Source: Pararoseomonas sp. SCSIO 73927
GTDB lineage: Bacteria > Pseudomonadota > Alphaproteobacteria > Acetobacterales > Acetobacteraceae
Assembly: GCF_037040815.1 (NCBI RefSeq)
Contig: NZ_CP146232.1
Coordinates: 310,001 to 374,000 of the forward strand
Direction of reading: 5' to 3'
Length of the DNA: 64,000 nt
Shown piece after piece: positions 1 to 64,000 of this stretch (position 1 is the stretch's first letter; each line of letters begins with the position of its first letter). Both the position numbers and the translations under genes were made by a program. The notes under the pieces are model-generated. The model did not search any database. It was given only the letters and a program-made list of their open reading frames with translations, and was not told the origin of the DNA.

Positions 1-1382
1 ACCGCCGGCCGGGGCTGGCGCCGGGCGAAGGCGGCGGCGATCGCGTCGGCGCAGGCCTCCGGCGTGCGGAAGGCGGGCACGCCGGCCTCGGCCAGCATGG
101 CAAGGGCCTGCGGCGCCTCCGGCACGCAGAAGGAGGCGAGGTGCGCCCGGTCCTTCGCGGCCTCCACCACCGGCTGCACCGCCAGTTCCGGCTGGAAGCG
201 CGAGGAGGAGCCGGCGACGGCCACGACCAGGTCGTATTCCGGCGCGGCGAGCAGCGCGTCCAGCGCCGGCCCCATCACCTCCGGCCGCACCCCGGCCAGC
301 GTGAGGTCGAGGATGCGGCCATGGCCGGGGTCGATGCCGGCCGCCGTCAGCCGCGCGCGCGTGGCCTCGCCCGGCGCCTCCACCGAGATTCCGCGCACGC
401 CCAGCCCGTCCACCACCATGGCCGCGCCGCCGCCCGTGGTCGTCACCACGCCCACCACGGGGCGGCGCGCGCCCGGCCCGCGGATGGGGATGCGGCGCAG
501 GAGGGCGGGGGCTTCCAGCAGGCCTTCCAGCGTATCGACGCGCGCGATCCCGCAATCCCGCAGGAAGGCGTCCGCCACGTCGTCCTCACCGGCGAGGGCA
601 CCCGTGTGGGAGACGGCGAGCTCCGCCGCCTCCGCGCTGCGGCCGAGCTTGTAGGCGACCACGGGCTTGCCGCGCCCCGCCGCGCCCCGCGCGAAGTCCC
701 GCAGGGCGCCCGCGCCCCGGAGCGTCTCGAGGAAGAGGAGGTAGGAGGTGACCTTCGGGTCGTCGAGCGTGGCCGCGAGAATGGAGCCGAGGTCGAGATC
801 GACTTCCGCCCCCACGGAGACGAGCCCCGCGAAGCCGAGCCCGCGCCCCCGCCCGCGGGAGAGGATGGCGCCGATCATGCTGCCGCTCTGGGACGCGACG
901 AAGGCGCCGCCGACCGGCAGGTCGGGCTCCGCGAAGGCGGCGTTGGCGGTCAGCACCATGCGGTGGTGCAGGTTCACCAGGCCGATGCTGTTGGGCCCGA
1001 GCAGGCGCGTGCCCGTGCCGCGCAGGCTCTCTCGCAGCGCCTCCTCCCGCGCCGCGCCCTCCGGTCCGGCTTCCGAGAAGCCGCCGGCCAGCACCGTCAC
1101 GGCGGGGATGCCCAGGCGGGCGCACTCCGCGACCGCCGCCATGGCGCCCTCGGTCGGCAGCAGGACAAAGGCGTGGTCGGGGCACTCGGGCAGGGCCGAG
1201 AGGGTGGGGAAGGCCCGCTCGCCCATCACAGTCCCGCGCCGGGCGACGGGATAGACCGCGCCGCCGAAGCCGCCCGCGCGCAGGAAGCGGAGCGGGCGGG
1301 AGGCGGTCTTCGTCACGTCGTCCGAGGCGCCGACGACGGCGATGCTGCGCGGCGAGAGCAGGGCGGCGGGGGCGGCGCGCAC
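1..1382 (-). CDS. Acyl-CoA ligase (NDP-forming, acetate-CoA ligase family), 3' end outside window
   Basis: Family members form acyl-CoA from an acid, CoA and ATP (or the reverse) through a phosphohistidine intermediate. The N-terminus carries the CoA-binding Rossmann start (SIAVVGASDD) and later a succinyl-CoA-ligase-like region with the conserved SHTGALAG segment, which holds the usual active-site histidine. About 460 residues are visible; full-length members are near 700 with a C-terminal ATP-grasp domain, so that part lies beyond the left edge. The GTG start at 1382 is chosen because it lies 3 bases beyond the stop of the acyl-CoA dehydrogenase, implying one transcript, and because the CoA-binding motif follows directly. 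The partner dehydrogenase suggests a role in acyl-CoA catabolism. The substrate cannot be told. Confidence 0.85.
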   Translation of the reverse strand, partial: MRAAPAALLSPRSIAVVGASDDVTKTASRPLRFLRAGGFGGAVYPVARRGTVMGERAFPTLSALPECPDHAFVLLPTEGAMAAVAECARLGIPAVTVLAGGFSEAGPEGAAREEALRESLRGTGTRLLGPNSIGLVNLHHRMVLTANAAFAEPDLPVGGAFVASQSGSMIGAILSRGRGRGLGFAGLVSVGAEVDLDLGSILAATLDDPKVTSYLLFLETLRGAGALRDFARGAAGRGKPVVAYKLGRSAEAAELAVSHTGALAGEDDVADAFLRDCGIARVDTLEGLLEAPALLRRIPIRGPGARRPVVGVVTTTGGGAAMVVDGLGVRGISVEAPGEATRARLTAAGIDPGHGRILDLTLAGVRPEVMGPALDALLAAPEYDLVVAVAGSSSRFQPELAVQPVVEAAKDRAHLASFCVPEAPQALAMLAEAGVPAFRTPEACADAIAAAFARRQPRPA

Positions 1383-1385
1383 GGC

Positions 1386-2570
1386 CTATTCCGCCGCCCG
1401 CGGCTCGTCCGGATTGGCAGGCTTCGGCGGGCGCTGGGAGAAGCGGCGGCCGAAGACCTCCTCGGCCAGCCGGTTCTTCATCATCTCGATCGAGCCGCCC
1501 GCGATCATCCAGCCGCGGCAGCGCCGCATGCAGTACTCCACGAGCGATTCCTCGGAGAAGCCGGTGCCGCCCATGATCTGGATGGCCTCGTTCGCCGCGT
1601 GAAACCCCGCCTCGTTGCAGGCGAGCTTGGCGAGGGTCGTCTCGTAGGGCGAGGGCAGGCCGCGATCCGCGTTCACCGCCGCGCGGTAGAGCAGGAGCTG
1701 CGCCGCCTCCAGCCTCAGCGCCATCTCCGCGAATTTCCACTGGATGCCCTGGAACTCGGACAGGGTGCGGCCGAACTGGCGGCGCGTCTCGGCGTGCTCC
1801 TTCGCGCGCTCGAAGGCGTAGCGGCCGACGGCGAGGGAGCGCGCCGTGTTGCCCACCCGCTCCGCGTTGAAGGCAGCGATCTGCTTTTTGAAGCCACCGG
1901 GGCCGAGGAGAAGGTTCTCCTTCGGCACGCGGCACTCCTCGAAGTAGAGCGCGCTCCACTCCTCGCCGTTCAGGAAGAGCGAGGGCTGGCCGACGGTGAA
2001 GCCCGGCGTGCCGCGCTCGATCAGGACCGACCCGATGCCATCGATCCCCGGCCCGAAGCGCAGGTAGATGAGATAGAGCGAGGCCTCCGCGCTGTGGGTG
2101 CCGAAGACCTTGGAGCCGTTGACGACGTAGTGGTCGCCGTCGAGGCGCGCCGTCGTCCGCAGCTCCGTCGCGGCAGACCCCGCCTCCGGCTCACTCATTC
2201 CCAAGGAGATGGCGTTCCGCCCGGCCAGCAGGTCGGGCAGCCATCGCGCCTTCTGCTCCGGCGTCGCGTACTCGGCGAAGGTGCGGATCGGGCCGAAATT
2301 GCCGGCCTGGACCACGTCCGCGCTGCGGGGGCAGACCGCCGCCACCCCCTCGATCGCCAGCACGGCGTCCATCAGCGTGCCGCCCTGCCCGCCATCCCGC
2401 TCGGGGATGGTGATGCCGAGCAGGCCCTGGCCCGCCATCATCTCCGCCACGTCGTAAGGAAAGCCCGGCGTGTGCGCGCGCTTCAGGGCGCCGGCCGCGA
2501 GGTTCTCCTCGGCGAAGCGGCGCACGGAGGCGGCGAAGATGCGCTGGTCCTCGGTCAGGTTGAAATCCAT
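1386..2570 (-). CDS. Acyl-CoA dehydrogenase
   Basis: A 394-residue FAD-dependent acyl-CoA dehydrogenase, of usual length, which introduces the alpha-beta double bond into an acyl-CoA and passes electrons to electron-transfer flavoprotein. Visible family signatures are the N-terminal helical start (MDFNLTEDQRIF), the middle beta-domain segment SEPEAGSAATELRTTA that contacts FAD and substrate, and the C-terminal IQIMGGTGFSEE segment with the conserved QxxGGxG pattern. An in-frame reading extends to 2774, but the ATG at 2570 begins exactly where homologues begin. It is first in a leftward pair with the acyl-CoA ligase and divergent from a LysR gene that may regulate it. The acyl substrate is not evident. 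Confidence 0.92.
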   Translation of the reverse strand: MDFNLTEDQRIFAASVRRFAEENLAAGALKRAHTPGFPYDVAEMMAGQGLLGITIPERDGGQGGTLMDAVLAIEGVAAVCPRSADVVQAGNFGPIRTFAEYATPEQKARWLPDLLAGRNAISLGMSEPEAGSAATELRTTARLDGDHYVVNGSKVFGTHSAEASLYLIYLRFGPGIDGIGSVLIERGTPGFTVGQPSLFLNGEEWSALYFEECRVPKENLLLGPGGFKKQIAAFNAERVGNTARSLAVGRYAFERAKEHAETRRQFGRTLSEFQGIQWKFAEMALRLEAAQLLLYRAAVNADRGLPSPYETTLAKLACNEAGFHAANEAIQIMGGTGFSEESLVEYCMRRCRGWMIAGGSIEMMKNRLAEEVFGRRFSQRPPKPANPDEPRAAE

Positions 2571-2703
2571 GCGCGCCTCTCCGCCCGGGGTGCCGTTCGT
2601 CGCTGCGCATGCTGCCCGGGAAACGCGGCGCCCGGGAGCGGACCGCTCTTTATGGTGGCATGATGCTTTGTTATGCCTGTGGCGAGGGATGAGGGAGGCC
2701 CGG

Positions 2704-3594
2704 ATGGCCGCGACGGTGCCGCCCTTCAATCCGCTGCACGCCTTCACCGTGGCCGCCCGGCTGGGCAGCTTCACCCGGGCGGCGGAGGTGCTCGGCGTCT
2801 CCCAGGCCGCCGTGAGCCGCCAAGTGGCTGTGCTGGAGGGCTATCTCGGCGTGCGGCTCTTCCAGCGTGAGCGGCACGGCTCCGCGCTGACGCCCGAGGG
2901 GCGGGTCCTGCAGGAGGAGCTGGGGCCCGCCTTCGAGCAGATCGCGGCGGCGGCGGAGCGGGTGCGGCGGGAGGCGCGGGGGGCGCCGCTGCGCCTGCGG
3001 GTCTACAGCACCTTCGCGGCGAAGTGGCTCCTTCCCCGCCTGCACCGCTTCGAGGCGGCCCATCCCGGGATCGCCGTGCGGCTGAGCCATGCCGTCGCGC
3101 CGACCGATTTCCGGCGCGACCCGGTGGACCTGGCCATCCAGCTCGGCGACGGGCGCTGGCCCGGCCTGGAGGCGCGGCCGCTGCTGCCGGACGTGCTGCA
3201 GCCCGTGTGCAGCCCCCGCCTGCTGGAGGGCGGGCCGCCGCTGCGCGGGCCCGGCGACCTGCCGGGGCACCGCATGCTCGTCTCCCGCTACCGGCGCACC
3301 GACTGGCGGGACTGGCTGGCCGGGATCGGGCGCCCGGAGCTGCTGCGGGAGGGGATGGAGTTCACCAGCTCCGTCCTGACCTATCAGGCGGCGGCGGAGG
3401 GGCTGGGCGTGGCGATCGGGCAGATGGCGCTGCTGGAGCAGGACGTGCGGGCGGGCCTGCTGGTCCCGCTCTTCGGCCTGCCGGTGCGGCGGGCCCTGGC
3501 CTACCACGCCGTGTGGCCGGCGGACCGGCCGCCGGACCGGAAGGCGCAGGCCTTCCTTGATTGGCTTGGCGAGGAGGCGGGGGTGGCGGGCTGA
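2704..3594 (+). CDS. LysR-type transcriptional regulator (GcvA-like)
   Basis: A 296-residue LysR regulator. The N-terminal winged HTH reads FNPLHAFTVAARLGSFTRAA, followed by LGVSQAAVSRQVAVLE, the recognition helix region. An effector-binding domain of two periplasmic-binding-protein-like lobes fills the rest, starting at LRLRVYSTFAAKWLLPRL, a start typical of the GcvA-like subgroup. The ATG at 2704 follows an AGGGAGG ribosome site about 5 bases upstream; an upstream ATG at 2689 lacks one. The gene diverges from the acyl-CoA dehydrogenase over 133 bases, the usual LysR arrangement, so it probably controls the dehydrogenase/ligase pair. The inducer is unknown. Confidence 0.9.
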   Translation: MAATVPPFNPLHAFTVAARLGSFTRAAEVLGVSQAAVSRQVAVLEGYLGVRLFQRERHGSALTPEGRVLQEELGPAFEQIAAAAERVRREARGAPLRLRVYSTFAAKWLLPRLHRFEAAHPGIAVRLSHAVAPTDFRRDPVDLAIQLGDGRWPGLEARPLLPDVLQPVCSPRLLEGGPPLRGPGDLPGHRMLVSRYRRTDWRDWLAGIGRPELLREGMEFTSSVLTYQAAAEGLGVAIGQMALLEQDVRAGLLVPLFGLPVRRALAYHAVWPADRPPDRKAQAFLDWLGEEAGVAG

Positions 3595-3637
3595 GCCCGC
3601 CCCTAGCACGCAGCGCCGTGTAGGGACCCGAAGGGCC

Positions 3638-4159
3638 TCAGGGAAAAATCTTTGCCTTGAGCGGGTCGAGATCCGCCCCGGTGTCGAAGACGTGGGATAG
3701 CCGGTCCCGCAGGTGGTCGGCGCCCCAGACGCTGGAGAACTCGTGCTCTCCAACCAGCGGATCAGAGGGCTGCAGGTTCGCCTTGATCACCGGAGCGCTC
3801 GCGGACCCGATCTTGTTCACGAAATCGACCTCGACCAGATCGCCGCCCTTGAAGGGATAGCTGCCGCCGAAGTGCAGCTTCGGCTTGATCCAGCGGCGCT
3901 GTGTCTCCAGCCCGGGCACGGGTTTCGCCACCGAGGGCGGGATGACGGCATGGACGAGCTTCTCCAACACCACGGAACCGACGAAGACTTGGAAGAGCAC
4001 GTCCTCGCGGGACAGCTCGAGGCCCTCCCACTGCGGTTGCTGGCGGCTCTTGCGAAAGCAGCACAGGACCGGGCTGTCCATGAACTGGGCGACAGAAAAC
4101 AAGTCGTCCCTCAGCTTCAGGCTGACGAGCGTATCCTTGATCCAGGGAAGGTCTGCCAT
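3638..4159 (-). CDS. Candidate immunity protein for the adjacent RHS toxin
   Basis: A 173-residue protein of no recognised family, beginning 18 bases after the RHS stop on the same strand. No signal peptide or membrane segment is seen, so it is probably cytoplasmic. Base composition is visibly less GC-rich than the surrounding genes, like the tip of the RHS gene, which suggests the two were acquired or swapped together. Known RHS toxins are followed by a small cognate immunity gene that protects the producer and its sisters. That context is the only ground for the call; the sequence itself names no family. Confidence 0.6.
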   Translation of the reverse strand: MADLPWIKDTLVSLKLRDDLFSVAQFMDSPVLCCFRKSRQQPQWEGLELSREDVLFQVFVGSVVLEKLVHAVIPPSVAKPVPGLETQRRWIKPKLHFGGSYPFKGGDLVEVDFVNKIGSASAPVIKANLQPSDPLVGEHEFSSVWGADHLRDRLSHVFDTGADLDPLKAKIFP

Positions 4160-4177
4160 CCGAGCCTCTTGTAGCTG

Positions 4178-4513
4178 TTATCCCGACAGCCACTTATCGG
4201 CCGCGTTGAGATACTTGGTCCTGTTTGCGTTACGAGCACCGACCGGATTCTGCCTGTTCGCGGTCGAGCCAAGCCCTCCGGCCTGCTCGAAGAACCTTTG
4301 CTCGAGCCCTCTCGCCGTCTCCTTGGCCTTCTGCCCGAAGCCTTCGAACACGACGGTCGGTGGCTCCGCGAAGCGGTCGAAGCCGGAACTGTACCGATAG
4401 TTCAGCACATCTTCGCCGATCTGCTTCCCTGGCATGGAGGCATACCCGATGTAGGGTTTTCCCGTGAGAGCGTCGACGCCGACGTAGGTGATGTGCGTCG
4501 CCTTCTTGGGGTC
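4178..4513 (-). other. Variable toxin tip of the RHS protein (possible GIY-YIG-like nuclease)
   Basis: This is the region coding for the C-terminal 111 residues after the conserved RHS core. It is visibly less GC-rich than the core, as expected for exchangeable polymorphic toxin tips. Spaced YVG and YIG triplets, a following arginine, a glutamate in a predicted helix (TARGLEQRFFEQ) and a later asparagine match the order of catalytic residues in GIY-YIG endonucleases. A nuclease acting on DNA or RNA of a competitor is the most economical reading, but the similarity is judged by eye on a short domain. Confidence 0.45.
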
Positions 4514-7500
4514 GCACCGAAGGCCGAGCGGATCAATGTAGCTCCAGATGTTCGGCGCGTAGCGGTACCGGTTCTCCCCGCCCAGCAGGCCAATCGGGTC
4601 CTGGGAGATGAAGGCGCCTATATGCGGATCGAAGTAGCGGTTCCGGTTGTAGTGCAGCCCGGTCTCTTCGTCCTCGTACTGCCCTTGCAGGCGGATGGGA
4701 TTGAGGAGGCTGCCCTGCTGATCCGCAAAGCCGAGCGGACCGTAACGGGCCGACCACTCGACCCTCCCTTCCATATCGAGGAGCCGGATGGGCGCGCCGT
4801 TGGGGTCGGTCTGGAAAAGACGGAGCCGAGCGCTCCCGTCATCGCCGGGCAGCATCGCCACCGGCTCAGGGTCACCCGGCTGCTGGATCCATTCCGTGAG
4901 ATCTCCGCTGCCCTCACCCTCCGTCCACTCGGCGGCCAGGACATCCCCGTCCCAGGCGAACCGGGTGGTGCGGCCGCCGGTGATCTTCGCGATTCGGCGG
5001 CCCAGTGGATCGTACTGGTACCGGGTCGCGAGGCCGGCGCGGCAGCTCTCCGTCAGGCGGTGATCGGCGTCCCACCGGAACGCGATGCGGTCATCCCCGG
5101 TCGCGCGGCTCACGAGGGTGCCGGCCACCCCGAACCGGTAATCCGTTCCCTCGTAGCTGCCGGTGCGCGTCCAGGGTTGCGTTCCGCCCCCCTCCTCTGG
5201 CGTGGCCGAGAGCCGGATCTCCGTCCTCAGTCTTCCTTCCGCCGGGTCGTTCCAGATCACGGCGGAGCCACCGTGGCGGCCGGTATGGCCGGTCACCTGC
5301 TCGACGGCGTTGTAGGTGAAGCGATCCACGAGGCCCCGGCCCTCATCTCGCTCCAGCAGATTACCGACTTCGTCGTAGCGGTACCGGACCGTCAGGCTTC
5401 CTTCCTTGGCCTGGGAGCGACGTTGTAGGAGGCGGTCGTCCGGGCTGTAGGTGCTGCTCTGGGTCAGCCCCTCCATCCACTCCCGCGTGATCCGCCCGGC
5501 AGGATCACGCTCGATCCGGATCGGCGGCTGGGAGCGGGCGCTGAGGCCGGTCACGCGTCCAGCGGCGTCGTAGGCGTATTCCAGCTCGCGATCGACGCGG
5601 GCGGACTTGCCACCGCGGGTGATCCGGCGCGTCGCCCGGTTCCCGGCCTCGTTCCAGGCGTAGCCGACCGTCAGCGCCTCGCCCTGGCGCTCCTCCAGCA
5701 AGCGCCCCTCGAGGTCGTAGTTCCGCTCGATGCGAATGTGGGGGTTTTCGCACGCGACAATCCTGTCGCTCGCGTCGTACTCGAACATCTCCTCAAAGAG
5801 GCGGCCGCCGCCATCGGGATCCTGCTGCGTCCTCCGGAGAAGCCGCCCGACGCCGTCCAGCTCGTACTTCAGCCAGCGACCATCCGGATTCACCGTCTCG
5901 AGGGGGCGGCCGGCGGCGCTGTAGGTGTAGACTGTCGTCCCGCCCCAGTAGTCCGTCTCCCTCACCACGCGGCCGAGCGCATCGCGCTCGAGCGTCTGCT
6001 TCCGGCCGTGGGCGTTGACGACGGCAACGAGCCGCTCCTCCGTGTCGTAGAGGTAATGGATCCGGCTGCCATCCGCCCGGACCTCGAGGGCGATCTCTCC
6101 CTGCCCGAAGTACTCGATGTGAGTCGTCGCGCCGAGCTGGTCGACGCTTGATGTGACATTGCCCTCCGGGTCATGTGCGTAGCGAATCGCGTGCCCCGAG
6201 GCGAAGCGCATGCCCTTGAGCTGCCCTTTCCGGTCCCGGCTGAGCAGGGTGCGGCGCCCGATCGGGTCCACGCTCTCGACCAGGTTTCCGAGGGGATCGT
6301 ACTTGTGGTGCCAGGTCGCACCGCTCTCATCGACAGCCAGGACGAGGTTGCCGAAGCTGTCATGCGCGAGGCGGCGCTGCGGCCCTGCCGGCACCCCCGC
6401 TCCAACGAGCAGGCCACGGGAGTCGTGACGGAACTCCTCCACGCGCCCCATCGGCGACCGCCGCGTGGCGACGCGCCCCTGATGGTCCCATGTCTGAGCC
6501 CAGGTGGCGCCGCCCGGCTCGGAGATGGAGACGAGCTTGCCGAGGGACTGGTACGCCGCGTTGACGGCGGTGCCGTCCGCCCGCGTCAGCTTCGTCAGGT
6601 TGCCCCTCTCGTCGAAAGCGTACTCCGTCCGGTGCCCGTCCTGGTCCACCACCGCCGTGGTGCGCCCGGCCTCGTCGTACTCGTAGATCGTCACGCCCCC
6701 GAGCGCGTCGAGCTCGCGGATCGGCAGCCCGCGCCCGTCCAGCGTGACGAGCGAGACGTGCCCGAGGGAATCCGTGATCCGCCTCTCGTTCACCGCGTCC
6801 AGGTAGGCGAAGCTGTAGGCGTAGAGCCCGCCATCGCCCCAGCTCCGCACCACGCGCGGCTCCCGGCCCGAGCTGTCGTACTCGTAGTGGAAGGAGAGCC
6901 CGTTCCGGTCGGTGTGCCGGAGCATGCGGTGCGCCTCGTAGGCGAAACGGTAGGGGCTCCCCAGCGCGTCGCGCACGGCCACGAGGTCGCCCGCCGCGTC
7001 CTGCTCGTAAGCGGCGTAGACGTGCCGGAACCCGCTCTCCGGCACCTCCAGCGCCACCCGCTCGACGGGACCGCCCTCCTCGCCCTCCACCCGGATCACG
7101 CGCCCGGCGCTCTCACGGATCGCCACCAGCCGGCCGGCTGCCGAACGCTCGTAGATCAGGGAATTACCGCAGAGGTCCCCGATCCACCCCAGCGGGTACT
7201 CCCGCTCCCCGTCCGCCGCGTCGCGCCGGAGGGTCTTGGGGAAGCCGTAGACCCGGTCCTCCTTCGTGCGGACGCGGAACTCCGCCCCGTGATCGGAGAG
7301 CTCCGCGCCGTCCATCAGCTCCAGCACCGCCGCCTCCTCGCCCTCGGCGGCGGGCAGGGAAGGGAAGACGGCGATGCCGCCCTCGGGGTGGCGGAACAGG
7401 GTGACGCCGCTCTCCCGGTCGTGCTCCAGCCGCGCATCGGCCGGGCACTCCCAGCCATGGCCAAGCACGCCCCGGCGCGGGTTGTCGGAGGCGTAGCGCC

Positions 7501-8206
7501 GGGTCCAGCGGATGGGGATGAGGCCGGGCAGCTCGAAGTCCAGCTGCTCCACCGTCACGGCGCCGGTCACGATGTTCACCGGCTCGGCGCGCAGGATGCT
7601 GCACTTCAGGAAGCCGGGGTTGAGGTGGCCGAACTTCGCCTTGCGCCAGTCCCGGAACCGCTCCGCCAGCCCCTGCGCGAACTTCGTCTTGCCGAGCTTG
7701 CCCAGCCCGGCGAAGCCCAGCTTGAAGAGCATCCCCATGAGCGAGATGGTCGGCGGGCCTCCGACGAAGACGTTCGTTGGAATCGCCAGGTTGGTGACCG
7801 TAGGCAGCGTCATCACCCGCGGCCCGCCCTTGCGCTTCGGGCGCGGCGGGCTGGGCATGCCCGCGACCTGGCAGGCGAGCACGGGCACGCCGAGGAAGGA
7901 CAGGGGATCGCCGTCCGCCACCACGGTGGCGCTGCCCATGAAGATCTCGTCGTCCTTGTCCGGCAGCTTCGGCGCGAAGGGAAAGCCAGGCGGGATATGG
8001 ATGGCCTGCCCTGCCGTGCCGGCGACGGCGCGCTTCATGCCGCAGACCGTCACGGTCGCCCCGAAGAAGGGCACGTAGTCCATCGGGTCGAAGACGATGG
8101 AGGTGTGCGGCGTCGGCAGCGGCACCGGGGAGGGCGAGGGCGGCACCACGCAGAGGTGGATGTCCACCCCGATCTGCGGGTCGCCGTGCTTCGCGACGGG
8201 GATCAT
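4178..8206 (-). CDS. PAAR-like/RHS polymorphic toxin, T6SS effector
   Basis: A 1342-residue fusion. Residues 1-155 form a PAAR-like tip domain with repeated glycine turns (EIFMGSATVVADGDPLSFLG; NVFVGGPP) that would sit on VgrG. A DUF6531-like segment starts near residue 208 (EPVNIVTGAV). From about 430 to 1230 it is YD/RHS repeats (for example YEYDEAGRTTAVVDQDGHRT) that would form the cocoon shell. The core ends at DPLGL (1226-1230), the usual self-cleavage boundary. The 111-residue tail (1232-1342; bases 4178-4513) is the toxin. It shows YVG at 1241-1243, YIG at 1252-1254, R1271, E1302 and N1317/N1320, the residue pattern of GIY-YIG nucleases; that assignment is inference. No transmembrane helix precedes the PAAR domain. 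The start overlaps the upstream TPR-like gene by ATGA. Confidence 0.9.
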   Translation of the reverse strand: MIPVAKHGDPQIGVDIHLCVVPPSPSPVPLPTPHTSIVFDPMDYVPFFGATVTVCGMKRAVAGTAGQAIHIPPGFPFAPKLPDKDDEIFMGSATVVADGDPLSFLGVPVLACQVAGMPSPPRPKRKGGPRVMTLPTVTNLAIPTNVFVGGPPTISLMGMLFKLGFAGLGKLGKTKFAQGLAERFRDWRKAKFGHLNPGFLKCSILRAEPVNIVTGAVTVEQLDFELPGLIPIRWTRRYASDNPRRGVLGHGWECPADARLEHDRESGVTLFRHPEGGIAVFPSLPAAEGEEAAVLELMDGAELSDHGAEFRVRTKEDRVYGFPKTLRRDAADGEREYPLGWIGDLCGNSLIYERSAAGRLVAIRESAGRVIRVEGEEGGPVERVALEVPESGFRHVYAAYEQDAAGDLVAVRDALGSPYRFAYEAHRMLRHTDRNGLSFHYEYDSSGREPRVVRSWGDGGLYAYSFAYLDAVNERRITDSLGHVSLVTLDGRGLPIRELDALGGVTIYEYDEAGRTTAVVDQDGHRTEYAFDERGNLTKLTRADGTAVNAAYQSLGKLVSISEPGGATWAQTWDHQGRVATRRSPMGRVEEFRHDSRGLLVGAGVPAGPQRRLAHDSFGNLVLAVDESGATWHHKYDPLGNLVESVDPIGRRTLLSRDRKGQLKGMRFASGHAIRYAHDPEGNVTSSVDQLGATTHIEYFGQGEIALEVRADGSRIHYLYDTEERLVAVVNAHGRKQTLERDALGRVVRETDYWGGTTVYTYSAAGRPLETVNPDGRWLKYELDGVGRLLRRTQQDPDGGGRLFEEMFEYDASDRIVACENPHIRIERNYDLEGRLLEERQGEALTVGYAWNEAGNRATRRITRGGKSARVDRELEYAYDAAGRVTGLSARSQPPIRIERDPAGRITREWMEGLTQSSTYSPDDRLLQRRSQAKEGSLTVRYRYDEVGNLLERDEGRGLVDRFTYNAVEQVTGHTGRHGGSAVIWNDPAEGRLRTEIRLSATPEEGGGTQPWTRTGSYEGTDYRFGVAGTLVSRATGDDRIAFRWDADHRLTESCRAGLATRYQYDPLGRRIAKITGGRTTRFAWDGDVLAAEWTEGEGSGDLTEWIQQPGDPEPVAMLPGDDGSARLRLFQTDPNGAPIRLLDMEGRVEWSARYGPLGFADQQGSLLNPIRLQGQYEDEETGLHYNRNRYFDPHIGAFISQDPIGLLGGENRYRYAPNIWSYIDPLGLRCDPKKATHITYVGVDALTGKPYIGYASMPGKQIGEDVLNYRYSSGFDRFAEPPTVVFEGFGQKAKETARGLEQRFFEQAGGLGSTANRQNPVGARNANRTKYLNAADKWLSG

Positions 8207-9723
8207 GGCGTGCCTTCCCCAGGGGAGGCCCCAGGGGACGCCCCGAGAGCCGCTCCGAGCGGCCAGGCCGGGCCGAGCAGCGCCCGCCCCGCGGCGAAAG
8301 CCTGGCGGAACGGCTCCGTCCCGCCCGCCACCAGGGCCTTGAGCCGTGCCTCCGCCTCGACGCGGGAGGCGGCGCGGCCGGCCTCGATCTCCCTCTCGAC
8401 GGTATCGAAGGGCTCCGGCCCGACCGTCCGCTCCAGCGCTGCGGCGCGGGCCTCCGCCGCTTCCAGCACCGCGTCGGCGCGCGCGGCCGCCTCGGCCCCG
8501 ATCGCCTCCAGCGCCGTCATCCGCGGCGCGTCGATCACCCGCAGCATGTCGCTCGCCGCGACCGGCAGGGTCGTCATTCCCCGCACCTCGGCGCGCAGGC
8601 GCCCGCCCGTGGCCAGCGCCCGGCGGCCCCGCTCCAGCGCCCCCGCCGCGTCCTGCTGGCGCGCGTGGCAGAAGGCGCCCATCCGCATCGCCTCCACGGC
8701 CAGGAGAAGGTCGGGAATGCGGAGCGCGATCTCCGCCGCCGCGTCGTAGCAGCGCGCGGCCTCGGCCGGGCGGGCGGCGGCGAGCTGCGCGCCCGCCTCG
8801 CCGAACCGGGCCTGGATCAGCAGCTTCTGCCCGGCGGGATGGCCGGCTCCCACCGCCCGCGCGGCGGCCTCGTCGGCCACGCGGTAGGTGCGGATTGCCT
8901 CGTCGAAGCGGCCCTCCTTCAGCTGGGCGCCGGCGACCAGCACGGCGACCGCGACCTGCTGGTCGTCCCAGCCCTGGCGCCTGGCGAAGTCGAAGGCGTC
9001 GGCCGCCTTGGCGCGCACCACGGCGGCGGGCGCCTTCTCCACCAGGGCGACGAGGGCCATGAGCAGGTTGCGGAACAGGCCGGCGGGCCCGACCGTCACC
9101 TCCTGCGCGAAGGTCTCCTGCGCCAGGGCCATCATGTCGATGTCAGGCGAGAGGTGCAGGATGCGCGGGGCATCCGCACCGGCCAGCGCCCGCAACCGCG
9201 GCTGCTCCACCGGATCCGTGACGACGAGGCGAAGCCGCTCCGGCATCTCCGCCGCCAGGGCGCGGCGGAGCCAGCCGGCGAAGGCTTCGTCGTCCGAGAC
9301 CTCGGCCGGCATCAGCACGGCGGCGAGGTGGCCGATATGCTGGTGATGCCGCGCCCCGAAGGAGCGCAGGGCCTGGACGAAGCCCCAGGCGGAGTCCGGC
9401 AGGGCAGCGGGGTCGAAGGCCCAGTCCGCCCCGATGCCCTCCCTCGCCAGCTCCTCCGCGCTCGCGGCATAGATCCCGGCCAGCGCGGCCTTCAGCGCGC
9501 GGGAGTAGCCGATGGAGTGCTCGAAGGGCGCCTTGAGGACGATGCAGAGATCGCGGGTGGTGTACTCCGCCTCGTGCTTCTGGGCCTCGAAGAAGCATTC
9601 GACGAGGCGGAGCGCGGCGCCCGGCGCCTCCCAGACCAGCAGGCGGCTTGCCGGGTTGCCGGTGAACCCTTCCCACAGCGCTCGGAGGTCGAGAAGGCGC
9701 CGCTCCACCGGGTTGAGGGCCAT
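8203..9723 (-). CDS. TPR-like protein between vgrG and rhs, possible effector-loading adaptor
   Basis: A 506-residue protein with no recognised named family. The N-terminal third has a compact, aromatic-rich region (LLVWEAPGAALRLVECFFEA). The middle and C-terminal parts consist of helical repeats rich in alanine, with tetratricopeptide-like spacing (EGRFDEAIRTYRVADEAAA; AEAARCYDAAAEIALR), then a helical stretch rich in Glu, Ala and Arg. No signal peptide or membrane helix is visible. It starts at the ATG at 9723, 11 bases after the vgrG stop, and its stop overlaps the RHS start by ATGA, so it is cotranslated with both. Genes in this slot in other T6SS loci often encode adaptors or chaperones that load the effector on VgrG; that role here is inference. 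Confidence 0.7.
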   Translation of the reverse strand: MALNPVERRLLDLRALWEGFTGNPASRLLVWEAPGAALRLVECFFEAQKHEAEYTTRDLCIVLKAPFEHSIGYSRALKAALAGIYAASAEELAREGIGADWAFDPAALPDSAWGFVQALRSFGARHHQHIGHLAAVLMPAEVSDDEAFAGWLRRALAAEMPERLRLVVTDPVEQPRLRALAGADAPRILHLSPDIDMMALAQETFAQEVTVGPAGLFRNLLMALVALVEKAPAAVVRAKAADAFDFARRQGWDDQQVAVAVLVAGAQLKEGRFDEAIRTYRVADEAAARAVGAGHPAGQKLLIQARFGEAGAQLAAARPAEAARCYDAAAEIALRIPDLLLAVEAMRMGAFCHARQQDAAGALERGRRALATGGRLRAEVRGMTTLPVAASDMLRVIDAPRMTALEAIGAEAAARADAVLEAAEARAAALERTVGPEPFDTVEREIEAGRAASRVEAEARLKALVAGGTEPFRQAFAAGRALLGPAWPLGAALGASPGASPGEGTP

Positions 9724-9734
9724 GGCGCTGCCCC

Positions 9735-11768
9735 TCAGCCGTTCAGCGAGATCTTCACCCCGCTCACCGACACCCCGGAGGCGTCCAGCTTCACCGTGGA
9801 CGGGCCGGAGCTGATGGTGATGGCAGAGGGCGTGATCTCGATGACCGACCCGGCGACCGCGAGCTTGATGCTGGCATCCGAGGTGAAGGTCGCCGCGCCG
9901 GTGGAGTGGATGTCCGTGGTCGCGCTGGCGCTCTGCTTGATCTCGCCGGTCACGGTCGTCTCGTGCTTGCCCGTCACGGTCTCCGTCAGCCCGCCATCGA
10001 CGGTGAGCTTGCGGCCGCTGGACACGGTGCGGTCCTCGCCGCCCGTGATCTTCTCCGTCAGCTTGCCGTTGATTGTGTCCTCCCACGGGCCGTTCACGGT
10101 GCTCTTGAGACCGCCCGTGATCGTGCTCGTCGCGCCCTCGGTGATCGTCTCCTTGTAGCCCTGCGAGACCGTCACCTCCTGGCCGCCATCCACTTTCTCC
10201 GTCAGCTTCACCTTCACGTGCAGGTCGGCGTTGTTGTCGACGAGCGTGTGCATGTCCTTCACGGCGTGGATGCGGATGTCCTCGGAGCCCTTCTTGCCCT
10301 CCAGCACCATCTCGTTGCCAGAGTGGTCGCGGATGGCGCTCTGCGTCTTGTTCGCGGGCATGCCGACGGAGTTGCCGTTCTTGCCGTTGTAGACGCGGCC
10401 GGTGATCAGCGGGCGGTCCGGGTCCCCCTCCAGGAAGGAGACGACCACCTCGTGCCCGACATGGGGCATGAACATGCCGCCCCAGCCCTTGCCCGCCGAG
10501 TTCTGGGAGACGCGCACCCAGCAGCTGTCCCGGTCGTCGCCCTTCGCGTAACGGTCCCAGTGGAAGCGCACGCGCACGCGGCCGTGCTCGTCCGTGTGGA
10601 TCTCCTCGCCCGGCGGGCCGACCACGGTGGCGGTCTGCGGCCCCTGCACCACCGGCCGCCGCGTCGCGCGGGGCGGGCGGAAGGTGGCGCTCGCCAGGAA
10701 GGCCTCGAAGGTGTTGTTGTAGCTCGTCGTCGCGCTGTCGCCGGCGAAGTAGCTGCCCTCCCGCGCCTCGTGCCGGATGCGGCGGACCACGAAGGCCTGG
10801 CTCGTCTCGCCCGCGGTGAAGTTCGCCCCGATCTTGAAGCGCCCGCCCGGGGCGAAGCTCGCGCATTTCCCGGCCCCGAAGGCCGTGTGGTAGCCCGCCT
10901 CCTCCGCCTCCACGCGGCGCCGGGTCAGCATCCGGCCGTAGGACAGGTCCGAGTAGCGCCCGGGATAGTCGTAGCGCTCGAGCTCCCGGGCATGCGCGAC
11001 CTTGGTGGTGGAGGGCTCCTCCGCCTTCAGGTCCGTGGCGGGGGAGAGGAAGTTGAAGTCGTTCTGCGCCCATTTCCCGGGGTGCAGCGCGTAGAAGTGG
11101 TCCCAGGCGGAGATCTGCCCCGCGCGCCCGTCCTCGGAAAAATCCACCTCGGCCTCCGGCAGGGGGCGGAACGCCGTGTTGACGTCGGCCACGACCATGA
11201 CGTGCCGCCCCGCCTCGTGGCGGAAGAAGTAGAAGATCCCCACCTCCTCCATCAGCCGGGAGAGGAAGTCGAAGGTGCTCTCGCGGTACTGCACGCAGAA
11301 CTCGAGCTTGGGATAGTCCGCGGCGTTGACGTTCATCTCGTAATCCGAGAAGCCGTGGTCGGAGAGGACCCGCCGGACGATGTCCGGCACGTTCAGGTCC
11401 TGGAAGATCCGGCAATCCGAGGTCTGGGTCAGCAGCCACAGCCAGGGGACGATGCGGGCCCGGTAGAGGCGCATGCCCCGGATGTTCATGCCCCCGGCGG
11501 AGAAACGGGAGACGATGCCGCGCACCGGCCGCCTCTCCCCGTCCTCGCGCCGGATCCAGAGCGTGACGTCGTGGCCGACGATGTCCTCGGGCGAGATGGC
11601 GTGGTCGGAGGAGAGCAGCTCCAGGTCGAAGCGGAACAGCTCCGAGATGGCCTCCTCGCCGCTGATCGAGGTGAGGACGAACTTGTCCTCGCCGAGCGGC
11701 GTCTCGATCGTGATGAGCCGCCCGTTCTGGCTGACGTCAGAGTAGCGTCCAGCGCTCGCCTGCGACAT
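9735..11768 (-). CDS. vgrG: Type VI secretion spike protein VgrG (TssI)
   Basis: A 677-residue trimeric spike protein. It shows gp27-like domains in the first 380 residues (ETPLGEDKFVLTSISGEEAI; YRESTFDFLSRLMEEVGIFYFF), the gp5 OB-fold segment (GRVRVRFHWDR; CWVRVSQNSAGKGWGG) and a C-terminal beta-helix of short Thr/Gly repeats (TVSQGYKETITEGATSTITG). There is no extra enzymatic domain, so the cargo is probably the PAAR/RHS protein two genes on. The ATG at 11768 is preferred; an in-frame GTG at 11807 would add 13 residues that look unlike VgrG. It is separated from hcp by 272 bases containing a strong hairpin, so its level may be lower than that of Hcp. Confidence 0.95.
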   Translation of the reverse strand: MSQASAGRYSDVSQNGRLITIETPLGEDKFVLTSISGEEAISELFRFDLELLSSDHAISPEDIVGHDVTLWIRREDGERRPVRGIVSRFSAGGMNIRGMRLYRARIVPWLWLLTQTSDCRIFQDLNVPDIVRRVLSDHGFSDYEMNVNAADYPKLEFCVQYRESTFDFLSRLMEEVGIFYFFRHEAGRHVMVVADVNTAFRPLPEAEVDFSEDGRAGQISAWDHFYALHPGKWAQNDFNFLSPATDLKAEEPSTTKVAHARELERYDYPGRYSDLSYGRMLTRRRVEAEEAGYHTAFGAGKCASFAPGGRFKIGANFTAGETSQAFVVRRIRHEAREGSYFAGDSATTSYNNTFEAFLASATFRPPRATRRPVVQGPQTATVVGPPGEEIHTDEHGRVRVRFHWDRYAKGDDRDSCWVRVSQNSAGKGWGGMFMPHVGHEVVVSFLEGDPDRPLITGRVYNGKNGNSVGMPANKTQSAIRDHSGNEMVLEGKKGSEDIRIHAVKDMHTLVDNNADLHVKVKLTEKVDGGQEVTVSQGYKETITEGATSTITGGLKSTVNGPWEDTINGKLTEKITGGEDRTVSSGRKLTVDGGLTETVTGKHETTVTGEIKQSASATTDIHSTGAATFTSDASIKLAVAGSVIEITPSAITISSGPSTVKLDASGVSVSGVKISLNG

Positions 11769-11996
11769 GTCCGCATCCCCAATCGAAGCCGGTCCGGACC
11801 GCTTCACGCACCCTCTGCCGTCGCGTTCCGCAGCGATAGGGCAGCCAAGATCCAGGCCGTCCCAATCAAGCAGGCCCGCCGCGGCCTGTCACGACCCGAT
11901 TTCGCCGCCAGCCCCGGCCCATTCCCTCGCCCAAACCGGCTTCCGGCAGGGCGGCCGCCCCACCGCGGCACCGTTGCGGCGGGGCAGGCACCATCC

Positions 11997-12020
11997 GCCC
12001 CGGCCGCGAGGGGCCGGGGC
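11997..12020 (-). terminator. Strong GC hairpin downstream of hcp (terminator or attenuator)
   Basis: Perfect 9-base inverted arms (GCCCCGGCC at 11997-12005 and GGCCGGGGC at 12012-12020) with a 6-base loop, lying 20 bases after the hcp stop on the minus strand. No clear U tract follows, so it may act as a partial terminator or as a 3' stabilising stem that raises hcp mRNA over vgrG. The remaining part of the 11769-12040 interval shows no gene. Confidence 0.5.
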
Positions 12021-12040
12021 CGCAAGATGTCCTCGTGCGA

Positions 12041-12517
12041 TCAGCTCTTGGTCATCTTGATAAGGTCGTAGGTCACCTTGGACCCGGACTGCGGCACGCC
12101 CTTGATGTCGAGCGGGGAGGGCGAGATCATGATCTTCGTGAAGTTGAGCGAGATGCTTTCCGTCGGGTTGTCGCCGCCGGAGGAGATGCTGTAGCCGGAC
12201 ACGCCGCAATCCGTGAGGTCGTAGGTCAGGTAGGTGTCGACCTTGGTCTTCGTCGTGGTGGTGAACTTGATCTGCACCTTCGTGTCGAAGGACCCGGCGA
12301 CGCCGTCCTCGAACAGGCCGGCCGAGGAGGCGTCGAACATCTTGGTGACGCTGACCTCGCTGATGGAGGGGTTGGAGGCCTCGCGCGTCTGGCCGCCGGC
12401 CCCGCTGCTGACCCCGCGGCCAACGCCGAGCTGCATCGAGCTCAGCTCAATCCACTGCTTGAAACCCTCGGTCGTCACCTGGCCGTTGACGTTACCGAAC
12501 TTCATGTAGATAGCCAC
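12041..12517 (-). CDS. hcp: Type VI secretion tube protein Hcp (TssD)
   Basis: A 158-residue Hcp, the hexameric ring protein that stacks into the T6SS inner tube and is secreted with effectors. The family start (AIYMKFGNVNGQVTTEGFK) and the beta-rich body with the segment EVSVTKMFDASS are visible; length is normal and no fused effector domain is present. The GTG start at 12517 has an AAGGAG ribosome site 6 bases upstream, a strong signal fitting a highly made protein. It lies 48 bases after clpV on the same strand and is followed by a hairpin before vgrG. Confidence 0.95.
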   Translation of the reverse strand: MAIYMKFGNVNGQVTTEGFKQWIELSSMQLGVGRGVSSGAGGQTREASNPSISEVSVTKMFDASSAGLFEDGVAGSFDTKVQIKFTTTTKTKVDTYLTYDLTDCGVSGYSISSGGDNPTESISLNFTKIMISPSPLDIKGVPQSGSKVTYDLIKMTKS

Positions 12518-12565
12518 GCTGCACTCCTTTCCTTGTTCTGCGCGAGCCCTCGCGCCTTCGGGACT

Positions 12566-15205
12566 TCAGCTCACCGCGTAAGCGAAGCTCCCGTCCGGCT
12601 TCAGCCCAACATGAACCGCGCCGACCTGCTTGCCCTCCGCCAGCCGCGTCAGCACCTCGGCTGACAGCTCCGGCAGGAGGGTACGGGACAAGATGTTCTC
12701 CACGTTGCGCGCGCCGGAGGAGCTCTCCGTGCAGCGCGCCGCGATCGTCTCCACCAGCGCGGGATCCCACTCGAAGCTCGCGCGGTAGCTGTCATGCACC
12801 CGCCGGCGGATCCGGCCCAGCTGCATCGCCACGATCTGGCGGATGATGGCGTCCGGCAGCGGAAAGTAGGGCACGATCGTCACGCGCCCGAGGAAGGCCG
12901 GCTTGAAGAACTTCGCCAGCTCCGGGCGCAGCGCCTCCGCCAGGCCGGCGGCGTCCGGCGCCGTCTCGGGATCGGCGAAGAGCTTCGCGATCAGGTCCGT
13001 GCCGGCGTTGCTCGTCATGATGATGACGGTGTTCTTGAAGTCGATGTCCCGGCCCTCGCCGTCCTTCATGTTCCCCTTGTCGAAGACCTGGAAGAACACG
13101 TCCTGGACGCCCGGATGGGCCTTCTCCATCTCGTCCAAGAGAACGACGCTGTAGGGGCGGCGGCGCACCGCCTCGGTCAGGATCCCGCCCTCGCCGTAGC
13201 CCACGTAGCCGGGCGGGCTGCCCATGAGGAGGCTGACCTTATGCTCTTCCTTGAACTCGGTCATGTTGATGACCGTCATGTTCTGCTCGCCGCCGTAGAG
13301 CAGGTCGGCCAGGGTCAGCGCGGTCTCGGTCTTGCCGACGCCCGAGGTGCCGACCATCAGGAAGACGCCGATCGGCTTGCGCGGGTCCGTCAGCCCCGCG
13401 CGGCTGGTGCGGATCGCCTCGGACACCGCCTCCAGCGCGTGGCTCTGGCCGACCACGCGGCGCTCCATCGCCTCGCGCATGTTCAGCACGGTGCGGATCT
13501 CGTCGGACTGCATGCGGCCGGCGGGGATGCCGGTCCAGCTCTCCACGATCTCGGCCACCGCCTGCGCGTCCACGGCGGGGAAGATCAGGGGCTTCTCGCC
13601 CTGCAGGGCCCGCACCTGCGCGTTCGCCTCGGCCAGCGCGGCGCGGTCCGCCCCGGTATCGGTGCCGGCCGGCGCCGCCTCGATCCGTGCCCGGATCTCG
13701 GAGGCGGAGGCGACGAGGCGCTTCTCCTCGTCCCAGCGGGTCTCCAGATCCGCCAGCTCCGCCGTCACGGCGTCCTGCTCGGCCTTCAGCTCGGCCTCGC
13801 GCGCCGCGTGGTCGTGGCCGGAGGACATCTCCCGCGCGACGATCGCCAGCTCCGTGTCGATGAGCTCGATCCGCCGGCGGCGGTCCTCCACGGAAGCGGG
13901 GACGGCGTTCTGGCTCATCGCCACCCGCGCGCAGGCCGTGTCGATGAGGCTCACCGCCTTGTCCGGCAGCTGCCGCGCCGGGATGTAGCGGGCGGAGAGC
14001 TTCACCGCCGCGCTCACCGCCTCGTCGAAGATGCGGATGCCGTGGTGTTTCTCCAGCGTGCCGACGAGGCCGCGGATCATGCTCACCGCCACCGCCTCGG
14101 TCGGCTCCTCGACCTTCACGGTCTGGAAGCGCCGGGTCAGCGCCGCGTCCTTCTCGAAGTACTTCTTGTACTCGGCCCAGGTGGTGGCCGCGATCGTCCG
14201 CAGCTCGCCGCGCGCCAGCGCCGGCTTCAGCAGGTTCGCTGCGTCGTTCTGCCCCGCGGCGCCGCCCGCGCCGATCAGCGTGTGCGCCTCGTCGATGAAG
14301 AGGATGATGGGCTTGGCGCTCGCCTTCGTCTCCTCGATCACGGACTTCAGGCGGTTCTCGAACTCGCCCTTCACCCCCGCGCCGGCCTGCAGCAGCCCGA
14401 GGTCGAGCGTGCGCAGCGTCACGTCGCGCAGGGCGGGCGGCACGTCGCCGGCCGCGATCCGGAGGGCCAGCCCCTCGACGACCGCCGTCTTGCCCACGCC
14501 GGCCTCGCCGGTGAGGATCGGGTTGTTCTGCCGCCGGCGGGTCAGGATATCGACCATCTGCCGGATTTCGAAGTCGCGCCCGAGAATGGGGTCGATCTTC
14601 CCCGCCTTCGCCTGGGCGGTGAGGTCGATGGTGAACTGGTCGAGCGCGGCGGAGCCGCCGGGGCGCGGCGCGTCGCTCCCGCCCGCCGCGGCCTCGGACC
14701 CCGCGGCCCCGCCCGTGGCCTGGGCGGCCTCCGCCGTGCTGGCGCAGACGGCGGCGTAGTCGCGCTTCAGAAGGTCCGGCTGGATGCGCGCGAACTGCCC
14801 GGAGGCCTCCCGCGCGCGGCGGGAGAGCGATTCATCCGCGAGCAGCGCCCAGAGGAGATGACCGGAACGGACGCGGCTCGCACCCTGCTCAACCGATGCG
14901 AGCAGCCAGCCCTGCTTCACCATCTCCACGATCTCGGGCGAGAGCGAGGGCGCGCGGGCATTGCCCGTCTTCATGCGGTCGAGGGAGCGGTTCAGGTCGG
15001 CGAGGAGCCGGGAGACCTCGATCTCCCAGTGGCGGAGGATCGCGGCAATATCCGTGTCGGCCCGGTCCACGAGGCCGAGGAGGACGTGCTCGATCTCGAC
15101 ATTGTAGTGGCTACGGGACAAGGTCATGCCCGCGGCCCCTTCCAGGGCGCGGCGGCATGTCTCGTTCAGCCGGCCGATCAGCGGCTTGAGGTCGATCGAG
15201 GCCAA
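12566..15205 (-). CDS. clpV: T6SS sheath-recycling AAA+ ATPase ClpV (TssH)
   Basis: An 879-residue Clp/Hsp100 ATPase that extracts contracted TssB/TssC sheath subunits for reuse in the cytoplasm. It has an N-domain beginning IDLKPLIGRLNETCRRALE, first AAA+ module with Walker A GEAGVGKT and Walker B ILFIDEAH, a coiled-coil middle region (about 430-530), and second AAA+ module with Walker A GTSGVGKT and VVLLDEMEKAHP. The start must be the TTG at 15205, because the conserved N-terminal sequence begins there; the only nearby ATG (15213) is out of frame and the next in-frame ATG would cut 26 residues from the N-domain. It diverges from tssA, which also starts with TTG. Confidence 0.95.
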   Translation of the reverse strand: MASIDLKPLIGRLNETCRRALEGAAGMTLSRSHYNVEIEHVLLGLVDRADTDIAAILRHWEIEVSRLLADLNRSLDRMKTGNARAPSLSPEIVEMVKQGWLLASVEQGASRVRSGHLLWALLADESLSRRAREASGQFARIQPDLLKRDYAAVCASTAEAAQATGGAAGSEAAAGGSDAPRPGGSAALDQFTIDLTAQAKAGKIDPILGRDFEIRQMVDILTRRRQNNPILTGEAGVGKTAVVEGLALRIAAGDVPPALRDVTLRTLDLGLLQAGAGVKGEFENRLKSVIEETKASAKPIILFIDEAHTLIGAGGAAGQNDAANLLKPALARGELRTIAATTWAEYKKYFEKDAALTRRFQTVKVEEPTEAVAVSMIRGLVGTLEKHHGIRIFDEAVSAAVKLSARYIPARQLPDKAVSLIDTACARVAMSQNAVPASVEDRRRRIELIDTELAIVAREMSSGHDHAAREAELKAEQDAVTAELADLETRWDEEKRLVASASEIRARIEAAPAGTDTGADRAALAEANAQVRALQGEKPLIFPAVDAQAVAEIVESWTGIPAGRMQSDEIRTVLNMREAMERRVVGQSHALEAVSEAIRTSRAGLTDPRKPIGVFLMVGTSGVGKTETALTLADLLYGGEQNMTVINMTEFKEEHKVSLLMGSPPGYVGYGEGGILTEAVRRRPYSVVLLDEMEKAHPGVQDVFFQVFDKGNMKDGEGRDIDFKNTVIIMTSNAGTDLIAKLFADPETAPDAAGLAEALRPELAKFFKPAFLGRVTIVPYFPLPDAIIRQIVAMQLGRIRRRVHDSYRASFEWDPALVETIAARCTESSSGARNVENILSRTLLPELSAEVLTRLAEGKQVGAVHVGLKPDGSFAYAVS

Positions 15206-15282
15206 TGCGTCATGTCCCGGCGTTCCGGGGCGAACCTTACGGTGCTACAACGGCCGCGTAAAGCATCCCACGGAGCCCCGGC

Positions 15283-16410
15283 TTGGCGCAGCTGATCGAC
15301 GACCTCGACCTCGACGCGGTGCTGGCCCCGGTGAGCGACGATGCGCCTGCCGGAACGGACCTGCGGGAGGATTACTCGCCGAGCTCCGTGTACTTCCAGC
15401 TCCGCGACGCGCGCGCCGAGGCGCGCGACGCCGAGCGGCAGGCCGAGTCCGCGGAGGCGGACGAGGTGACGGCGCCGCAGTGGCGCACGGTGCAGGGGCT
15501 TTCGCTGCGTGCCCTGACCACCGGCGCGAAGGACCTCGAGGTCGCGGCCTGGATGACGGAGGCCATGGTGCGGACGGGCGGGTTGCGCGGGCTCGCCACC
15601 GGCGCGGCGGTGATCACCGGGCTCGTCGAGCGGTACTGGGACGACCTCTTCCCCATGCCGGACGAGGACGGAATCGAGACCCGCGTCGCGCCGCTCGCCG
15701 GGCTGGCGGGCCAGGGGGTAGACGGCACCCTCATGCAACCGCTGCGCAAGACCGTGCTGTACCATCGGCCGGACGGGTCCGCCTTCGGCCTGTGGCGCTA
15801 CGTGGCGACGATCGAGCTCGCCGGCATCGCCGATTCCGAGCGCCGCGCCGCCCGGATCGAGGCCGGCGTGCTGCCCTTCGAGGAGGTGGAGAGGGAGGCG
15901 CGCCTCGTCGGGCCCGCGCACTGGTCCGCCCTGCGCGCCGAGGTGGCGGACGCCACGGAGAGCTGGACCGCGATGGGCAACGCGCTGGACGCGCGGGCCG
16001 GCGCCGACAGCCCCTCCACCAGCCGGGTCCGCGACCTGCTGAATCAAATACTTGAGATTTGCGATCGGTTCGGCCCGGCGGATGGCGCGGCGGAGGCGGC
16101 CTCCGCCGGCCCCGGCTTCGTGCCGGCGGCGGCAGGTGCGCCCGAGGGCTCCTCCCCCGGCGTCAGTGCCGCCGGCGCGGCGGCGGTGGCGATCGCCGGG
16201 CGGGAGCAGGCGCTGCGCCAGCTCGGCGAGATCGCGGCCTGGTTTCGCAAGACGGAACCGCACTCCCCCCTCTCCTACACGCTCGACGACGCCGTGCGCC
16301 GCGCGCGGATGACTTGGCCGGAGCTGCTCGCCGAGGTGCTGCCGGACCAGACGACGCGCGACGCGCTCATCACCGCGCTCGGCATCCGCCCGCCGGCGCC
16401 GGAGGAGTAA
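15283..16410 (+). CDS. tssA: T6SS assembly cap protein TssA
   Basis: A 375-residue TssA with the N-terminal ImpA domain: the start LIDDLDLDAVLAPVSDDAPA and the segment YWDDLFPMPDEDG are characteristic. TssA joins the baseplate and coordinates sheath and tube polymerisation at the distal end. An Ala/Gly-rich linker (about residues 265-310) separates the ImpA domain from a helical C-terminal part. The start is the TTG at 15283, with GGAG about 7 bases upstream. It is divergent from clpV across 77 bases and is followed by a 176-base gap before tssB, so tssB may have its own promoter. Confidence 0.9.
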   Translation: MAQLIDDLDLDAVLAPVSDDAPAGTDLREDYSPSSVYFQLRDARAEARDAERQAESAEADEVTAPQWRTVQGLSLRALTTGAKDLEVAAWMTEAMVRTGGLRGLATGAAVITGLVERYWDDLFPMPDEDGIETRVAPLAGLAGQGVDGTLMQPLRKTVLYHRPDGSAFGLWRYVATIELAGIADSERRAARIEAGVLPFEEVEREARLVGPAHWSALRAEVADATESWTAMGNALDARAGADSPSTSRVRDLLNQILEICDRFGPADGAAEAASAGPGFVPAAAGAPEGSSPGVSAAGAAAVAIAGREQALRQLGEIAAWFRKTEPHSPLSYTLDDAVRRARMTWPELLAEVLPDQTTRDALITALGIRPPAPEE

Positions 16411-16448
16411 GGCATGGCGCCCCCCGTCCTGCCGGCTCCGCAATGAGG

Positions 16449-16478
16449 TTGACGTTGCGCCCGGACAGCCAATAGCCT
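16449..16478 (+). promoter_or_regulatory. Candidate sigma-70 promoter for the tssB operon
   Basis: TTGACG at 16449-16454, 18 bases, then TAGCCT at 16473-16478, lying about 110 bases upstream of tssB in the tssA-tssB gap. The -35 match is good and the -10 match weak. Confidence 0.3.
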
Positions 16479-16586
16479 TCCGCCGGGGAGCCAAGGCGTC
16501 CGACTCGGGTTCGTCACACCCTCGGCGTTCCGCGCGAGCATCCCACCCGCCGCGACCACGCGGCCATGCCTGAGGGAACCCTTCCC

Positions 16587-17096
16587 ATGAGCGGAAGCAT
16601 CCACGACAAGCTGAACCGCGTCCGCAAGCCGCGCGTCCATATCACCTACGAGGTGGAGACCGGGGACGCGCAGATCGTGCGCGAGCTTCCCTTCGTCGTG
16701 GGCGTGATGGGCGACTTCTCCGGCGACCCGACGGCGCCGCTGAAGCCGATGAGCGAGCGCAAGTTCACGCAGATCGACCGCGACAACTTCAACGACGTCA
16801 TGGCGACGATGAACCCGGGCCTGAACCTGAAGGTGGACAACACCCTGGCGGGCGACGGCACGCAGATGGCCGTGAACCTGAAGTTCAACAGCATCGAGGA
16901 TTTCGAGCCGGCCCGCGTGGCCGCCCAGGTCCCGGCGCTGGCCGCGCTGATGGAGACGCGGTCCAAGCTGCGCGACCTGATGAGCAAGGTGGACCGCTCC
17001 GAGGAGCTGGAGACCCTGCTGGAGAAGGTGCTGCGCTCGGACGACGAGCTGAAGTCGCTCTCGGGCGAGCTCGGCCTCGAGAAGAAGGAGGGCTGA
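16587..17096 (+). CDS. tssB: T6SS sheath small subunit TssB
   Basis: A 169-residue TssB (VipA/ImpB), which pairs with TssC to form the contractile sheath around the Hcp tube. Family marks are the N-terminal [20 protein letters not shown] and the segment [13 protein letters not shown], then the acidic helix at the C-terminus that ClpV and TssC contact. The ATG at 16587 has GAGGGAA upstream at good spacing; an earlier ATG at 16566 would place that ribosome site inside the gene. TssC begins 3 bases after its stop, as usual for stoichiometric partners. Confidence 0.95.
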
Positions 17097-17099
17097 TCC

Positions 17100-18590
17100 A
17101 TGTCCGAGACCTCGTCCTCCCCCTCCGGCGCCTCCGTCACCACCGAGGAGGGCACCGGCCTCCTCGACCAGATCCTGGTGAACACGCGTCAGACCGAGCC
17201 CGACCGCGCCCAGGACCTGGTGAAGACCATGGTCGAGCAGGCGCTCTCCGGCACGATCACCTTTGACAAGAACCTCACCCGCACCTTCGACCAGGCGATC
17301 GCGGCGATCGACCGCAAGCTCTCCGCCCAGCTGAACGCGGTGATGCACGACCCGAAGTTCCTGAAGCTGGAGGGCTCCTGGCGCGGGCTGCACTACCTCG
17401 TGCAGAACTCCGAGACGGGGACGGGGCTGAAGCTGCGGGTGCTGAACGCCAGCAAGCGCGACCTGACCCGCGACCTGACGAAGGCGGTGGAATTCGACCA
17501 GAGCCAGCTCTTCAAGAAGATCTACGAGAACGAATTCGGCACGCCGGGCGGCGAGCCCTACGGCGCCCTCATCGGCGACTACGAGTGGACCTCCCACCCG
17601 GATGATGTCGAGACGCTGCGGCTGATGTCCAACGTCGCCGCCGGCGCCTTCGCGCCCTTCATCTCCGGCGTCGGCTCCGGGATGTTCGGCTTCAAGGACT
17701 GGACCGAGCTCTCCAAGCCGCGCGACCTGGCCAAGATCTTCGAGGGACCGGAATACGCCAAGTGGCGCTCCTTCCGCGAGAGCGAGGACTCCCGCTTCGT
17801 CAACCTCGTCATGCCCCGCGTCATCGCGCGCCTGCCCTACGGCGCCGCGACGAAGCCGATCGAGGAGTTCAACTACGAGGAGGCCCCGACGGACGAGGCG
17901 GGCACCGCCCGCGCCATGGGCCACAACGACTACTGCTGGTCCAACGCCGCCTACGTCATGGGCGCGCGGCTGACGGATGCCTTCGCCCAGTACGGCTTCT
18001 GCACCGCCATTCGCGGCGCGGAGGGCGGGGGCAAGGTGCAGAACCTGCCCGCCCACGTCTTCACCTCGGACGACGGCGACGCGGACACGAAGTGCCCGAC
18101 GGAGATCGGCATCACCGACCGCCGCGAGTTCGAGCTGTCGAATCTCGGCTTCCTGCCGCTCTGCCACTACAAGAACACGGATTACGCAGTGTTCTTCGGG
18201 GCGCAGTCCGCCCAGAAGCCGAAGAAGTACGACAGGCCGGACGCGACGGCGAACGCGGCCATCTCCGCCCGCCTGCCCTACATGATGGCCACCAGCCGCT
18301 TCGCGCACTACCTGAAGGTGATGGCGCGCGACAAGATCGGTTCCTTCATGGAGGCGAGCAACGTCGAGGGCTGGCTGAACCGCTGGATCCAGAACTACGT
18401 CAACACCAACGAGAATGCGGGCCAGGAGATGAAGGCCCGCTTCCCGCTGCGCCAGGCGAAGGTCGAGGTGAAGGAGATCCCGGGCAAGCCCGGATCCTAC
18501 AACGCCGTCGCCTACCTGCAGCCCTGGCTGCAGATGGAGGAGCTGACGACGAGCATGCGGATGGTTGCTCGCATCCCGCAGGCCTCCTGA
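17100..18590 (+). CDS. tssC: T6SS sheath large subunit TssC
   Basis: A 496-residue TssC (VipB/ImpC) of normal length. Recognisable family segments are [32 protein letters not shown] and, near the C-terminus, [16 protein letters not shown] and NRWIQNYV. TssB-TssC heterodimers assemble into the contractile sheath. The protein is immediately followed by a diverged TssC-like paralogue, so the two may be compared directly: this copy keeps the full set of conserved positions and is taken as the main sheath protein. Confidence 0.96.
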
Positions 18591-18612
18591 CGGCGCACGC
18601 CGTTCCAGGACC

Positions 18613-20172
18613 GTGGCCGAGGACAGCCCGGCCCCCGCCCTCGCCGGCGGGGAGACCGAGCCCGAGGCGGTGCCGCTCCGCGACGCCGTCCTCTCCGGGA
18701 GTTTCTTCGGCGCGGGGCACGCGGCGGCGGCTGCCCGCCTCGGGGATTTCACGCAGGGCGGCGGAACCCCGGGCGACCGGCTGAGGGCCTGGTTCGGCGA
18801 GGCGGCGGACCGCCTCGTCGCGGGCGGCACCGACGCGATCCGCGCCGCGCTGGACAGGGACATCGCGGCCATCGACGCGCTGCTGGGCGAGCAGCTGGAC
18901 GCCATTCTCCACGCGGAGCGCCTGCAGGCGCTGGAGGGGCGCTGGCGCGGCCTCGCCTGGCTCGTCCGCGGTGTGGAGCCGGGCCGGCGCGTGAAGGTCC
19001 GGGTCCTCAGCATCGCCTGGTCCGAGATCTGCCGCGACCTGGAGCGCGCGCTGGAGTTCGACCAGAGCCGCCTCTTCCGATGGATCTACGAGGAGGAGTT
19101 CGGCATCGCCGGCGGCGAGCCCTTCGGGCTCATGGTGATCGACCACCCGCTGCGCCACCGCCCCTCCCCCGCGGCGCCGACGGACGACGTGGGCGCGATG
19201 CTGCGCCTCTCCTCCATCGCCGCCGCCGCCTTCTGCCCGATGGTGCTTTCCCTCCACCCCTCCGTGCTGGAGGTGGACAGCTTCGCGCAGCTCGACTCCG
19301 TGCAGGACGTCACGGCCCCGCTGAAGGGCCCGATGCACGCCCGGTGGCGGGGCCTCTCCACGCGGCCGGACATGCGCTTCCTCGCCGTCGCCATGCCCCG
19401 CCTGCTGGCCCGCCACCCCTGGGCCGACGACCCCGCGCGCACGGACGGCTTCCGCTACCGCGAGTTCGCGCCCGACGCGTCCGGCCGCTGCTGGATGAGC
19501 GCCGCCTACGCCTTCGCCGCCAGCGCGCTCCGCGCCTATGCCAGCTTCGCCTGGCCGGCCGATATCCGGGGGGTGGAGACGGATCGCGTCGGTGGCGGCC
19601 TCGTGACGGATGTGGCGCCGGAACCCTTCGCCAGCGGCCCGCCCCTGGCCTGGTCCCGCACGGGGCTGGAGCTGCGGCTGGGCGACCGGCAGGAGCGCGC
19701 CCTGGTGGAGGCCGGGCTGATGCCCGTCTCCGCCCTGCCCTACTGCGCGGAGATGGTCTTCGGCGCCGTGCGCAGCCTGCAGATGCCCGCCACCCACGCC
19801 GGCGGCAACGCGGCGGCCGCGGATGCGAGCGCGCGCCTCTCCTCCCAGGTGAACTCGATCCTCTGCGCCTCCCGCTTCGCCCACTACCTGAAGGTGATGG
19901 GCCGCGACATGGTCGGCTCCTTCCAGACCGCCGACGCGATCGAGCGCCGGCTCTCGATTTGGCTGCAGGGCTACGTGAACACCAACCTGGCCAGCACCGG
20001 GGAATCCCGCGCGCGCTACCCGCTGGTCGCGGGGGAGGTGCAGGTGCGCGAGCGCGCGGGCCAGCCCGGGGTCTTCAGCTGCGTCGTCCGCCTGCAGCCG
20101 CACTACCAGCTGGACGACGTCGCCACCTCCTTCAGCCTCGTCACCGAGCTCACCGCTTCTGGTGGCCGGTGA
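18613..20172 (+). CDS. Second TssC-like sheath protein (diverged paralogue)
   Basis: A 519-residue TssC family protein next to tssC. Shared segments include LEGRWRGLAWLV, LEFDQSRLFRWIYEEEFG, GGEPFGLMVIDH and [16 protein letters not shown]. It differs from the first copy by a longer variable N-terminus, insertions and lower overall conservation. Paired tssC genes of this kind are known in some alphaproteobacterial T6SS loci, where the two products may co-assemble or one may act at an end of the sheath; which applies here is unknown. Start is uncertain: GTG 18613 is chosen, but TTG 18565 inside the tssC end is possible. Confidence 0.85.
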   Translation: MAEDSPAPALAGGETEPEAVPLRDAVLSGSFFGAGHAAAAARLGDFTQGGGTPGDRLRAWFGEAADRLVAGGTDAIRAALDRDIAAIDALLGEQLDAILHAERLQALEGRWRGLAWLVRGVEPGRRVKVRVLSIAWSEICRDLERALEFDQSRLFRWIYEEEFGIAGGEPFGLMVIDHPLRHRPSPAAPTDDVGAMLRLSSIAAAAFCPMVLSLHPSVLEVDSFAQLDSVQDVTAPLKGPMHARWRGLSTRPDMRFLAVAMPRLLARHPWADDPARTDGFRYREFAPDASGRCWMSAAYAFAASALRAYASFAWPADIRGVETDRVGGGLVTDVAPEPFASGPPLAWSRTGLELRLGDRQERALVEAGLMPVSALPYCAEMVFGAVRSLQMPATHAGGNAAAADASARLSSQVNSILCASRFAHYLKVMGRDMVGSFQTADAIERRLSIWLQGYVNTNLASTGESRARYPLVAGEVQVRERAGQPGVFSCVVRLQPHYQLDDVATSFSLVTELTASGGR

Positions 20173-20264
20173 GGACGGGCGGTAGCTGCGGTGGCGCAAC
20201 AGGCCGAAGGGTGAGACAGTGCGCCCGGCGCGCGCCGCCGGAATGCCGCAAGGGGAAGTGAGCC

Positions 20265-21119
20265 ATGTCGTCGAGCACGGGACCCGACGCCAAGGGGCAG
20301 GACGCGGGGGGCCAGGACGCGGGAAGCCTGTTCCGCGCCGGACGCCTCTCCGACGCCATCGCCGCCGCGAACGCCGCGGTGCGCAAGTCCACCACGAATG
20401 TCGGCGCCCGGGTCCTGCTGGCGGAGCTGCTGCTCTTCGCCGGCAACCTGGAGCGGGCGGACGTGATGATGGACGCCACCGGCGACCTCGATCCGATGCT
20501 CGGCATGGTCATCGCGGAGTTCCGCCAGCTCATCCGCGGCGAGCAGGCCCGGCGCCAGGTGTTCCGCGACGGCCGGGTGCCGGAGTTCATCGCCGATCCC
20601 ACCTCGGCCCAGCGATCCGCCCTCGCGGCCCTCACCGCCTTGCGCGCGGGCGCCGCCGAGGAAGCGGGACGGCTGGCCGCGGAGGCGGAGGCTGCGCGGC
20701 CGCACCCCGCCGGGACCGCTGCGGGCCAGCGCTTCGACGACCTGCGGGATGCGGACGACATCCTCGCCGCGAGCTTCGAGGTCATCACCACCACCGGCAA
20801 GTACTTCTGGATCCCGGCGGAGCGCGTCCTCTCGGTCGAGTTCCACCCGCCCAAGCGCCCGCGGGACCTCTACTGGCGCCGGGCCAGCATGCAGGTCGCG
20901 GACGGCCCGGACGGCGACGTGTACATGCCGGCGATCTACCCCTTCGACGCGGCCGACCCCGCGCTGACGGACGAGCTGCGGCTCGGGCGCGCGACGGACT
21001 GGCAGCAGGCCGGCGAGGCCGCCCCCGTGCGCGGGGTGGGCGCCGTGACCCTGCTGCTGGGGGAGGAGGCCGCGACCCTGATGGAGCTGGAAACCCTCGT
21101 CTTCGACGGGCGGGAATGA
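20265..21119 (+). CDS. tagJ: T6SS accessory protein TagJ (ImpE family)
   Basis: A 284-residue ImpE/TagJ protein. The N-terminal helical part is built like TPR units (RAGRLSDAIAAANAAVRK; VGARVLLAELLLFAGNLERA), and the C-terminal part carries the family segment PAERVLSVEFHPPKRPRDLYWRRA. In other systems TagJ binds TssB and is thought to help ClpV act on the sheath. It starts at an ATG with AAGGGGAAG upstream, 92 bases after the second tssC, and its stop overlaps the tssE start (ATGA). Confidence 0.92.
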   Translation: MSSSTGPDAKGQDAGGQDAGSLFRAGRLSDAIAAANAAVRKSTTNVGARVLLAELLLFAGNLERADVMMDATGDLDPMLGMVIAEFRQLIRGEQARRQVFRDGRVPEFIADPTSAQRSALAALTALRAGAAEEAGRLAAEAEAARPHPAGTAAGQRFDDLRDADDILAASFEVITTTGKYFWIPAERVLSVEFHPPKRPRDLYWRRASMQVADGPDGDVYMPAIYPFDAADPALTDELRLGRATDWQQAGEAAPVRGVGAVTLLLGEEAATLMELETLVFDGRE

Positions 21120-21643
21120 GCGGCGCGCGCGACACCGACACGCTGGACGGCACCTGGCGCGGGGAGAGGGGCCGGGCGCAGCTCCCGCTCCTCGACCGGC
21201 TGACGGATGCCGAGCCGGACCGGCCGGCCGACCCGCCGATGAGCGCCGCCGCGGCGCTGGCGGTGCTGCGCGCCAGCGTGCGGTCCGACCTGGAGGCGCT
21301 GCTGAACACGCGCCGCCGCTGGCGCAGCTGGGACCCGGCCCTGACCCATCTCGACCAGTCCCCGATCGGGTGGGGGCTGCCGGATTTCGCCGGCGGGGCC
21401 TTCAACGACCCCCGGAAGCGGGAGGCGCTGCGGCGCGAGGTGGAGACCTGCATCCGCCGCTTCGAGCCGCGCTTCGCCAGCGTGACCGTGACGCTGGACG
21501 GGCCGGCCGAGGAGCTCTCGGCGACGCTGCGGCTGCGCGTCGACGCCCTGCTGCACGCGGAGCCGGCGCCGGAGCCGATCTCCTTCCGCACCCTGCTCGA
21601 CGCCAACACGACGGATTTTACCGTCTTCGCGCCCGAGGGCTGA
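21116..21643 (+). CDS. tssE: T6SS baseplate protein TssE (gp25-like)
   Basis: A 175-residue gp25/W-like baseplate wedge protein that initiates sheath polymerisation. Visible features are the start PLLDRLTDAEPD, the segment LRASVRSDLEALLNTRRR, and the beta-rich gp25 end with RREVETCIRRFEPRF. The ATG overlaps the tagJ stop and the gene is followed by tssF after 5 bases. Length fits the family. Confidence 0.92.
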   Translation: MSGARDTDTLDGTWRGERGRAQLPLLDRLTDAEPDRPADPPMSAAAALAVLRASVRSDLEALLNTRRRWRSWDPALTHLDQSPIGWGLPDFAGGAFNDPRKREALRREVETCIRRFEPRFASVTVTLDGPAEELSATLRLRVDALLHAEPAPEPISFRTLLDANTTDFTVFAPEG

Positions 21644-21648
21644 TCTCC

Positions 21649-23478
21649 GTGTCGGACGCGCTTCTGCCCTACTACAACCGGGAGCTGGACGCGCTGCGCC
21701 GGCTGGCGGCGGAGTTCGCGGAGACCTATCCCAAGATCGCCGGCCGGCTGCGCCTGAGCCGGGACGCGGTGGACGACCCCCACGTGGCCCGGCTGCTGGA
21801 GGGCGTGGCCTTCCTCGGCGCCCGCGTGCAGCACCGGCTGGACGACGAGTTCCCGGAGCTGACGGACGCGCTGCTCTCGGTCCTCTACCCCCACTACCTC
21901 GCGCCCATGCCATCGGCCGCCATCATCCGCCTCGCGGCCGACCCGGAGCTGACCGGACCGGCCCGGCTGCCCGCGGGCCTCGCGATCGAGACGGAGCCGG
22001 TGCGCGGCGAGACCTGCGCCTTCCGCACGGCCTATCCCGTCACGCTCTGGCCGGTGGAGATCGACGCGGTGCGCCTCTCCGGCATGCCGCTCCCCGCCCC
22101 GCCGAACCCGACCGCGGCGCAGGCCGCCGGCGTGCTGCGGATCAGCCTGCGCTGCGCCAACCCCGCCATGACCTTCTCGCAGCTCGGGGTGGACAGGCTG
22201 CGCTTCTTCCTGCGCGGGGAGAACGGGGCGGGGCTGATGGAGCTGATCCTCGCGCACGGGATCTCGGTGGCCGTCGCGGACGGGCCGGCGGACCCGAACC
22301 CCGTCATCCTACCGCCCACCGTCCTGCAGGCCGTGGGCTTCGCGCCCGAGGAGGCGCTGCTGCCCTGGCCCGCGCGCTCCTTCTCCGGGTTCCGGCTGCT
22401 GAGCGAGTACTTCGCCGCGCGGGAGAAGTTCCTCTTCATCGACATCCTGCGCCTGGACGCGAAGACGCTGCTCTCGGCGGGGAACCGGATGGAGGTCTTC
22501 GTCTACCTGGACCGGCTGCCGGCGGAGCTGGAGCGGACGGTGGATGCGGGCAGCCTCGCGCTCGGCTGCACGCCGATGGTGAACCTCTTTCCCCAGCGCT
22601 GCGAGCCGATCGCGCTGGACAGCACCACGATCGAGTACCGCATCGTCCCCGACGCCCGCCGCCCCTCCGCGCTGGAGGTCTGGTCGGTGGAGCGGGTGCG
22701 GGAAGGCCTTCCCGGCGGCGGCTTCCGGCGCTGGGAGCCCTTCTACCGGCTGACGCGGGAGGAGGCGCCGGGTGGGGAGGCCGAGGGGGAGCCGGGCGGC
22801 ACCTACGGCACCGCGCGCCGGCCCGCGCCGGGGCGGGTGCGCGGCAGCGAGGTCTTCCTCCTGCCCCACGACCCCGCCTTCGACGCGGAGCGGGAGGGCG
22901 ACGTCGTGCTCTCCGTCGATGCCCTCTGCTGCAACCGGGACCTGCCGGCCGCCCTGCCCTTCGGCGGCGGCCGCCCCGCGCTGCGGCTGGTGGAGGGGCT
23001 GGCGGTCGTGACCGGCCTCACCTGCCTCACTGCCCCCACCAGCACCATGCGGATGCCGCTGCGGGAGCGCGGGGCCTGGCGGCTCATCTCCCACCTCTCT
23101 CTCGGCCATCTCAGCGTCGTCGGCGGCGCGGAGGCGGCGAAGGCCCTGGCGGAGGTGCTGCGCCTCTATGACGGGCGCGACACGGCGGAGACGCGCGCCT
23201 CCATCCGCGCCCTGCTGGACGTCACCTCCGCCCCCGGCACGGCCCGCGTGCCCGGCGCGCGGGCGGGCGGCTTCTGCCGCGGGCTGGACGTGACCCTGAC
23301 CTGGGACGACCAGCTCTGGTCTACGGGCGGTCTCTTCCTTCTCGCCTCCGTGCTGGAGCGGTTCCTGGCGCTGCACGCCACGGTGAACTCCTTCGTCCGC
23401 ACCCGCGCCGTGCTGCGCGGCCGCCCCGGTACCGCCGCGGCCTGGCCGGCGCGCGCGGGCCGGCAGGTGCTGCTGTGA
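21649..23478 (+). CDS. tssF: T6SS baseplate protein TssF
   Basis: A 609-residue TssF, the main baseplate wedge component with TssG, TssE and TssK. The N-terminus (LLPYYNRELDALRRLAAEFA, then YPKIAGRLRL and LTDALLSVLYPHYLAPMPS) and the C-terminal portion (LERFLALHATVNSFVRT) are typical. The GTG at 21649 places the conserved start right after it; upstream in-frame sequence belongs to a tssE shadow. The stop overlaps the tssG GTG start, so the two are translationally coupled. Confidence 0.95.
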   Translation: MSDALLPYYNRELDALRRLAAEFAETYPKIAGRLRLSRDAVDDPHVARLLEGVAFLGARVQHRLDDEFPELTDALLSVLYPHYLAPMPSAAIIRLAADPELTGPARLPAGLAIETEPVRGETCAFRTAYPVTLWPVEIDAVRLSGMPLPAPPNPTAAQAAGVLRISLRCANPAMTFSQLGVDRLRFFLRGENGAGLMELILAHGISVAVADGPADPNPVILPPTVLQAVGFAPEEALLPWPARSFSGFRLLSEYFAAREKFLFIDILRLDAKTLLSAGNRMEVFVYLDRLPAELERTVDAGSLALGCTPMVNLFPQRCEPIALDSTTIEYRIVPDARRPSALEVWSVERVREGLPGGGFRRWEPFYRLTREEAPGGEAEGEPGGTYGTARRPAPGRVRGSEVFLLPHDPAFDAEREGDVVLSVDALCCNRDLPAALPFGGGRPALRLVEGLAVVTGLTCLTAPTSTMRMPLRERGAWRLISHLSLGHLSVVGGAEAAKALAEVLRLYDGRDTAETRASIRALLDVTSAPGTARVPGARAGGFCRGLDVTLTWDDQLWSTGGLFLLASVLERFLALHATVNSFVRTRAVLRGRPGTAAAWPARAGRQVLL

Positions 23479-24590
23479 TCCCCCCCTCCCCCCGCACCCG
23501 CGGGCGGAGCGCGCTGGCCCGGCTCCTCGCCGATCCCCGCCGCTTCACCTTCGACGCTGCGGTGCGCGTGCTCGGCTTCGCCCGCCGCCAGCCCGACCCG
23601 GCGGAGGCCGCGCGCTTCGTCGGCCTCAGCGGCGCCGCCTATCCCGGCAGCGAGGTAACGGGGGTGGAGGACCCGCGCCGGCCGGGCGCACCGCGCGTCG
23701 CCGTGGGGCTGATCGGGCTGACGGGGCCGAGCGGCGTCCTGCCGCGCCACTACTCCGACGCCGTGATGGCCGCGCAGCGCAACCGCTCCCGCTCCCTCGG
23801 CGACTTCCTGGACGTGCTGGCGCACCGGATGGTCGCGCGCTTCGCCGCCGCCGGGGCCAAGTACCGGCCGCAGCGCGCGGCGGACGTGCACCTGCTCGCC
23901 CCCGGGGCGGAGGAAACGGGACCCGCCGCGGGCGATGGCGGCCCGGTAGGCGGCGCCCTGCTCGCGCTCACGGGATACGGCATCCCCGGCTTCGCGGAGC
24001 GCCTGCCGACGGGCAGCGCGCCGCTGCAGCACTACGCCGGCTTCTTCTCCGCCCGCCCCCGCTCCGCCGAGCGGCTGGAGGCGATGGTCTCGGACTGGCT
24101 GGAACGCCCGGTCCTCGTCCGGCAGTTCGCCGGTGCCTGGCTCGCCGTGCCGCCGGACCAGCGCAGCCGCCTTCCTGTCGGCCTCGCCCCCGGCGCCTTT
24201 CACCGGCTGGGAGACGACGCGGCCATCGGCGTCCGGGCCTGGGACCAGCAGGCGCGCATCGTGCTGCAGATCGGCCCGCTGGACCGGGCGAGCTTCGAGC
24301 GGCTCCTGCCGGACGGGCCGGAGCTGCGCCGCCTCGTCGCCCTCGTGCGGGCCTTCGTGGGGTTCGAGGTCGGCTTCGCCGTGAACCTCATCCTGGACCG
24401 CGATTCCGTGCCGCCCCTCGCCCCTGGCGGGGATGCGGGCCAGGAATCAGGCGGAGTATCAGGCGGGGGGCCGCGGCTGGGGTGGAACACCTGGCTGCCC
24501 ACGGGCAAGGGCGAGAGGCGGCGGGACCACGCGGCCGATGCGGTCTTCGAGGCGGAGATCGTGGAGGCCCAGCCGGCAACGGCGGCATGA
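23475..24590 (+). CDS. tssG: T6SS baseplate protein TssG
   Basis: A 371-residue TssG, which forms the baseplate core with two TssF copies. Family marks are the start LARLLADPRRFTFDAAVRVL, the segment GLTGPSGVLPRHYSD, and the region FVGFEVGFAVNLILDR. The C-terminus carries a Gly-rich insertion then LGWNTWLPTG, close to the usual end. The GTG start overlaps the tssF stop. The next T6SS gene usually found near (tssK, tssL, tssM) is absent; a methyltransferase gene follows instead. Confidence 0.93.
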   Translation: MIPPSPRTRGRSALARLLADPRRFTFDAAVRVLGFARRQPDPAEAARFVGLSGAAYPGSEVTGVEDPRRPGAPRVAVGLIGLTGPSGVLPRHYSDAVMAAQRNRSRSLGDFLDVLAHRMVARFAAAGAKYRPQRAADVHLLAPGAEETGPAAGDGGPVGGALLALTGYGIPGFAERLPTGSAPLQHYAGFFSARPRSAERLEAMVSDWLERPVLVRQFAGAWLAVPPDQRSRLPVGLAPGAFHRLGDDAAIGVRAWDQQARIVLQIGPLDRASFERLLPDGPELRRLVALVRAFVGFEVGFAVNLILDRDSVPPLAPGGDAGQESGGVSGGGPRLGWNTWLPTGKGERRRDHAADAVFEAEIVEAQPATAA

Positions 24591-24612
24591 CGGACATCGA
24601 GGGGAACAGGGC

Positions 24613-26124
24613 GTGACGGCGGGCAACGACTGGGGCGGCGGCTACGTGACCGACCTCGAGTACATCGAGGGCTACTACTCCCAGCAATCCCCGTCCCAGC
24701 TCGTGCTGGCCTGCACGCTGCGCGGGATCGCGGCGGAGCTTCCCGGCCCGGGGGAGCCGCTGCGCTACCTCGAGCTCGGCTGCGGCCAGGGCATCGGCGC
24801 GCTGGTCCTCGCCGCCGCCAACCCGGCCTGGAAGGTGACGGCGGTGGACTACAACCCCGCCCACATCGCGGGCGCCCGCGCCGTGGCCGCCGCGGCCGGG
24901 ATCGGGAACATCGACTTCATCGAGGCCGACCTCTCGACTCTGGCGGGGAACGAGGCGGCGCGCGCCATCCCGGAGGCCGACTTCACCAGCATGCACGGCG
25001 TCTGGACCTGGGTAGGGCCGGAGGTGCGCGCGGGCATCGTGCGCCTGCTGGCCGAGAAGGTGCGGCCGGGCGGCGTGGTCCACCTCAGCTACAACGCCCT
25101 TCCCGCCTGGCAGGGCGCGATCGGCATGCAGCGGCTGGTGCGGGAGGGTGGGCGGCGCGCCGCCCTGCGCAGCGAGGCGGGGGTCGCGGCGGGGCTGGAC
25201 CTGGCGCGGGCGCTGAACGCGGCGGGGGCGCACTACCTGCAGACCAGCCCGCTGGTGCAGCACCTCCTCACCGCCACGCAGGAGCTGGCGCCGGAGTACC
25301 TGACCCACGAGTACATGAACGCCCACTGGGCGCCCGCCTTCCACGCCGACGTGGCCGCCGCCATGGCCGGCGCCAAGCTGGACTGGGTGGCCACCGCCGC
25401 CCCGCTGGAGAGCTTCCCCTCCCTCATGCTGAGCGAGGAGCAGAGGGCCCTCTACGAGCGCTTCGAGGACTCCCCGATGCGCGAGCTGGTGATGGACACC
25501 TGCCTGCACCGCCAGTTCCGGCACGACGTCTACGTCCGCGGCGCGCGCCGCCTCCGCGCCGGGGAGCGGGACGAGCGCCTCGCGGCCATGACCCTCGTTC
25601 CCATCGTCTCTCCCGCCGAGCTCGACACGAACCTCGCCGTGCCGGCCGGCACGGCGGAGATCGGCGGCGGGCTGAAGGCCCTGATGGCCGAGGCACTGCA
25701 GGGCCCGACCACGGTGGGCGCCCTGATGGCCCGGCACCCCGGCGTCAGCAACGCCGCGGAGCTGGTGGCCGTGCTCGTCGGCACGAATCAGGCGCAGGTC
25801 ACCGCCGCCGGCGCGCCCCAGGCCCCCTCCGCCGACCGGCTGAACCGCTATCTCGGGGGCCGGGTGCGGAGCCTGCTGGGGCCGCGCGGCGCCAGCGGCC
25901 TCGCCTGCTCCTTCACCGGCGCCGGGCTGCCCGCGCCGAAGCTCCTCCACTTCATCGTGGCCCGCATGCTGGCCGGGGAGCGCGAGGACGCGGCGGGGGC
26001 CTGGGCGGAGGCACTCTCCCAGGGGCTGGACGAGGCCGGCCGCCAGGAGGTGCCCGCCATCATCGCCCTGGCCCTGCAGCAGCGCGTGCCCCTCCTCCGC
26101 GCGCTGGGCGTCGTCCCGGCCTGA
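24613..26124 (+). CDS. Class I SAM-dependent methyltransferase with regulatory domain, end of T6SS operon
   Basis: A 503-residue protein. The N-terminal half is a Rossmann methyltransferase with motif I LELGCGQGIGALVLA, motif II VTAVDYNP and a motif IV region FIEADLS. The second half matches the layout of methyltransferase regulatory-domain proteins (PDB-like helical extension, LMEALQGPTT-type motif region) rather than a second catalytic domain. It starts at GTG 24613, 22 bases after tssG, with AGGGGAACAGG upstream, and is thus probably the last gene of the tssB operon. Its substrate is unknown: it could modify a T6SS component, a secreted protein or a small molecule. It is not a core T6SS component. 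Confidence 0.85.
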   Translation: MTAGNDWGGGYVTDLEYIEGYYSQQSPSQLVLACTLRGIAAELPGPGEPLRYLELGCGQGIGALVLAAANPAWKVTAVDYNPAHIAGARAVAAAAGIGNIDFIEADLSTLAGNEAARAIPEADFTSMHGVWTWVGPEVRAGIVRLLAEKVRPGGVVHLSYNALPAWQGAIGMQRLVREGGRRAALRSEAGVAAGLDLARALNAAGAHYLQTSPLVQHLLTATQELAPEYLTHEYMNAHWAPAFHADVAAAMAGAKLDWVATAAPLESFPSLMLSEEQRALYERFEDSPMRELVMDTCLHRQFRHDVYVRGARRLRAGERDERLAAMTLVPIVSPAELDTNLAVPAGTAEIGGGLKALMAEALQGPTTVGALMARHPGVSNAAELVAVLVGTNQAQVTAAGAPQAPSADRLNRYLGGRVRSLLGPRGASGLACSFTGAGLPAPKLLHFIVARMLAGEREDAAGAWAEALSQGLDEAGRQEVPAIIALALQQRVPLLRALGVVPA

Positions 26125-26160
26125 CCCGCGGCCGCGCCGCCCCGGCTGTCGCGATGCCTT

Positions 26161-26192
26161 ACGCCCCCTGCGTGAGGGGACCGCGGGGGCGT
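26161..26192 (+). terminator. Candidate terminator hairpin after the T6SS right arm
   Basis: Arms ACGCCCCC (26161-26168) and GGGGGCGT (26185-26192) pair perfectly over 8 bases with a 16-base loop, 36 bases after the methyltransferase stop. There is no U tract, so a rho-independent role is uncertain. Confidence 0.4.
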
Positions 26193-26282
26193 TCCAAACA
26201 CCTGATCCGAAAGGGATCGTCTCCCTGGCACAGGGCTTGCCGTTCCCTCCCCGGCTCGCAGGAGCCAAGGGGGATGTTCGTC

Positions 26283-26516
26283 ATGCACTCGCTCAGGATG
26301 GCGCCGCTCGTCGGCGCCGCAATCGCCATGCCCGGGGCCGGGGGCACCCAGGCGGCCTCCCGCGAGGTCCCGGCCCGCATCCGTCCCTCCGCGCTCTCCG
26401 ACGGCCCACCGGTCCTGCCCGTCACGGCGGAGGGGCGCGCCTCACCAGCGCACCGCCCCGCCGGGCTGCCCGGCCCCGATCCCGTGCGCCGCAACCGCCC
26501 CGGCGACACGGCCTGA
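26283..26516 (+). CDS. Possible small secreted protein (unrecognised)
   Basis: A 77-codon reading frame with a hydrophobic, signal-peptide-like start (MHSLRMAPLVGAAIAMPGAG, then a GGTQAAS cleavage-like stretch) and a low-complexity Pro/Arg/Ala remainder. AAGGGGGA lies about 8 bases upstream of the ATG at 26283. No family is recognised, and the composition could be chance in such GC-rich DNA. It occupies part of an otherwise gene-free interval between the T6SS locus and the 27-kb protein. Confidence 0.3.
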   Translation: MHSLRMAPLVGAAIAMPGAGGTQAASREVPARIRPSALSDGPPVLPVTAEGRASPAHRPAGLPGPDPVRRNRPGDTA

Positions 26517-26519
26517 ACG

Positions 26520-27073
26520 GCGGGTGAGGAAGGGCCGGGGGCAGCCTTCCCTGGCCTCTCCCGTGGCGTCCCGTCCCAGTGCCGCTCCGTAATGCGAGGA
26601 AGCCGGGCGTGGTCCCCGCGCCCGCGCCGTCCGGCCCCGACCTGGTGCCTTCACCGGGGCGACAGCCTTCCGGGCGCGCCGCAGCCTGGCAGCCGCCCTC
26701 CGCCACGGTCCAAGTCCCTGCGCCCCGGCCTGACCCGCGAACGCCGCGCGCACGGAGCGCAGGCTGCTTCCACCGCCACCATCGCACCAGTACCGCGGCG
26801 CGCTTCGGGGCACTGGCGCCACCGAAAATGCTCCGGGCACCCGTAAAGACCTTCCGACTTCATAACGTATGGCAGGGAAAACTGATGACGGTCTTGCAAG
26901 GAATTTTCACGAAAAATGATCTTGATGAAAATAGACGAGCATCATAGTAACTCAAATCAACCTGCGGTAGTAGACAGTGTAAAAAATCTTGACGCAGGTG
27001 GACCTCAAATCTGGTTCGCTGTCGAATTTTCTGACGCCGGGCAGGTTCTTTACAGAATGAGGAGAAAATACTG
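26520..27073 (+). promoter_or_regulatory. Gene-free, increasingly AT-rich region upstream of the 27-kb protein
   Basis: The first part (26520-26840) is GC-rich and shows no supported gene. The rest turns sharply AT-rich, contrasting with nearly all other DNA here. It holds TTGACG at 26989-26994, 17 bases from a weak -10 (TGGTTC, 27012-27017), a TGTAAA hexamer at 26978-26983 and the inverse TTTACA at 27049-27054. A GAGGAG ribosome site lies before the ATG at 27074. A regulated promoter is likely; the exact elements are not established. Confidence 0.4.
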
Positions 27074-30000
27074 ATGAAGCTCGTCAGTGTTTCTTACGAG
27101 AATGCCGGACAGGACAGGCTGAAGGCCGGCGTCGCCACCTTCGGACAGGTCTTCGCCAAAGGCGAAGTGCCGGCCGGCACGGGGCTGTTCGCGACGATGA
27201 ACGGCTCGAGGTCCGCGGTTCAGCTCGACGTCAAGACGACCTACGAGGACGGCTCGGTGAAGATGGCCGTGCTCTCGGCCCTCCGCCCCGAGCTGCAGGC
27301 CGGGGCGAGTGCCGAGGCCGTGCTCCACACCAGCTCCGCCGGCGGGGCCGGGGCGCCGATCGACCTGTCCTCCGCGCTGGCGGGCCACAGCTTCTCCGTG
27401 GCGCTCACGCCCTCCGGCGGCGCGGCGCAGAGCATCGACGTGCTGGCCGCGCTGCGCACCGCGCTGGCCGATGGCAGCGCCTCCTTCTGGCAGAGCGGCC
27501 CGCTGGCGACCCAGGCCCGGGTGGAGATCCCGCTGGAGGGGTCCCAACGCCTGGTCTTCGACGTGACGGCGTATCAGGGCGGCGGCTTCTCCGTCGATGC
27601 GGGGTTCAACAATGACGGCGCCATGGGCGCCGCCGGCGGGCGCGTATCCTACGGCGTGAGCGTGACGATGGACGGCCGGACCGTCGCGCAGGAGCAGGTG
27701 AACCAGGGCCAGTACCAGAACTGGCACCGCAGCTTCTCCTCCAACGGCACCGATGGCGGCCAGGGCCTCGGCGATCCGTCGGAGGGCTGGCTCAACATCC
27801 GCCACGACATCGGGCACCTCGGCGAGACGGGCGCGGTCGCCGAGTACAACCTCGCCAACGGCGTGGATTCCGCGCTGCTCGACGCCTACGCCGCCGCCGC
27901 CCAGGCGCCGGAGGTCGACGCCCCTCTCGCGACGGCCGGCGTGACCCAGTACATGCCGGGCACTGGCGGCCGCGGCGACATCGGCTTCACCACGGCGGGC
28001 AACACCGCCTGGCTCATCTCGCAGGACATGCGCGCGGCGAGCTTCGCCATGGAGCAGGCCGAGGCGGCGGCGGCCGTGCCCTGGAACCTGTGGGACGCCG
28101 CCAACAAGGGCTGGCTCAGCGTCAGGGACTATCCCAACCTCTGGACGGATTCGCGCGGCGGCACCGGGCGGCCGGGCGACCCGACCTCCGGCACCCTGAC
28201 CCAGCCGGGCGACGCGGAGACCGGCTGGACGCTGGATCCCGCGCACCAGCCCGACCTGTCCTACGTGCCCTACCTACTGACGGGCGAGCGCTGGATGCTC
28301 GACAACCTCCAGGCCCAGGCAGCCTGGAACATCGCCGGCCAGTGGCCGCTGGTGCGCGAGAACGGCGAGGGGCTGGTGGTGCAGGAGAACCAGGTCCGCG
28401 GCGCGGCCTGGGCGCTGCGCCAGATCGACAAGGCGGCCCTGGCGAGCCCCGACGGGAGCGAGGCGAAGGCCTACTTCACCGAGGTGTCGAAGGCGAACTG
28501 GTCCTGGATCGTCGAGCAGATCCCTGCCTGGACCGCCGAGCAGGGCGAGGCCCATGGCTACCTGCCCGGTGTCTACGGCGCCGAGGGCGCCCTGCCGCCG
28601 TGGCAGCAGGACTACTTCGCCTCCACCGCGATCGCCGCGGCCCGGCAGGGCAACGCCGACGCGCGGACCTACCTGGAGTGGGCCTCCAACTTCCTGATCG
28701 GGCGCTTCACCCACGAGGCGCAGGGCTTCCCCGAGCATGACGGCGCCGCCTACCTCATCGCCATCGGCGATCCGGTGACGGGCACGCCCTACAAGACCTG
28801 GGCGGAGATCGGCGCGCGCACGGCGGCCAACAACTGGTCCAACGGCGACGGCTGGACGCAGAGCCAGGGCGACTACCCGCAGCTCGCCCTCGCCACCCTG
28901 GCCGGCCTGGCGGACGTGCTGGGATCCGCGGAGGCGGCGAAGGCTTACCGGGCACTGGTGGCGGACAACCCGCCCTTCACGGGCGCCACCGACTTCCGGC
29001 GCGACCCCACCTACTCGCTGGAGGCGCCGGGGAGCGACGAGACGACGATCCCGCCCGTGGTGCCGCAGCCGGCGGATCCGGCCACGCCTGCCGACCCAGC
29101 ACCCACGGAACCGGCACCCACGGAACCGGCACCCACGGAACCGGCACCCACGGAGCCGGCGCCACCTGCTGGTCCGGCCCCCACGGAGCCGGTGCCTCCC
29201 GCTGATCCGGCAGATCCCGCCAATCCGGCGCCGCCTGCCGATCCGGCACCGCCTGCCGATCCCGCGCCCCTGCCCCCGCCCCCGCCCGAAGAGGCGACAG
29301 GGGAGCTTCCTCTCTCGATCGTCCTGGGCGGGGAGAGCTGGAAGGGGAACCCCTTCGCGAGGGTCGTCCTGGACGGGGATTTGGTGTTCAGCGGCGAGGT
29401 CTCCGCGCCCCACGCCTCGGGCGGGATCGCGATCGCGCTCGGCACCGTGGATGCGGCGCGCGCGCACACGGTCCTGGTGGACTTCTCCAACGACCTCTGG
29501 GGCGGCTCGGCCGACACGGATCGCAACCTGCACGTCGAGGACATCCGGCTCGGCGGCGTCTCGACCGGGCAGAGCGGTGCGCTGAACCAGAACGGCCAAC
29601 TGACCTTCGAGGTCTCCGGCCATGGCCTGGGCGGAGCCCCCGGCCAGAACCCTGGCGGGGATGGCGGGACGGCTCCGCCCCCTGACAGCGCCGACCCGCT
29701 GGACAGCATCCGGATCGGCATCTCCGGGGACACCTGGCGCGGCCATGCGCGTTACGACGTGCTGCTCGACGGCAGGAAGGTGATCACGGGCCGGGAAGCG
29801 ACGGCGGAGCACGGCGCCGGGGCGAGCGAGACGGTCGAGATCGACGCCGATCTCTCCGCCGGCGGGCACGTGCTGACGGTCCGTTTCCGCAACGACGGCT
29901 GGGGCGGCACGGCGGCGACGGATCGCAACCTCTACGTGGACTCGGTGGTGGTGAACGGCGTGGACCTCGGGGAGCAGGCCGCGCTCAAGCAGAAGGGGGA

Positions 30001-30121
30001 CGCGGTCTTCCACTTCGACACGAGCGAAATGGCCGATGTCGCCGCTGCCGCCCATGTCGATAGCCCGGTGCAGCCGGGTGTGCCGGAGTTCCCGCACTCC
30101 GACGACATCTGGCTGGGGTAG
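27074..30121 (+). CDS. Large unrecognised protein with two C-terminal CBM-like domains; paralogue of the protein at 55870
   Basis: A 1015-residue protein. Residues 1-655 form a core shared with the 55870 protein (for example DVKTTYEDGSVKMAVLSAL, AHQPDLSYVPYLLTGERW, NQVRGAAWALRQ and PPWQQDYFASTAI); the repeated aromatic helices suggest an alpha/alpha-toroid fold, as in several glycan-active enzymes, but no known family is recognised. A Pro/Glu/Thr-rich linker (about 660-740), including a four-copy 15-base repeat (29101-29160), joins two domains at about 745-850 and 875-985. Each has the FxND...DRN...V pattern of calcium-dependent CBM36/60-like carbohydrate-binding modules (VDFSNDLWGG, TDRNLHVED; VRFRNDGWGG, TDRNLYVDS). 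No signal peptide, RTX repeat or PEP-CTERM tail is visible, unlike the paralogue. Function and export route are unknown. Confidence 0.8.
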   Translation: MKLVSVSYENAGQDRLKAGVATFGQVFAKGEVPAGTGLFATMNGSRSAVQLDVKTTYEDGSVKMAVLSALRPELQAGASAEAVLHTSSAGGAGAPIDLSSALAGHSFSVALTPSGGAAQSIDVLAALRTALADGSASFWQSGPLATQARVEIPLEGSQRLVFDVTAYQGGGFSVDAGFNNDGAMGAAGGRVSYGVSVTMDGRTVAQEQVNQGQYQNWHRSFSSNGTDGGQGLGDPSEGWLNIRHDIGHLGETGAVAEYNLANGVDSALLDAYAAAAQAPEVDAPLATAGVTQYMPGTGGRGDIGFTTAGNTAWLISQDMRAASFAMEQAEAAAAVPWNLWDAANKGWLSVRDYPNLWTDSRGGTGRPGDPTSGTLTQPGDAETGWTLDPAHQPDLSYVPYLLTGERWMLDNLQAQAAWNIAGQWPLVRENGEGLVVQENQVRGAAWALRQIDKAALASPDGSEAKAYFTEVSKANWSWIVEQIPAWTAEQGEAHGYLPGVYGAEGALPPWQQDYFASTAIAAARQGNADARTYLEWASNFLIGRFTHEAQGFPEHDGAAYLIAIGDPVTGTPYKTWAEIGARTAANNWSNGDGWTQSQGDYPQLALATLAGLADVLGSAEAAKAYRALVADNPPFTGATDFRRDPTYSLEAPGSDETTIPPVVPQPADPATPADPAPTEPAPTEPAPTEPAPTEPAPPAGPAPTEPVPPADPADPANPAPPADPAPPADPAPLPPPPPEEATGELPLSIVLGGESWKGNPFARVVLDGDLVFSGEVSAPHASGGIAIALGTVDAARAHTVLVDFSNDLWGGSADTDRNLHVEDIRLGGVSTGQSGALNQNGQLTFEVSGHGLGGAPGQNPGGDGGTAPPPDSADPLDSIRIGISGDTWRGHARYDVLLDGRKVITGREATAEHGAGASETVEIDADLSAGGHVLTVRFRNDGWGGTAATDRNLYVDSVVVNGVDLGEQAALKQKGDAVFHFDTSEMADVAAAAHVDSPVQPGVPEFPHSDDIWLG
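29101..29160 (+). repeat. Four tandem 15-base repeats coding for a Pro-Thr-Glu linker
   Basis: Unit ACCCACGGAACCGGC is repeated four times (29101-29160; the last copy has one base change), coding for Pro-Thr-Glu-Pro-Ala steps within the linker of the 27-kb protein. Such in-frame arrays expand and contract without breaking the frame, changing linker length. Confidence 0.9.
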
Positions 30122-30146
30122 CGCTTCCTCGGTTCCGGGGTGAAAG

Positions 30147-30182
30147 GCCGGGCGCGCGGGACCAACCTCCCGGGCGCCCGGC
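30147..30182 (+). terminator. Hairpin after the 27-kb gene
   Basis: A 14-base inverted pair with one mismatch (arms 30147-30160 and 30169-30182, loop ACCAACCT), 25 bases after the stop. Very stable but without a T tract; it probably ends or stabilises this transcript and separates it from the convergent ParB-GAF gene. Confidence 0.5.
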
Positions 30183-30235
30183 TTCATCGTGCCCGGCTTT
30201 GTCATGCCCGGCTTCGTCATGCCCGGCTTCGTCAT
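30176..30235. repeat. Four 15-base tandem repeats between convergent genes
   Basis: Unit GCCCGGCTTCGTCAT occurs four times in a row (30176-30190, 30191-30205, 30206-30220, 30221-30235), the first two with small changes. The array starts inside the right arm of the terminator-like hairpin and lies in the 168-base gap between the 27-kb gene and the convergent ParB-GAF gene. It lies outside every gene called here, although one frame through it is open. Confidence 0.9.
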
Positions 30236-30289
30236 GCCCGGCCCTATCCGATCGGAGCCGAGGAGGGCCGGGGCTGGCGGCGCCCGGCC

Positions 30290-32620
30290 CTACCGCCTGG
30301 GGACCTCGCGAGCCGCCTCGATCGAGAGCCCGAGAACCCCCGCCAGCGCCTCGAGGAAGGCGATGTCCCCCGCCGTGAAGTACCCGGTTGACGTGTCGTC
30401 GACGCCCAGCACGCCGAAAGGCGAGACCCTGCCGGGGATCACCACGTCCACGCCTCGCCGCACGCCCTGGTCCAGCAAGAAGGAAGGCAGGGCCGCGCGC
30501 CCCTCGCCGCCCGGACGGGGATGGAGGACGGAGCGCCCCCCGATGAAGGCCTGGCCGGCCGGGAAGCGCGAATCGAGCGGGATGTGGACCTGCGCTCCGC
30601 CCTCGGCCTTCCAGCCCGCGCTCTCGATCAGCAGCAGCGTGCCGGTCCGTGCCTCGTAGCGCAGGATGCGAGAGAGAGGAGCTCCGCTCCCCTCGGCGGC
30701 GAGGCGCGCGGCCTCCTGCAGGACGGCCGGGAGCTGCCCGCTGCGCAGGGCGAAGCGGCTGAAGCTGGCCAGCAGGGATTGCTGGCGCAGGGCGCGGCCG
30801 GGATCGGGCGGCGCGTTCGCGGGGGCGGCCCGCGGCGGGCCGGGCACGGAGGCCGGGAGATCGGCCGGCCTCGGGAAAGCCCCCGCCACCGCGGGGCCGC
30901 CGCGCTGGGCCGGCCGCTCGGGCCGCAGCGCGGCGAGGGGCTGCTCAGGGGCGGCATCCTCCGGCTGATAGGCCTTGAAGCGCTGCCAGCCCTCCATGAA
31001 GGCCTCGAACTGCTCGTCCTGGGTGGCCTGCTCGCGGCGCAGCCGCTGCATCTGGTCGCGCAGCGCGAGGACGGGATGGCCCTCCGCCAGGTTCGCGCCG
31101 GTCTCGATTGCCCGGAGGAAGAAGGCGGCCTTCGCCGGGTGTTCCCGCTCGATGACGTAGGCGGCGTAGCCCATGACGGAAGCCCGGCCGAAATCGATCA
31201 TGCGCCGGCCGAAGCCGCGCAAGGCGAGAAGCCGCGGGTGCTCCTCCAGGATCTGCTGGACCTCCGCGGGCGTCGCCTTCTTCGCCCGCACGGTCGGGTT
31301 CCGGTGCTCGCGGCGCCAGAGGAGATTGGCCATGGCGGCGGCGAGGGCCGCATCCCCGAAGGAGCCGAGAGGGTGGCGCACCGCGGAGCTGCGCGGGGTG
31401 TGGCGGTCGTAGGTGCCGGCCGCCACGTCGGACAGGCCGCGCACGACGAGGACGGGAATCGGGGTGTTCGCGGCGACCACGGCCATAAGCCGGTGGTGCC
31501 CGTCCAGCAGCCGCCCGGTGCCCGAGAAGCAGATGGGCTGGGCGTTCAGCTTCCACCGGCCGGTCGCGATGTCGCGGGTGATGGCGTCGACGCTGTTGCG
31601 CGAGGGGGTGGAGCCCGGGCCGCCCGCCCGGAGGTCGCGGGCGGCCTCGCCGGGCGTGATGACCTCGACGCCCAGGGTGACCCCTTCCGGAACGGGAGAG
31701 GCCTCGGCGGGGCGGGCCAGCGAAGGCCCGGCGCCGGCCGGGGCCAGGCCGGGATAGCCCTGGAGGCGCGGGAACTCCTCCGGCGCCGGGCCGGAGTCGC
31801 CGTGCCACACGATCCGGCGCGGTCTCTCGTGCCGCAGCAGGGCGTTCAGCGCCTTGATCGAGAGCGCCAGCAGCCTCACGCGGTCCGGCCGGGCGGCCGG
31901 GTCTCCCTGCAGGCGGTCGATCTCGGCCCGGAGGACAACCCCGGGCTCGCTGGAATCGAAGCGATCGGGCTGGCGCAGGGCCTCGAGCAGCCGCATGGTC
32001 AGGGACCAGTCCACCTCCCGCCCCATGTAGAGGATGGCAGAGCGGACAGGCTCGGGCAGCGGCGAGTGGGCCGTGGCGAGGCTCGCCGCCACCGCCGCCT
32101 CGATCCCGGGATTGGCGCGCAGCGCGCTCTCCATGCGGCCCCAGTCCGGCGTCGCCTCCGGCCCGGCGAGGAGCGTGCCCTCGTCGTAGCGGATCAGCCG
32201 CTCGGTCAGGGCCGCCTGCGCGCGGGCATTCGGCACCCCGTGCGCGGCCAGAACGGCAGCAAACTGGCGCCGGCGGCGCTGGTCGATGGTGGGGAGCACC
32301 TCCTCGTCGACCCCGCGGGCGAGCACGGTCGTGAGCGGGACGCCGGCCGAGACACAGGCCGCGATTCGCTGGACGCCATCCAGCAGCACGCCGGACCGGG
32401 AGACGATGATGGTGGCGCCGTTGAAGATCCAGCGGCCGTCGAGCATCGCGAGCCGGTACATGTCGATCGCCGAGGCGTTCAGCCGGGCGCCCGCGCGGCG
32501 CCTGGCCAGGAGATCGCCCGCCTGCTGGGGAGTCAGGACCTCGATTCGAACGTTGATCACACCCCGGCCAGGGGTCTCGGGCGAGTCGTCGCGCCCCTCG
32601 TCCTGCGGCATCTTAAACAT
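30290..32620 (-). CDS. ParB-ParB-GAF fusion protein (unrecognised architecture)
   Basis: A 776-residue protein. Two ParB/sulfiredoxin-like domains are visible: one near 24-130 with GRWIFNG and LLDGVQRIAACV, and one near 314-420 with GRWKLNA and LLDGHHRLMAVV, each followed by a helical region (to about 260 and 550). These match phage- and plasmid-type ParB nuclease-like domains that carry GxxR motifs. A Pro/Ala linker (about 552-605) leads to a GAF domain at about 610-772 (end FGVLGVDDTSTGYFTAGDIA). GAF domains sense small molecules or modulate partners; combination with doubled ParB domains is unusual. No partner ParA or parS site is seen. ATG 32620 is used; ATG 32611 is possible. Function unknown: DNA binding or nuclease with a sensory control is a guess. 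Confidence 0.75.
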   Translation of the reverse strand: MFKMPQDEGRDDSPETPGRGVINVRIEVLTPQQAGDLLARRRAGARLNASAIDMYRLAMLDGRWIFNGATIIVSRSGVLLDGVQRIAACVSAGVPLTTVLARGVDEEVLPTIDQRRRRQFAAVLAAHGVPNARAQAALTERLIRYDEGTLLAGPEATPDWGRMESALRANPGIEAAVAASLATAHSPLPEPVRSAILYMGREVDWSLTMRLLEALRQPDRFDSSEPGVVLRAEIDRLQGDPAARPDRVRLLALSIKALNALLRHERPRRIVWHGDSGPAPEEFPRLQGYPGLAPAGAGPSLARPAEASPVPEGVTLGVEVITPGEAARDLRAGGPGSTPSRNSVDAITRDIATGRWKLNAQPICFSGTGRLLDGHHRLMAVVAANTPIPVLVVRGLSDVAAGTYDRHTPRSSAVRHPLGSFGDAALAAAMANLLWRREHRNPTVRAKKATPAEVQQILEEHPRLLALRGFGRRMIDFGRASVMGYAAYVIEREHPAKAAFFLRAIETGANLAEGHPVLALRDQMQRLRREQATQDEQFEAFMEGWQRFKAYQPEDAAPEQPLAALRPERPAQRGGPAVAGAFPRPADLPASVPGPPRAAPANAPPDPGRALRQQSLLASFSRFALRSGQLPAVLQEAARLAAEGSGAPLSRILRYEARTGTLLLIESAGWKAEGGAQVHIPLDSRFPAGQAFIGGRSVLHPRPGGEGRAALPSFLLDQGVRRGVDVVIPGRVSPFGVLGVDDTSTGYFTAGDIAFLEALAGVLGLSIEAAREVPRR

Positions 32621-33598
32621 CCGGAACGGCGCACCCCGACAGCGCGCAGGCCGGGACTTGCGGGCCGGCAGAGGAGCCGGCCAGTGGACGGAGATCGGCG
32701 TGCACAGGTGTTTCCTCGGTACTCGGCATCATCATGCGTTGGAATCGTTTCAAACACAGGAAAAATCTCGGGTCTGAAACCGGTTAGCCCCTGGGGGGTT
32801 TCCGACTTCTAGGGCGGCGCCCCCGATCTTCCCGGGAAGCGGACCCGATATCGGCGCGAGCTCTTCGCCGGGGACGCGCCCGCCCCTCTCGGCACGCGCC
32901 GCAGGCCCCGCCGCGCTTGCTTTGCCGGGCTGTTTGCGCAGGGGAACCCCCGTCAGCCAACGGAGAGGCGGAGCGCTCTGCCGCTCGTCTCTCGTGTTTC
33001 CCCCGACGCCTAGCCTCACCTCTGCGGCATGACGCCCCTGACTGTTGTTCACGGGGAACGCGGCCTGCGGCGGGTATGCCGCCGGGGTTGGCACCGAGCG
33101 AAAGCAGAGGCGGTTCCGCCTGTCATTTCTTGGTCCCGGGTAAGACGAGCGCGCGCCTTTGTCTTACAGGTTAATAAAAGCAGAGGATTTTTCGCAAGCG
33201 CAATCTCACATCTCCGTGAATGACAGGTCGGTTGCAGGCGCTTCTCGGAGAGAAACTGCCGGTGCGTATTTCCATATCCTGACGTGTTTTCTCAATTTTA
33301 AAGGAAATCTCAGAAGAGAAATGCTGCCGACCTAGAGTCCCCTGCCCCCCCTGATCGGCGCTGATCTACTTGCCCCATAGTGAAAGTGCGTGAGCAGTAT
33401 GAATATCCATTAACTTCAACCCCTCAGGCCACAAAGCGGTCCCGTTACGTTCCCGAACCTGAGGTGAAGGCCGACGTGAATTCGCAAACCGGGGTACAAA
33501 GTTTCTTTGCCAACGGTCTCTGCGGTTGTTTCCTGCAAGTCCGCAATGCGCCGAAGTGACGGCGAGTCTGAGTAGCACGTGAAGAGGAGGGTTCAACG
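32621..33598. other. Gene-free stretch of about 980 bases, partly AT-rich
   Basis: No supported gene on either strand; open frames are short and shadows of neighbours. The region from about 33120 to 33360 is AT-rich relative to the window. A dyad GTAAGAC (33140-33146) / GTCTTAC (33161-33167) is present, and the last part precedes the XRE regulator gene. It could contain promoters for both flanking genes or a small RNA, but nothing specific can be shown. Confidence 0.5.
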
Positions 33599-34174
33599 AT
33601 GGACACAAGTCCGATCCACACGACCGAAACATCGTCGCGCAACGTCGTAGAGCTGCCGACGCCGTCTGGTGCCGCGATCATTGCCAGGATCGCGGAGCAG
33701 GAGGACCGTGCGGGCAAGCTGTCCCAGAGCCTCGATATGCAGCGGCATCGCGACCTGTCGAGCGGGAACCAGCGCTCCCCGACATCGTCGGATTCGGCCG
33801 TGGGGCGCGAAATCCGCGAGCTTCGCCGGGCGCAGGGGCGGACCCAGAAGGAGCTGGCGCGGATGGTGGGCGTCACCGGGGCCCAGCTTCACCGCTACGA
33901 GACGGGAACCACCCGGATCGCGGCCAGCCGGCTGATCGCCATCGCCAACGCGCTGGACATCCGGCCGGACGTGCTGATCGCCGCCGGGTCCACCCGGGCC
34001 GTTCCCGCCCCGCCTCCGCCCGCCTTCCAGGCCGGCTCCGGCGATGACATCGTGGAGCTGATCCAGGCTTTCAGCACGATCACCGATCCGAGGCACCGCA
34101 GCGCCCTGGTCGCGGTGGCCAGGATGATGGCCGCGCAGTACGGCCGCCACGACGGGTCCAGCCAGACGGACTGA
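33599..34174 (+). CDS. XRE-family helix-turn-helix transcriptional regulator
   Basis: A 191-residue protein with a clear HTH_3 domain at about residues 68-123: REIRELRRAQGRTQKELARM, then VGVTGAQLHRYETGTTRIAA and RLIAIANALDIRPDVLIAAG, the classical Xre/Cro pattern. The first 65 residues are low-complexity and the C-terminal 60 form a helical tail (DDIVELIQAFSTITDPRHRS) that may be a multimerisation part. A GAAGAGGAGGG ribosome site precedes the ATG. It is isolated, with a gene-free stretch upstream and a repeat-rich gap downstream; its target is unknown, though the nearby exopolysaccharide locus is a candidate. Confidence 0.9.
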   Translation: MDTSPIHTTETSSRNVVELPTPSGAAIIARIAEQEDRAGKLSQSLDMQRHRDLSSGNQRSPTSSDSAVGREIRELRRAQGRTQKELARMVGVTGAQLHRYETGTTRIAASRLIAIANALDIRPDVLIAAGSTRAVPAPPPPAFQAGSGDDIVELIQAFSTITDPRHRSALVAVARMMAAQYGRHDGSSQTD

Positions 34175-34188
34175 GCGTTCCCGTCCTG

Positions 34189-34224
34189 CGCCCCCGGTGC
34201 CTGCACCGGCATTCCTGCGGGGCG
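34189..34224 (+). terminator. Candidate terminator hairpin after the XRE regulator
   Basis: Outer arms CGCCCC (34189-34194) and GGGGCG (34219-34224) enclose an inner stem CCGGTG (34194-34199) / CACCGG (34204-34209), about 15 bases after the stop. No T tract is obvious. Confidence 0.35.
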
Positions 34225-34332
34225 CCACGACGGGTTTTCCCCGCCTCCGCAGCGTCGCCCGGCTTGCCGATCCAATTCCGATCGGCGGCGCTGGACGCCG
34301 TGCGGAGACGGAGGACCCCGCTAGGCCTCAAG

Positions 34333-34377
34333 GCTCTAAGCTCTAAGCTCTAAGCTCTAAGCTCTAAGCTCTAAGCT
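34333..34377. repeat. Heptanucleotide tandem repeat GCTCTAA, six full copies
   Basis: Unit GCTCTAA occurs six times without interruption (34333-34374) and then GCT. The array lies in the gap between the XRE regulator stop and the convergent exosortase gene end (34458). It is outside every gene called here, so slippage would not frame-shift a recognised gene. Confidence 0.95.
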
Positions 34378-34457
34378 GCCGGACTCAGCCCTTCCAGGCG
34401 CGCCAGGGCCCGGCCACAAGTTCCGCCACCGACCAGGCATCAATCCGGGACGGACGC

Positions 34458-35966
34458 TCAGGGCTCGCGGGAGAGTTCCGCCGCCCGTGCCGCAAGGCCG
34501 CCGCCCTGCCCTTCCAGCACCTGCCGGAGCAGTGTGCGATCGCGCAGGCGCGACGCCGTGTCCCTCGGGCCTCGACCCTGGTCCCGCACCGTGACCACCG
34601 CCAGCACCGGCCTGCTCCCGCCGCCCAGGCTGTTCCAGCCCTGCTCCGCCCGGCTGCGGAAGCCGCCGCCCGCGGGCACGCCGTGAAGCCAGGCGGCCAC
34701 GGCCACCAGGCGTGTGCCGTCCGGCGACTGCCGCCCGCGCCAGGTCGCGTCACCGGCCCGGACGGAGAAGGTCAGCGCCTCGTCGTCCTCGCCGGCCACC
34801 CGGTTGCCCTCGGCCGTGACGGCCGACCAGGTGACGCGGGGCGAGAAGACCAGGAGCCGGGCGGAGAGGACGAGGCCCTGGCAGGCCAGCTCGCCCGAGG
34901 GCAGCCCGGAGCAGCCCTCGGGCGCGGTCAGCGCTGCGGGCACCGCGACCGGCCGCCCCCCCTCCTCCGGCCCCAGCCCGGCCACGAGGGCCGGCGCCGC
35001 ACCGGCGACGGCCAGCTGCAGGGCGGCCACGCCGAGGAGGATGGCGGCGCGCGGGGGGCCGGCGGTCTCGCCCGTCCGGATCCGTTGCGGGGCCGGCTCC
35101 GGCCGCGCCGTGTCCTGCCGGAAGGGCAGGCCCAGGAGCACGAGCGCGAGGAGGACGGCGCTGAAGAACACCCAGCCGTAGATCAGGTGGTCCGCCGCCG
35201 CCGCCTCCGCGCTGCCGAGGTGATGGCCGAGCACCACGATGCCGAGCGCCCGGAGCCCGTTCGCCAGGATCGGCACGACGATCGCCAGGACGAGCACGAG
35301 GAGCCGCCGGCCAGGGCTGCGGAACATCACCAGAGCATAGAGCGCGCCGAAGGCGAGGGACGCGATGGCGAAGCGCAGCCCGGCGCAGGCCTCGGCGACG
35401 AGGAAGGTGCCGGAGGGGATCTCGATGATCAGGTCGTCGGCGTAGTGCGTGATGCCGAGGAGCTGCAGCCCCGCCACGATCATCCAGGCCGTCACCCGCT
35501 GCAGGGCGGGCACGGCGAAGGCGCCGAAGGGCACGAGGAAGACGAGGTAGGCGAGCGGGGCCGCCATCGCCAGCCCGATGCGCCATCCCAGCACGGAGAG
35601 CGCCGCCAGCACCGCCAGGGCGAGGGCGGCGAGCTGGCGCCCCTCCATGATCCCCAGCCGCTCCGCCGCCAGCCAGGCCAGGGCGGCGCCGAGGGCGGGG
35701 ATCGCGAAGAGGGCCGTCGGCTCCGGGACCAGGCCGGCGAGGCGGGCGCGGCGCTGCCAGGCGAGCCAGGCAGCGATGGGGAGGACGAGCCAGCAGTGGT
35801 TGTAGGCGGTGGAGCGGTCCCAGGTCTCGACCGCCGTCGCCGCCTCCGTCGCGAAGAGGACGCCGAGCGCGGCGAAGGAGGCCAGAAGCACGAGAAGGGC
35901 CGGCCCCCACCCCTGCGGGAGGGCGCCGGCCAGCGCGCCGGGCGGCGCCGTGCGGGTCGTGCTCAT
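34458..35966 (-). CDS. xrtA: Exosortase A fused to EpsI-like domain
   Basis: A 502-residue integral membrane protein. The N-terminal 300 residues carry about eight hydrophobic segments and the exosortase catalytic trio: Cys194 in EACAGLRF, Arg239 in NGLRALG and His260 in ADHLIYGW. Exosortases cleave and transfer PEP-CTERM proteins to the cell surface. The C-terminal 180 residues (about 320-502) are an EpsI-like extracytoplasmic domain fused to the enzyme, as in many XrtA proteins. It is the last gene of the leftward operon; its ATG at 35966 overlaps the glycosyltransferase stop by 4 bases. No PEP-CTERM substrate is recognised in the window. Confidence 0.93.
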   Translation of the reverse strand: MSTTRTAPPGALAGALPQGWGPALLVLLASFAALGVLFATEAATAVETWDRSTAYNHCWLVLPIAAWLAWQRRARLAGLVPEPTALFAIPALGAALAWLAAERLGIMEGRQLAALALAVLAALSVLGWRIGLAMAAPLAYLVFLVPFGAFAVPALQRVTAWMIVAGLQLLGITHYADDLIIEIPSGTFLVAEACAGLRFAIASLAFGALYALVMFRSPGRRLLVLVLAIVVPILANGLRALGIVVLGHHLGSAEAAAADHLIYGWVFFSAVLLALVLLGLPFRQDTARPEPAPQRIRTGETAGPPRAAILLGVAALQLAVAGAAPALVAGLGPEEGGRPVAVPAALTAPEGCSGLPSGELACQGLVLSARLLVFSPRVTWSAVTAEGNRVAGEDDEALTFSVRAGDATWRGRQSPDGTRLVAVAAWLHGVPAGGGFRSRAEQGWNSLGGGSRPVLAVVTVRDQGRGPRDTASRLRDRTLLRQVLEGQGGGLAARAAELSREP

Positions 35967-37222
35967 TCGGCGGCCTGCATTTCGTAGGAGGGCGGCTGCG
36001 GCGACAGCAGCGCGTCCAGCCGCCGCAGGGTGGCCGACCAATCGTGCCCACGGGCGACCGCGGCGCGGGCGGCAGCGCCCATGCCAGGGATCTGGCCGCC
36101 CAGGGCGACGGCGATGGCGGCCGCCGTGGCGGAAGCACCATCGGCGACGAGGATGTCCCGGCCGGCAGCGGCGCGCACGCCCTCGAAGGCCTGGGGAGAG
36201 GCGATGACGGGGCGGGCCAGGGCCATGGCCTCCAGCACCTTGTTCTGGATGCCGCGCGCGATGCGCAGCGGCGCGACCGCCGCGGCGGCGTGGGCGATGT
36301 AGGGGCGGGTGTCCGGCACCGCGCCCGTGACGTGCACGCCCGGCAGCGCGGCCAGCGCGCGCACCGCCGGGGCGGGATTGGCGCCGACGACGTGGAACTC
36401 CGGTGCGGAGCCTGCCGCAGGGCCTGGGGCGGCGCGCAGCAGCGGCATCACCTCCGCCGCGAACCAGCACACCGCCTCCACGTTCGGGCGGTAGTCCATG
36501 GTGCCGGTGAAGACGATCGGCGGCGCCGCGTCGCGATAGGGGTTGGCGTAGGGCAGCGCGGGGTCGAAGCGCGACAGGTCCACGCCGTTATCCACCCAGT
36601 CCAGCCGCCCCGCGCTCTCGGGCGCGAGGGCGGCGAAGTGGTCCCGCTCCTCGCGCGAGACGAGGAGCGTGCGGTCGAAGACGGCCGCCGCGCGGCGCTC
36701 GAAGCTGAGGAGGGTGCGGGCCTCGCGCGCCCAGACCTGGCGCATCGGCGGCGCGGCGCCCTCCGCGTAGGCGGCCCACTTGGCGGAATCGACGTCCACC
36801 AGGTCCAGCACGCGCCGCAGCGGCGGAAGGCCGGGGCCCATGACGTAGGGCGCCATGGAGGAGGAGTAGACGAAGGCCGCCTCGTAGCGCCGGGCCGCGA
36901 GCCCAGCCTCCACCCAGGCGTGCAGGGCCGGCGCGTGGAACCAGCCGAGGGTGAGCGGCAGCCCCGGGCGCACCCGCGTCAGCGCGCGGGCCGCGGCGGC
37001 GGCGCGCCCGCCGGTCGGGTGGCACTCCACCCTGTCGCACACCCCGCGCAGCGCCGGCAGGTGCTTCAGGTCGGCCGGATCGTCCACGAGGCAGCCGAGA
37101 TCCACGGTCCAGCTTCGCGACAGGTGCTCCAGCATGTGCCAGGCGCGGATCTTGTCGCCCTTGTCCGGCGGGTAGGGGATGCGGTGGCAGAGGAAGAGGA
37201 GGCGCGGGCGCATCGCGGTCAT
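35963..37222 (-). CDS. XrtA-associated glycosyltransferase (TIGR03087-like)
   Basis: A 419-residue GT-B type glycosyltransferase with the distinctive start LLFLCHRIPYPPDKGDKIRA, and the GT4-type end with the RIARGIQNKVLEAMALARPVI segment that includes the E-x7-E type nucleotide-sugar site. This subfamily is known only from exosortase A exopolysaccharide loci; it adds a sugar to the growing lipid-linked repeat unit in the cytoplasm. The donor is not known. Its ATG at 37222 overlaps the FemAB gene stop (ATGA). Confidence 0.9.
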   Translation of the reverse strand: MTAMRPRLLFLCHRIPYPPDKGDKIRAWHMLEHLSRSWTVDLGCLVDDPADLKHLPALRGVCDRVECHPTGGRAAAAARALTRVRPGLPLTLGWFHAPALHAWVEAGLAARRYEAAFVYSSSMAPYVMGPGLPPLRRVLDLVDVDSAKWAAYAEGAAPPMRQVWAREARTLLSFERRAAAVFDRTLLVSREERDHFAALAPESAGRLDWVDNGVDLSRFDPALPYANPYRDAAPPIVFTGTMDYRPNVEAVCWFAAEVMPLLRAAPGPAAGSAPEFHVVGANPAPAVRALAALPGVHVTGAVPDTRPYIAHAAAAVAPLRIARGIQNKVLEAMALARPVIASPQAFEGVRAAAGRDILVADGASATAAAIAVALGGQIPGMGAAARAAVARGHDWSATLRRLDALLSPQPPSYEMQAAE

Positions 37223-38253
37223 CCCAGCCCCCGCACGATGGGCGGCCCCAGCAGGTTCGCCACCGGCAGGGGCAGGCGGCGCCAGGCGGCAATCATCAGC
37301 CTGTAGCGCGGGTTGGTCGGGTTGTTGTCCGGCAGGCGCGCGCCCTCCCGCAGCCGGTAGCAGTAGTGCAGCGGCTGCGGCGCGAAGCCCCAGTTCTTCT
37401 TGAAGTCGAAGGCGCCCGTGCCGGACTTGCTGCGGCCGAAGTCAAAGACGCGCGCGCCGCGCTCTGCCCCCGCGCGCCGCATCACCTCCCAGTACATCAC
37501 GTCGTTGGCGGCCAGGGCGCGCGCGGCGCGCGTGCCGCCGCCGTAGTAGGGCAGCACCTCGTCGCGGAAGTGGAAGCTCAGCACGGAGGCCACGGGGCGG
37601 TCCTCGTGCAGCACCGTCAGCACGTCCGACATGCCGGGGAAGGCAGTGCCGAGCAGCCGGAAGTAGTGGCGGGAGAAGACGGGGCTGCCGAGGTTCCGCA
37701 CGCTCTCGGCGTAAACGCGGTGCAGCATGTTCGTGTCGCCGTTCACCACCGTGGCCAGGCCATTCCCCAGCCCCTTGCGCACCACGGCGCGCTGCTTGCG
37801 CGGGATGGCCTTCATGTCGGCCTCCGCGTCACCCGTGATGGGCTTGCGGAAGGTGTAGTAGAGCGGCGGCCGCTCCTGCCAGCCGAGGTCGGGCGCGCCG
37901 AGGCGGCGGAACTCCAGGCAGGGCACGCCGGTGCGGCGCATCAGGTCGTGCGCGTGATCCTCCAGCGCCGCCGCGGCCTCCGGCGTGGAGGAGACGGGGC
38001 CGCCATAGACGCAGAAGGGCGTGGAGACGAGCGCGTCGCCGAAGAGACGCGTGCGGATGCGCGCCAGCGGCAGCACGCCGACCACGGCGCCGTCCTGCTC
38101 GGCATAGGCGTAGTGCGTGGCGTGGCCGAAGGCCTCCGCGATCACGCGCCGCCAGGCGGCGAGGTGGAAGAAGGTGGCGTCCGGCGTGGCCTGGACGAAG
38201 CGGTCCCAGGCGCCGCTGGCGGCGTCCTCGAGCGGGCGGATGCGAACGGCCAT
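37219..38253 (-). CDS. FemAB-family XrtA-associated protein (GNAT-like transferase)
   Basis: A 344-residue protein of the FemAB/peptidoglycan bridge aminoacyltransferase-like superfamily, in the XrtA-associated subfamily (start RPLEDAASGAWDRFVQATPD, GNAT-like segments FRDEVLPYYGGGTRAARAL and FDFGRSKSGTGAFDFKKNWG). In these loci it probably transfers an acyl or amino-acid group to the exopolysaccharide; the actual reaction is not established. It sits 10 bases from the deacetylase gene and overlaps the next glycosyltransferase by 4 bases. Confidence 0.9.
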   Translation of the reverse strand: MAVRIRPLEDAASGAWDRFVQATPDATFFHLAAWRRVIAEAFGHATHYAYAEQDGAVVGVLPLARIRTRLFGDALVSTPFCVYGGPVSSTPEAAAALEDHAHDLMRRTGVPCLEFRRLGAPDLGWQERPPLYYTFRKPITGDAEADMKAIPRKQRAVVRKGLGNGLATVVNGDTNMLHRVYAESVRNLGSPVFSRHYFRLLGTAFPGMSDVLTVLHEDRPVASVLSFHFRDEVLPYYGGGTRAARALAANDVMYWEVMRRAGAERGARVFDFGRSKSGTGAFDFKKNWGFAPQPLHYCYRLREGARLPDNNPTNPRYRLMIAAWRRLPLPVANLLGPPIVRGLG

Positions 38254-38263
38254 GATGCCCTCC

Positions 38264-39115
38264 CTAAGCCGTGCCGATTTCGGCGGCGTGGACGCGATCG
38301 ATCCGGTCCCAGGCGAAGTCCCGCAGCAGCCGGTCCACCCGCGGCGCCATGGAGGAGAGCCGGCTGTAGTGGCGGAAACGCGAGAGCGGCGGGGCGCTGA
38401 GGACCCGGGGCTGGCCCGGATCCACCTCCCAGGGGTGGAAGTAGAAGATGCCCGGGCGCCGCTCCGCCGCGTTCACCCGCCGCAGCCCGGCGCGGAACAC
38501 AGGATATGGCAGCAAGCGGAACCAGCCGCCGCCTGCGCAGGGCAGGTTGCGGCCCAGGGCGCGCAGGGTGGTCATCGGCAGTTCCACCACGCCGTCCGGA
38601 AAGGGCCGGTGCGGCCCGCGCGGCGCGTCCGGCGCGCCGTAGAGGTCGTGGCGCACGGGGAACACGGAGGAGCTGTAGCGGTGCCCCTCCTCCGCCAGGA
38701 TGCGGTGCGCCCAGGGCGTGCTGGCGGGGCCGATGGAGAAAGTGGGCGCGCGATAGCCGGTCACGGCCGTGCCCCCCGCGTCCTCCAGCACCTGACGGGC
38801 GCGGCGGATGTCGGCGCGAAAGGCCTCCGCGCCGATCTCGTACACCCGCTCATGGCCGAAGCCGTGGCTCGCCAGCTCGTGCCCGGCGGCGACGATGCGG
38901 CGGATCAGCGCGGGCTGGCGCTCCGCCACCCATCCCAGGGTGAAGAAGGTCGCGCGCACTCCGGCGCGGGCGAAGCGGTCCAGCACGCGGTCCGTGCTGT
39001 CGACGACGCGGGGCGCCAGCGCGTCCCACTCGCTCCGCGGGATCACCCCGGCGAAGGCCTGGACCTGGAACCAGTCCTCCACGTCCACGCTCATGGCGTT
39101 GGTGAGAGAGAGCAT
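38264..39115 (-). CDS. XrtA-associated polysaccharide deacetylase (DUF3473)
   Basis: A 283-residue NodB-fold carbohydrate deacetylase with the subfamily start NAMSVDVEDWFQVQAF (first catalytic Asp pair), the SHGFGHERVYEIG segment with the metal-binding His-x3-4-His pattern (about 85-90), and the C-terminal DUF3473 end (FYFHPWEVDPGQPRV). It would remove N-acetyl groups from the exopolysaccharide, in the periplasm or before export. ATG 39115 overlaps the ATPase stop (TGATG); a GTG one codon earlier is possible. Confidence 0.92.
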   Translation of the reverse strand: MLSLTNAMSVDVEDWFQVQAFAGVIPRSEWDALAPRVVDSTDRVLDRFARAGVRATFFTLGWVAERQPALIRRIVAAGHELASHGFGHERVYEIGAEAFRADIRRARQVLEDAGGTAVTGYRAPTFSIGPASTPWAHRILAEEGHRYSSSVFPVRHDLYGAPDAPRGPHRPFPDGVVELPMTTLRALGRNLPCAGGGWFRLLPYPVFRAGLRRVNAAERRPGIFYFHPWEVDPGQPRVLSAPPLSRFRHYSRLSSMAPRVDRLLRDFAWDRIDRVHAAEIGTA

Positions 39116-40080
39116 CACCGGCGCGCCCGGCCGCCATCGACGAACAGCTCGGACATCCGGTCGAAGATCCGCTCGCGCCGAGCCATCAGGCGCTCCAGCG
39201 TCTCGATCCGGTCGGCCAGGCGGTCCAGCCTGTCGGCGCTGCCGGAGGCGCCATCGTGGCCGCCGTGCTCCGGCGCGCCGCCGCTGAGGTCGTCCTCCAG
39301 CTCCAGCGCCGTCGCCTCCACCATCGGGCCGGTCAGCTCGTCCGTTCCCTCCAGCGCGCCGGCGAGAAGCACGCGGGAGCAGAGGCGGTTGATCCGGCGG
39401 GGGATGCCGCCGCTGTAGCGGTGCACCAGGTCCAGCGCCGGCTCCTCCCAGCTCGGGCAGCCATCCCAGCCGACCGCGCGCAAGCGGTGCTCCACATAGG
39501 CGTGCGTCTCCTCCCGAGAGAGGCCGCCGAGGTGGTAGGAGGCGAGGACGCGCTGGCGGAGCTGGTCGAGGTCGGGGCTGGCGAGCATGCGGCGCAGCTG
39601 CGGCTGGCCCAGCAGCACCGTCTGCAGGGGGTGGCCGCCATCCGTGACGTTGGAGAGCATCCGCAGCTCCTCCAGCGCCTGCAGCGGCAGGCCCTGCGCC
39701 TCGTCCACGATCAGCAGGTGGCGCCTGGTCGCGTCACGCAGGGTGGCGGCGATCCCGAGCAGCACCCGCGCCTTGCTGCCGTCGGACGGCGCGCCGAAGG
39801 CGTCGGCGACGAGCCGCACCACGTCGTCGCCCGAGACCTGGGTGGTGGCGATGCGCGCGACGGCGAAGCCCTCCGGGTCCAGCGTGGCGCAGAGCCGCTC
39901 GACGAGGGTGGTCTTGCCCGCGCCGACCTCCCCGGTGACGACGACGAAGCCCTCCCGCTGCGCCAGCCCGTAGGTGAGGTGGGCGTAGGCGCGGCTGTGA
40001 ACGGAGCTGGCGAAGAAGAGCCGCGCGTCCGGCGTCATCTGGAAAGGCTGTTCGCGGAAGCCGTAGCGGTTGATGTGCAT
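39115..40080 (-). CDS. XrtA-associated AAA ATPase (ExeA-like)
   Basis: A 321-residue ATPase with Walker A GEVGAGKTT (50-58), Walker B LLIVDEAQ near 120, and the N-terminal YGFREQPFQMTPDARLFF typical of XrtA-locus ATPases. The last 70 residues are a low-complexity, charged helical tail (about 270-321) likely forming a coiled coil. Such proteins are thought to power assembly or regulate the envelope machinery; the specific role in these loci is not proven. It follows the outer-membrane gene in the operon direction by 23 bases. Confidence 0.9.
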   Translation of the reverse strand: MHINRYGFREQPFQMTPDARLFFASSVHSRAYAHLTYGLAQREGFVVVTGEVGAGKTTLVERLCATLDPEGFAVARIATTQVSGDDVVRLVADAFGAPSDGSKARVLLGIAATLRDATRRHLLIVDEAQGLPLQALEELRMLSNVTDGGHPLQTVLLGQPQLRRMLASPDLDQLRQRVLASYHLGGLSREETHAYVEHRLRAVGWDGCPSWEEPALDLVHRYSGGIPRRINRLCSRVLLAGALEGTDELTGPMVEATALELEDDLSGGAPEHGGHDGASGSADRLDRLADRIETLERLMARRERIFDRMSELFVDGGRARR

Positions 40081-40103
40081 TGCGTGTCCCTCGGAAGGGC
40101 CCC

Positions 40104-41879
40104 TCAGAAGGTTTGGCGCAGGCCGACGAGCACAACGTTCTGCAGCGCCCGCCCGGAGGCGTCCTCGTCGCCGCGGCTCGTGATCGCGTACTGCGCGAAG
40201 GCGCTGAGGCCGGGCCGCAGCTGGGTCGCCAGCGTGACGCTGGCGCTGACCACGTCGCCGTTGCCGGCGCCCGGGGAGGTGAACCGGCCGTACTGGACGT
40301 TGCCGATGGCGGTGGTCGCGGGCGTCAGCTCGTGCGACCAGGAGAGGCTGGCGGAGGTGCCGCGCTGGGAGAAGGCGGTGGTCCCGGCCTGCACCGAGAC
40401 GGGCTGGCGCTCCTCGTGCGAGACGGTGAGCGTGATCCGGTCCCGCGGCCAGGACTGGCTGACGGAGAGGGCGGCGCGGCGGATGCGGAACAGGCTGCTC
40501 TGCACGCCGAGGAGGGAGTCCGAGAAGGGCTGCGCGGTGGGGGCGCCGGTCGCCGAATCCACGGGGTTGCCGTACTCGTCCAGCGTGGTGGTGGAGAGGA
40601 GGTCCACCGCGCGCTGCGCGCCCGTCGTCAGCCGCTCCGAGTAGTTGGCGAAGAGCTGCGTGCGGACGCCGAGCCCGATCACCGCGTCCACCGTTGCGGA
40701 GTTGAAGCCGTCGCGCCGGCCGTACTTCACGGTGATCCAGCTCTCGGGCGAGAAGTTCACGCGCCCGCCGAAGGCCCAGACCGGCTCGCTGATGTGGATG
40801 CCGGGGACGCCTCCGTAGCGCTGCCCCTCGTATCCACCTTCCACGAGCGCGAGGATGGAGTGGGTGATGGCGTAGCGCGCCTGCACGGAGGCGATCCGCT
40901 TGTAGGCGCCGTCCAACACGCCCGTGCCGTCGTAGCTGGTGGAGGCCAGGCGGGTCTCGAAGGCCAGCCGGCCGAAGTTCTCGCCCGTGCGGCCCACCGC
41001 GTAGAACTCGTGCGCGGTGAAGTCCTGGTCGGCGAAGTAGCGCTGGCCGCCCGGCGTAAAGGCGCCGCCGGAGGAACCGCCGCCGAAGCCGCTGCCGCCG
41101 AGGTCCTGCTGCACCGCCTGGAAGGCGTAGCCGACCTGCACGGTCCCCAGCCCGCCGAAGCGCTGCACGAAGTAGGGAGAGACCTGGACGGTGTTCGTCT
41201 GGACCCGGTTGTTGCGCCCCACCACGGCGTTGCCCTGCCCGGCGTAGCCGCCGCTCGCGGCCTGGGTCGCGCCCGATCCGCGCAGGTCCAGGAAGACCTG
41301 GTCCGGCACCACCGTGATCAGCGCCTGCCCGTTGAAGCGCTGGTCCACGCGGTTCCGCTCGCCCTCCGCGGTGTGGAACTGGATGCTCGGCGCGTAGTTG
41401 ATGAGGCCGCGGATCCGGTCCGTGTCCACGGAGAGGAGAAGGCCGGGGATGATGCTGGTGACGAAGTCGTCCCGCTTGTCCCTGCGGCTCTGGTCGAGGT
41501 TGTCGGTGTAGAGGAACTGCACGCCGAGGCTGGGCGTGACGGCCCAGCCGCGCCCGGGCTCGCCGGGCGGGGGCGCGACGGCGCCGTAGGGAAAGTCCGG
41601 CGCGTCCAGGCGGACCCGGCCGGTATCCGCCGCCGGTGGCAGGACGAAGGGGCCGGAGGAGACGAGGCCGGCGCCAGCATCCGGCACCCCCGTGCCTGAT
41701 GACAACGACGGCGACTGCGACGGCGCCGCGGGGCGCAGCTCCAGGGCGCTCAGGGAAGGCTCGGCCAGCGCCGGAGAGGCGAAGAGCGGGACGCCAAGGG
41801 CGAGGAGGGCGCCGGCGGCGTGCCGGCGACGGGCGGGGAGTCGCCCCTCCGCCTCAAACCCGACCGCCTCACCCGGCAT
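40104..41879 (-). CDS. XrtA-associated outer-membrane beta-barrel protein (TIGR03016-like)
   Basis: A protein of about 591 residues with a signal peptide (ARRRHAAGALLALGVPLF, then SPALA), a low-complexity linker and many alternating aromatic beta-strands (for example VQVGYAFQAVQQDLGG and WITVKYGRRDGFNS) ending in a terminal VLVGLRQTF, where a C-terminal Phe marks outer-membrane barrel insertion. It probably forms the export channel or a surface anchor for the exopolysaccharide. ATG 41879 is preferred; a GTG at 41888 would add 3 residues. It overlaps the kinase-like gene by 11 bases. Confidence 0.88.
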   Translation of the reverse strand: MPGEAVGFEAEGRLPARRRHAAGALLALGVPLFASPALAEPSLSALELRPAAPSQSPSLSSGTGVPDAGAGLVSSGPFVLPPAADTGRVRLDAPDFPYGAVAPPPGEPGRGWAVTPSLGVQFLYTDNLDQSRRDKRDDFVTSIIPGLLLSVDTDRIRGLINYAPSIQFHTAEGERNRVDQRFNGQALITVVPDQVFLDLRGSGATQAASGGYAGQGNAVVGRNNRVQTNTVQVSPYFVQRFGGLGTVQVGYAFQAVQQDLGGSGFGGGSSGGAFTPGGQRYFADQDFTAHEFYAVGRTGENFGRLAFETRLASTSYDGTGVLDGAYKRIASVQARYAITHSILALVEGGYEGQRYGGVPGIHISEPVWAFGGRVNFSPESWITVKYGRRDGFNSATVDAVIGLGVRTQLFANYSERLTTGAQRAVDLLSTTTLDEYGNPVDSATGAPTAQPFSDSLLGVQSSLFRIRRAALSVSQSWPRDRITLTVSHEERQPVSVQAGTTAFSQRGTSASLSWSHELTPATTAIGNVQYGRFTSPGAGNGDVVSASVTLATQLRPGLSAFAQYAITSRGDEDASGRALQNVVLVGLRQTF

Positions 41880-42858
41880 CGGGCGCACCGTAGTCGCCGT
41901 GGGCGCCGAAGGTGTCGTTGGCGGAGAAGCGGGCGCGATTCAGCAGGAGCTGCAGCACCGGGCAGGCCTCCAGCATGTCCAGCGCGGCCTCCACCTCGTT
42001 GCGCTGCGTCCGCTCCGCGTCCACCACCAGCACCACCTGGCCCGCGATGGAGGCGAGGGTGCTCGCCTCGCTCGTCGAGAGGCTGGGCGGCGTGTCCAGC
42101 ACGATGACGTGCTGCGGCAGGGCGGCGGCCAGGCGGAGGATGGCGGAGGCCATCGCGGCGCCCGGGGGCGGATCCCGCCGCCCCCCCGCCGCGTCGCCCT
42201 CAACGGAGCCCCCGTAGGGAAGGAAGGTCAGGCGCGGGATCGCCGTGCGCAGTGGCAGGCCGTTCGGGCGGAGCGAAGGATCGGAGGCGAGCTGGCGCAG
42301 GCCGGGCCGCCCGGCGACGCCGAGCGCGCCGCCGCACCCGCCCTCGCGCCCGTCCACGTCCACCAGCACCACGCCGGCCGCGCCCCCGGCCGCCGCGGCG
42401 GCAAGGTTCAGCGCGGCGAAGGTCTTGCCCTCGCCGGGCAGCGCGCTGGTCACCACCACGATGCGGCCCTGGGAGGTGCCGGCGCGCGGCCCCTCCTGCA
42501 CGGTCCGCAGCATCTGGTGCTGGACGACCGCGATCTCCTCGACCACGCGGCTGCGCGCCGGGCCGTCCCCGCCGACGACGAGGCCGGCCGCCCGGAGCGC
42601 CTCCAGCCCGATCGGGGCCGGCGGCGCGGCGGTGCCGGTCGTTGAGCCATCCTTCGCAGGAGCCTTTCCAAGCGCCTTTCCAACGACCTGGTCAGGAGCC
42701 TGGACGGGGGCATCCTGCGCGGAGGCCGGCGCCGCGGGCGCGGGTGCCGGGGCGGCCTCGGGGCGCACGGGGCGCCAGTCCTGCGGCCCGCCGGGCTCGC
42801 CGAGCAGCTCCGCTGCGCGCTCGATCAGGTGGGTGCGCGCGGTGACAGCGGGGCTCAT
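41869..42858 (-). CDS. XrtA-associated tyrosine-kinase-like ATPase (CpsD/Wzc-C type)
   Basis: A 329-residue P-loop protein of the BY-kinase type with Walker A SALPGEGKT (138-146), Walker A' VVLVDVDG and Walker B VIVLDTPP. In these loci it pairs with the chain-length determinant encoded just upstream. Only one tyrosine (Y323, in HGDYGAPDAG) is visible near the C-terminus, instead of the usual tyrosine cluster, so tyrosine-cluster autophosphorylation may be reduced here. The first 85 residues are a Pro/Ala-rich linker. Its ATG at 42858 overlaps the chain-length gene by 4 bases. Confidence 0.88.
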   Translation of the reverse strand: MSPAVTARTHLIERAAELLGEPGGPQDWRPVRPEAAPAPAPAAPASAQDAPVQAPDQVVGKALGKAPAKDGSTTGTAAPPAPIGLEALRAAGLVVGGDGPARSRVVEEIAVVQHQMLRTVQEGPRAGTSQGRIVVVTSALPGEGKTFAALNLAAAAAGGAAGVVLVDVDGREGGCGGALGVAGRPGLRQLASDPSLRPNGLPLRTAIPRLTFLPYGGSVEGDAAGGRRDPPPGAAMASAILRLAAALPQHVIVLDTPPSLSTSEASTLASIAGQVVLVVDAERTQRNEVEAALDMLEACPVLQLLLNRARFSANDTFGAHGDYGAPDAG

Positions 42859-44375
42859 GCCAGCATCCTCATGACCTGACCCGGCACGCCGCCGAGGATT
42901 GCGCCGAAGCCCGCCAGCAGCAGGGCGAAGACCCCGGCGAAGGCGAAGGCGGGAAGAAGGCGGCGCGGCGCCGCAGGGGCGGAGAGCGCGCCGAGGACGG
43001 GCAGGCCGAGGCCGCGCAGGTCGTGGACCGTGTAGAAGGTGCGGTCCAGCCGGGTGAGGCCCACGGCCACCAGCAGCCCCGCCCCCAGCCCGGCCACCAG
43101 CACCCCGGCCGCGAGGAGCAGGCGGTTGGGCGCCACGGGCGCGGCCGGCAGGGTGGGCGGATCCACCACCTCCAGCCGCACGCGGTCGGAGTTCGTGCGG
43201 GCGGCGCCGGCGATCTGGATCGATTCGCGCCGCGCCAGCAGTTCCTCGTAGTTCTTGCGCAGCACGGTGTAGTCGCGGTCGAGGTTCAGGTACTGCGCCT
43301 GCACCTCCGGCTCGCTGCGGGCCACCGCGTCCAGCCGCTCCACCTCCGCTCGGCCGGCCTTCTCCTGCCGCTCGAGCGAGGCGATCTGCGCGTGCACGTC
43401 CACCAGCCGCACGCGGAGCTGCTCCATGAGCGGGTTGGAGCGGGCGACGCGCTGCGGGGCGGCCGCCGCGCGCGGCGCGCCGCCGCCACCGCCGTTCGCG
43501 CGCAGGTCCGCGATGGCGCGCCGCGCCGACAGAACGTCCGGGTGCTGGTCGGTGTAGCGCAGGCGAAGCTCGCGCAGGTTGCGCTCGGCCTCCGCCACGC
43601 GCCCGTCGCCGCCCCCTCCCCCGCCGCCGCCCGTCTCCGTGACGAGCTGGGCGGGCGTGGCGTCGATCTGCTGCTGCGTTAGGTCGCGCCGCGTGCGGGC
43701 GTCCTGCAGCTCGCCCTGCACCTGCTGCAGCCGGGCCCGCGCCGCCTCCAGCCGGGAGACGCCGCCATTGGCGTCGGACGGCAGCAGGTCGATGTAGCGC
43801 GCCTGGAACTCGGCCTTGCGCCGCTCGGCCTGGCGGAGCTGCAGCTCGTAGGAGGCGATCTGCTGCGCCACGAAGGTCCGCGCGCTCTCCATCTGCTGCC
43901 GGTCGGTCGTCGTCGCGGCCTCCATGAAGAGGTTCAGCGTGGTCTGCACCACGTCGCGCGCCGCGCGGGCGTTGCTGTCGCGGTAGTCGATGGTGAAGAG
44001 GTTGCGGGTCTGCGTGGTGATGCGGATGTCCTTCGCCAGCCGCTGGATCAGCGCGTCGCGGGAGGCGGTGTCGGGCGCCCGCGCGTCGAGGCCCGTGCGG
44101 ACGATCACCTTCTCCAGGTTCGGGCGGCTCAGCAGCGTGCGCTGCAGCACCTCCACCTGCCCGGCCGGCGTGCCGTCGATCGCGATTCCGCGCAGCAGCA
44201 TGCCGAGGATGGCGTCGGCGTCGGCGTAGAGCCGCGCGCTGGATTCATACTGGCTGGGCAGGGTGTGGATCCCGGCCCAGCCGCCGAGGCAGACGAGCCA
44301 GGCGACGCCCATGGCGACCCATCGGTGCCGCCAGCCGGCGCTGGCGTGGCGGCGGAGGAAGGCTGTGGCCTGCAC
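42855..44375 (-). CDS. XrtA-associated polysaccharide chain-length determinant (Wzz/GNVR-type)
   Basis: A 506-residue co-polymerase with two hydrophobic segments, one near residue 20-40 (VAMGVAWLVCLGGWAGI) and one near 430-450 (LLLAAGVLVAGLGAGLL), and a long periplasmic coiled coil between them that includes a Gly-rich insertion near 245. It sets exopolysaccharide length together with the polymerase and kinase-like partner. Starts at GTG 44375, 3 bases after the export gene. A short extra hydrophobic end closes the protein. Confidence 0.9.
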   Translation of the reverse strand: MQATAFLRRHASAGWRHRWVAMGVAWLVCLGGWAGIHTLPSQYESSARLYADADAILGMLLRGIAIDGTPAGQVEVLQRTLLSRPNLEKVIVRTGLDARAPDTASRDALIQRLAKDIRITTQTRNLFTIDYRDSNARAARDVVQTTLNLFMEAATTTDRQQMESARTFVAQQIASYELQLRQAERRKAEFQARYIDLLPSDANGGVSRLEAARARLQQVQGELQDARTRRDLTQQQIDATPAQLVTETGGGGGGGGDGRVAEAERNLRELRLRYTDQHPDVLSARRAIADLRANGGGGGAPRAAAAPQRVARSNPLMEQLRVRLVDVHAQIASLERQEKAGRAEVERLDAVARSEPEVQAQYLNLDRDYTVLRKNYEELLARRESIQIAGAARTNSDRVRLEVVDPPTLPAAPVAPNRLLLAAGVLVAGLGAGLLVAVGLTRLDRTFYTVHDLRGLGLPVLGALSAPAAPRRLLPAFAFAGVFALLLAGFGAILGGVPGQVMRMLA

Positions 44376-44378
44376 GGC

Positions 44379-45017
44379 TCAGAACCAGCCCTGCGGGATG
44401 ACGAGCGTGTCGCCCGGTCGCATCGCCGCGTCCTGGGAGACGTCGCCGTCCCGCAGCAGGTCCGAGAGACGGACGGGGATGGCCCTGGGGCGGCCGCCGG
44501 GCTCGCGCCGGATGATCTCGGCGCGGTTGCCGGCCGCGTAGCGGGTCAGCCCCCGCGCGCCGATCATGACGTCGAGCACGGTCATGCCCTCGCGGTAGGG
44601 CATCGCCATGGGCTGCGCGGCCTCCCCGATCACGCGGATCTGGCGGTCGGACGGGCCCAGGAAGGAGCGGACCATCACCGTCACCGTCGGCTCGCGGACG
44701 TAGGTCTTCAGCCTCTCCTCGATCTGCTTGCCCAGTTCCGAGGGCGTCCGCCCCGCCGCCTCGATGTCCGGGATCAGCGGCAGGGAGAGGCGGCCGTCCG
44801 GCCGGATCGGCAGATCGGGCGCGCTCAGCTCCGGCGAGCGGTAGACGAAGATCGAGAGCGTGTCCCCCGGGCCGAGCACGTACTCGGGCGCGGGTTCCGA
44901 CGAGGCGGGGGCGAGGTCGCGCGGGGCGCCCGCCCCCCCGGCACAGCCGGCCAGGCCCAGCCCGGCCAGGCCCATTCCGGCCATCAGCAGGAAAGGGGAA
45001 TATCCGATGCGGGGCAT
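44379..45017 (-). CDS. XrtA-associated polysaccharide export lipoprotein (Wza-like)
   Basis: A 212-residue outer-membrane auxiliary lipoprotein. The lipobox LAGC places the modified Cys at residue 25 after a hydrophobic signal, followed by the Poly_export domain (LGPGDTLSIFVYRSPELS) and a SLBB-like segment (QIRVIGEAAQPMAMPYREG). It contributes to the exopolysaccharide exit channel. The ATG at 45017 has AGGAG 6 bases upstream; an ORF extension to 45053 lacks one. It is first in the leftward operon, divergent from the TIGR03013-like glycosyltransferase across an AT-rich gap. Confidence 0.92.
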   Translation of the reverse strand: MPRIGYSPFLLMAGMGLAGLGLAGCAGGAGAPRDLAPASSEPAPEYVLGPGDTLSIFVYRSPELSAPDLPIRPDGRLSLPLIPDIEAAGRTPSELGKQIEERLKTYVREPTVTVMVRSFLGPSDRQIRVIGEAAQPMAMPYREGMTVLDVMIGARGLTRYAAGNRAEIIRREPGGRPRAIPVRLSDLLRDGDVSQDAAMRPGDTLVIPQGWF

Positions 45018-45340
45018 GGGGGCTCCTGCTGTCGTTCCGCTGCGGTGCGGCACGGATCCGGTTTCCGGGGCGGATTACGTCCCGGTCCCGGCTGTAAGGA
45101 CGTTATCATCGCCCAACCCGCCTTCAATAAGTTTTTTACAACATCGAAATTGATCAGAACGAAAACCTGCCCGGAATTGTAAATTTCTCTGCCGAATTGC
45201 TGAATTTCATGAAATAAATCCAGTGTTTTTAATGGTTTGTCGATCACCGATCAAAGTAGATGGATGTTATAAAATCTTCCTGCCTGTGGTCACCGATGGT
45301 AAATCCTGCCTCCGGAAACCCCCAATCCGGGAGCGGCCTG
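45018..45340. promoter_or_regulatory. AT-rich divergent promoter region of the XrtA locus
   Basis: This 323-base gap between two long operons is markedly AT-rich from about 45100 to 45290. It contains TTTACA at 45135-45140 and the inverse TGTAAA at 45178-45183. Similar TGTAAA hexamers occur in the AT-rich gaps at 26978 and 62330-62366. It presumably holds the back-to-back promoters for the export and glycosyltransferase operons. No clear -24/-12 sigma-54 element could be picked out by eye. Confidence 0.4.
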
Positions 45341-46681
45341 ATGACGAGCCTGTTCGGGCATGACGTCCGTTCGGATCTGCTGGTTCTGTATCTCGCGGAA
45401 ACCGGCGCTGTATTCCTGGCCGTTTATGCGTTCGCCGTCTTCGGTGTGGCCCCGGATGCGGCCTTCAACGCCCGGGATGCCGGGCTCGTGGCGGTGGCGG
45501 TGGCGCTCTGCTGCGGCATCGTGGTGGGTGCCAGCGGGCTTTACAGGCCGGAGGTGCTCTCGCGCTCCCGGCGGCTCGTCGCGGGCGGCTTCGTCGCCAC
45601 CCTCCTGCTGCTCATCCTCACCTGGCTGGGGCTCCAGCTCCTCACCCCCGCGCGGGATCCTTTCTCCTGGAACATGGTGGGGGCGGTGCTGCTGGGCTGC
45701 GTGCTCGGCGTCGCCGTGGCCCGCCTGGGCTGCAGCACCGCGTCGCGCTGCGGCCTGCTCACGCGGCGCCTGCTCATCCTCCGCGACGCGCCGGCCAACC
45801 TGACCGGAGGGCGGGAGGCGGAGGCCGTGCGCGACTTCCTCGTCCCGGTCTTCATGCCCATCGAATCGGTCTCCGACGGCGCCCTCACCACCGAGTGGCT
45901 GAGGGCGCAGCGGATCTGGGCTGTGGTCGCGGAGCCCGCATCCCTGACCGAGGCGACGCGCGAGCGATTCCGCGAGGCCGGCCTGCGGGTGCTCACGCCG
46001 GACGAGCTGGACGAGTGCCGGCTGAACCGCGTGGTGCCCGAGCGCCTGCCGGCGAACTGGCTGCACACGGCGCGCGGCGCCCAGTCCTCCCGCTTCGGGG
46101 CCTTCCTGCACCGCGTCCTCGACATTGTCGCCGCAACGGCCATCCTCCTCGCCACGCTCCCAGTCTGGCTGACGGCGGCGGCGCTCGTGCGGCTGGACAG
46201 CCCGGGACCCATTTTCTACCGGCAGGTCCGGGTCGGGCTGCGCGGGCAGCACTTCACGCTCTACAAGTTCCGCAGCATGGTCGTGGATGCCGAGGTCGGC
46301 GGCGCGCCGCGCTGGGCCACGCGCAACGACCCGCGCGTCACGCGGCTCGGCCGGTTCATGCGCCTCACCCGGATCGACGAGTTGCCGCAGCTCCTCAACG
46401 TGCTGCGCGGCGACATGGCGATCGTGGGGCCGCGGCCGGAGCGCCCGGGCTTCGTCGAGCAGCTCGGCCGCGTGATCCCCCACTACGACGACCGCGCCCT
46501 GGTGAAGCCCGGCATCACGGGATGGGCGCAGGTGAACTACCCCTACGGCGCCTCGGTCGAGGACGCGCGGATGAAGCTCGCCTACGACCTCTACTACGTG
46601 AACCGGCGCAGCCTCTTCCTCGACCTCATCATCCTCGTCTCCACCGTGCGCGTCGTGCTGTTCCAGGAGGGCGCGCGTTGA
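45341..46681 (+). CDS. XrtA-associated sugar transferase (TIGR03013-like, undecaprenyl-phosphate type)
   Basis: A 446-residue initiating sugar transferase. The N-terminal half has about four hydrophobic segments; the C-terminal half is the bacterial sugar transferase domain with the signatures RLDSPGPIFYRQVRVGLRG, LYKFRSMVVDAE, RIDELPQLLNVLRGDMAIVG and VKPGITGWAQV. It attaches the first sugar phosphate to the lipid carrier. The ATG at 45341 has GGGAG about 8 bases upstream; ATGs at 45260 and 45296 lack ribosome sites but are in frame. It heads the rightward operon and precedes prsK. Confidence 0.9.
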   Translation: MTSLFGHDVRSDLLVLYLAETGAVFLAVYAFAVFGVAPDAAFNARDAGLVAVAVALCCGIVVGASGLYRPEVLSRSRRLVAGGFVATLLLLILTWLGLQLLTPARDPFSWNMVGAVLLGCVLGVAVARLGCSTASRCGLLTRRLLILRDAPANLTGGREAEAVRDFLVPVFMPIESVSDGALTTEWLRAQRIWAVVAEPASLTEATRERFREAGLRVLTPDELDECRLNRVVPERLPANWLHTARGAQSSRFGAFLHRVLDIVAATAILLATLPVWLTAAALVRLDSPGPIFYRQVRVGLRGQHFTLYKFRSMVVDAEVGGAPRWATRNDPRVTRLGRFMRLTRIDELPQLLNVLRGDMAIVGPRPERPGFVEQLGRVIPHYDDRALVKPGITGWAQVNYPYGASVEDARMKLAYDLYYVNRRSLFLDLIILVSTVRVVLFQEGAR

Positions 46682-46742
46682 GCGCCCTACGAGCCAAGAC
46701 AGGCGCGAGGATCGCGGCCGGGATCGGGGCCGGAGGCGCGGC

Positions 46743-48836
46743 ATGAGCGGCACCGCCTCCGTCACGCTCTACGCGGGCTGCGCCGCCATCAGCGCCGCCT
46801 GGACGGTGCTCGTCCTCCTCGTCGGGCGCGGCGCTGCGGCGCGGCCGCCGGCGGTGGCGGGCGCGGTGGCCGCGCTCTGGGCGGCGGCGGTCGCGGCGAT
46901 GCCGGAGAACCCGCTCAACGGCATCGCGGGCCTCGCGGAGGTGGCGCGGGGCGCGACATGGCTCGCGGTGCTGCTGCTGCTCTGCCGGCGCCTGGCGGCA
47001 CCCGGCGGCGCGGCGCTCCTGCGCGGCCTCGGGGCGCTCGGCCTCGGCGTCACGGCCCTTGCCCTGGCGTCGCTCCTGCCCGGGGCGGCCTCGCCGCAGG
47101 GCTACGGCACCGCCCTCACCCTCGCCCGCCCGGCGCTGGCCCTCCTCGTCGTGCTGGTGGCGGAGAACCTCTACCGCAATGCGCCGGAGGAGGCGCGGTG
47201 GCACGTGGTGCTGCCCTGCATCGCGCTCGGCGGGCTGGCCGCCTTCGATCTCGTGCTCTACGCGGACGCGGCGCTGTCCGGCGCCTTCTCGGACGTGCTG
47301 ATCGACTCCCGCGCCGTGCTGACGGTGCTGGCGGTGCCGCTCCTCGCCATCGCCGCGGTGCGGGACCGCAGGACCTCGCACGAGCCGCCCGTGTCGCGGC
47401 AGCTGGTGTTCCACGGCGCCACCCTGCTGACCGCCGGCACCTTCCTGCTGGGCGCCGGCATCGTGGGGGAGGCGCTGCACAGGCTCGGCGGCCCCTGGGC
47501 GCGCGCGGCGCAGGTGGGGCTCCTCGCCGGCGCGGTAATGACGCTCGCGGTGGCGGTCAGCGCGCGCTCCGTCCGTTCCCGGCTGCGGCGCCTCGTCGTG
47601 GACCACTTCTTCCGCGACCGCTACGACTACCGGCGGGAATGGCTGCGCTGCGTCGCCACCCTCTCCGCGCCGGACGCGGAGGCCTCGGCCGAGATCCGGG
47701 CGATCCGGGCGGTGGCGGACCCGGCCGACAGCCCCGCGGGCGTCCTGCTGCTGCGCGACCCCGGCGAGCCGCCGTCCGGCGCGCCGGCGCTGTGCTGGGC
47801 CGGGTCGTGGAACGGTCCCTCCGCGCCGCTCGCGCTGCCGGCCGGCCACGCCCTCGCCCTGGCGCTGCGGGACGGCGCCTGGGTGGCCCGGCCAGGCGCG
47901 GGAGAGTTCCAGGAGTTGCGCTCCCTCTACGGCCCGATCTGGCTCGCCGTGCCGCTGACCCATCACCGCGAGGGGCTGCTCGGGGTCGTGCTGCTCTCGC
48001 CGCCGCGGGCCCCCTTCGTGCCGGATGGCGAGACCTTCGACCTGCTGCGCGCCCTCGGGCGCGAGGTCGCGATGTTCCTGGCGGAGCGGCGCGCCGCCCA
48101 GCGCGCCGCGGATGCGGAGCGGATCCAGGCCTATGCCGGCCGCTTCGCCTTCGTGGCGCACGACGTGAAGACGGTGGCGACGCAGCTGAACCTGCTGCTC
48201 GCCAATGCGGAGGCCAACATCGCGGACCCGGAGTTCCAGCGCGACATGCTGCTCACGGTCCGGTCCTCCGCCGCGCGGATCGGCGCGCTGATCGCGCGGC
48301 TGCGCGCCCCGGATGAGGGCCGCGCGCCCTCCGCCGCGCTCATCCGGCCGGTGGATCGGCTGCGGCGCCTGCTGGCCGCCCGGCCCGGGCCGGTCCTGCT
48401 GGAGGCGGACGACATGGAGGAGGTGCAGGTGGCCATGTCGGCGGAGGCCTTCGATGCCGCCGTGACCCACCTGCTGGACAACGCCGTGGAGGCATCTCCC
48501 CCGGGGAGGGAGGTGGCCGTCCGGTTGCGGCGTGAGGGGGAGATAATTCTGGTGGATATCGTTGACCGGGGCACGGGGATGTCGGCGGCATTCCTGCGCG
48601 ATGTGCTGTTCCGCCCGCTCGCCTCTTCGAAGCCCGACGGGAACGGCATCGGCGCGTGGCAGGCGCGGGAGCTGCTGCGGCGGGCCGGGGGCGACCTCGT
48701 GGCCCGGAGTATGCCGGGGGTCGGCACGACCATGCGCATGAGCCTGCCCCTGGCGGCCACGGCGCCCCAGGCGGCTGCGGTGACGGCCGCGGCGAAGCGG
48801 GAACTGGCGGGCGCGGGCGCGGAGCTGTGCCCATGA
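46743..48836 (+). CDS. prsK: XrtA-associated sensor histidine kinase PrsK
   Basis: A 697-residue sensor kinase. About eight hydrophobic segments fill the first 280 residues, a GAF-like region lies in the middle (about 300-455), and the HisKA/HATPase_c end carries the phosphoacceptor His near residue 471 (FAFVAHDVKTVATQL), an N box (LLDNAVEAS) and a G region (DRGTGMSAAFLRD, SKPDGNGIG). It phosphorylates PrsR, whose gene overlaps its stop (ATGA). In known systems the pair activates PEP-CTERM and exopolysaccharide genes with sigma-54. Confidence 0.93.
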   Translation: MSGTASVTLYAGCAAISAAWTVLVLLVGRGAAARPPAVAGAVAALWAAAVAAMPENPLNGIAGLAEVARGATWLAVLLLLCRRLAAPGGAALLRGLGALGLGVTALALASLLPGAASPQGYGTALTLARPALALLVVLVAENLYRNAPEEARWHVVLPCIALGGLAAFDLVLYADAALSGAFSDVLIDSRAVLTVLAVPLLAIAAVRDRRTSHEPPVSRQLVFHGATLLTAGTFLLGAGIVGEALHRLGGPWARAAQVGLLAGAVMTLAVAVSARSVRSRLRRLVVDHFFRDRYDYRREWLRCVATLSAPDAEASAEIRAIRAVADPADSPAGVLLLRDPGEPPSGAPALCWAGSWNGPSAPLALPAGHALALALRDGAWVARPGAGEFQELRSLYGPIWLAVPLTHHREGLLGVVLLSPPRAPFVPDGETFDLLRALGREVAMFLAERRAAQRAADAERIQAYAGRFAFVAHDVKTVATQLNLLLANAEANIADPEFQRDMLLTVRSSAARIGALIARLRAPDEGRAPSAALIRPVDRLRRLLAARPGPVLLEADDMEEVQVAMSAEAFDAAVTHLLDNAVEASPPGREVAVRLRREGEIILVDIVDRGTGMSAAFLRDVLFRPLASSKPDGNGIGAWQARELLRRAGGDLVARSMPGVGTTMRMSLPLAATAPQAAAVTAAAKRELAGAGAELCP

Positions 48837-50233
48837 GCAAGCCGAAGCTGCTGATCGTCGAGGACGACGTCGCCCTGGCGGCCCAGTTCCGCTGGGCCTT
48901 CCCCGACTGCCGCGTGGTGATCGCGGGGGACCGGGCGCAGGCAAAGGCGCTGGTGGAGAAGGAGCAGCCCTCCGCCACGCTGCTCGACCTCGGCCTGCCG
49001 CCGGACCCGGAGGGCGTGACGGAGGGGTTCGCCACGCTGGAAGTCCTTCGCCGCCTGGCGCCGGGCATGCCGGTGGTGGTGTGCAGCGGCCAGGGGCAGC
49101 GCGAGAACATGCTGCGCGCCATCGCCCTCGGCGCCTATGATTTCTGCGAAAAGCCGGTGGACCTGGCGGTGCTGCGCACCGTGGTGGACCGGGCGCTGCG
49201 CCTGCGGGAACTGGAGGAGGAAAACCTCCGCCTCGCCTCCATGCCGCGCGCGAGCCCGGTGCGCGACATCATCACGGCCGACGAGACGATGCTGAAGATC
49301 TGCGGCACGGTGGAGCGCCTGGCCCAGGTCTCCGTCCCCGTGCTGTTGCTCGGCGAGAGCGGCACCGGCAAGGAGGCCCTGGCCCGCGCCCTGCACGAGA
49401 TGGGGCCGCGCGCGAAGGGCAAGTTCGTGGCGATCAACTGCGCCGCCATTCCGGAGGCGCTGCTGGAAAGCGAGCTGTTCGGGCATGAGCGGGGCGCCTT
49501 CACCGGCGCCGTGCGGCAGGTCACCGGCCGGATCGAGGCGGCGAACAACGGCACTCTGTTCCTGGACGAGGTGGGCGACCTGCCCGCCTCCCTCCAGGCG
49601 AAGCTGCTGCGCTTCCTGCAGGACCAGGTGATCGAGCGGGTGGGCGGGCGCACACCGATCCGGGTGGATGTGCGCGTGGTGTCCGCGACGAACCAGCCGC
49701 TGGAGGAGCAGACCGAGACGGGGCGCTTCCGCGCCGACCTCCTCTACCGGCTGAACTCCCTCACCATCCGCGTGCCGCCGCTGCGGGAGCGCGGGGACGA
49801 TCCCCTGCTCCTCGCGCGCTGGTTCCTGGCCCGCTACGCGCGGGACTTCTCCCGCCGCATCCGGGGCTTCGATCCCACGGCGACGCAGGCCATACAGTCC
49901 CATACCTGGCCCGGGAACGTGCGGGAGCTGTCCAACCGCGTGCGCCGCGGCGCCCTGATGGCGGACGGGCAGCTGGTGACGGCCGCCGACCTGGAGCTGA
50001 GCGAGCCGGAGCCGGCGCCGGAGGCGGATCTCGACATCCGCGCCGCGCGGCTGCGCGCCGAGCGATCCGCGCTGGAGCGCGCGCTGGCGCGCAGCGGCGG
50101 CAGCCTGACGATGACGGCGCGCCTGCTCGGCGTCAGCCGCCCCACGATCTACGCGCTGCTCGAGACGCACGGGCTGAGCGGCGGCCGCAACTACGTCGAG
50201 CCGTCCGCCTCGTCCACCGACAACGAGAAGTGA
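48833..50233 (+). CDS. prsR: PEP-CTERM-box response regulator PrsR (sigma-54 activator)
   Basis: A 466-residue NtrC-type activator. The receiver domain holds phospho-acceptor Asp52 (LLDLGLPP), the AAA+ domain has Walker A GESGTGK (174-180), the GAFTGA loop that contacts sigma-54 (221-226) and TLFLDE (241-246), and a C-terminal Fis-type HTH occupies about 420-455. It should turn on sigma-54-dependent promoters when PrsK phosphorylates it. The ATG is inside the prsK stop. Its binding box could be the TGTAAA-rich elements noted in the intergenic regions, an untested idea. Confidence 0.95.
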   Translation: MSKPKLLIVEDDVALAAQFRWAFPDCRVVIAGDRAQAKALVEKEQPSATLLDLGLPPDPEGVTEGFATLEVLRRLAPGMPVVVCSGQGQRENMLRAIALGAYDFCEKPVDLAVLRTVVDRALRLRELEEENLRLASMPRASPVRDIITADETMLKICGTVERLAQVSVPVLLLGESGTGKEALARALHEMGPRAKGKFVAINCAAIPEALLESELFGHERGAFTGAVRQVTGRIEAANNGTLFLDEVGDLPASLQAKLLRFLQDQVIERVGGRTPIRVDVRVVSATNQPLEEQTETGRFRADLLYRLNSLTIRVPPLRERGDDPLLLARWFLARYARDFSRRIRGFDPTATQAIQSHTWPGNVRELSNRVRRGALMADGQLVTAADLELSEPEPAPEADLDIRAARLRAERSALERALARSGGSLTMTARLLGVSRPTIYALLETHGLSGGRNYVEPSASSTDNEK

Positions 50234-50247
50234 GCCGAGGTTCCGCC

Positions 50248-53094
50248 ATGCACCGCTCCATCTCACCCTCCTCCACAGCCCGCGCCGCATCCCTGGCCCT
50301 GAGAGGAGGCGCGCTCCTCGCCGGGGCCGTCCTGCTCGGTGCCGTCGCCGCCTCCCCCGCCGGCGCGGCGGCGCCGGAGCGGGCGCGGGAGGCCGCGGCG
50401 CGCGGCGACCTGCGGGCGGCCCAGCTGGAGTGGCGCAACGCGGTGCGGGACGATCCGGGATCAGCATCCACCCGGGTCTCGCTCGCCCTGGCCAGCCTGG
50501 AGCTGGGCGACGGCGAGGTGGCGGAGCGCGAGGCGCGGGCCGCCATGGAGCGCGGCTACGACCCCGCGCGCGGCACCGCGCTGCTGATCCGCGCCTATGT
50601 CGTGACGGGGCGCTTCGACGAGCTGCTCCGCGACTTCCCCGCACCCGGCCCGGCGGCGGCGGCTTCAGGCGTGGCGGCGCAGGTCCTGGCGGGCCGCGTC
50701 CTCGCGCTGCTCGCGACCGGGCAGGCGGAGGCCGCGCGCGAGGCGGGCGAGGCGGCGCTGCGCCTGGCGCCGGAGGCGGAGGAGGTGCAGCTCTCCGCCG
50801 CCGCCCTCGCGATGGCCGCCGACGACCGCGCCGCGGCGGAGGCGGCCGTGGACCGCGTGCTGGCGCGCGATCCCGCCTCCGCGGAGGGATGGCTCCGCAA
50901 GGGGTCGCTGCAGCTGGCGCGGCAGGAGCTGAGGCCCGCGCTGGAGAGCTTCACGCGGGCGGTCTCGGCCGCCCCGGGCAATGCGGGGGCGCGGCTGCGG
51001 CGGGCCGAGGTGCTGCTGCAGCTCAACGAGCCGGCCCCTGCGAAGGCGGACGTGGACGCCGTCCTCGCCACCATGCCGGGCAGCCCGCCCGGCCTCTACC
51101 TGCGGGCCATGCTGCTGGCCCGCGCGGGGGATTGGGCCGGTGTGGACGCGGCGCTGCAGCCCATCGGCTCCATCCTCGGCAACTTCCCGGACGGGTTCCT
51201 GCTGCTGGCCTTCGCCAAGCGCGGGCTGAACCAGACGGCGCAGGCCGAGGACGCCGCGCGCCGCCACCACGCGCGGCAGCCGGAGGACCCGCGCGGCGCA
51301 CGGCTCGTCGCCGCCTTCGAGATCGACGCGAACCGGCACGAGGAGGCGGCGGCGATCCTCGCCCGCCTGGCGGAGCGCGGCACGGCGGATGCGGAAGCGC
51401 TGGACCTGCTCGGGCGGCTCCACAGCCGCGCGGGCCGCCGGCGCGAGGCGGTGGCCGCCCTGGCCCGTGCCGCGGAGCTGGCGCCCGACGATGCCGGCGT
51501 GCTCGGCCGCCTCGCCGCGGCCCGCATGGCCGCAGGGGACCGGGAGGGCACGGCGGCGGCGGCGGAGGGCGCGCTGCAGCGCGACCCGAACCGGCGCGGC
51601 CTGCGGGAGATCCTCGCCCTCACGGCCCTGCAGCGCGGCGACCTGCAGGCCGCGGAGGCGGAGCTGGACCGCCTGGACCCGGCCACCCGGCGCGGCGAGG
51701 TCGCGGCGGTGCTGCAGGGCACCCTCCACCTCGCGCGGTTCCAGCTGCAGCCCGCCCGGGCGGTCTTCGCCGGCGTGCTGCGCGACCACCCCGCCTCCAC
51801 CGCCGCCCGGATCGGGCTGGCGCGCGTGGCGCGGATCGAGAACCGCCCGGAGGAGTCCGAGCGGCTGCTCGGGGAGGTGCTGCGGGCGGATCCGGCCAAT
51901 GTGGAAGCGATCGGCCAGCTCGCCGCCTCGGCGATGCCGGGATCGCCGCGCGCCGCGCAGGCGCGGGCCGTGCTGGCCGCGGTGCAGGAGGCCGCGCCCG
52001 GCGTGCAGCCGCTGGCACTGGCCATGGCCAACGTGATGATGCGCGCGGGCGACGCCGCCGGGGCGGCGCGGGTGCTGGCCGCGCCGCCGCTGCAGGGCGG
52101 GGCGGCCGTCACGGTTCCCCTGGCCCGTTCCGAGGCCCATGCGGCGGCGGAACAGTGGGCCGAGGCGGAGGCGCAGAGCCGCCTGGCCCTGGCCCAGGAC
52201 CCGAACTCCGCGGCGGCGCGCCGGCAGTTGGCGGCTCTGCTCGTCCGCTCCGGCGACGCGCGCGGGGCGGAGACGCTGATCGAGCAGGGGCTGCGGGCGC
52301 GCCCGGCCGATGCGACGCTGCAGCAGACGCTCGCCGGGCTGGTGCTGCAGGCACGGGGCCTGGACGCGGCGCTGGCCCTGGCCGACCGCCTCGCGGCGCA
52401 GCCGGAGGCACGGCCGGCAAGCCTGGCGTTGCGCGGCGACGTGCTGTCCGCCGCGGGGAGGCCGAGGGAGGCGGCGGCGGCCTACGCGGCGGCCATGGGG
52501 CAGGCTCCCATGGGGGTGATGGTGCTGCGGCAGGCGACGGCGCTGCGCGCGGCGGGCGACGCGCCAGCCGCGGACGCGGCGTTGCGGTCCTGGCTGGCCG
52601 CCAACCCGGACGACGACGGCGTCGGCCTCGTCCTCTCGCAGTTCGACATCGAAGCCGGGCGCAACGAGGAGGCGGAGCGGCGGCTGGAGAGGATCGTGGC
52701 GCGGCATCCCGGGAACCCCGTGTCCCTCAACAACCTCGCCTGGCTGCTGGGGCAGCGGGGCGGGGACGCCGCCACCCGCTCCCGGGCGCTTTCCCTGGCG
52801 GAGCGCGCCTACTTTCTAACGCCCAACCCCGACACGGCGGACACGCTGGGCTGGATCATGGCGCGCGGCGGGCAGGCGGAGCGCGCGGTGCCGCTGCTCC
52901 GGCTATCCGCCACGGCGCGGTCGGCGGAGCGCCCCGACCCCGCCTCCGCCTACCGCCTGGCCTACGCCCTCCGCGCGACGGGCGGGCGGGAGGAGGCGCT
53001 GACGGTGCTCGCCGCGGCGATGGAGGGCGCGCCCGTCTTCCCCGAGAAGGCGGAGGCCGAGCGCCTCCTCGTCGACCTGCGCGCGCGTCGCTGA
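50248..53094 (+). CDS. prsT: XrtA-associated TPR-repeat lipoprotein/secreted protein PrsT
   Basis: A 948-residue protein with a signal peptide (LALRGGALLAGAVLLGAVA, then ASPAGAAA) followed almost entirely by tetratricopeptide repeats (for example ARGDLRAAQLEWRNAVRDDP and AWLLGQRGGDAATRSRALSL). It is the periplasmic helical scaffold always found next to PrsK and PrsR; the exact role is not fixed. The signal has no lipobox Cys. ATG 50248 has a GAGG element near; a GTG 18 bases upstream overlaps the prsR stop. Confidence 0.9.
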   Translation: MHRSISPSSTARAASLALRGGALLAGAVLLGAVAASPAGAAAPERAREAAARGDLRAAQLEWRNAVRDDPGSASTRVSLALASLELGDGEVAEREARAAMERGYDPARGTALLIRAYVVTGRFDELLRDFPAPGPAAAASGVAAQVLAGRVLALLATGQAEAAREAGEAALRLAPEAEEVQLSAAALAMAADDRAAAEAAVDRVLARDPASAEGWLRKGSLQLARQELRPALESFTRAVSAAPGNAGARLRRAEVLLQLNEPAPAKADVDAVLATMPGSPPGLYLRAMLLARAGDWAGVDAALQPIGSILGNFPDGFLLLAFAKRGLNQTAQAEDAARRHHARQPEDPRGARLVAAFEIDANRHEEAAAILARLAERGTADAEALDLLGRLHSRAGRRREAVAALARAAELAPDDAGVLGRLAAARMAAGDREGTAAAAEGALQRDPNRRGLREILALTALQRGDLQAAEAELDRLDPATRRGEVAAVLQGTLHLARFQLQPARAVFAGVLRDHPASTAARIGLARVARIENRPEESERLLGEVLRADPANVEAIGQLAASAMPGSPRAAQARAVLAAVQEAAPGVQPLALAMANVMMRAGDAAGAARVLAAPPLQGGAAVTVPLARSEAHAAAEQWAEAEAQSRLALAQDPNSAAARRQLAALLVRSGDARGAETLIEQGLRARPADATLQQTLAGLVLQARGLDAALALADRLAAQPEARPASLALRGDVLSAAGRPREAAAAYAAAMGQAPMGVMVLRQATALRAAGDAPAADAALRSWLAANPDDDGVGLVLSQFDIEAGRNEEAERRLERIVARHPGNPVSLNNLAWLLGQRGGDAATRSRALSLAERAYFLTPNPDTADTLGWIMARGGQAERAVPLLRLSATARSAERPDPASAYRLAYALRATGGREEALTVLAAAMEGAPVFPEKAEAERLLVDLRARR

Positions 53095-53103
53095 GGGGCG
53101 GGG

Positions 53104-54477
53104 ATGCGCGACCTCCTCTTCGTCGCGGTGCTGGCGGCGCTGCTGGCGCTGGCGGTGGCGCGGCCCTTCGCCGGGATCCTGCTGTGGTCCTGGATCTCCT
53201 TCATGAACCCGCACCGGCTGGTCTGGGGACCGGCCTCCGAGCTGCCATGGGCGATGTCGGTCTTCGCGGCCACGCTGATCGGCTGCGTGGCGGCGGGGGA
53301 GCTGCGGCGGCCGGTGTGGAACGCCATCACGGTCCCGCTGCTGGCGCTCATGGCGTGCTTCACCCTCACCTCCGCCGCGGCGATCGGCGAGCCCGGCGCG
53401 GTCTGGGCGAAGTGGGAGCACACGATGAAGGTGCTGCTGGTGCTTCTCGTCACCGCCTCCATGCTGACGGACCGGCGGCGGGTGCAGGCGCTGGTCTGGG
53501 TGATGGTGATCTCGCTCGGCTACTACGGCGTGCGCGGCGGCATTTTCTCGATCGTCAACGGCGGCAACTACCGGGTCTGGGGCCCGCCGCAGACAATGAT
53601 CACGGACAACAACCACCTCGCCGCGGCGATGCTGGTGACGCTGCCGCTGATGAACTGGCTGCGGATGCACTCGGCGCACCGGATCGTGCGGCTGGGGCTG
53701 GCCGCCGCGATGGCGCTGACGCTGCTCGCCGTCGTCGCCAGCTACTCGCGCGGCGCGCTGCTGGGGCTGCTGGCCGCCGCCTTCGTGATGTGGCTGCGCA
53801 CCAAGGGCAAGCTGGTCTCCGGCGTCGTGCTGGCGGCCTGCGTGGCCGGGGCCATCGCCTTCATGCCGGCCGCCTGGACGGAGCGGATGAACACCATCTC
53901 CACCTACCAGGAGGACGGCTCGGCCTCCGAGCGGCTGGTGCTCTGGGACATCTCCTTCCGCCTCGCGCTCAGCCGGCCGCTGACGGGGGCGGGCTTCACC
54001 GGCCCCTACACGCGCTCGGCGGTGGACACGGTGGCGCCGGGCGGGCCGGCGCGCGCCGTGCACAGCATCTGGTTCGAGCTGCTGGGCGAGAACGGCTTCC
54101 CCACCTTCCTCGTCTGGCTGAGCCTCACGCTATCGGGCCTGATCCTTGCCCTGCGGCTCGGCCGCATGGCGCGGGGCCGGCCGGATCTGGCCTGGGCGGG
54201 CGATCTCGGGCGCATGGCGCAGGTCTCGATCGTCGCCTACCTCGTCAGCGGCACCTTCCTCTCGCTCTCCTACTGGGACTTCTACTGGACGCTGCTGGTG
54301 GTGGTGGGCGCCGCGCACGCGCTGGCGCTGAAGGCGCTGGCCGGGGATCCGCTGGCGGGGAACGGGGCCGCGCGCGCGGCGGCGCGGCGCGGCGTGGCCG
54401 GTGGCTGGCGAGGTGGTTGGCGGGGCGGCCCCGCGCGGCCCGCCCTGCCGGGCCTTGCGGGCGGGGTCCGCGCATGA
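53104..54477 (+). CDS. XrtA-associated O-antigen-ligase-like membrane protein
   Basis: A 457-residue polytopic protein (about ten hydrophobic segments) in the Wzy/O-antigen ligase class. The family segments IVNGGNYRVWGPPQTMITDN and ASYSRGALLGLL are visible, as is the long periplasmic loop ending near the conserved VHSIWFELLGENGF. It is the putative O-glycosylation ligase known from exosortase A clusters, and it may instead polymerise the exopolysaccharide. The C-terminus is a Gly/Ala/Arg-rich tail of about 40 residues. It begins 9 bases after prsT. Confidence 0.9.
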   Translation: MRDLLFVAVLAALLALAVARPFAGILLWSWISFMNPHRLVWGPASELPWAMSVFAATLIGCVAAGELRRPVWNAITVPLLALMACFTLTSAAAIGEPGAVWAKWEHTMKVLLVLLVTASMLTDRRRVQALVWVMVISLGYYGVRGGIFSIVNGGNYRVWGPPQTMITDNNHLAAAMLVTLPLMNWLRMHSAHRIVRLGLAAAMALTLLAVVASYSRGALLGLLAAAFVMWLRTKGKLVSGVVLAACVAGAIAFMPAAWTERMNTISTYQEDGSASERLVLWDISFRLALSRPLTGAGFTGPYTRSAVDTVAPGGPARAVHSIWFELLGENGFPTFLVWLSLTLSGLILALRLGRMARGRPDLAWAGDLGRMAQVSIVAYLVSGTFLSLSYWDFYWTLLVVVGAAHALALKALAGDPLAGNGAARAAARRGVAGGWRGGWRGGPARPALPGLAGGVRA

Positions 54478-54501
54478 CCCGGCCAATGGAGGAGCGCGCG
54501 C

Positions 54502-54810
54502 ATGGACGGCCTCTACTTCCTGGCGATGCTCGTGGGCGTCGCCTGGCTCGCCTGGTGGGCGGTGCGGGATCCGGCGAACCCGGCCTGGTCACCCTTCGAC
54601 ATGCGCGGGGAGCCGCCGGCCCCCGCCCCATCGGGAGAGGACGGCCGTGAGCGCCGCGCAGGACATTTCCACCCTTCCCGCACGCCCGGCGCCCCGCGCC
54701 GAAAGCCCGCTCCGGTTGCTGACCTTCAGCACCCTCTACCCAAGCCCCGGGCGTCCCAATCATGGCGTCTTCGTCGAGAACCGGCTGCTCCACCTCGTCG
54801 GGGGCGGTGA
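54502..54810 (+). CDS. Small single-pass membrane protein overlapping the next gene
   Basis: A 102-codon reading frame beginning MDGLYFLAMLVGVAWLAWWA, one clear transmembrane helix, followed by DPANPAWSPFDMR and a Pro/Arg-rich tail. GGAGGAG lies 8 bases upstream of ATG 54502. The downstream glycosyltransferase starts at GTG 54647 (GGGAGAGG upstream), so the frames overlap by 164 bases in different phases. The first 45 residues look protein-like; the rest may be dictated by the overlapping glycosyltransferase. It is an unrecognised gene; the position between ligase and glycosyltransferase suggests a small exopolysaccharide-complex subunit. Confidence 0.6.
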   Translation: MDGLYFLAMLVGVAWLAWWAVRDPANPAWSPFDMRGEPPAPAPSGEDGRERRAGHFHPSRTPGAPRRKPAPVADLQHPLPKPRASQSWRLRREPAAPPRRGR

Positions 54811-55870
54811 GGCGCGGAGCACGGTGCTGGCGCCGGTGCCGTGGTTCCCCTTCCGCGGGCGGAAAGGCCCGGCGGAGGCGGAGCGGCACGGGTTGCGGGT
54901 GCATCATCCCCGCTTCCTCGCCCCGCCCGGGCTGGGGATGCTGACGGCGCCCACCAGCCTCTACCTCGCGGCCCGGTCGGCGCTGGCGCGCATGATGGAG
55001 AGCGGCTTCGACTTCGACCTGCTGGACGCCCACTACCTTTACCCCGATGGCGTGGCGGCGGTCTGGCTCGGGCAGGAACTCGGCAAGCCCGTGGTCATCA
55101 CGGCGCGCGGCTCCGATGTCAGCCAGCTGCCGGGCTACCGCCTGCCCCGCCAGGCGATCCTGCGGGCCATCCGCGGCGCGGACGCGCTGATCGCGGTGAG
55201 CGCGGGGCTGCGGGACGGGCTGCTGGCGCTGGGTGCGCCGCCGGAGAAGGTGACGGTGCTGCGCAACGGCGTGGACCTGAACACCTTCGTGCCCCCCGTC
55301 TCGCGCCCGGCCGCGCGCGCGGCGCTCGGGCTGGGCGAAGGGCCCGTGCTGGTCTCGGTCGGCCACCTCATCGAGCGCAAGGGACACCACCACGTCATCG
55401 CGGCCCTGCCGATGCTGCCGGGGCACCGCCTGCTGATCCTCGGCGAGGGGCCGGAGCGCGGGGCGCTGGTCGCCCTCGCCCGGCGGCTGGGGGTGGAGGA
55501 CCGGGTGCGGCTCGTCGGTGCCCAGCCCCATGCGAGCCTGCCCGGATGGTACGGCGCCGCGGACGCGATGGTGCTCGCCTCCAGCCGGGAGGGCTGGGCG
55601 AACGTGCTGCTGGAATCCATGGCCTGCGGCACGCCCGTCGTGGCCAGCCCGGCCTGGGGCAGCCGCGAGGCGGTGCGGAGCCCCGCCGCGGGGCTGGTGA
55701 TGGAGAGGACGACGCCGGAGGCCGTGGCGGCCGGGGTGCGTCGCCTGCTGGCCAGTCCACCGGAACGGGCCGCCACCCGCGCCTATGCCGAGGGCTTCGG
55801 CTGGGAGGAGACGAGCGCCGGCCAGATGGCGGTGTTCCGGCGCGTCCTGGCCGCGAGGGCGGGGGCGTGA
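54647..55870 (+). CDS. XrtA-locus glycosyltransferase family 4 protein
   Basis: A 407-residue GT-B glycosyltransferase. The N-domain starts LRLLTFSTLYPSPGRPNHG, and the C-domain contains RNGVDLNTF, LVSVGHLIERKGHHHVI and EGWANVLLESMACGTPVV, the donor-binding E-x7-E type loop. It would add a sugar to the repeat unit in the cytoplasm. The GTG at 54647 has a GGGAGAGG ribosome site and gives the expected N-terminus; the frame is open further upstream but those residues are not glycosyltransferase-like. Its stop overlaps the next ATG (TGATG). Confidence 0.9.
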   Translation: MSAAQDISTLPARPAPRAESPLRLLTFSTLYPSPGRPNHGVFVENRLLHLVGGGEARSTVLAPVPWFPFRGRKGPAEAERHGLRVHHPRFLAPPGLGMLTAPTSLYLAARSALARMMESGFDFDLLDAHYLYPDGVAAVWLGQELGKPVVITARGSDVSQLPGYRLPRQAILRAIRGADALIAVSAGLRDGLLALGAPPEKVTVLRNGVDLNTFVPPVSRPAARAALGLGEGPVLVSVGHLIERKGHHHVIAALPMLPGHRLLILGEGPERGALVALARRLGVEDRVRLVGAQPHASLPGWYGAADAMVLASSREGWANVLLESMACGTPVVASPAWGSREAVRSPAAGLVMERTTPEAVAAGVRRLLASPPERAATRAYAEGFGWEETSAGQMAVFRRVLAARAGA

Positions 55871-57963
55871 TGCGCCGCCGGGACCTCCTCGCCGCCACCG
55901 CGGCCCTCGCCCTCCCCGGCGGGGCGCTGGCGCAGGTGCGCGCCGCGGCGCCGCCCTGCCCTTCCGCACCCGGCGACATCGTCGGGCTGGTGCTTGAGGG
56001 GATGGGCGGGGGCGTCGGCAGCGTCGCCGTCTTCGGCCAGGCCTTCCGGCCGGGCGACGTGCCGGGCCGCGCCGGGCTGCGCGCCAGGCTGCCGGACGGG
56101 CGAACCCTGCCGGCGCAGATCGACGTGAAGACCCGCCACCCCGACGGCTCCGCCCGGTGGGCGGTGATCGCCCTCTCCTGCCCCGCCCTGCCGCGCGGCG
56201 GCCGGCAGGGGGTGGTGCTCTCCGCGGGGGAGGCGCCGGGGCCGGCGCTGGACGTGCCGGCGGCGCTGTCCGGGCGGCAGGCCCTCGTCACGCTGCGCGG
56301 CTCCGGCGAGGCGGAGTGGCGGATGGACCTGCTGGCTGCGTTCCGCGCCGCGCTGGGAGAGGCGCCCTGGCAGGCCGGCCCGCTGGCCGTGGCGACGCGG
56401 GTCTCGGCCGCCGTGCCCCCGGCCTCGGCGGGGGGCGTCGCCTCCCTCCGGCTCGTCGCGGACGTGGCGCTGCGGGCGGACGGCTCGCTCTGGGTGGAAG
56501 CCTGGTTCCGCAACGACGTGGCGATGCGCCCGAACGGCGGCGAGGCCGCCTACGCCGTCCAGCTCCTCCTGGACGGGCGCACGGCGCTGGAGACGACGAT
56601 CCCGAAGCAGGCCCAGTACACGGGCTGGGGGCGGCTGCTGGGTTCGGTGCGCTCCGGCACGCCGCCCCTGGTGCGGCACGACGCCGCCTACCTGGCCGAT
56701 GCGGCGGCCGTTGCGCGCTACGACCTCGCGACCGGGGTGGAGGAGGCGCTGCTGGCGCGGCTGGGCGCGGCGATGGCCGCGCCCGCCTGGGCGGCACCCC
56801 TCTCCGCCCGGGGGATCACGCAGGACATGGGGCAGACCGGTGGGCGCGCGGATATCGGCCCCGCCACCATGCCGCAGGCCGTCTGGCTCATCACCGGCGA
56901 TCCCCGCGCGGCCGCCTACTGCCAGGGGCAGGCCGAGGCGGCGGGCTCTATTCCCTGGCACTACTGGGACCCCTCCGGCGGCACCGGGGGCAGCACCGGG
57001 GGCGGCGGCTGGATCGACACGCGCCGCTGGCCCCGGCTGTGGAGCGACGGGCGGGGCGGCCCCGCGCCGGGCGGGCTGATGCAGCCCGTGGCGGGGGATA
57101 CGGGCTGGCGGGCCGATTGCGCGCACCAGCCGGACCTGAACTTCGTGCCCTGCCTGCTGACCGGGCGGCGCGCCCTGCTGGACAACCTGCAGGCCCAGGC
57201 CTCCTGGTGCGTCGTCTCGCAATGGCCCTCGCCCTCGGCGCGCGGGGCGCCGGGCGCCGCAGGGCCCGGCGAGGGCGTGAACGTGGTGCGCGGCAACCAG
57301 GTGCGCGGCGGCGCCTGGTCCCTGCGCCAGCTGGAGAACGCGGCCTGGATCAGCCCGGACGACGACTCCAACCGCCCCTGGCTGCGCGCCGCCGCCGCCG
57401 GGAACTGGGCCTGGATCCGCGCCCAGATCCCGGCCTGGACGGCGGCCCAGGGCGAGGCGCATGGCTGGATCCCCGGCGAGTACGGCGCGGCCGGCGTGCT
57501 GCCGCCCTGGCAGCAGGACTACTTCGCCTCCACCGCCGCCATCGCCGCGCGCCGGGGCGACGAGGCGGCGCGCGCGGTGCTGACGTGGATGGCGAACTTC
57601 CTCGTCGGCCGCTTCGGGGCGGCGGATCGCGGCTTCGGGCGGAACGACGGCGCGGCCTACCTCATCGCGCATCTCTCCCCCGGCGGGCAGCCCCTGGGAA
57701 GCTGGGCGGCGATGGGGGAGGCGACGCGGGCCAGGGGCCTCTCCAACGGCACGGGATGGGGCCGGAGCGAGGGCGACTACGCCCAGCTCGCCCTGGCCTC
57801 CCTCGCGGCCGTCTCCGAGACGCTCGGCTCGGCTGCGGCGGCGCAGGCCTACACCTGGCTGGCGGGCGCGGGGGCGCCCTTCACCCGGGCGCAGGATTTC
57901 GCGCGCGACCCGGCCTTCCACATCGTCCCGCGCGGGCGCGGCGGCGCCCGCTGCGCGTCCTGA
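55870..57963 (+). CDS. Secreted paralogue of the 27-kb protein (unrecognised family)
   Basis: A 697-residue protein beginning with a Tat-like signal (MRRRDLLAATAALALPGGAL, then AQV) and then the core shared with the 27074 protein: IDVKTRHPDGSARWAVIAL, AHQPDLNFVPCLLTGRRALL, NQVRGGAWSLRQ and PPWQQDYFASTAA. It lacks the linker and the two carbohydrate-binding-like domains. The twin-arginine-type start and genomic place (cotranslated with glycosyltransferases in the XrtA operon) suggest a periplasmic protein acting on the exopolysaccharide. The helical, tryptophan-rich core could be an alpha/alpha-toroid lyase or hydrolase; no family is recognised. Confidence 0.8.
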   Translation: MRRRDLLAATAALALPGGALAQVRAAAPPCPSAPGDIVGLVLEGMGGGVGSVAVFGQAFRPGDVPGRAGLRARLPDGRTLPAQIDVKTRHPDGSARWAVIALSCPALPRGGRQGVVLSAGEAPGPALDVPAALSGRQALVTLRGSGEAEWRMDLLAAFRAALGEAPWQAGPLAVATRVSAAVPPASAGGVASLRLVADVALRADGSLWVEAWFRNDVAMRPNGGEAAYAVQLLLDGRTALETTIPKQAQYTGWGRLLGSVRSGTPPLVRHDAAYLADAAAVARYDLATGVEEALLARLGAAMAAPAWAAPLSARGITQDMGQTGGRADIGPATMPQAVWLITGDPRAAAYCQGQAEAAGSIPWHYWDPSGGTGGSTGGGGWIDTRRWPRLWSDGRGGPAPGGLMQPVAGDTGWRADCAHQPDLNFVPCLLTGRRALLDNLQAQASWCVVSQWPSPSARGAPGAAGPGEGVNVVRGNQVRGGAWSLRQLENAAWISPDDDSNRPWLRAAAAGNWAWIRAQIPAWTAAQGEAHGWIPGEYGAAGVLPPWQQDYFASTAAIAARRGDEAARAVLTWMANFLVGRFGAADRGFGRNDGAAYLIAHLSPGGQPLGSWAAMGEATRARGLSNGTGWGRSEGDYAQLALASLAAVSETLGSAAAAQAYTWLAGAGAPFTRAQDFARDPAFHIVPRGRGGARCAS

Positions 57964-57985
57964 GCGGGCGGGAAAGGGGAGCGCG

Positions 57986-59239
57986 ATGATCCTCGTCTTC
58001 GACATGACGAACAGCGGCACCGCCCATGTGCCGATCAACCGCGGGCTGCTGGAGGCGATGGCGCTCGCTTTTCCCGGGACCGGCGTGCGCTTCCACGCGG
58101 AGGCGGACCACCTGCAGGCGGTGCGCGCCGCCCCGGCGATGCGGGGCCTGCCGAACCTGCGCTTCACGCCCATCGCGCTCTCGCCGCTGCACCGCTGGAA
58201 GACGCACATCGTCTCCGCCCGCCGCTTCTGGCGGGAGCTGCGGACGATCCAGGCCGCGCTGCGGGCCGCCGCGCGCGAATCCGCCCCCCGGGGGGAGCCG
58301 CACCTCCTCGTCCTCGCCTCCACCACGCCGACCGCGATCCTGGCCGCGCTGATCGCGGCGCGCACCGCGCGGCGCCCCGTCTCGGTGCAGGTGGGGCTGC
58401 ACGGCAACCTGAACGAGGTGGTGGGTTGGCGGTCCCGCCACCCGCTGCTCCGCCGGCTGGACCTGCACGCGATGCTCGCGCGGCCGTCGCGGCGGCTCCG
58501 GCTGCTGGTCTTCGAGACGGTGATCCGCGACGCGCTGGAGGCCGCCATCCCCGGCAGCCGGGCCCGGACGGACGTGCTGCCGCACCCCGTGGACGTGCGG
58601 GAAGCGGCGGGCCGCGCCGCGCCCCCGCCCTTGCCGGAAGGGCCGATCCGCGTGGGAATCGTGGGGATGGCCACGGCCTCCAAGGGGATCGACGCCTACC
58701 TGGAGACGGCGCGGCTGTTCCGGGCGCGCCACGGCGCGCGGATCGAGTTCCACATCGTGGGCGGCCGCCCCGGCAGCACCCCGGCCGAGCGCTTCGCCGA
58801 CATCGCCCACCCCGTGGAGGCCGGGCATATCCCGCGCGAGACCTTTGCGGCGCGGATGGCCGGGCTGCACTACGTGTTCCTGCCGCTGCAGCCCGGCTAC
58901 TACAGCCTCTCGCCCAGTGGCGGGCTGATGGACGCGGTGGCGTGGTGCAAGCCGGTGATCGCCGCGCGGGTTCCGATCACGCAGGCGCTGTTCGCCGAGG
59001 GCGGCGACATCGGCCACCTTTGCGACGACCTGGCGGGGATGCAGGCGGTGCTGGAGGAGCTGGTGACGGGCGGGCCGGACCGCGCCCGCTACGAGGCCCA
59101 GACCGCCGCGCTGCACCGCCTGCGCGAGGGGCGCGGGCCGGAGGCGCAGGCCCTGGCCTACCGGGCCATCCTGCGGCAGGGCTTCCCGGAGCTGTTCGCG
59201 CCGGCCCCCTCACCCGCCTGGCAGGGCGCGCGGGCCTGA
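57986..59239 (+). CDS. Glycosyltransferase-like GT-B protein (exopolysaccharide)
   Basis: A 417-residue protein with an N-domain starting MILVFDMTNSGTAHVPINRG, a Rossmann-like second domain (IRVGIVGMATASKGIDAYLE) and a conserved SLSPSGGLMDAVAWCKPVIA segment typical of GT-B donor-binding loops. The family is not one I can name with certainty. It starts at an ATG with AAGGGGA upstream, 22 bases after the paralogue gene, so it ends the long rightward operon. Its stop region overlaps the convergent GT2 gene by 30 bases. Confidence 0.75.
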   Translation: MILVFDMTNSGTAHVPINRGLLEAMALAFPGTGVRFHAEADHLQAVRAAPAMRGLPNLRFTPIALSPLHRWKTHIVSARRFWRELRTIQAALRAAARESAPRGEPHLLVLASTTPTAILAALIAARTARRPVSVQVGLHGNLNEVVGWRSRHPLLRRLDLHAMLARPSRRLRLLVFETVIRDALEAAIPGSRARTDVLPHPVDVREAAGRAAPPPLPEGPIRVGIVGMATASKGIDAYLETARLFRARHGARIEFHIVGGRPGSTPAERFADIAHPVEAGHIPRETFAARMAGLHYVFLPLQPGYYSLSPSGGLMDAVAWCKPVIAARVPITQALFAEGGDIGHLCDDLAGMQAVLEELVTGGPDRARYEAQTAALHRLREGRGPEAQALAYRAILRQGFPELFAPAPSPAWQGARA

Positions 59240-60265
59240 GCTCCGCTTCCTGTCCGCGCCCCAGGACCCGAGGGCGAGGAACGTGGCGCCGACGAGCCGC
59301 CGAAGCGGCTCCGGCAGGACGGAAACCCCGAGCTTCAGCCTGGCCCGCCAGGCCCGGTGCGGCCGGGGAAGCTGCGCGTAGATCCGCCGCACCGCCGCGT
59401 GGTCGTGCCGGCCGAAGGCGATGTGCAGCGCGTCCGCCCGCCGGCGCGCGGCGCTCTCGCGGATGCTGGCGGCGTGCGGGCCGAGGGAGGGGCGGCGCCG
59501 CAGCACGTGCTCCAGGATCGCCGCGTCGCCGAGGTTCATCGCCTGCACATCGGCGGAGTAGTTGCCGGCGTGCTTGCGGATCCGCACGAGCGGGCGCGGC
59601 ACCACGCCGAAGGGCGTGTGCTCCGCCAGCAGCAGGGCGGTCGCGAAATCCGTGCCGACCACGCGGCCCACCGAGACGTCCCAGCCGCCGACATCCAGCA
59701 GGAAAAGCCGGTCTGCCACCATGCAGGAGGGGAAGAAGGGCTGGAAGCGGATCAGCCGGTCCACGATGGGCGTGTCGAACACCGCGCTGCCGTCCGGGCT
59801 GACGTGGCGGAGGCCGCCCCAATAGCCCGGCGGGGCCGTGTCGAACTTCCGGGGCGCGAGGTCGCACCCGTCCTGCAGGACCGTGAAGTCCGTGAAGGCG
59901 GCGCGGGTACGCGGCTCGGCGGCCCAGAGCGCCGCCATGGCCCGCAGGAACCCGGGGGACCAGAGGTCGTCGCTGTCGCAGAAGGCGACGAGGTCGCCGG
60001 TCGCGATCCGCAGCCCGGCGTTGCGCGCCGCGAGGTCGCCGGAGTTCGGGATGCGGCAGGCCGTGACGAGGCCGCGGTAGCGCTCCGCCAGCATCGCCGC
60101 GGTGCCGTCGGTCGAGCCGTCATCCACCACGATGATCTCGTGCGGGCGCAGGCTCTGGCCGATGATGGCGTCCAGCGTCTCGGCCAGCAGCGCCGCCCGG
60201 TTGTAGGTCGGGACGACGACGCTGATGCGGGGCGCGGCCTCCTGCGGCACGGGATCGGGCGGCAT
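59210..60265 (-). CDS. Glycosyltransferase family 2
   Basis: A 351-residue GT2 enzyme. The GT-A core has the start ISVVVPTYNRAALLAETLDA, the nucleotide-binding EIIVVDDGSTDGT and the DxD-like motif (FCDSDDLW). It likely adds a sugar to the exopolysaccharide or a related glycan. It is the last gene of a leftward three-gene block (GT2, FkbM, GT2) and starts 4 bases after the FkbM stop. Donor and acceptor are unknown. Confidence 0.88.
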   Translation of the reverse strand: MPPDPVPQEAAPRISVVVPTYNRAALLAETLDAIIGQSLRPHEIIVVDDGSTDGTAAMLAERYRGLVTACRIPNSGDLAARNAGLRIATGDLVAFCDSDDLWSPGFLRAMAALWAAEPRTRAAFTDFTVLQDGCDLAPRKFDTAPPGYWGGLRHVSPDGSAVFDTPIVDRLIRFQPFFPSCMVADRLFLLDVGGWDVSVGRVVGTDFATALLLAEHTPFGVVPRPLVRIRKHAGNYSADVQAMNLGDAAILEHVLRRRPSLGPHAASIRESAARRRADALHIAFGRHDHAAVRRIYAQLPRPHRAWRARLKLGVSVLPEPLRRLVGATFLALGSWGADRKRSSGPRALPGG

Positions 60266-60269
60266 GGGA

Positions 60270-61211
60270 TCAGCCCCCCCCGCCGGGGCGCCGGAAGACG
60301 AGGTCGGCCATGTCGAAATCCGTGCGGGTCAGGGGGATGAGGCGCGCGGAGGGGGGGCGGATGTAGAAGCCCGGGCGGTAGTCGTTCGCCACCTCGAAGG
60401 GCCGGAACCCGGCCTCCGCGAACAGGGCGAGCAGCGCCTCCAGCGACCCGCCGGTCTCCTCCAGCGCCGCGGGCCTCACCTCCACCAGCACCTCGGCGTC
60501 GGCGCGCAGGCGCGGCAGGACCTCCCTCATGCCCTGCAGCACCATCCACTCCGCGCCCTCCACGTCGATCTTGATCAGGCGCGCCGCGGCGATCTCGTCG
60601 GCCGGCACGATCTGCGCCAGGGGGCGTCCTTCCACCACCGCCTCGTGCCGCGCGCCGTTGCGGGCCGCCTCCTCCGCCACGATCGTCGTGCCGCCGAGAT
60701 TTGTGTCGTCGTGCAGGAAGACCGGCACGGGGCCGGCCACGGCTGTGGCCGCCACGTTGTAGGCGCGCACGTTGGTCACGCCGTTCGCGGCCAGGTTCCG
60801 CTCCAGTTGCCGGAAGATCCCGGGCGAGGCCTCCACCGCGTGCACGCGCCCGCCAGGGCCGATGAGCTTGGCCGCGAGCAGCGTGTGCAGCCCGACATTC
60901 GCCCCGATGTCGATCACCACGTCGCCCGGCCGCAGCGCGGCGCGGAGGAGCGCGGTGACGGAGGGTTCCCAGACGCCGAAGAAGTAGACGTAGCCGTGCA
61001 CCACGTCGGGGAAGGCGCCCTCCAGCCGCGCGCCGAACCGCGTGCGCGCCTGGATCCGGAAGGAGCGCCAGAGGATGTGGCGGTGGACGATCCTGTTCCA
61101 CAGCCACTCCTTGCCCGCGCGCAGCGGGACGTGCCGGAAGTAGAGCCGCAGCCCGGCGCAGGCGGCGTGGAGCATCATGGGCTGGGCCTGCGGCCGCGCG
61201 ATCGCGTTCAT
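60270..61211 (-). CDS. FkbM-family methyltransferase
   Basis: A 313-residue SAM-dependent methyltransferase of the FkbM class. Motif I reads VVIDIGANVGLHTLLAA, and the FkbM-characteristic segment IKIDVEGAEWMVLQGM is present near residue 210. FkbM proteins methylate sugar or polyketide hydroxyls; within this glycosyltransferase block, O-methylation of an exopolysaccharide sugar is likely. The ATG at 61211 overlaps the upstream glycosyltransferase stop. Confidence 0.9.
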   Translation of the reverse strand: MNAIARPQAQPMMLHAACAGLRLYFRHVPLRAGKEWLWNRIVHRHILWRSFRIQARTRFGARLEGAFPDVVHGYVYFFGVWEPSVTALLRAALRPGDVVIDIGANVGLHTLLAAKLIGPGGRVHAVEASPGIFRQLERNLAANGVTNVRAYNVAATAVAGPVPVFLHDDTNLGGTTIVAEEAARNGARHEAVVEGRPLAQIVPADEIAAARLIKIDVEGAEWMVLQGMREVLPRLRADAEVLVEVRPAALEETGGSLEALLALFAEAGFRPFEVANDYRPGFYIRPPSARLIPLTRTDFDMADLVFRRPGGGG

Positions 61212-62230
61212 CGTGTTTCCTGGGAGGGGAAGATTTCGGTGCGGGAGTAGCGGAGGCGCCCGGCGGGCCCGCCGTCGCCCCACGCCAGGAGTCGCAGGAA
61301 GGCGAGAAGGTCGCCGACCTCCCGCGGATCCAGGCAGTAGGTGTCGACGGCGAGGAGCAGGGCGCGGAGGCGGTGCCCGGCGAGGAGGTTGTTGAGGGCG
61401 AGGCCCTTGCGGGCGCTGTAGCGCGCCCAGCGCAGCTCCCGCCGGACGCCGTGCAGCAGCGGGTCCGCAAGCGCCAGGCGGTGCATGCGAAGCGAATCCG
61501 GCGAGAGGCGCGCCGGCGAGGCCGTGGCGCCCGTGCCCGTGCGGCGCCACGCGTAGACATCGGCGTCCAGCACGTGCAGCGGCGCGAGGGCCGAGAGCCT
61601 GGCGAGGAACAGGAAGTCCTCGTAGTAGCGGAGCCCGTCCGCGAAACCGCCGATACGCAGAGCGAGATCTCGTTTCACGAGCACCGCGCCGAGGTGCATC
61701 CAGAAGTTCGCGATCAACTGCCGCGTGAGGCCGGGGCCGTGATAGGCGCGGGCGGGGATGCCGGCGTGGCCCACTCCCGCCATTGCCGCGTGGATGCCCG
61801 GCTCCGCCCGCAGCCGGCCGTCGCCGTGCAGCGTGACGTGGCGGCCGCCGATCCACTCCGGGCCGGCAGCCTCCGGGTCGGCCGCCTTGACCAGGGCTGC
61901 GGCGGCTTCCACCCGGCCTGGCAGCCAGAGGTCGTCCGCGTCGAGGAAGCCGATCCACTTCGCCCTGACCTCGCTGATCCCGCGGTTGCGTGCGGAGGCC
62001 GGGCCGGTGTTGCGCGCCTGCCGAAGGATGCGGACCCGCGGCTCGGAGCGCAGCGACTCCAGCGCGTCCAGCGTGGCGCGCTCCGACGACGCGTCGTCGA
62101 CGAGGATCAGCTCCGCCACGCCGCGCCCCCCGCCGGCCGACAGCACGGACCCGACCGCCGAGCGCAGAAGCGCCGGATCGCTGTCGAAGACCGGACAGAT
62201 GACACCGAGGTCCAAGGACTGGTCCCGCAC
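61208..62230 (-). CDS. Glycosyltransferase family 2
   Basis: A 340-residue GT2 with the opening LGVICPVFDSDPALLRSAV, the LILVDDASSERATL nucleotide site and the LDADDLWLPGR DxD-like motif. The GTG start at 62230 is the first codon after the AT-rich gap and places the family N-terminus correctly. It overlaps the FkbM gene by 4 bases and is divergent from the epimerase gene across the TGTAAA-rich region. Confidence 0.88.
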   Translation of the reverse strand: MRDQSLDLGVICPVFDSDPALLRSAVGSVLSAGGGRGVAELILVDDASSERATLDALESLRSEPRVRILRQARNTGPASARNRGISEVRAKWIGFLDADDLWLPGRVEAAAALVKAADPEAAGPEWIGGRHVTLHGDGRLRAEPGIHAAMAGVGHAGIPARAYHGPGLTRQLIANFWMHLGAVLVKRDLALRIGGFADGLRYYEDFLFLARLSALAPLHVLDADVYAWRRTGTGATASPARLSPDSLRMHRLALADPLLHGVRRELRWARYSARKGLALNNLLAGHRLRALLLAVDTYCLDPREVGDLLAFLRLLAWGDGGPAGRLRYSRTEIFPSQETR

Positions 62231-62444
62231 CTTGATTATTTTCCAGAAACAACTTCCGCCGGCTTTCCTGTTTCTTCAAGGAAATCGCACGGGATGTTTG
62301 GTTTTTCGGATTGACCAGGATGAAAATTATGTAAAACCCGGTCGTGTAAAATGTAAATTATGTAAAGCTCATAATACTACTTATCTCGGGGCCGCTGTCC
62401 GGTTAGCTTTCACCACGTTGTCTTGCGGGAGGGCTTTCACGGCG
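62231..62444. promoter_or_regulatory. AT-rich divergent region with four TGTAAA hexamers
   Basis: TGTAAA occurs at 62330-62335, 62345-62350, 62352-62357 and 62361-62366 in one AT-rich block between the leftward GT2 gene and the epimerase gene. Such hexamers are rare in this GC-rich DNA, so a regulator binding site array is plausible. No canonical promoter was picked out. Confidence 0.45.
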
Positions 62445-63431
62445 ATGGCGACGTTCCTCGTGACCGGCGGCTGCGGGTTCATCGGCTCCCATCTCTGCGC
62501 CGCGCTCCGCGCCGGCGGGCACGGCGTGCGGGTGCTGGACGATCTTTCGAGCGGCTCCGAGGCTAATCTTGCGCCCGGCAGCAAGTTCCTGCTGGGCGAC
62601 GTCTGCCAGCCCATGGCGCTGCGCGAGGCGCTGGCCGGCGTCGACGGCTGCTTCCACCTCGCCGCGATCGCCTCCGTCCAGCGCGGCGAGAAGGACTGGC
62701 TCGGCGCCCACCGCACCAACCTCTCCGCCACGGTCGCGCTGCTCGAGGCCGCGCGCGGGCGCCGCATCCCCGTGGTCTACGCCTCCTCCGCCGCCGTCTA
62801 CGGCAGCAACGGGAACCTGCCGCTGCACGAGGGCTCGGCCGTCCAGCCCCTCTCGGCCTACGGCGCCGACAAGCTGGGATGCGAGCAGCACGCGCGCGTG
62901 GCGGGCCATGTCCACGGCATCCCCACCGCCGGGCTGCGCTTCTTCAACGTCTTCGGCCCGCGGCAGGACCCGGCCTCGCCCTATTCGGGCGTGATCTCCA
63001 TCTTCTGCGACCGCCTGCTGCGGAGGGAGCCCCTCACCGTCTTCGGGGATGGCCAGCAGACCCGGGACTTCATCTTCGTCGAGGACGTGGTGCGCGCCCT
63101 CCTCGCGGCGATGAACCGCACCGACACGGCCGCGCCGGTCTACAACATCTGCACCGGGCGCGGGACCTCGGTGCTGCAACTGGCCTCCCTCGTGGCGGAC
63201 CTCCTCGACGTCACGGCCGAGGTCACCCACCAGCCCCCGAGGGCGGGGGAGGTGCGCCACTCCATCGGCTCGCCGCTCCTCGCGCGCGAGCGGCTGGGCC
63301 TGGGCTCGACCGTGCCGATCCGGGACGGCCTGGAGTCGACCCTGGCCTGGATGCGGGAGGGAAGGCCCGGGCTGGCGCGCCCGGCCCGGCCAGGCCTCAG
63401 CGCCAGAACACCCCTATGGCAAGCGCTATGA
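62445..63431 (+). CDS. NAD-dependent epimerase/dehydratase (UDP-sugar epimerase type)
   Basis: A 328-residue short-chain dehydrogenase with the Rossmann start LVTGGCGFIGSHLCAALRAG, catalytic Tyr in SAYGADKLGCEQ (YxxxK) and Ser in YASSAAVYG, and the C-terminal lid. It converts a nucleotide sugar (for example a UDP-glucose/galactose or UDP-glucuronate type) for the exopolysaccharide pathway; the exact sugar cannot be told. The ATG at 62445 has GGGAGG about 12 bases upstream. The end overlaps the small minus-strand gene by 35 bases. Confidence 0.9.
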   Translation: MATFLVTGGCGFIGSHLCAALRAGGHGVRVLDDLSSGSEANLAPGSKFLLGDVCQPMALREALAGVDGCFHLAAIASVQRGEKDWLGAHRTNLSATVALLEAARGRRIPVVYASSAAVYGSNGNLPLHEGSAVQPLSAYGADKLGCEQHARVAGHVHGIPTAGLRFFNVFGPRQDPASPYSGVISIFCDRLLRREPLTVFGDGQQTRDFIFVEDVVRALLAAMNRTDTAAPVYNICTGRGTSVLQLASLVADLLDVTAEVTHQPPRAGEVRHSIGSPLLARERLGLGSTVPIRDGLESTLAWMREGRPGLARPARPGLSARTPLWQAL

Positions 63432-63570
63432 GACCCCAGCCCAGCACCGAGAGCGCGGCGATCAGCAGCGCGGCCGCGGGCCAGGTCATCCGCCTCGTCG
63501 GGGCGGGCCCGGCGCCGACGGATTCCCGGCCGGCATTCGCGTGGTCGGGGTCGGTGCGGCCTGGGTTCAC
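63397..63570 (-). CDS. Small single-pass membrane protein (unrecognised)
   Basis: A 57-residue protein ending with one hydrophobic helix (TWPAAALLIAALSVLGWGLI, then ALAIGVFWR). GTG 63570 has GAGGAGG 6 bases upstream, a strong ribosome site. It overlaps the end of the epimerase gene by 35 bases on the other strand and is divergent from the amidotransferase gene. No family is recognised; the transmembrane helix and ribosome site support a real gene. Confidence 0.55.
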   Translation of the reverse strand: MNPGRTDPDHANAGRESVGAGPAPTRRMTWPAAALLIAALSVLGWGLIALAIGVFWR

Positions 63571-63667
63571 GCGATGCCTCCTCGGTCGATCGGGGCCGTG
63601 ATGAGCGATGTCTCTCCGCCATGGCCTTGGTGCAAGGCCCGTCCATAGCACGCCGGAAAACTCCAGG

Positions 63668-63697
63668 TCGTCCTGAATAGGATCGTCCTGAACAGGG
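63668..63697. repeat. Imperfect 15-base direct repeat upstream of the amidotransferase
   Basis: TCGTCCTGAATAGGA (63668-63682) is followed at once by TCGTCCTGAACAGGG (63683-63697), two mismatches. The second copy's CAGGG lies at ribosome-site distance from the ATG at 63709. Confidence 0.8.
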
Positions 63698-63708
63698 AAC
63701 CGCCCAGC

Positions 63709-64000
63709 ATGTGTGGCATCGTCGGGATCTTCCAACCGGGCCAGGGAACGCCCGATCTCGCGCCGGTGCGGCGCATGGCGGAGGCGGTCCGGCACCGCGG
63801 GCCGGACGGCGAGGGCTTCCACGCCGAGCCTGGCGTCGCGCTCGGCCACCGGCGCCTGGCGATCGTGGACCTGGCCGGCGGCGCGCAGCCCATGGCGACG
63901 CCCGACGGCGCCCTCGTGATCTCCTTCAACGGCGAGATCTACAACCACGCCGCGCTCCGCCAGGAGCTGGAGGGGCTGGGCCACCGCTTCCTCACCCGCT
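63709..64000 (+). CDS. Glutamine amidotransferase (asparagine-synthase type), 5' part only
   Basis: The first 97 codons of a class II glutamine amidotransferase: MCGIVGIF with the N-terminal nucleophile Cys2, HRGPDGEGFH, GHRRLAIVDL and the SFNGEIYNH segment. This is the asparagine synthase family; in an XrtA locus it is most likely the XrtA-associated amidotransferase thought to amidate a component of the exopolysaccharide or its precursor, rather than a housekeeping asparagine synthase. That specific role rests on context. The gene runs off the right edge of the window. Confidence 0.88.
   Translation, partial: MCGIVGIFQPGQGTPDLAPVRRMAEAVRHRGPDGEGFHAEPGVALGHRRLAIVDLAGGAQPMATPDGALVISFNGEIYNHAALRQELEGLGHRFLTR

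What the first reader, a model, noticed from the sequence alone, without database searches (positions are those of the whole stretch)
27074..57963. Two paralogues of an unnamed protein family bracket the XrtA exopolysaccharide locus, one secreted and one with two carbohydrate-binding-like domains
The proteins at 27074-30121 and 55870-57963 share a core of about 650 residues with identical motifs (AHQPDL, NQVRG, PPWQQDYFAST). I recognise no family for it. One has a Tat-like signal and sits in the exopolysaccharide operon; the other has no signal but adds a repeat-expanded linker and two CBM36/60-like domains with FxND and DRN motifs. A division of labour on one glycan (periplasmic processing versus binding outside) is an attractive idea.
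Basis: partly seen in the sequence, partly recalled or inferred. Interest (0 to 1): 0.8.

Follow-up and report, generated by a model that had tools for sequence, protein, structure and literature searches.

The report
Two-route exopolysaccharide enzyme pair, XrtA locus
Two sister proteins beside a bacterial slime-making gene cluster are predicted to share the body plan of sugar-polymer-cutting enzymes but carry different export features, which suggests that the same step is done on the bacterium's own polymer once inside the envelope and once outside the cell.

The parts
27074..30121 (+). P0001: core + repeat linker + two CBM60 domains; no N-terminal signal seen; putative type I secreted form
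27131..29020 (+). P0001 core homology region (residues 20-649)
   Evidence: BLASTP to P0002; conserved residues
29099..29274 (+). Pro-rich repeat-expanded linker (15-, 18-, 33- and 36-bp periods)
29312..29575 (+). first CBM60 domain
   Evidence: 37 bits, over cut-off
29708..29983 (+). second CBM60 domain
   Evidence: 59.5 bits, over cut-off
55870..57963 (+). P0002: Tat-like signal + the same core, nothing added
55870..55935 (+). Tat-like signal of P0002 (MRRRDLL...GGALAQ)
   Evidence: sequence; twin Arg in the first 35 residues of 114 of 120 in its set
55975..56244 (+). N-terminal RIFT-barrel domain of P0002 (residues 36-125), homologous to PL26 domain 1
56245..56673 (+). central beta-sandwich of P0002 (residues 126-268, predicted; boundary set by eye)
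   Evidence: secondary structure; no sequence link to PL26
56683..57939 (+). helical toroid of P0002 (residues 272-690, predicted) with conserved H419, R479, R486, D393 (D271 lies just before it)
34458..36470 (-). exosortase XrtA
   Evidence: PF09721 E 1.3e-56; TIGR03109, 281.6 bits, over cut-off
37219..45053 (-). XrtA-locus run: FemAB-like, deacetylase, ATPase, outer-membrane protein, tyrosine autokinase, chain-length protein, export protein
45260..55870 (+). XrtA-locus run: sugar transferase, PrsK, PrsR, PrsT, O-ligase, GT4; leads directly into P0002

Best explanation
P0001 and P0002 are two exported copies of one carbohydrate-active enzyme, a divergent PL26-like family (RIFT barrel, beta-sandwich, alpha/alpha toroid), that act on the polysaccharide made by the XrtA locus. 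P0002, encoded directly behind the ligase and GT4 genes, is exported through the inner membrane (Tat-like signal) and trims or cleans up chains in the periplasm. P0001 leaves the cell by type I secretion, is held on a glycan by its two CBM60 domains (a calcium-dependent module), and cuts or remodels finished polymer outside, setting chain length or releasing matrix. Shown: paralogy, architecture, only two copies found, location, co-occurrence with XrtA, conserved polar residues in both copies. Predicted: fold. Inferred: catalysis, substrate, export routes. On chemistry I lean weakly to a polysaccharide lyase: the ionisable residues kept in all 76 sequences compared are a His and two Arg, but D271 is kept in 75 of 76 and D393, D328 and D550 in 71-73 of 76, so a hydrolase stays close behind. 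The first rival differs only in chemistry, so its odds overlap with these.
Against: No activity has been measured and the polymer is unknown. The toroid has no sequence link to any known family, and folded alone it scores as well with GH88/GH105 hydrolases and epimerases as with a lyase, and better than with PL26. No NDP-sugar dehydrogenase lies in the locus (nearest over the cut-off about 0.5 Mb away), so uronate, which a lyase needs, is not indicated. P0001 itself has no RTX repeat, and the T1SS genes are about 4.2 Mb along the contig. 44 of 121 P0001-type proteins pass my crude hydrophobicity test for the first 55 residues, so absence of a signal is not clean. G062 carries three copies far from XrtA, one pair of them with no glycan gene among the two neighbours scanned; the same holds for three neighbours of an Acidiphilium copy. 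In one search, 17 of 46 signal-form, 23 of 29 RTX-form and 9 of 9 unclassed loci showed none of 11 XrtA-locus genes within at most 10 kb, partly because contigs end. 30 of 53 XrtA genomes in the family sample lack the core. Genome-level co-occurrence is a weak test alone: 3 of 5 genomes with a true PL26 gene also have XrtA, though there it lies on another contig or 2.9 Mb away.
Confidence: 0.66

Rival explanations
1. The core is a glycoside hydrolase of the GH88/GH105-like toroid type (hydration or hydrolysis with carboxylates), still acting on the XrtA polysaccharide by the two export routes.
For: Toroid alone scores 16.9 and 16.8 with unsaturated glucuronyl hydrolases (GH88, recalled) and 16.4 with YteR (GH105, recalled); D271 is kept in 75 of 76, D393 and D328 in 71, D550 in 73; no uronate-forming dehydrogenase in the locus.
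Against: No carboxylate is kept in all sequences compared, whereas H419, R479 and R486 are; GH88/GH105 have no RIFT barrel and sandwich in front (recalled); PL26 is the best whole-length match.
Confidence: 0.35
2. The core is a polymer-level epimerase or isomerase, by analogy with periplasmic AlgG and the extracellular Ca2+-dependent modular AlgE epimerases of Azotobacter alginate.
Against: AlgG/AlgE are beta-helix proteins (recalled), not toroids; AGE-type enzymes act on mono- and disaccharides and are cytoplasmic (recalled); PL26 best over the whole length.
Confidence: 0.12
3. The proteins are non-catalytic matrix binders or scaffolds that use an enzyme-derived fold.
For: CBM60 domains in P0001; no activity known.
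Against: Polar and aromatic toroid residues are near-invariant across 76 sequences and many of them in L175 from another class, which pure structural use would not require; P0002 has no binding module.
Confidence: 0.1
4. P0001 belongs to the neighbouring T6SS cluster (an effector) rather than to the XrtA system.
For: It follows TssB-TssG and a methyltransferase gene and shows no N-terminal signal.
Against: Relatives occur beside XrtA-locus genes (L066, L073, L075, L085), and no match to the three T6SS queries is shown in any of the loci scanned; its set carries RTX and/or CBM60 in 117 of 121.
Confidence: 0.05

Closest known systems
PL26 exo-rhamnogalacturonan lyase (PcRGLX, PDB 5XQ3/5XQG/5XQJ/5XQO)
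   Same: Three-domain order; homologous N-terminal RIFT barrel (hhalign 96%); best whole-length structural match
   Different: Central sandwich and toroid not linkable by sequence; PF21345/PF21346 not found; toroid alone scores higher with other families; found at exopolysaccharide loci, whereas PL26 acts on pectin
ExoK / ExsH succinoglycan glycanases of Sinorhizobium meliloti (PMC1403797 and PMC4916376, passages)
   Same: Two glycanases for the cell's own polymer, one of them (ExsH) exported by the PrsDE type I system
   Different: GH16 fold (recalled), not a toroid; activity proven there, not here
PrmQ, a signal-bearing GH16 of the Sphingomonas promonan locus (PMC11340318, passages)
   Same: An exported enzyme encoded in an exopolysaccharide locus and predicted by its authors to cut its own polymer; the paper's gene list includes an exosortase-associated amidotransferase
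   Different: GH16; no type I form described in the passages seen
Alginate enzymes AlgG, AlgL and Azotobacter AlgE1-7 (PMC4432689, passages)
   Same: One polymer processed in the periplasm (AlgG) and again outside by modular Ca2+-dependent enzymes (AlgE)
   Different: Epimerases/lyase of other folds (recalled)
   Same: PcRGLX_1st over the cut-off in all 4; XrtA over its cut-off on the same contig in 3 of 4 genomes, 0.7, 30 and 70 kb away
   Different: Closer to PL26 (profile E 2.9e-10 to PcRGLX); no detectable toroid homology to the core

Membership tests
PL26 (PcRGLX) | N-terminal RIFT-barrel domain (PF19501) | tested here: met
   Profile-profile 96%, E 2.3e-9. By curated cut-off borderline: 19.6 and 20.6 of 22.1 bits in hmmscan, 23.8 and 22.2 in the genome scan; 28 of 48 relatives match at E <= 1
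PL26 (PcRGLX) | central sandwich PF21345 by sequence | tested here: not met
   no Pfam hit; hhalign probability 0.3%
PL26 (PcRGLX) | toroid PF21346 by sequence | tested here: not met
   no Pfam hit; hhalign probability 1.4%
PL26 (PcRGLX) | three-domain fold over the full length | tested here: met
PL26 (PcRGLX) | rhamnogalacturonan lyase activity | not testable with these tools
   needs an assay
GH88/GH105 | alpha/alpha toroid fold | tested here: met
GH88/GH105 | sequence profile match | tested here: not met
   no such Pfam family listed for P0001, P0002 or the 48 members
GH88/GH105 | catalytic Asp pair | tested here: inconclusive
   D271 75, D393 71, D328 71, D550 73 of 76; no residue-level superposition was available
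AGE / cellobiose 2-epimerase | toroid fold | tested here: met
XrtA exopolysaccharide system component | co-occurrence with XrtA | tested here: met
   11 of 12 versus 30 of 385; 23 of 25 versus 53 of 150; not corrected for relatedness, not universal
XrtA exopolysaccharide system component | encoded in the locus | tested here: met
   8 of the 11 class-sample genomes with both have them on one contig, 5-34 kb apart; exceptions G062, G288
XrtA exopolysaccharide system component | PrsR/sigma-54 promoter motif | tested here: inconclusive
   generic -24/-12 consensus from recall: 16 matches versus 17.4 expected; the published motifs themselves were not tested
type I (RTX) secreted protein, for P0001 | RTX nonapeptide repeats | tested here: not met
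   0 GGxGxD in P0001; at least 2 in 65 of 121 of its set
type I (RTX) secreted protein, for P0001 | T1SS genes in the genome | tested here: met
   PrtD-type ABC over the cut-off, HlyD gene adjacent; not linked to P0001
type I (RTX) secreted protein, for P0001 | secretion by the type I system | not testable with these tools
   needs a PrtD mutant
Tat substrate, for P0002 | twin Arg + hydrophobic stretch + AxA-like site | tested here: inconclusive
   MRRRDLLAATAALALPGGALA by eye; RR in 114 of 120, RR with a hydrophobic stretch in 89 of 120; no signal predictor
CBM60 (PF16841) | profile match over the cut-off | tested here: met
   88.7 bits for the protein (cut-off 28.2), 2 stretches; 59.5 and 37 bits

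The most novel reading that the evidence does not exclude
This is a new carbohydrate-active enzyme family, not named in the Pfam and NCBIfam libraries searched, whose job is to cut the XrtA-locus exopolysaccharide. Evolution has repeatedly split it into an envelope form and a type I secreted, glycan-anchored form. Together with the separate PL26-like proteins found near XrtA outside the class (one of them 0.7 kb from XrtA), it would mean that RIFT-barrel/toroid depolymerases are a recurrent, overlooked part of XrtA systems and a handle on the chemistry of their polymers.
Probability: 0.45. Interest if true: 0.75.

Novelty: new variant of a known kind. Interest (0 to 1): 0.6.

Why it matters
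XrtA-type exopolysaccharide loci occur in many environmental Proteobacteria, and a PEP-CTERM gene of such a system has been tied to floc formation (PMC9850573, search listing). My searches listed no characterised enzyme that cuts an XrtA-locus polymer, apart from the predicted role of PrmQ; only open-licence text is held. A dedicated enzyme pair would give a direct tool: digest the polymer and read its structure from the fragments. It would also be a second, unrelated instance of the ExoK/ExsH design, and the tree suggests it arose more than once, so where the cut is made seems to be under selection.
Full report
WHAT IS THERE. P0001 (27074-30121 +, 1015 aa) and P0002 (55870-57963 +, 697 aa) are intact and 46% identical over 657 residues. 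The genome (5.59 Mb, 99.3% complete) shows exactly these two copies. Between them lies an XrtA exopolysaccharide locus: XrtA, FemAB, deacetylase, ATPase, outer-membrane protein, tyrosine autokinase, chain-length and export proteins on the minus strand, then sugar transferase, PrsK, PrsR, PrsT, ligase and GT4 on the plus strand. P0002 starts on the last base of GT4. P0001 lies beyond the xrtA gene, between it and a T6SS cluster. Names given to the closest relatives are Roseomonas and other Acetobacteraceae.

SEQUENCE LINK TO PL26. A profile of five proteins fetched through PF19501 matches PcRGLX at E 2.7e-301; the one scanned has all three PcRGLX domains. Cut into domains, the core's residues 36-125 match the first domain of these at 96% probability (E 2.3e-9), the sandwich at 0.3% and the toroid at 1.4%. 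PF19501 is borderline for P0001 and P0002 (below the cut-off, above it) and matches 28 of 48 relatives at E <= 1. I therefore do not file the core under PL26; it is a divergent relative that shares its first domain by descent and its body plan by prediction.

LINK TO XrtA. In one sample of 385 alphaproteobacterial genomes the core is found in 16, in 12 of them (own genome included) at E <= 1e-100; XrtA is over its cut-off in 30 of 385. Of the 12, 11 have XrtA; of all 16, 14 over the cut-off and one more below it. Fisher p = 1e-12 for the 12, without correction for relatedness. In 8 of the 11 both lie on one contig, 5-34 kb apart (my arithmetic); in the other three they lie on different contigs. 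The exception, G288, has the core beside a GT2, a PIG-L deacetylase and a DUF5935/Wzy_C ligase gene. In 150 genomes of the family, 25 have core rows (counted by hand, CBM60-only rows dropped) and 53 XrtA; 23 have both; G039 and G137 lack XrtA, and G062 carries three copies far from it, one pair with no glycan gene among the two neighbours scanned. In 398 genomes of the phylum only the own genome and G647 match; G647's protein (992 aa, E 4e-34 among the ORFs searched) lies 22 kb from XrtA, near a protein matching two exosortase-A-associated hydrolase models, one over its cut-off. Conversely 30 of 53 XrtA genomes in the family sample show no core, so it is an accessory part. As a control, 3 of 5 genomes with a true PL26 gene also have XrtA over the cut-off, but on another contig (2) or 2.9 Mb away (1): co-location tells more than co-occurrence.

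NEIGHBOURHOOD. In the named loci, the script classed 46 entries as signal form, 29 as RTX form and 9 as unclear (by length behind the core; a few, such as the minus-strand entry of L045, are doubtful). At least one of 11 XrtA-locus genes was seen in 29, 6 and 0 of these; GT4 lies directly upstream of the signal form in 26 of 41 with at least 1.5 kb upstream. The RTX form more often has xrtA or the HTH/GAF genes nearby (12 of 29). Many stretches end within 10 kb. In four of the five genomes where I could place signal form, RTX form and XrtA on one contig, XrtA lies between the two (G000, G003, G005 and the contig of L037/L060; not G021; coordinates).

TWO ROUTES. In the set found with P0002 (120 proteins), 114 have a twin Arg near the start (89 with a hydrophobic stretch too) and none has CBM60 or RTX; in the set found with P0001 (121), 2 have the twin Arg and 117 have CBM60 (87) and/or RTX repeats (65). 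44 of the 121 also pass the hydrophobicity test, so that test is crude. RTX means type I secretion; P0001 itself has none but ends DDIWLG, like the ends of several relatives. The genome has a PrtD-type ABC gene and an HlyD gene side by side. In the tree (82 rows, quick method) the Roseomonas signal and RTX forms are two supported sister groups (100 and 99), and a second pair of sister signal/RTX groups stands in another clade (L098, G062; 100). The label needs 5 changes, 4 of them forced by starred branches; labels of the locus rows rest on the length behind the core.

ACTIVE SITE. Across 76 sequences including 14 distant ones, H419, R479 and R486 are kept in 76 of 76, D271 and R326 in 75, D550 in 73, D393 and D328 in 71. 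P0001 has the common residue at all 23 positions listed. A His and two Arg kept throughout, without a carboxylate kept throughout, lean towards beta-elimination in my judgement, but D271 misses by one sequence only, the matching toroids include hydrolases, and no uronate-making dehydrogenase is in the locus. I put lyase only slightly above hydrolase.

HOW IT MOST LIKELY WORKS. The Tat-like form acts in the periplasm as chains are made; the type I form acts outside, held by CBM60. Known parallels: ExoK and ExsH (ExsH exported by PrsDE; PMC1403797 and PMC4916376, passages), the exported GH16 PrmQ of a Sphingomonas exopolysaccharide locus (PMC11340318, passages), and the periplasmic and extracellular alginate enzymes (PMC4432689, passages). 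The 2006 paper that defined the system (PMC1569441, passages) holds neither the word lyase nor glycosyl hydrolase in its main text.

BEYOND. Four PF19501-bearing proteins from genomes of the same phylum outside the class (L171-L174; genomes G870, G876, G545, G597) are distant PL26 relatives (profile E 2.9e-10 to PcRGLX). Three of the four genomes have XrtA over the cut-off on the same contig, 0.7, 30 and 70 kb from the gene; G597 has only matches below it. PrsT lies near one of them over its cut-off; three stretches hold an amidotransferase whose XrtA-type model stays below its cut-off. RIFT-barrel/toroid enzymes may thus have been recruited to XrtA-type loci more than once.

VERDICT. A real, conserved, XrtA-linked, probably catalytic protein pair; a new variant of a known kind (own-polymer-processing enzymes of exopolysaccharide loci) in a family not named in the libraries searched.

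Noticed in passing
window 30290-32620 (-) and 33599-34174 (+): A 776-aa protein with a weak C-terminal GAF match and a Cro-type HTH protein lie between P0001 and xrtA; relatives of one or both recur near the P0001-type gene (L058, L061, L066-L068, L070, L073, L089, L100, L101). Possible regulators of the pair.
   Followed up: partly
window 17100-20172 (+): Two VipB/TssC sheath-like genes in tandem in the T6SS cluster (both PF05943 + PF18945); the second scores clearly lower.
   Followed up: no
L171-L174: PcRGLX_1st-bearing proteins of 831-1203 aa in genomes of the phylum outside the class, with XrtA on the same contig in 3 of 4 genomes, once 0.7 kb away: a second PL26-like group at XrtA-type loci.
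   Followed up: partly
G088:C1:5143485-5145556: The core near XrtA in one relative is matched in three separate pieces, as in a decayed gene or a sequencing error; described only.
   Followed up: no
window 26154-26516 (+): A 120-aa ORF without Pfam match between the methyltransferase gene and P0001.
   Followed up: no
L178:69-1625 (just past the window's end): An Asn synthase/amidotransferase, GT4 and GNAT-type genes continue the glycan region downstream of the window.
   Followed up: no
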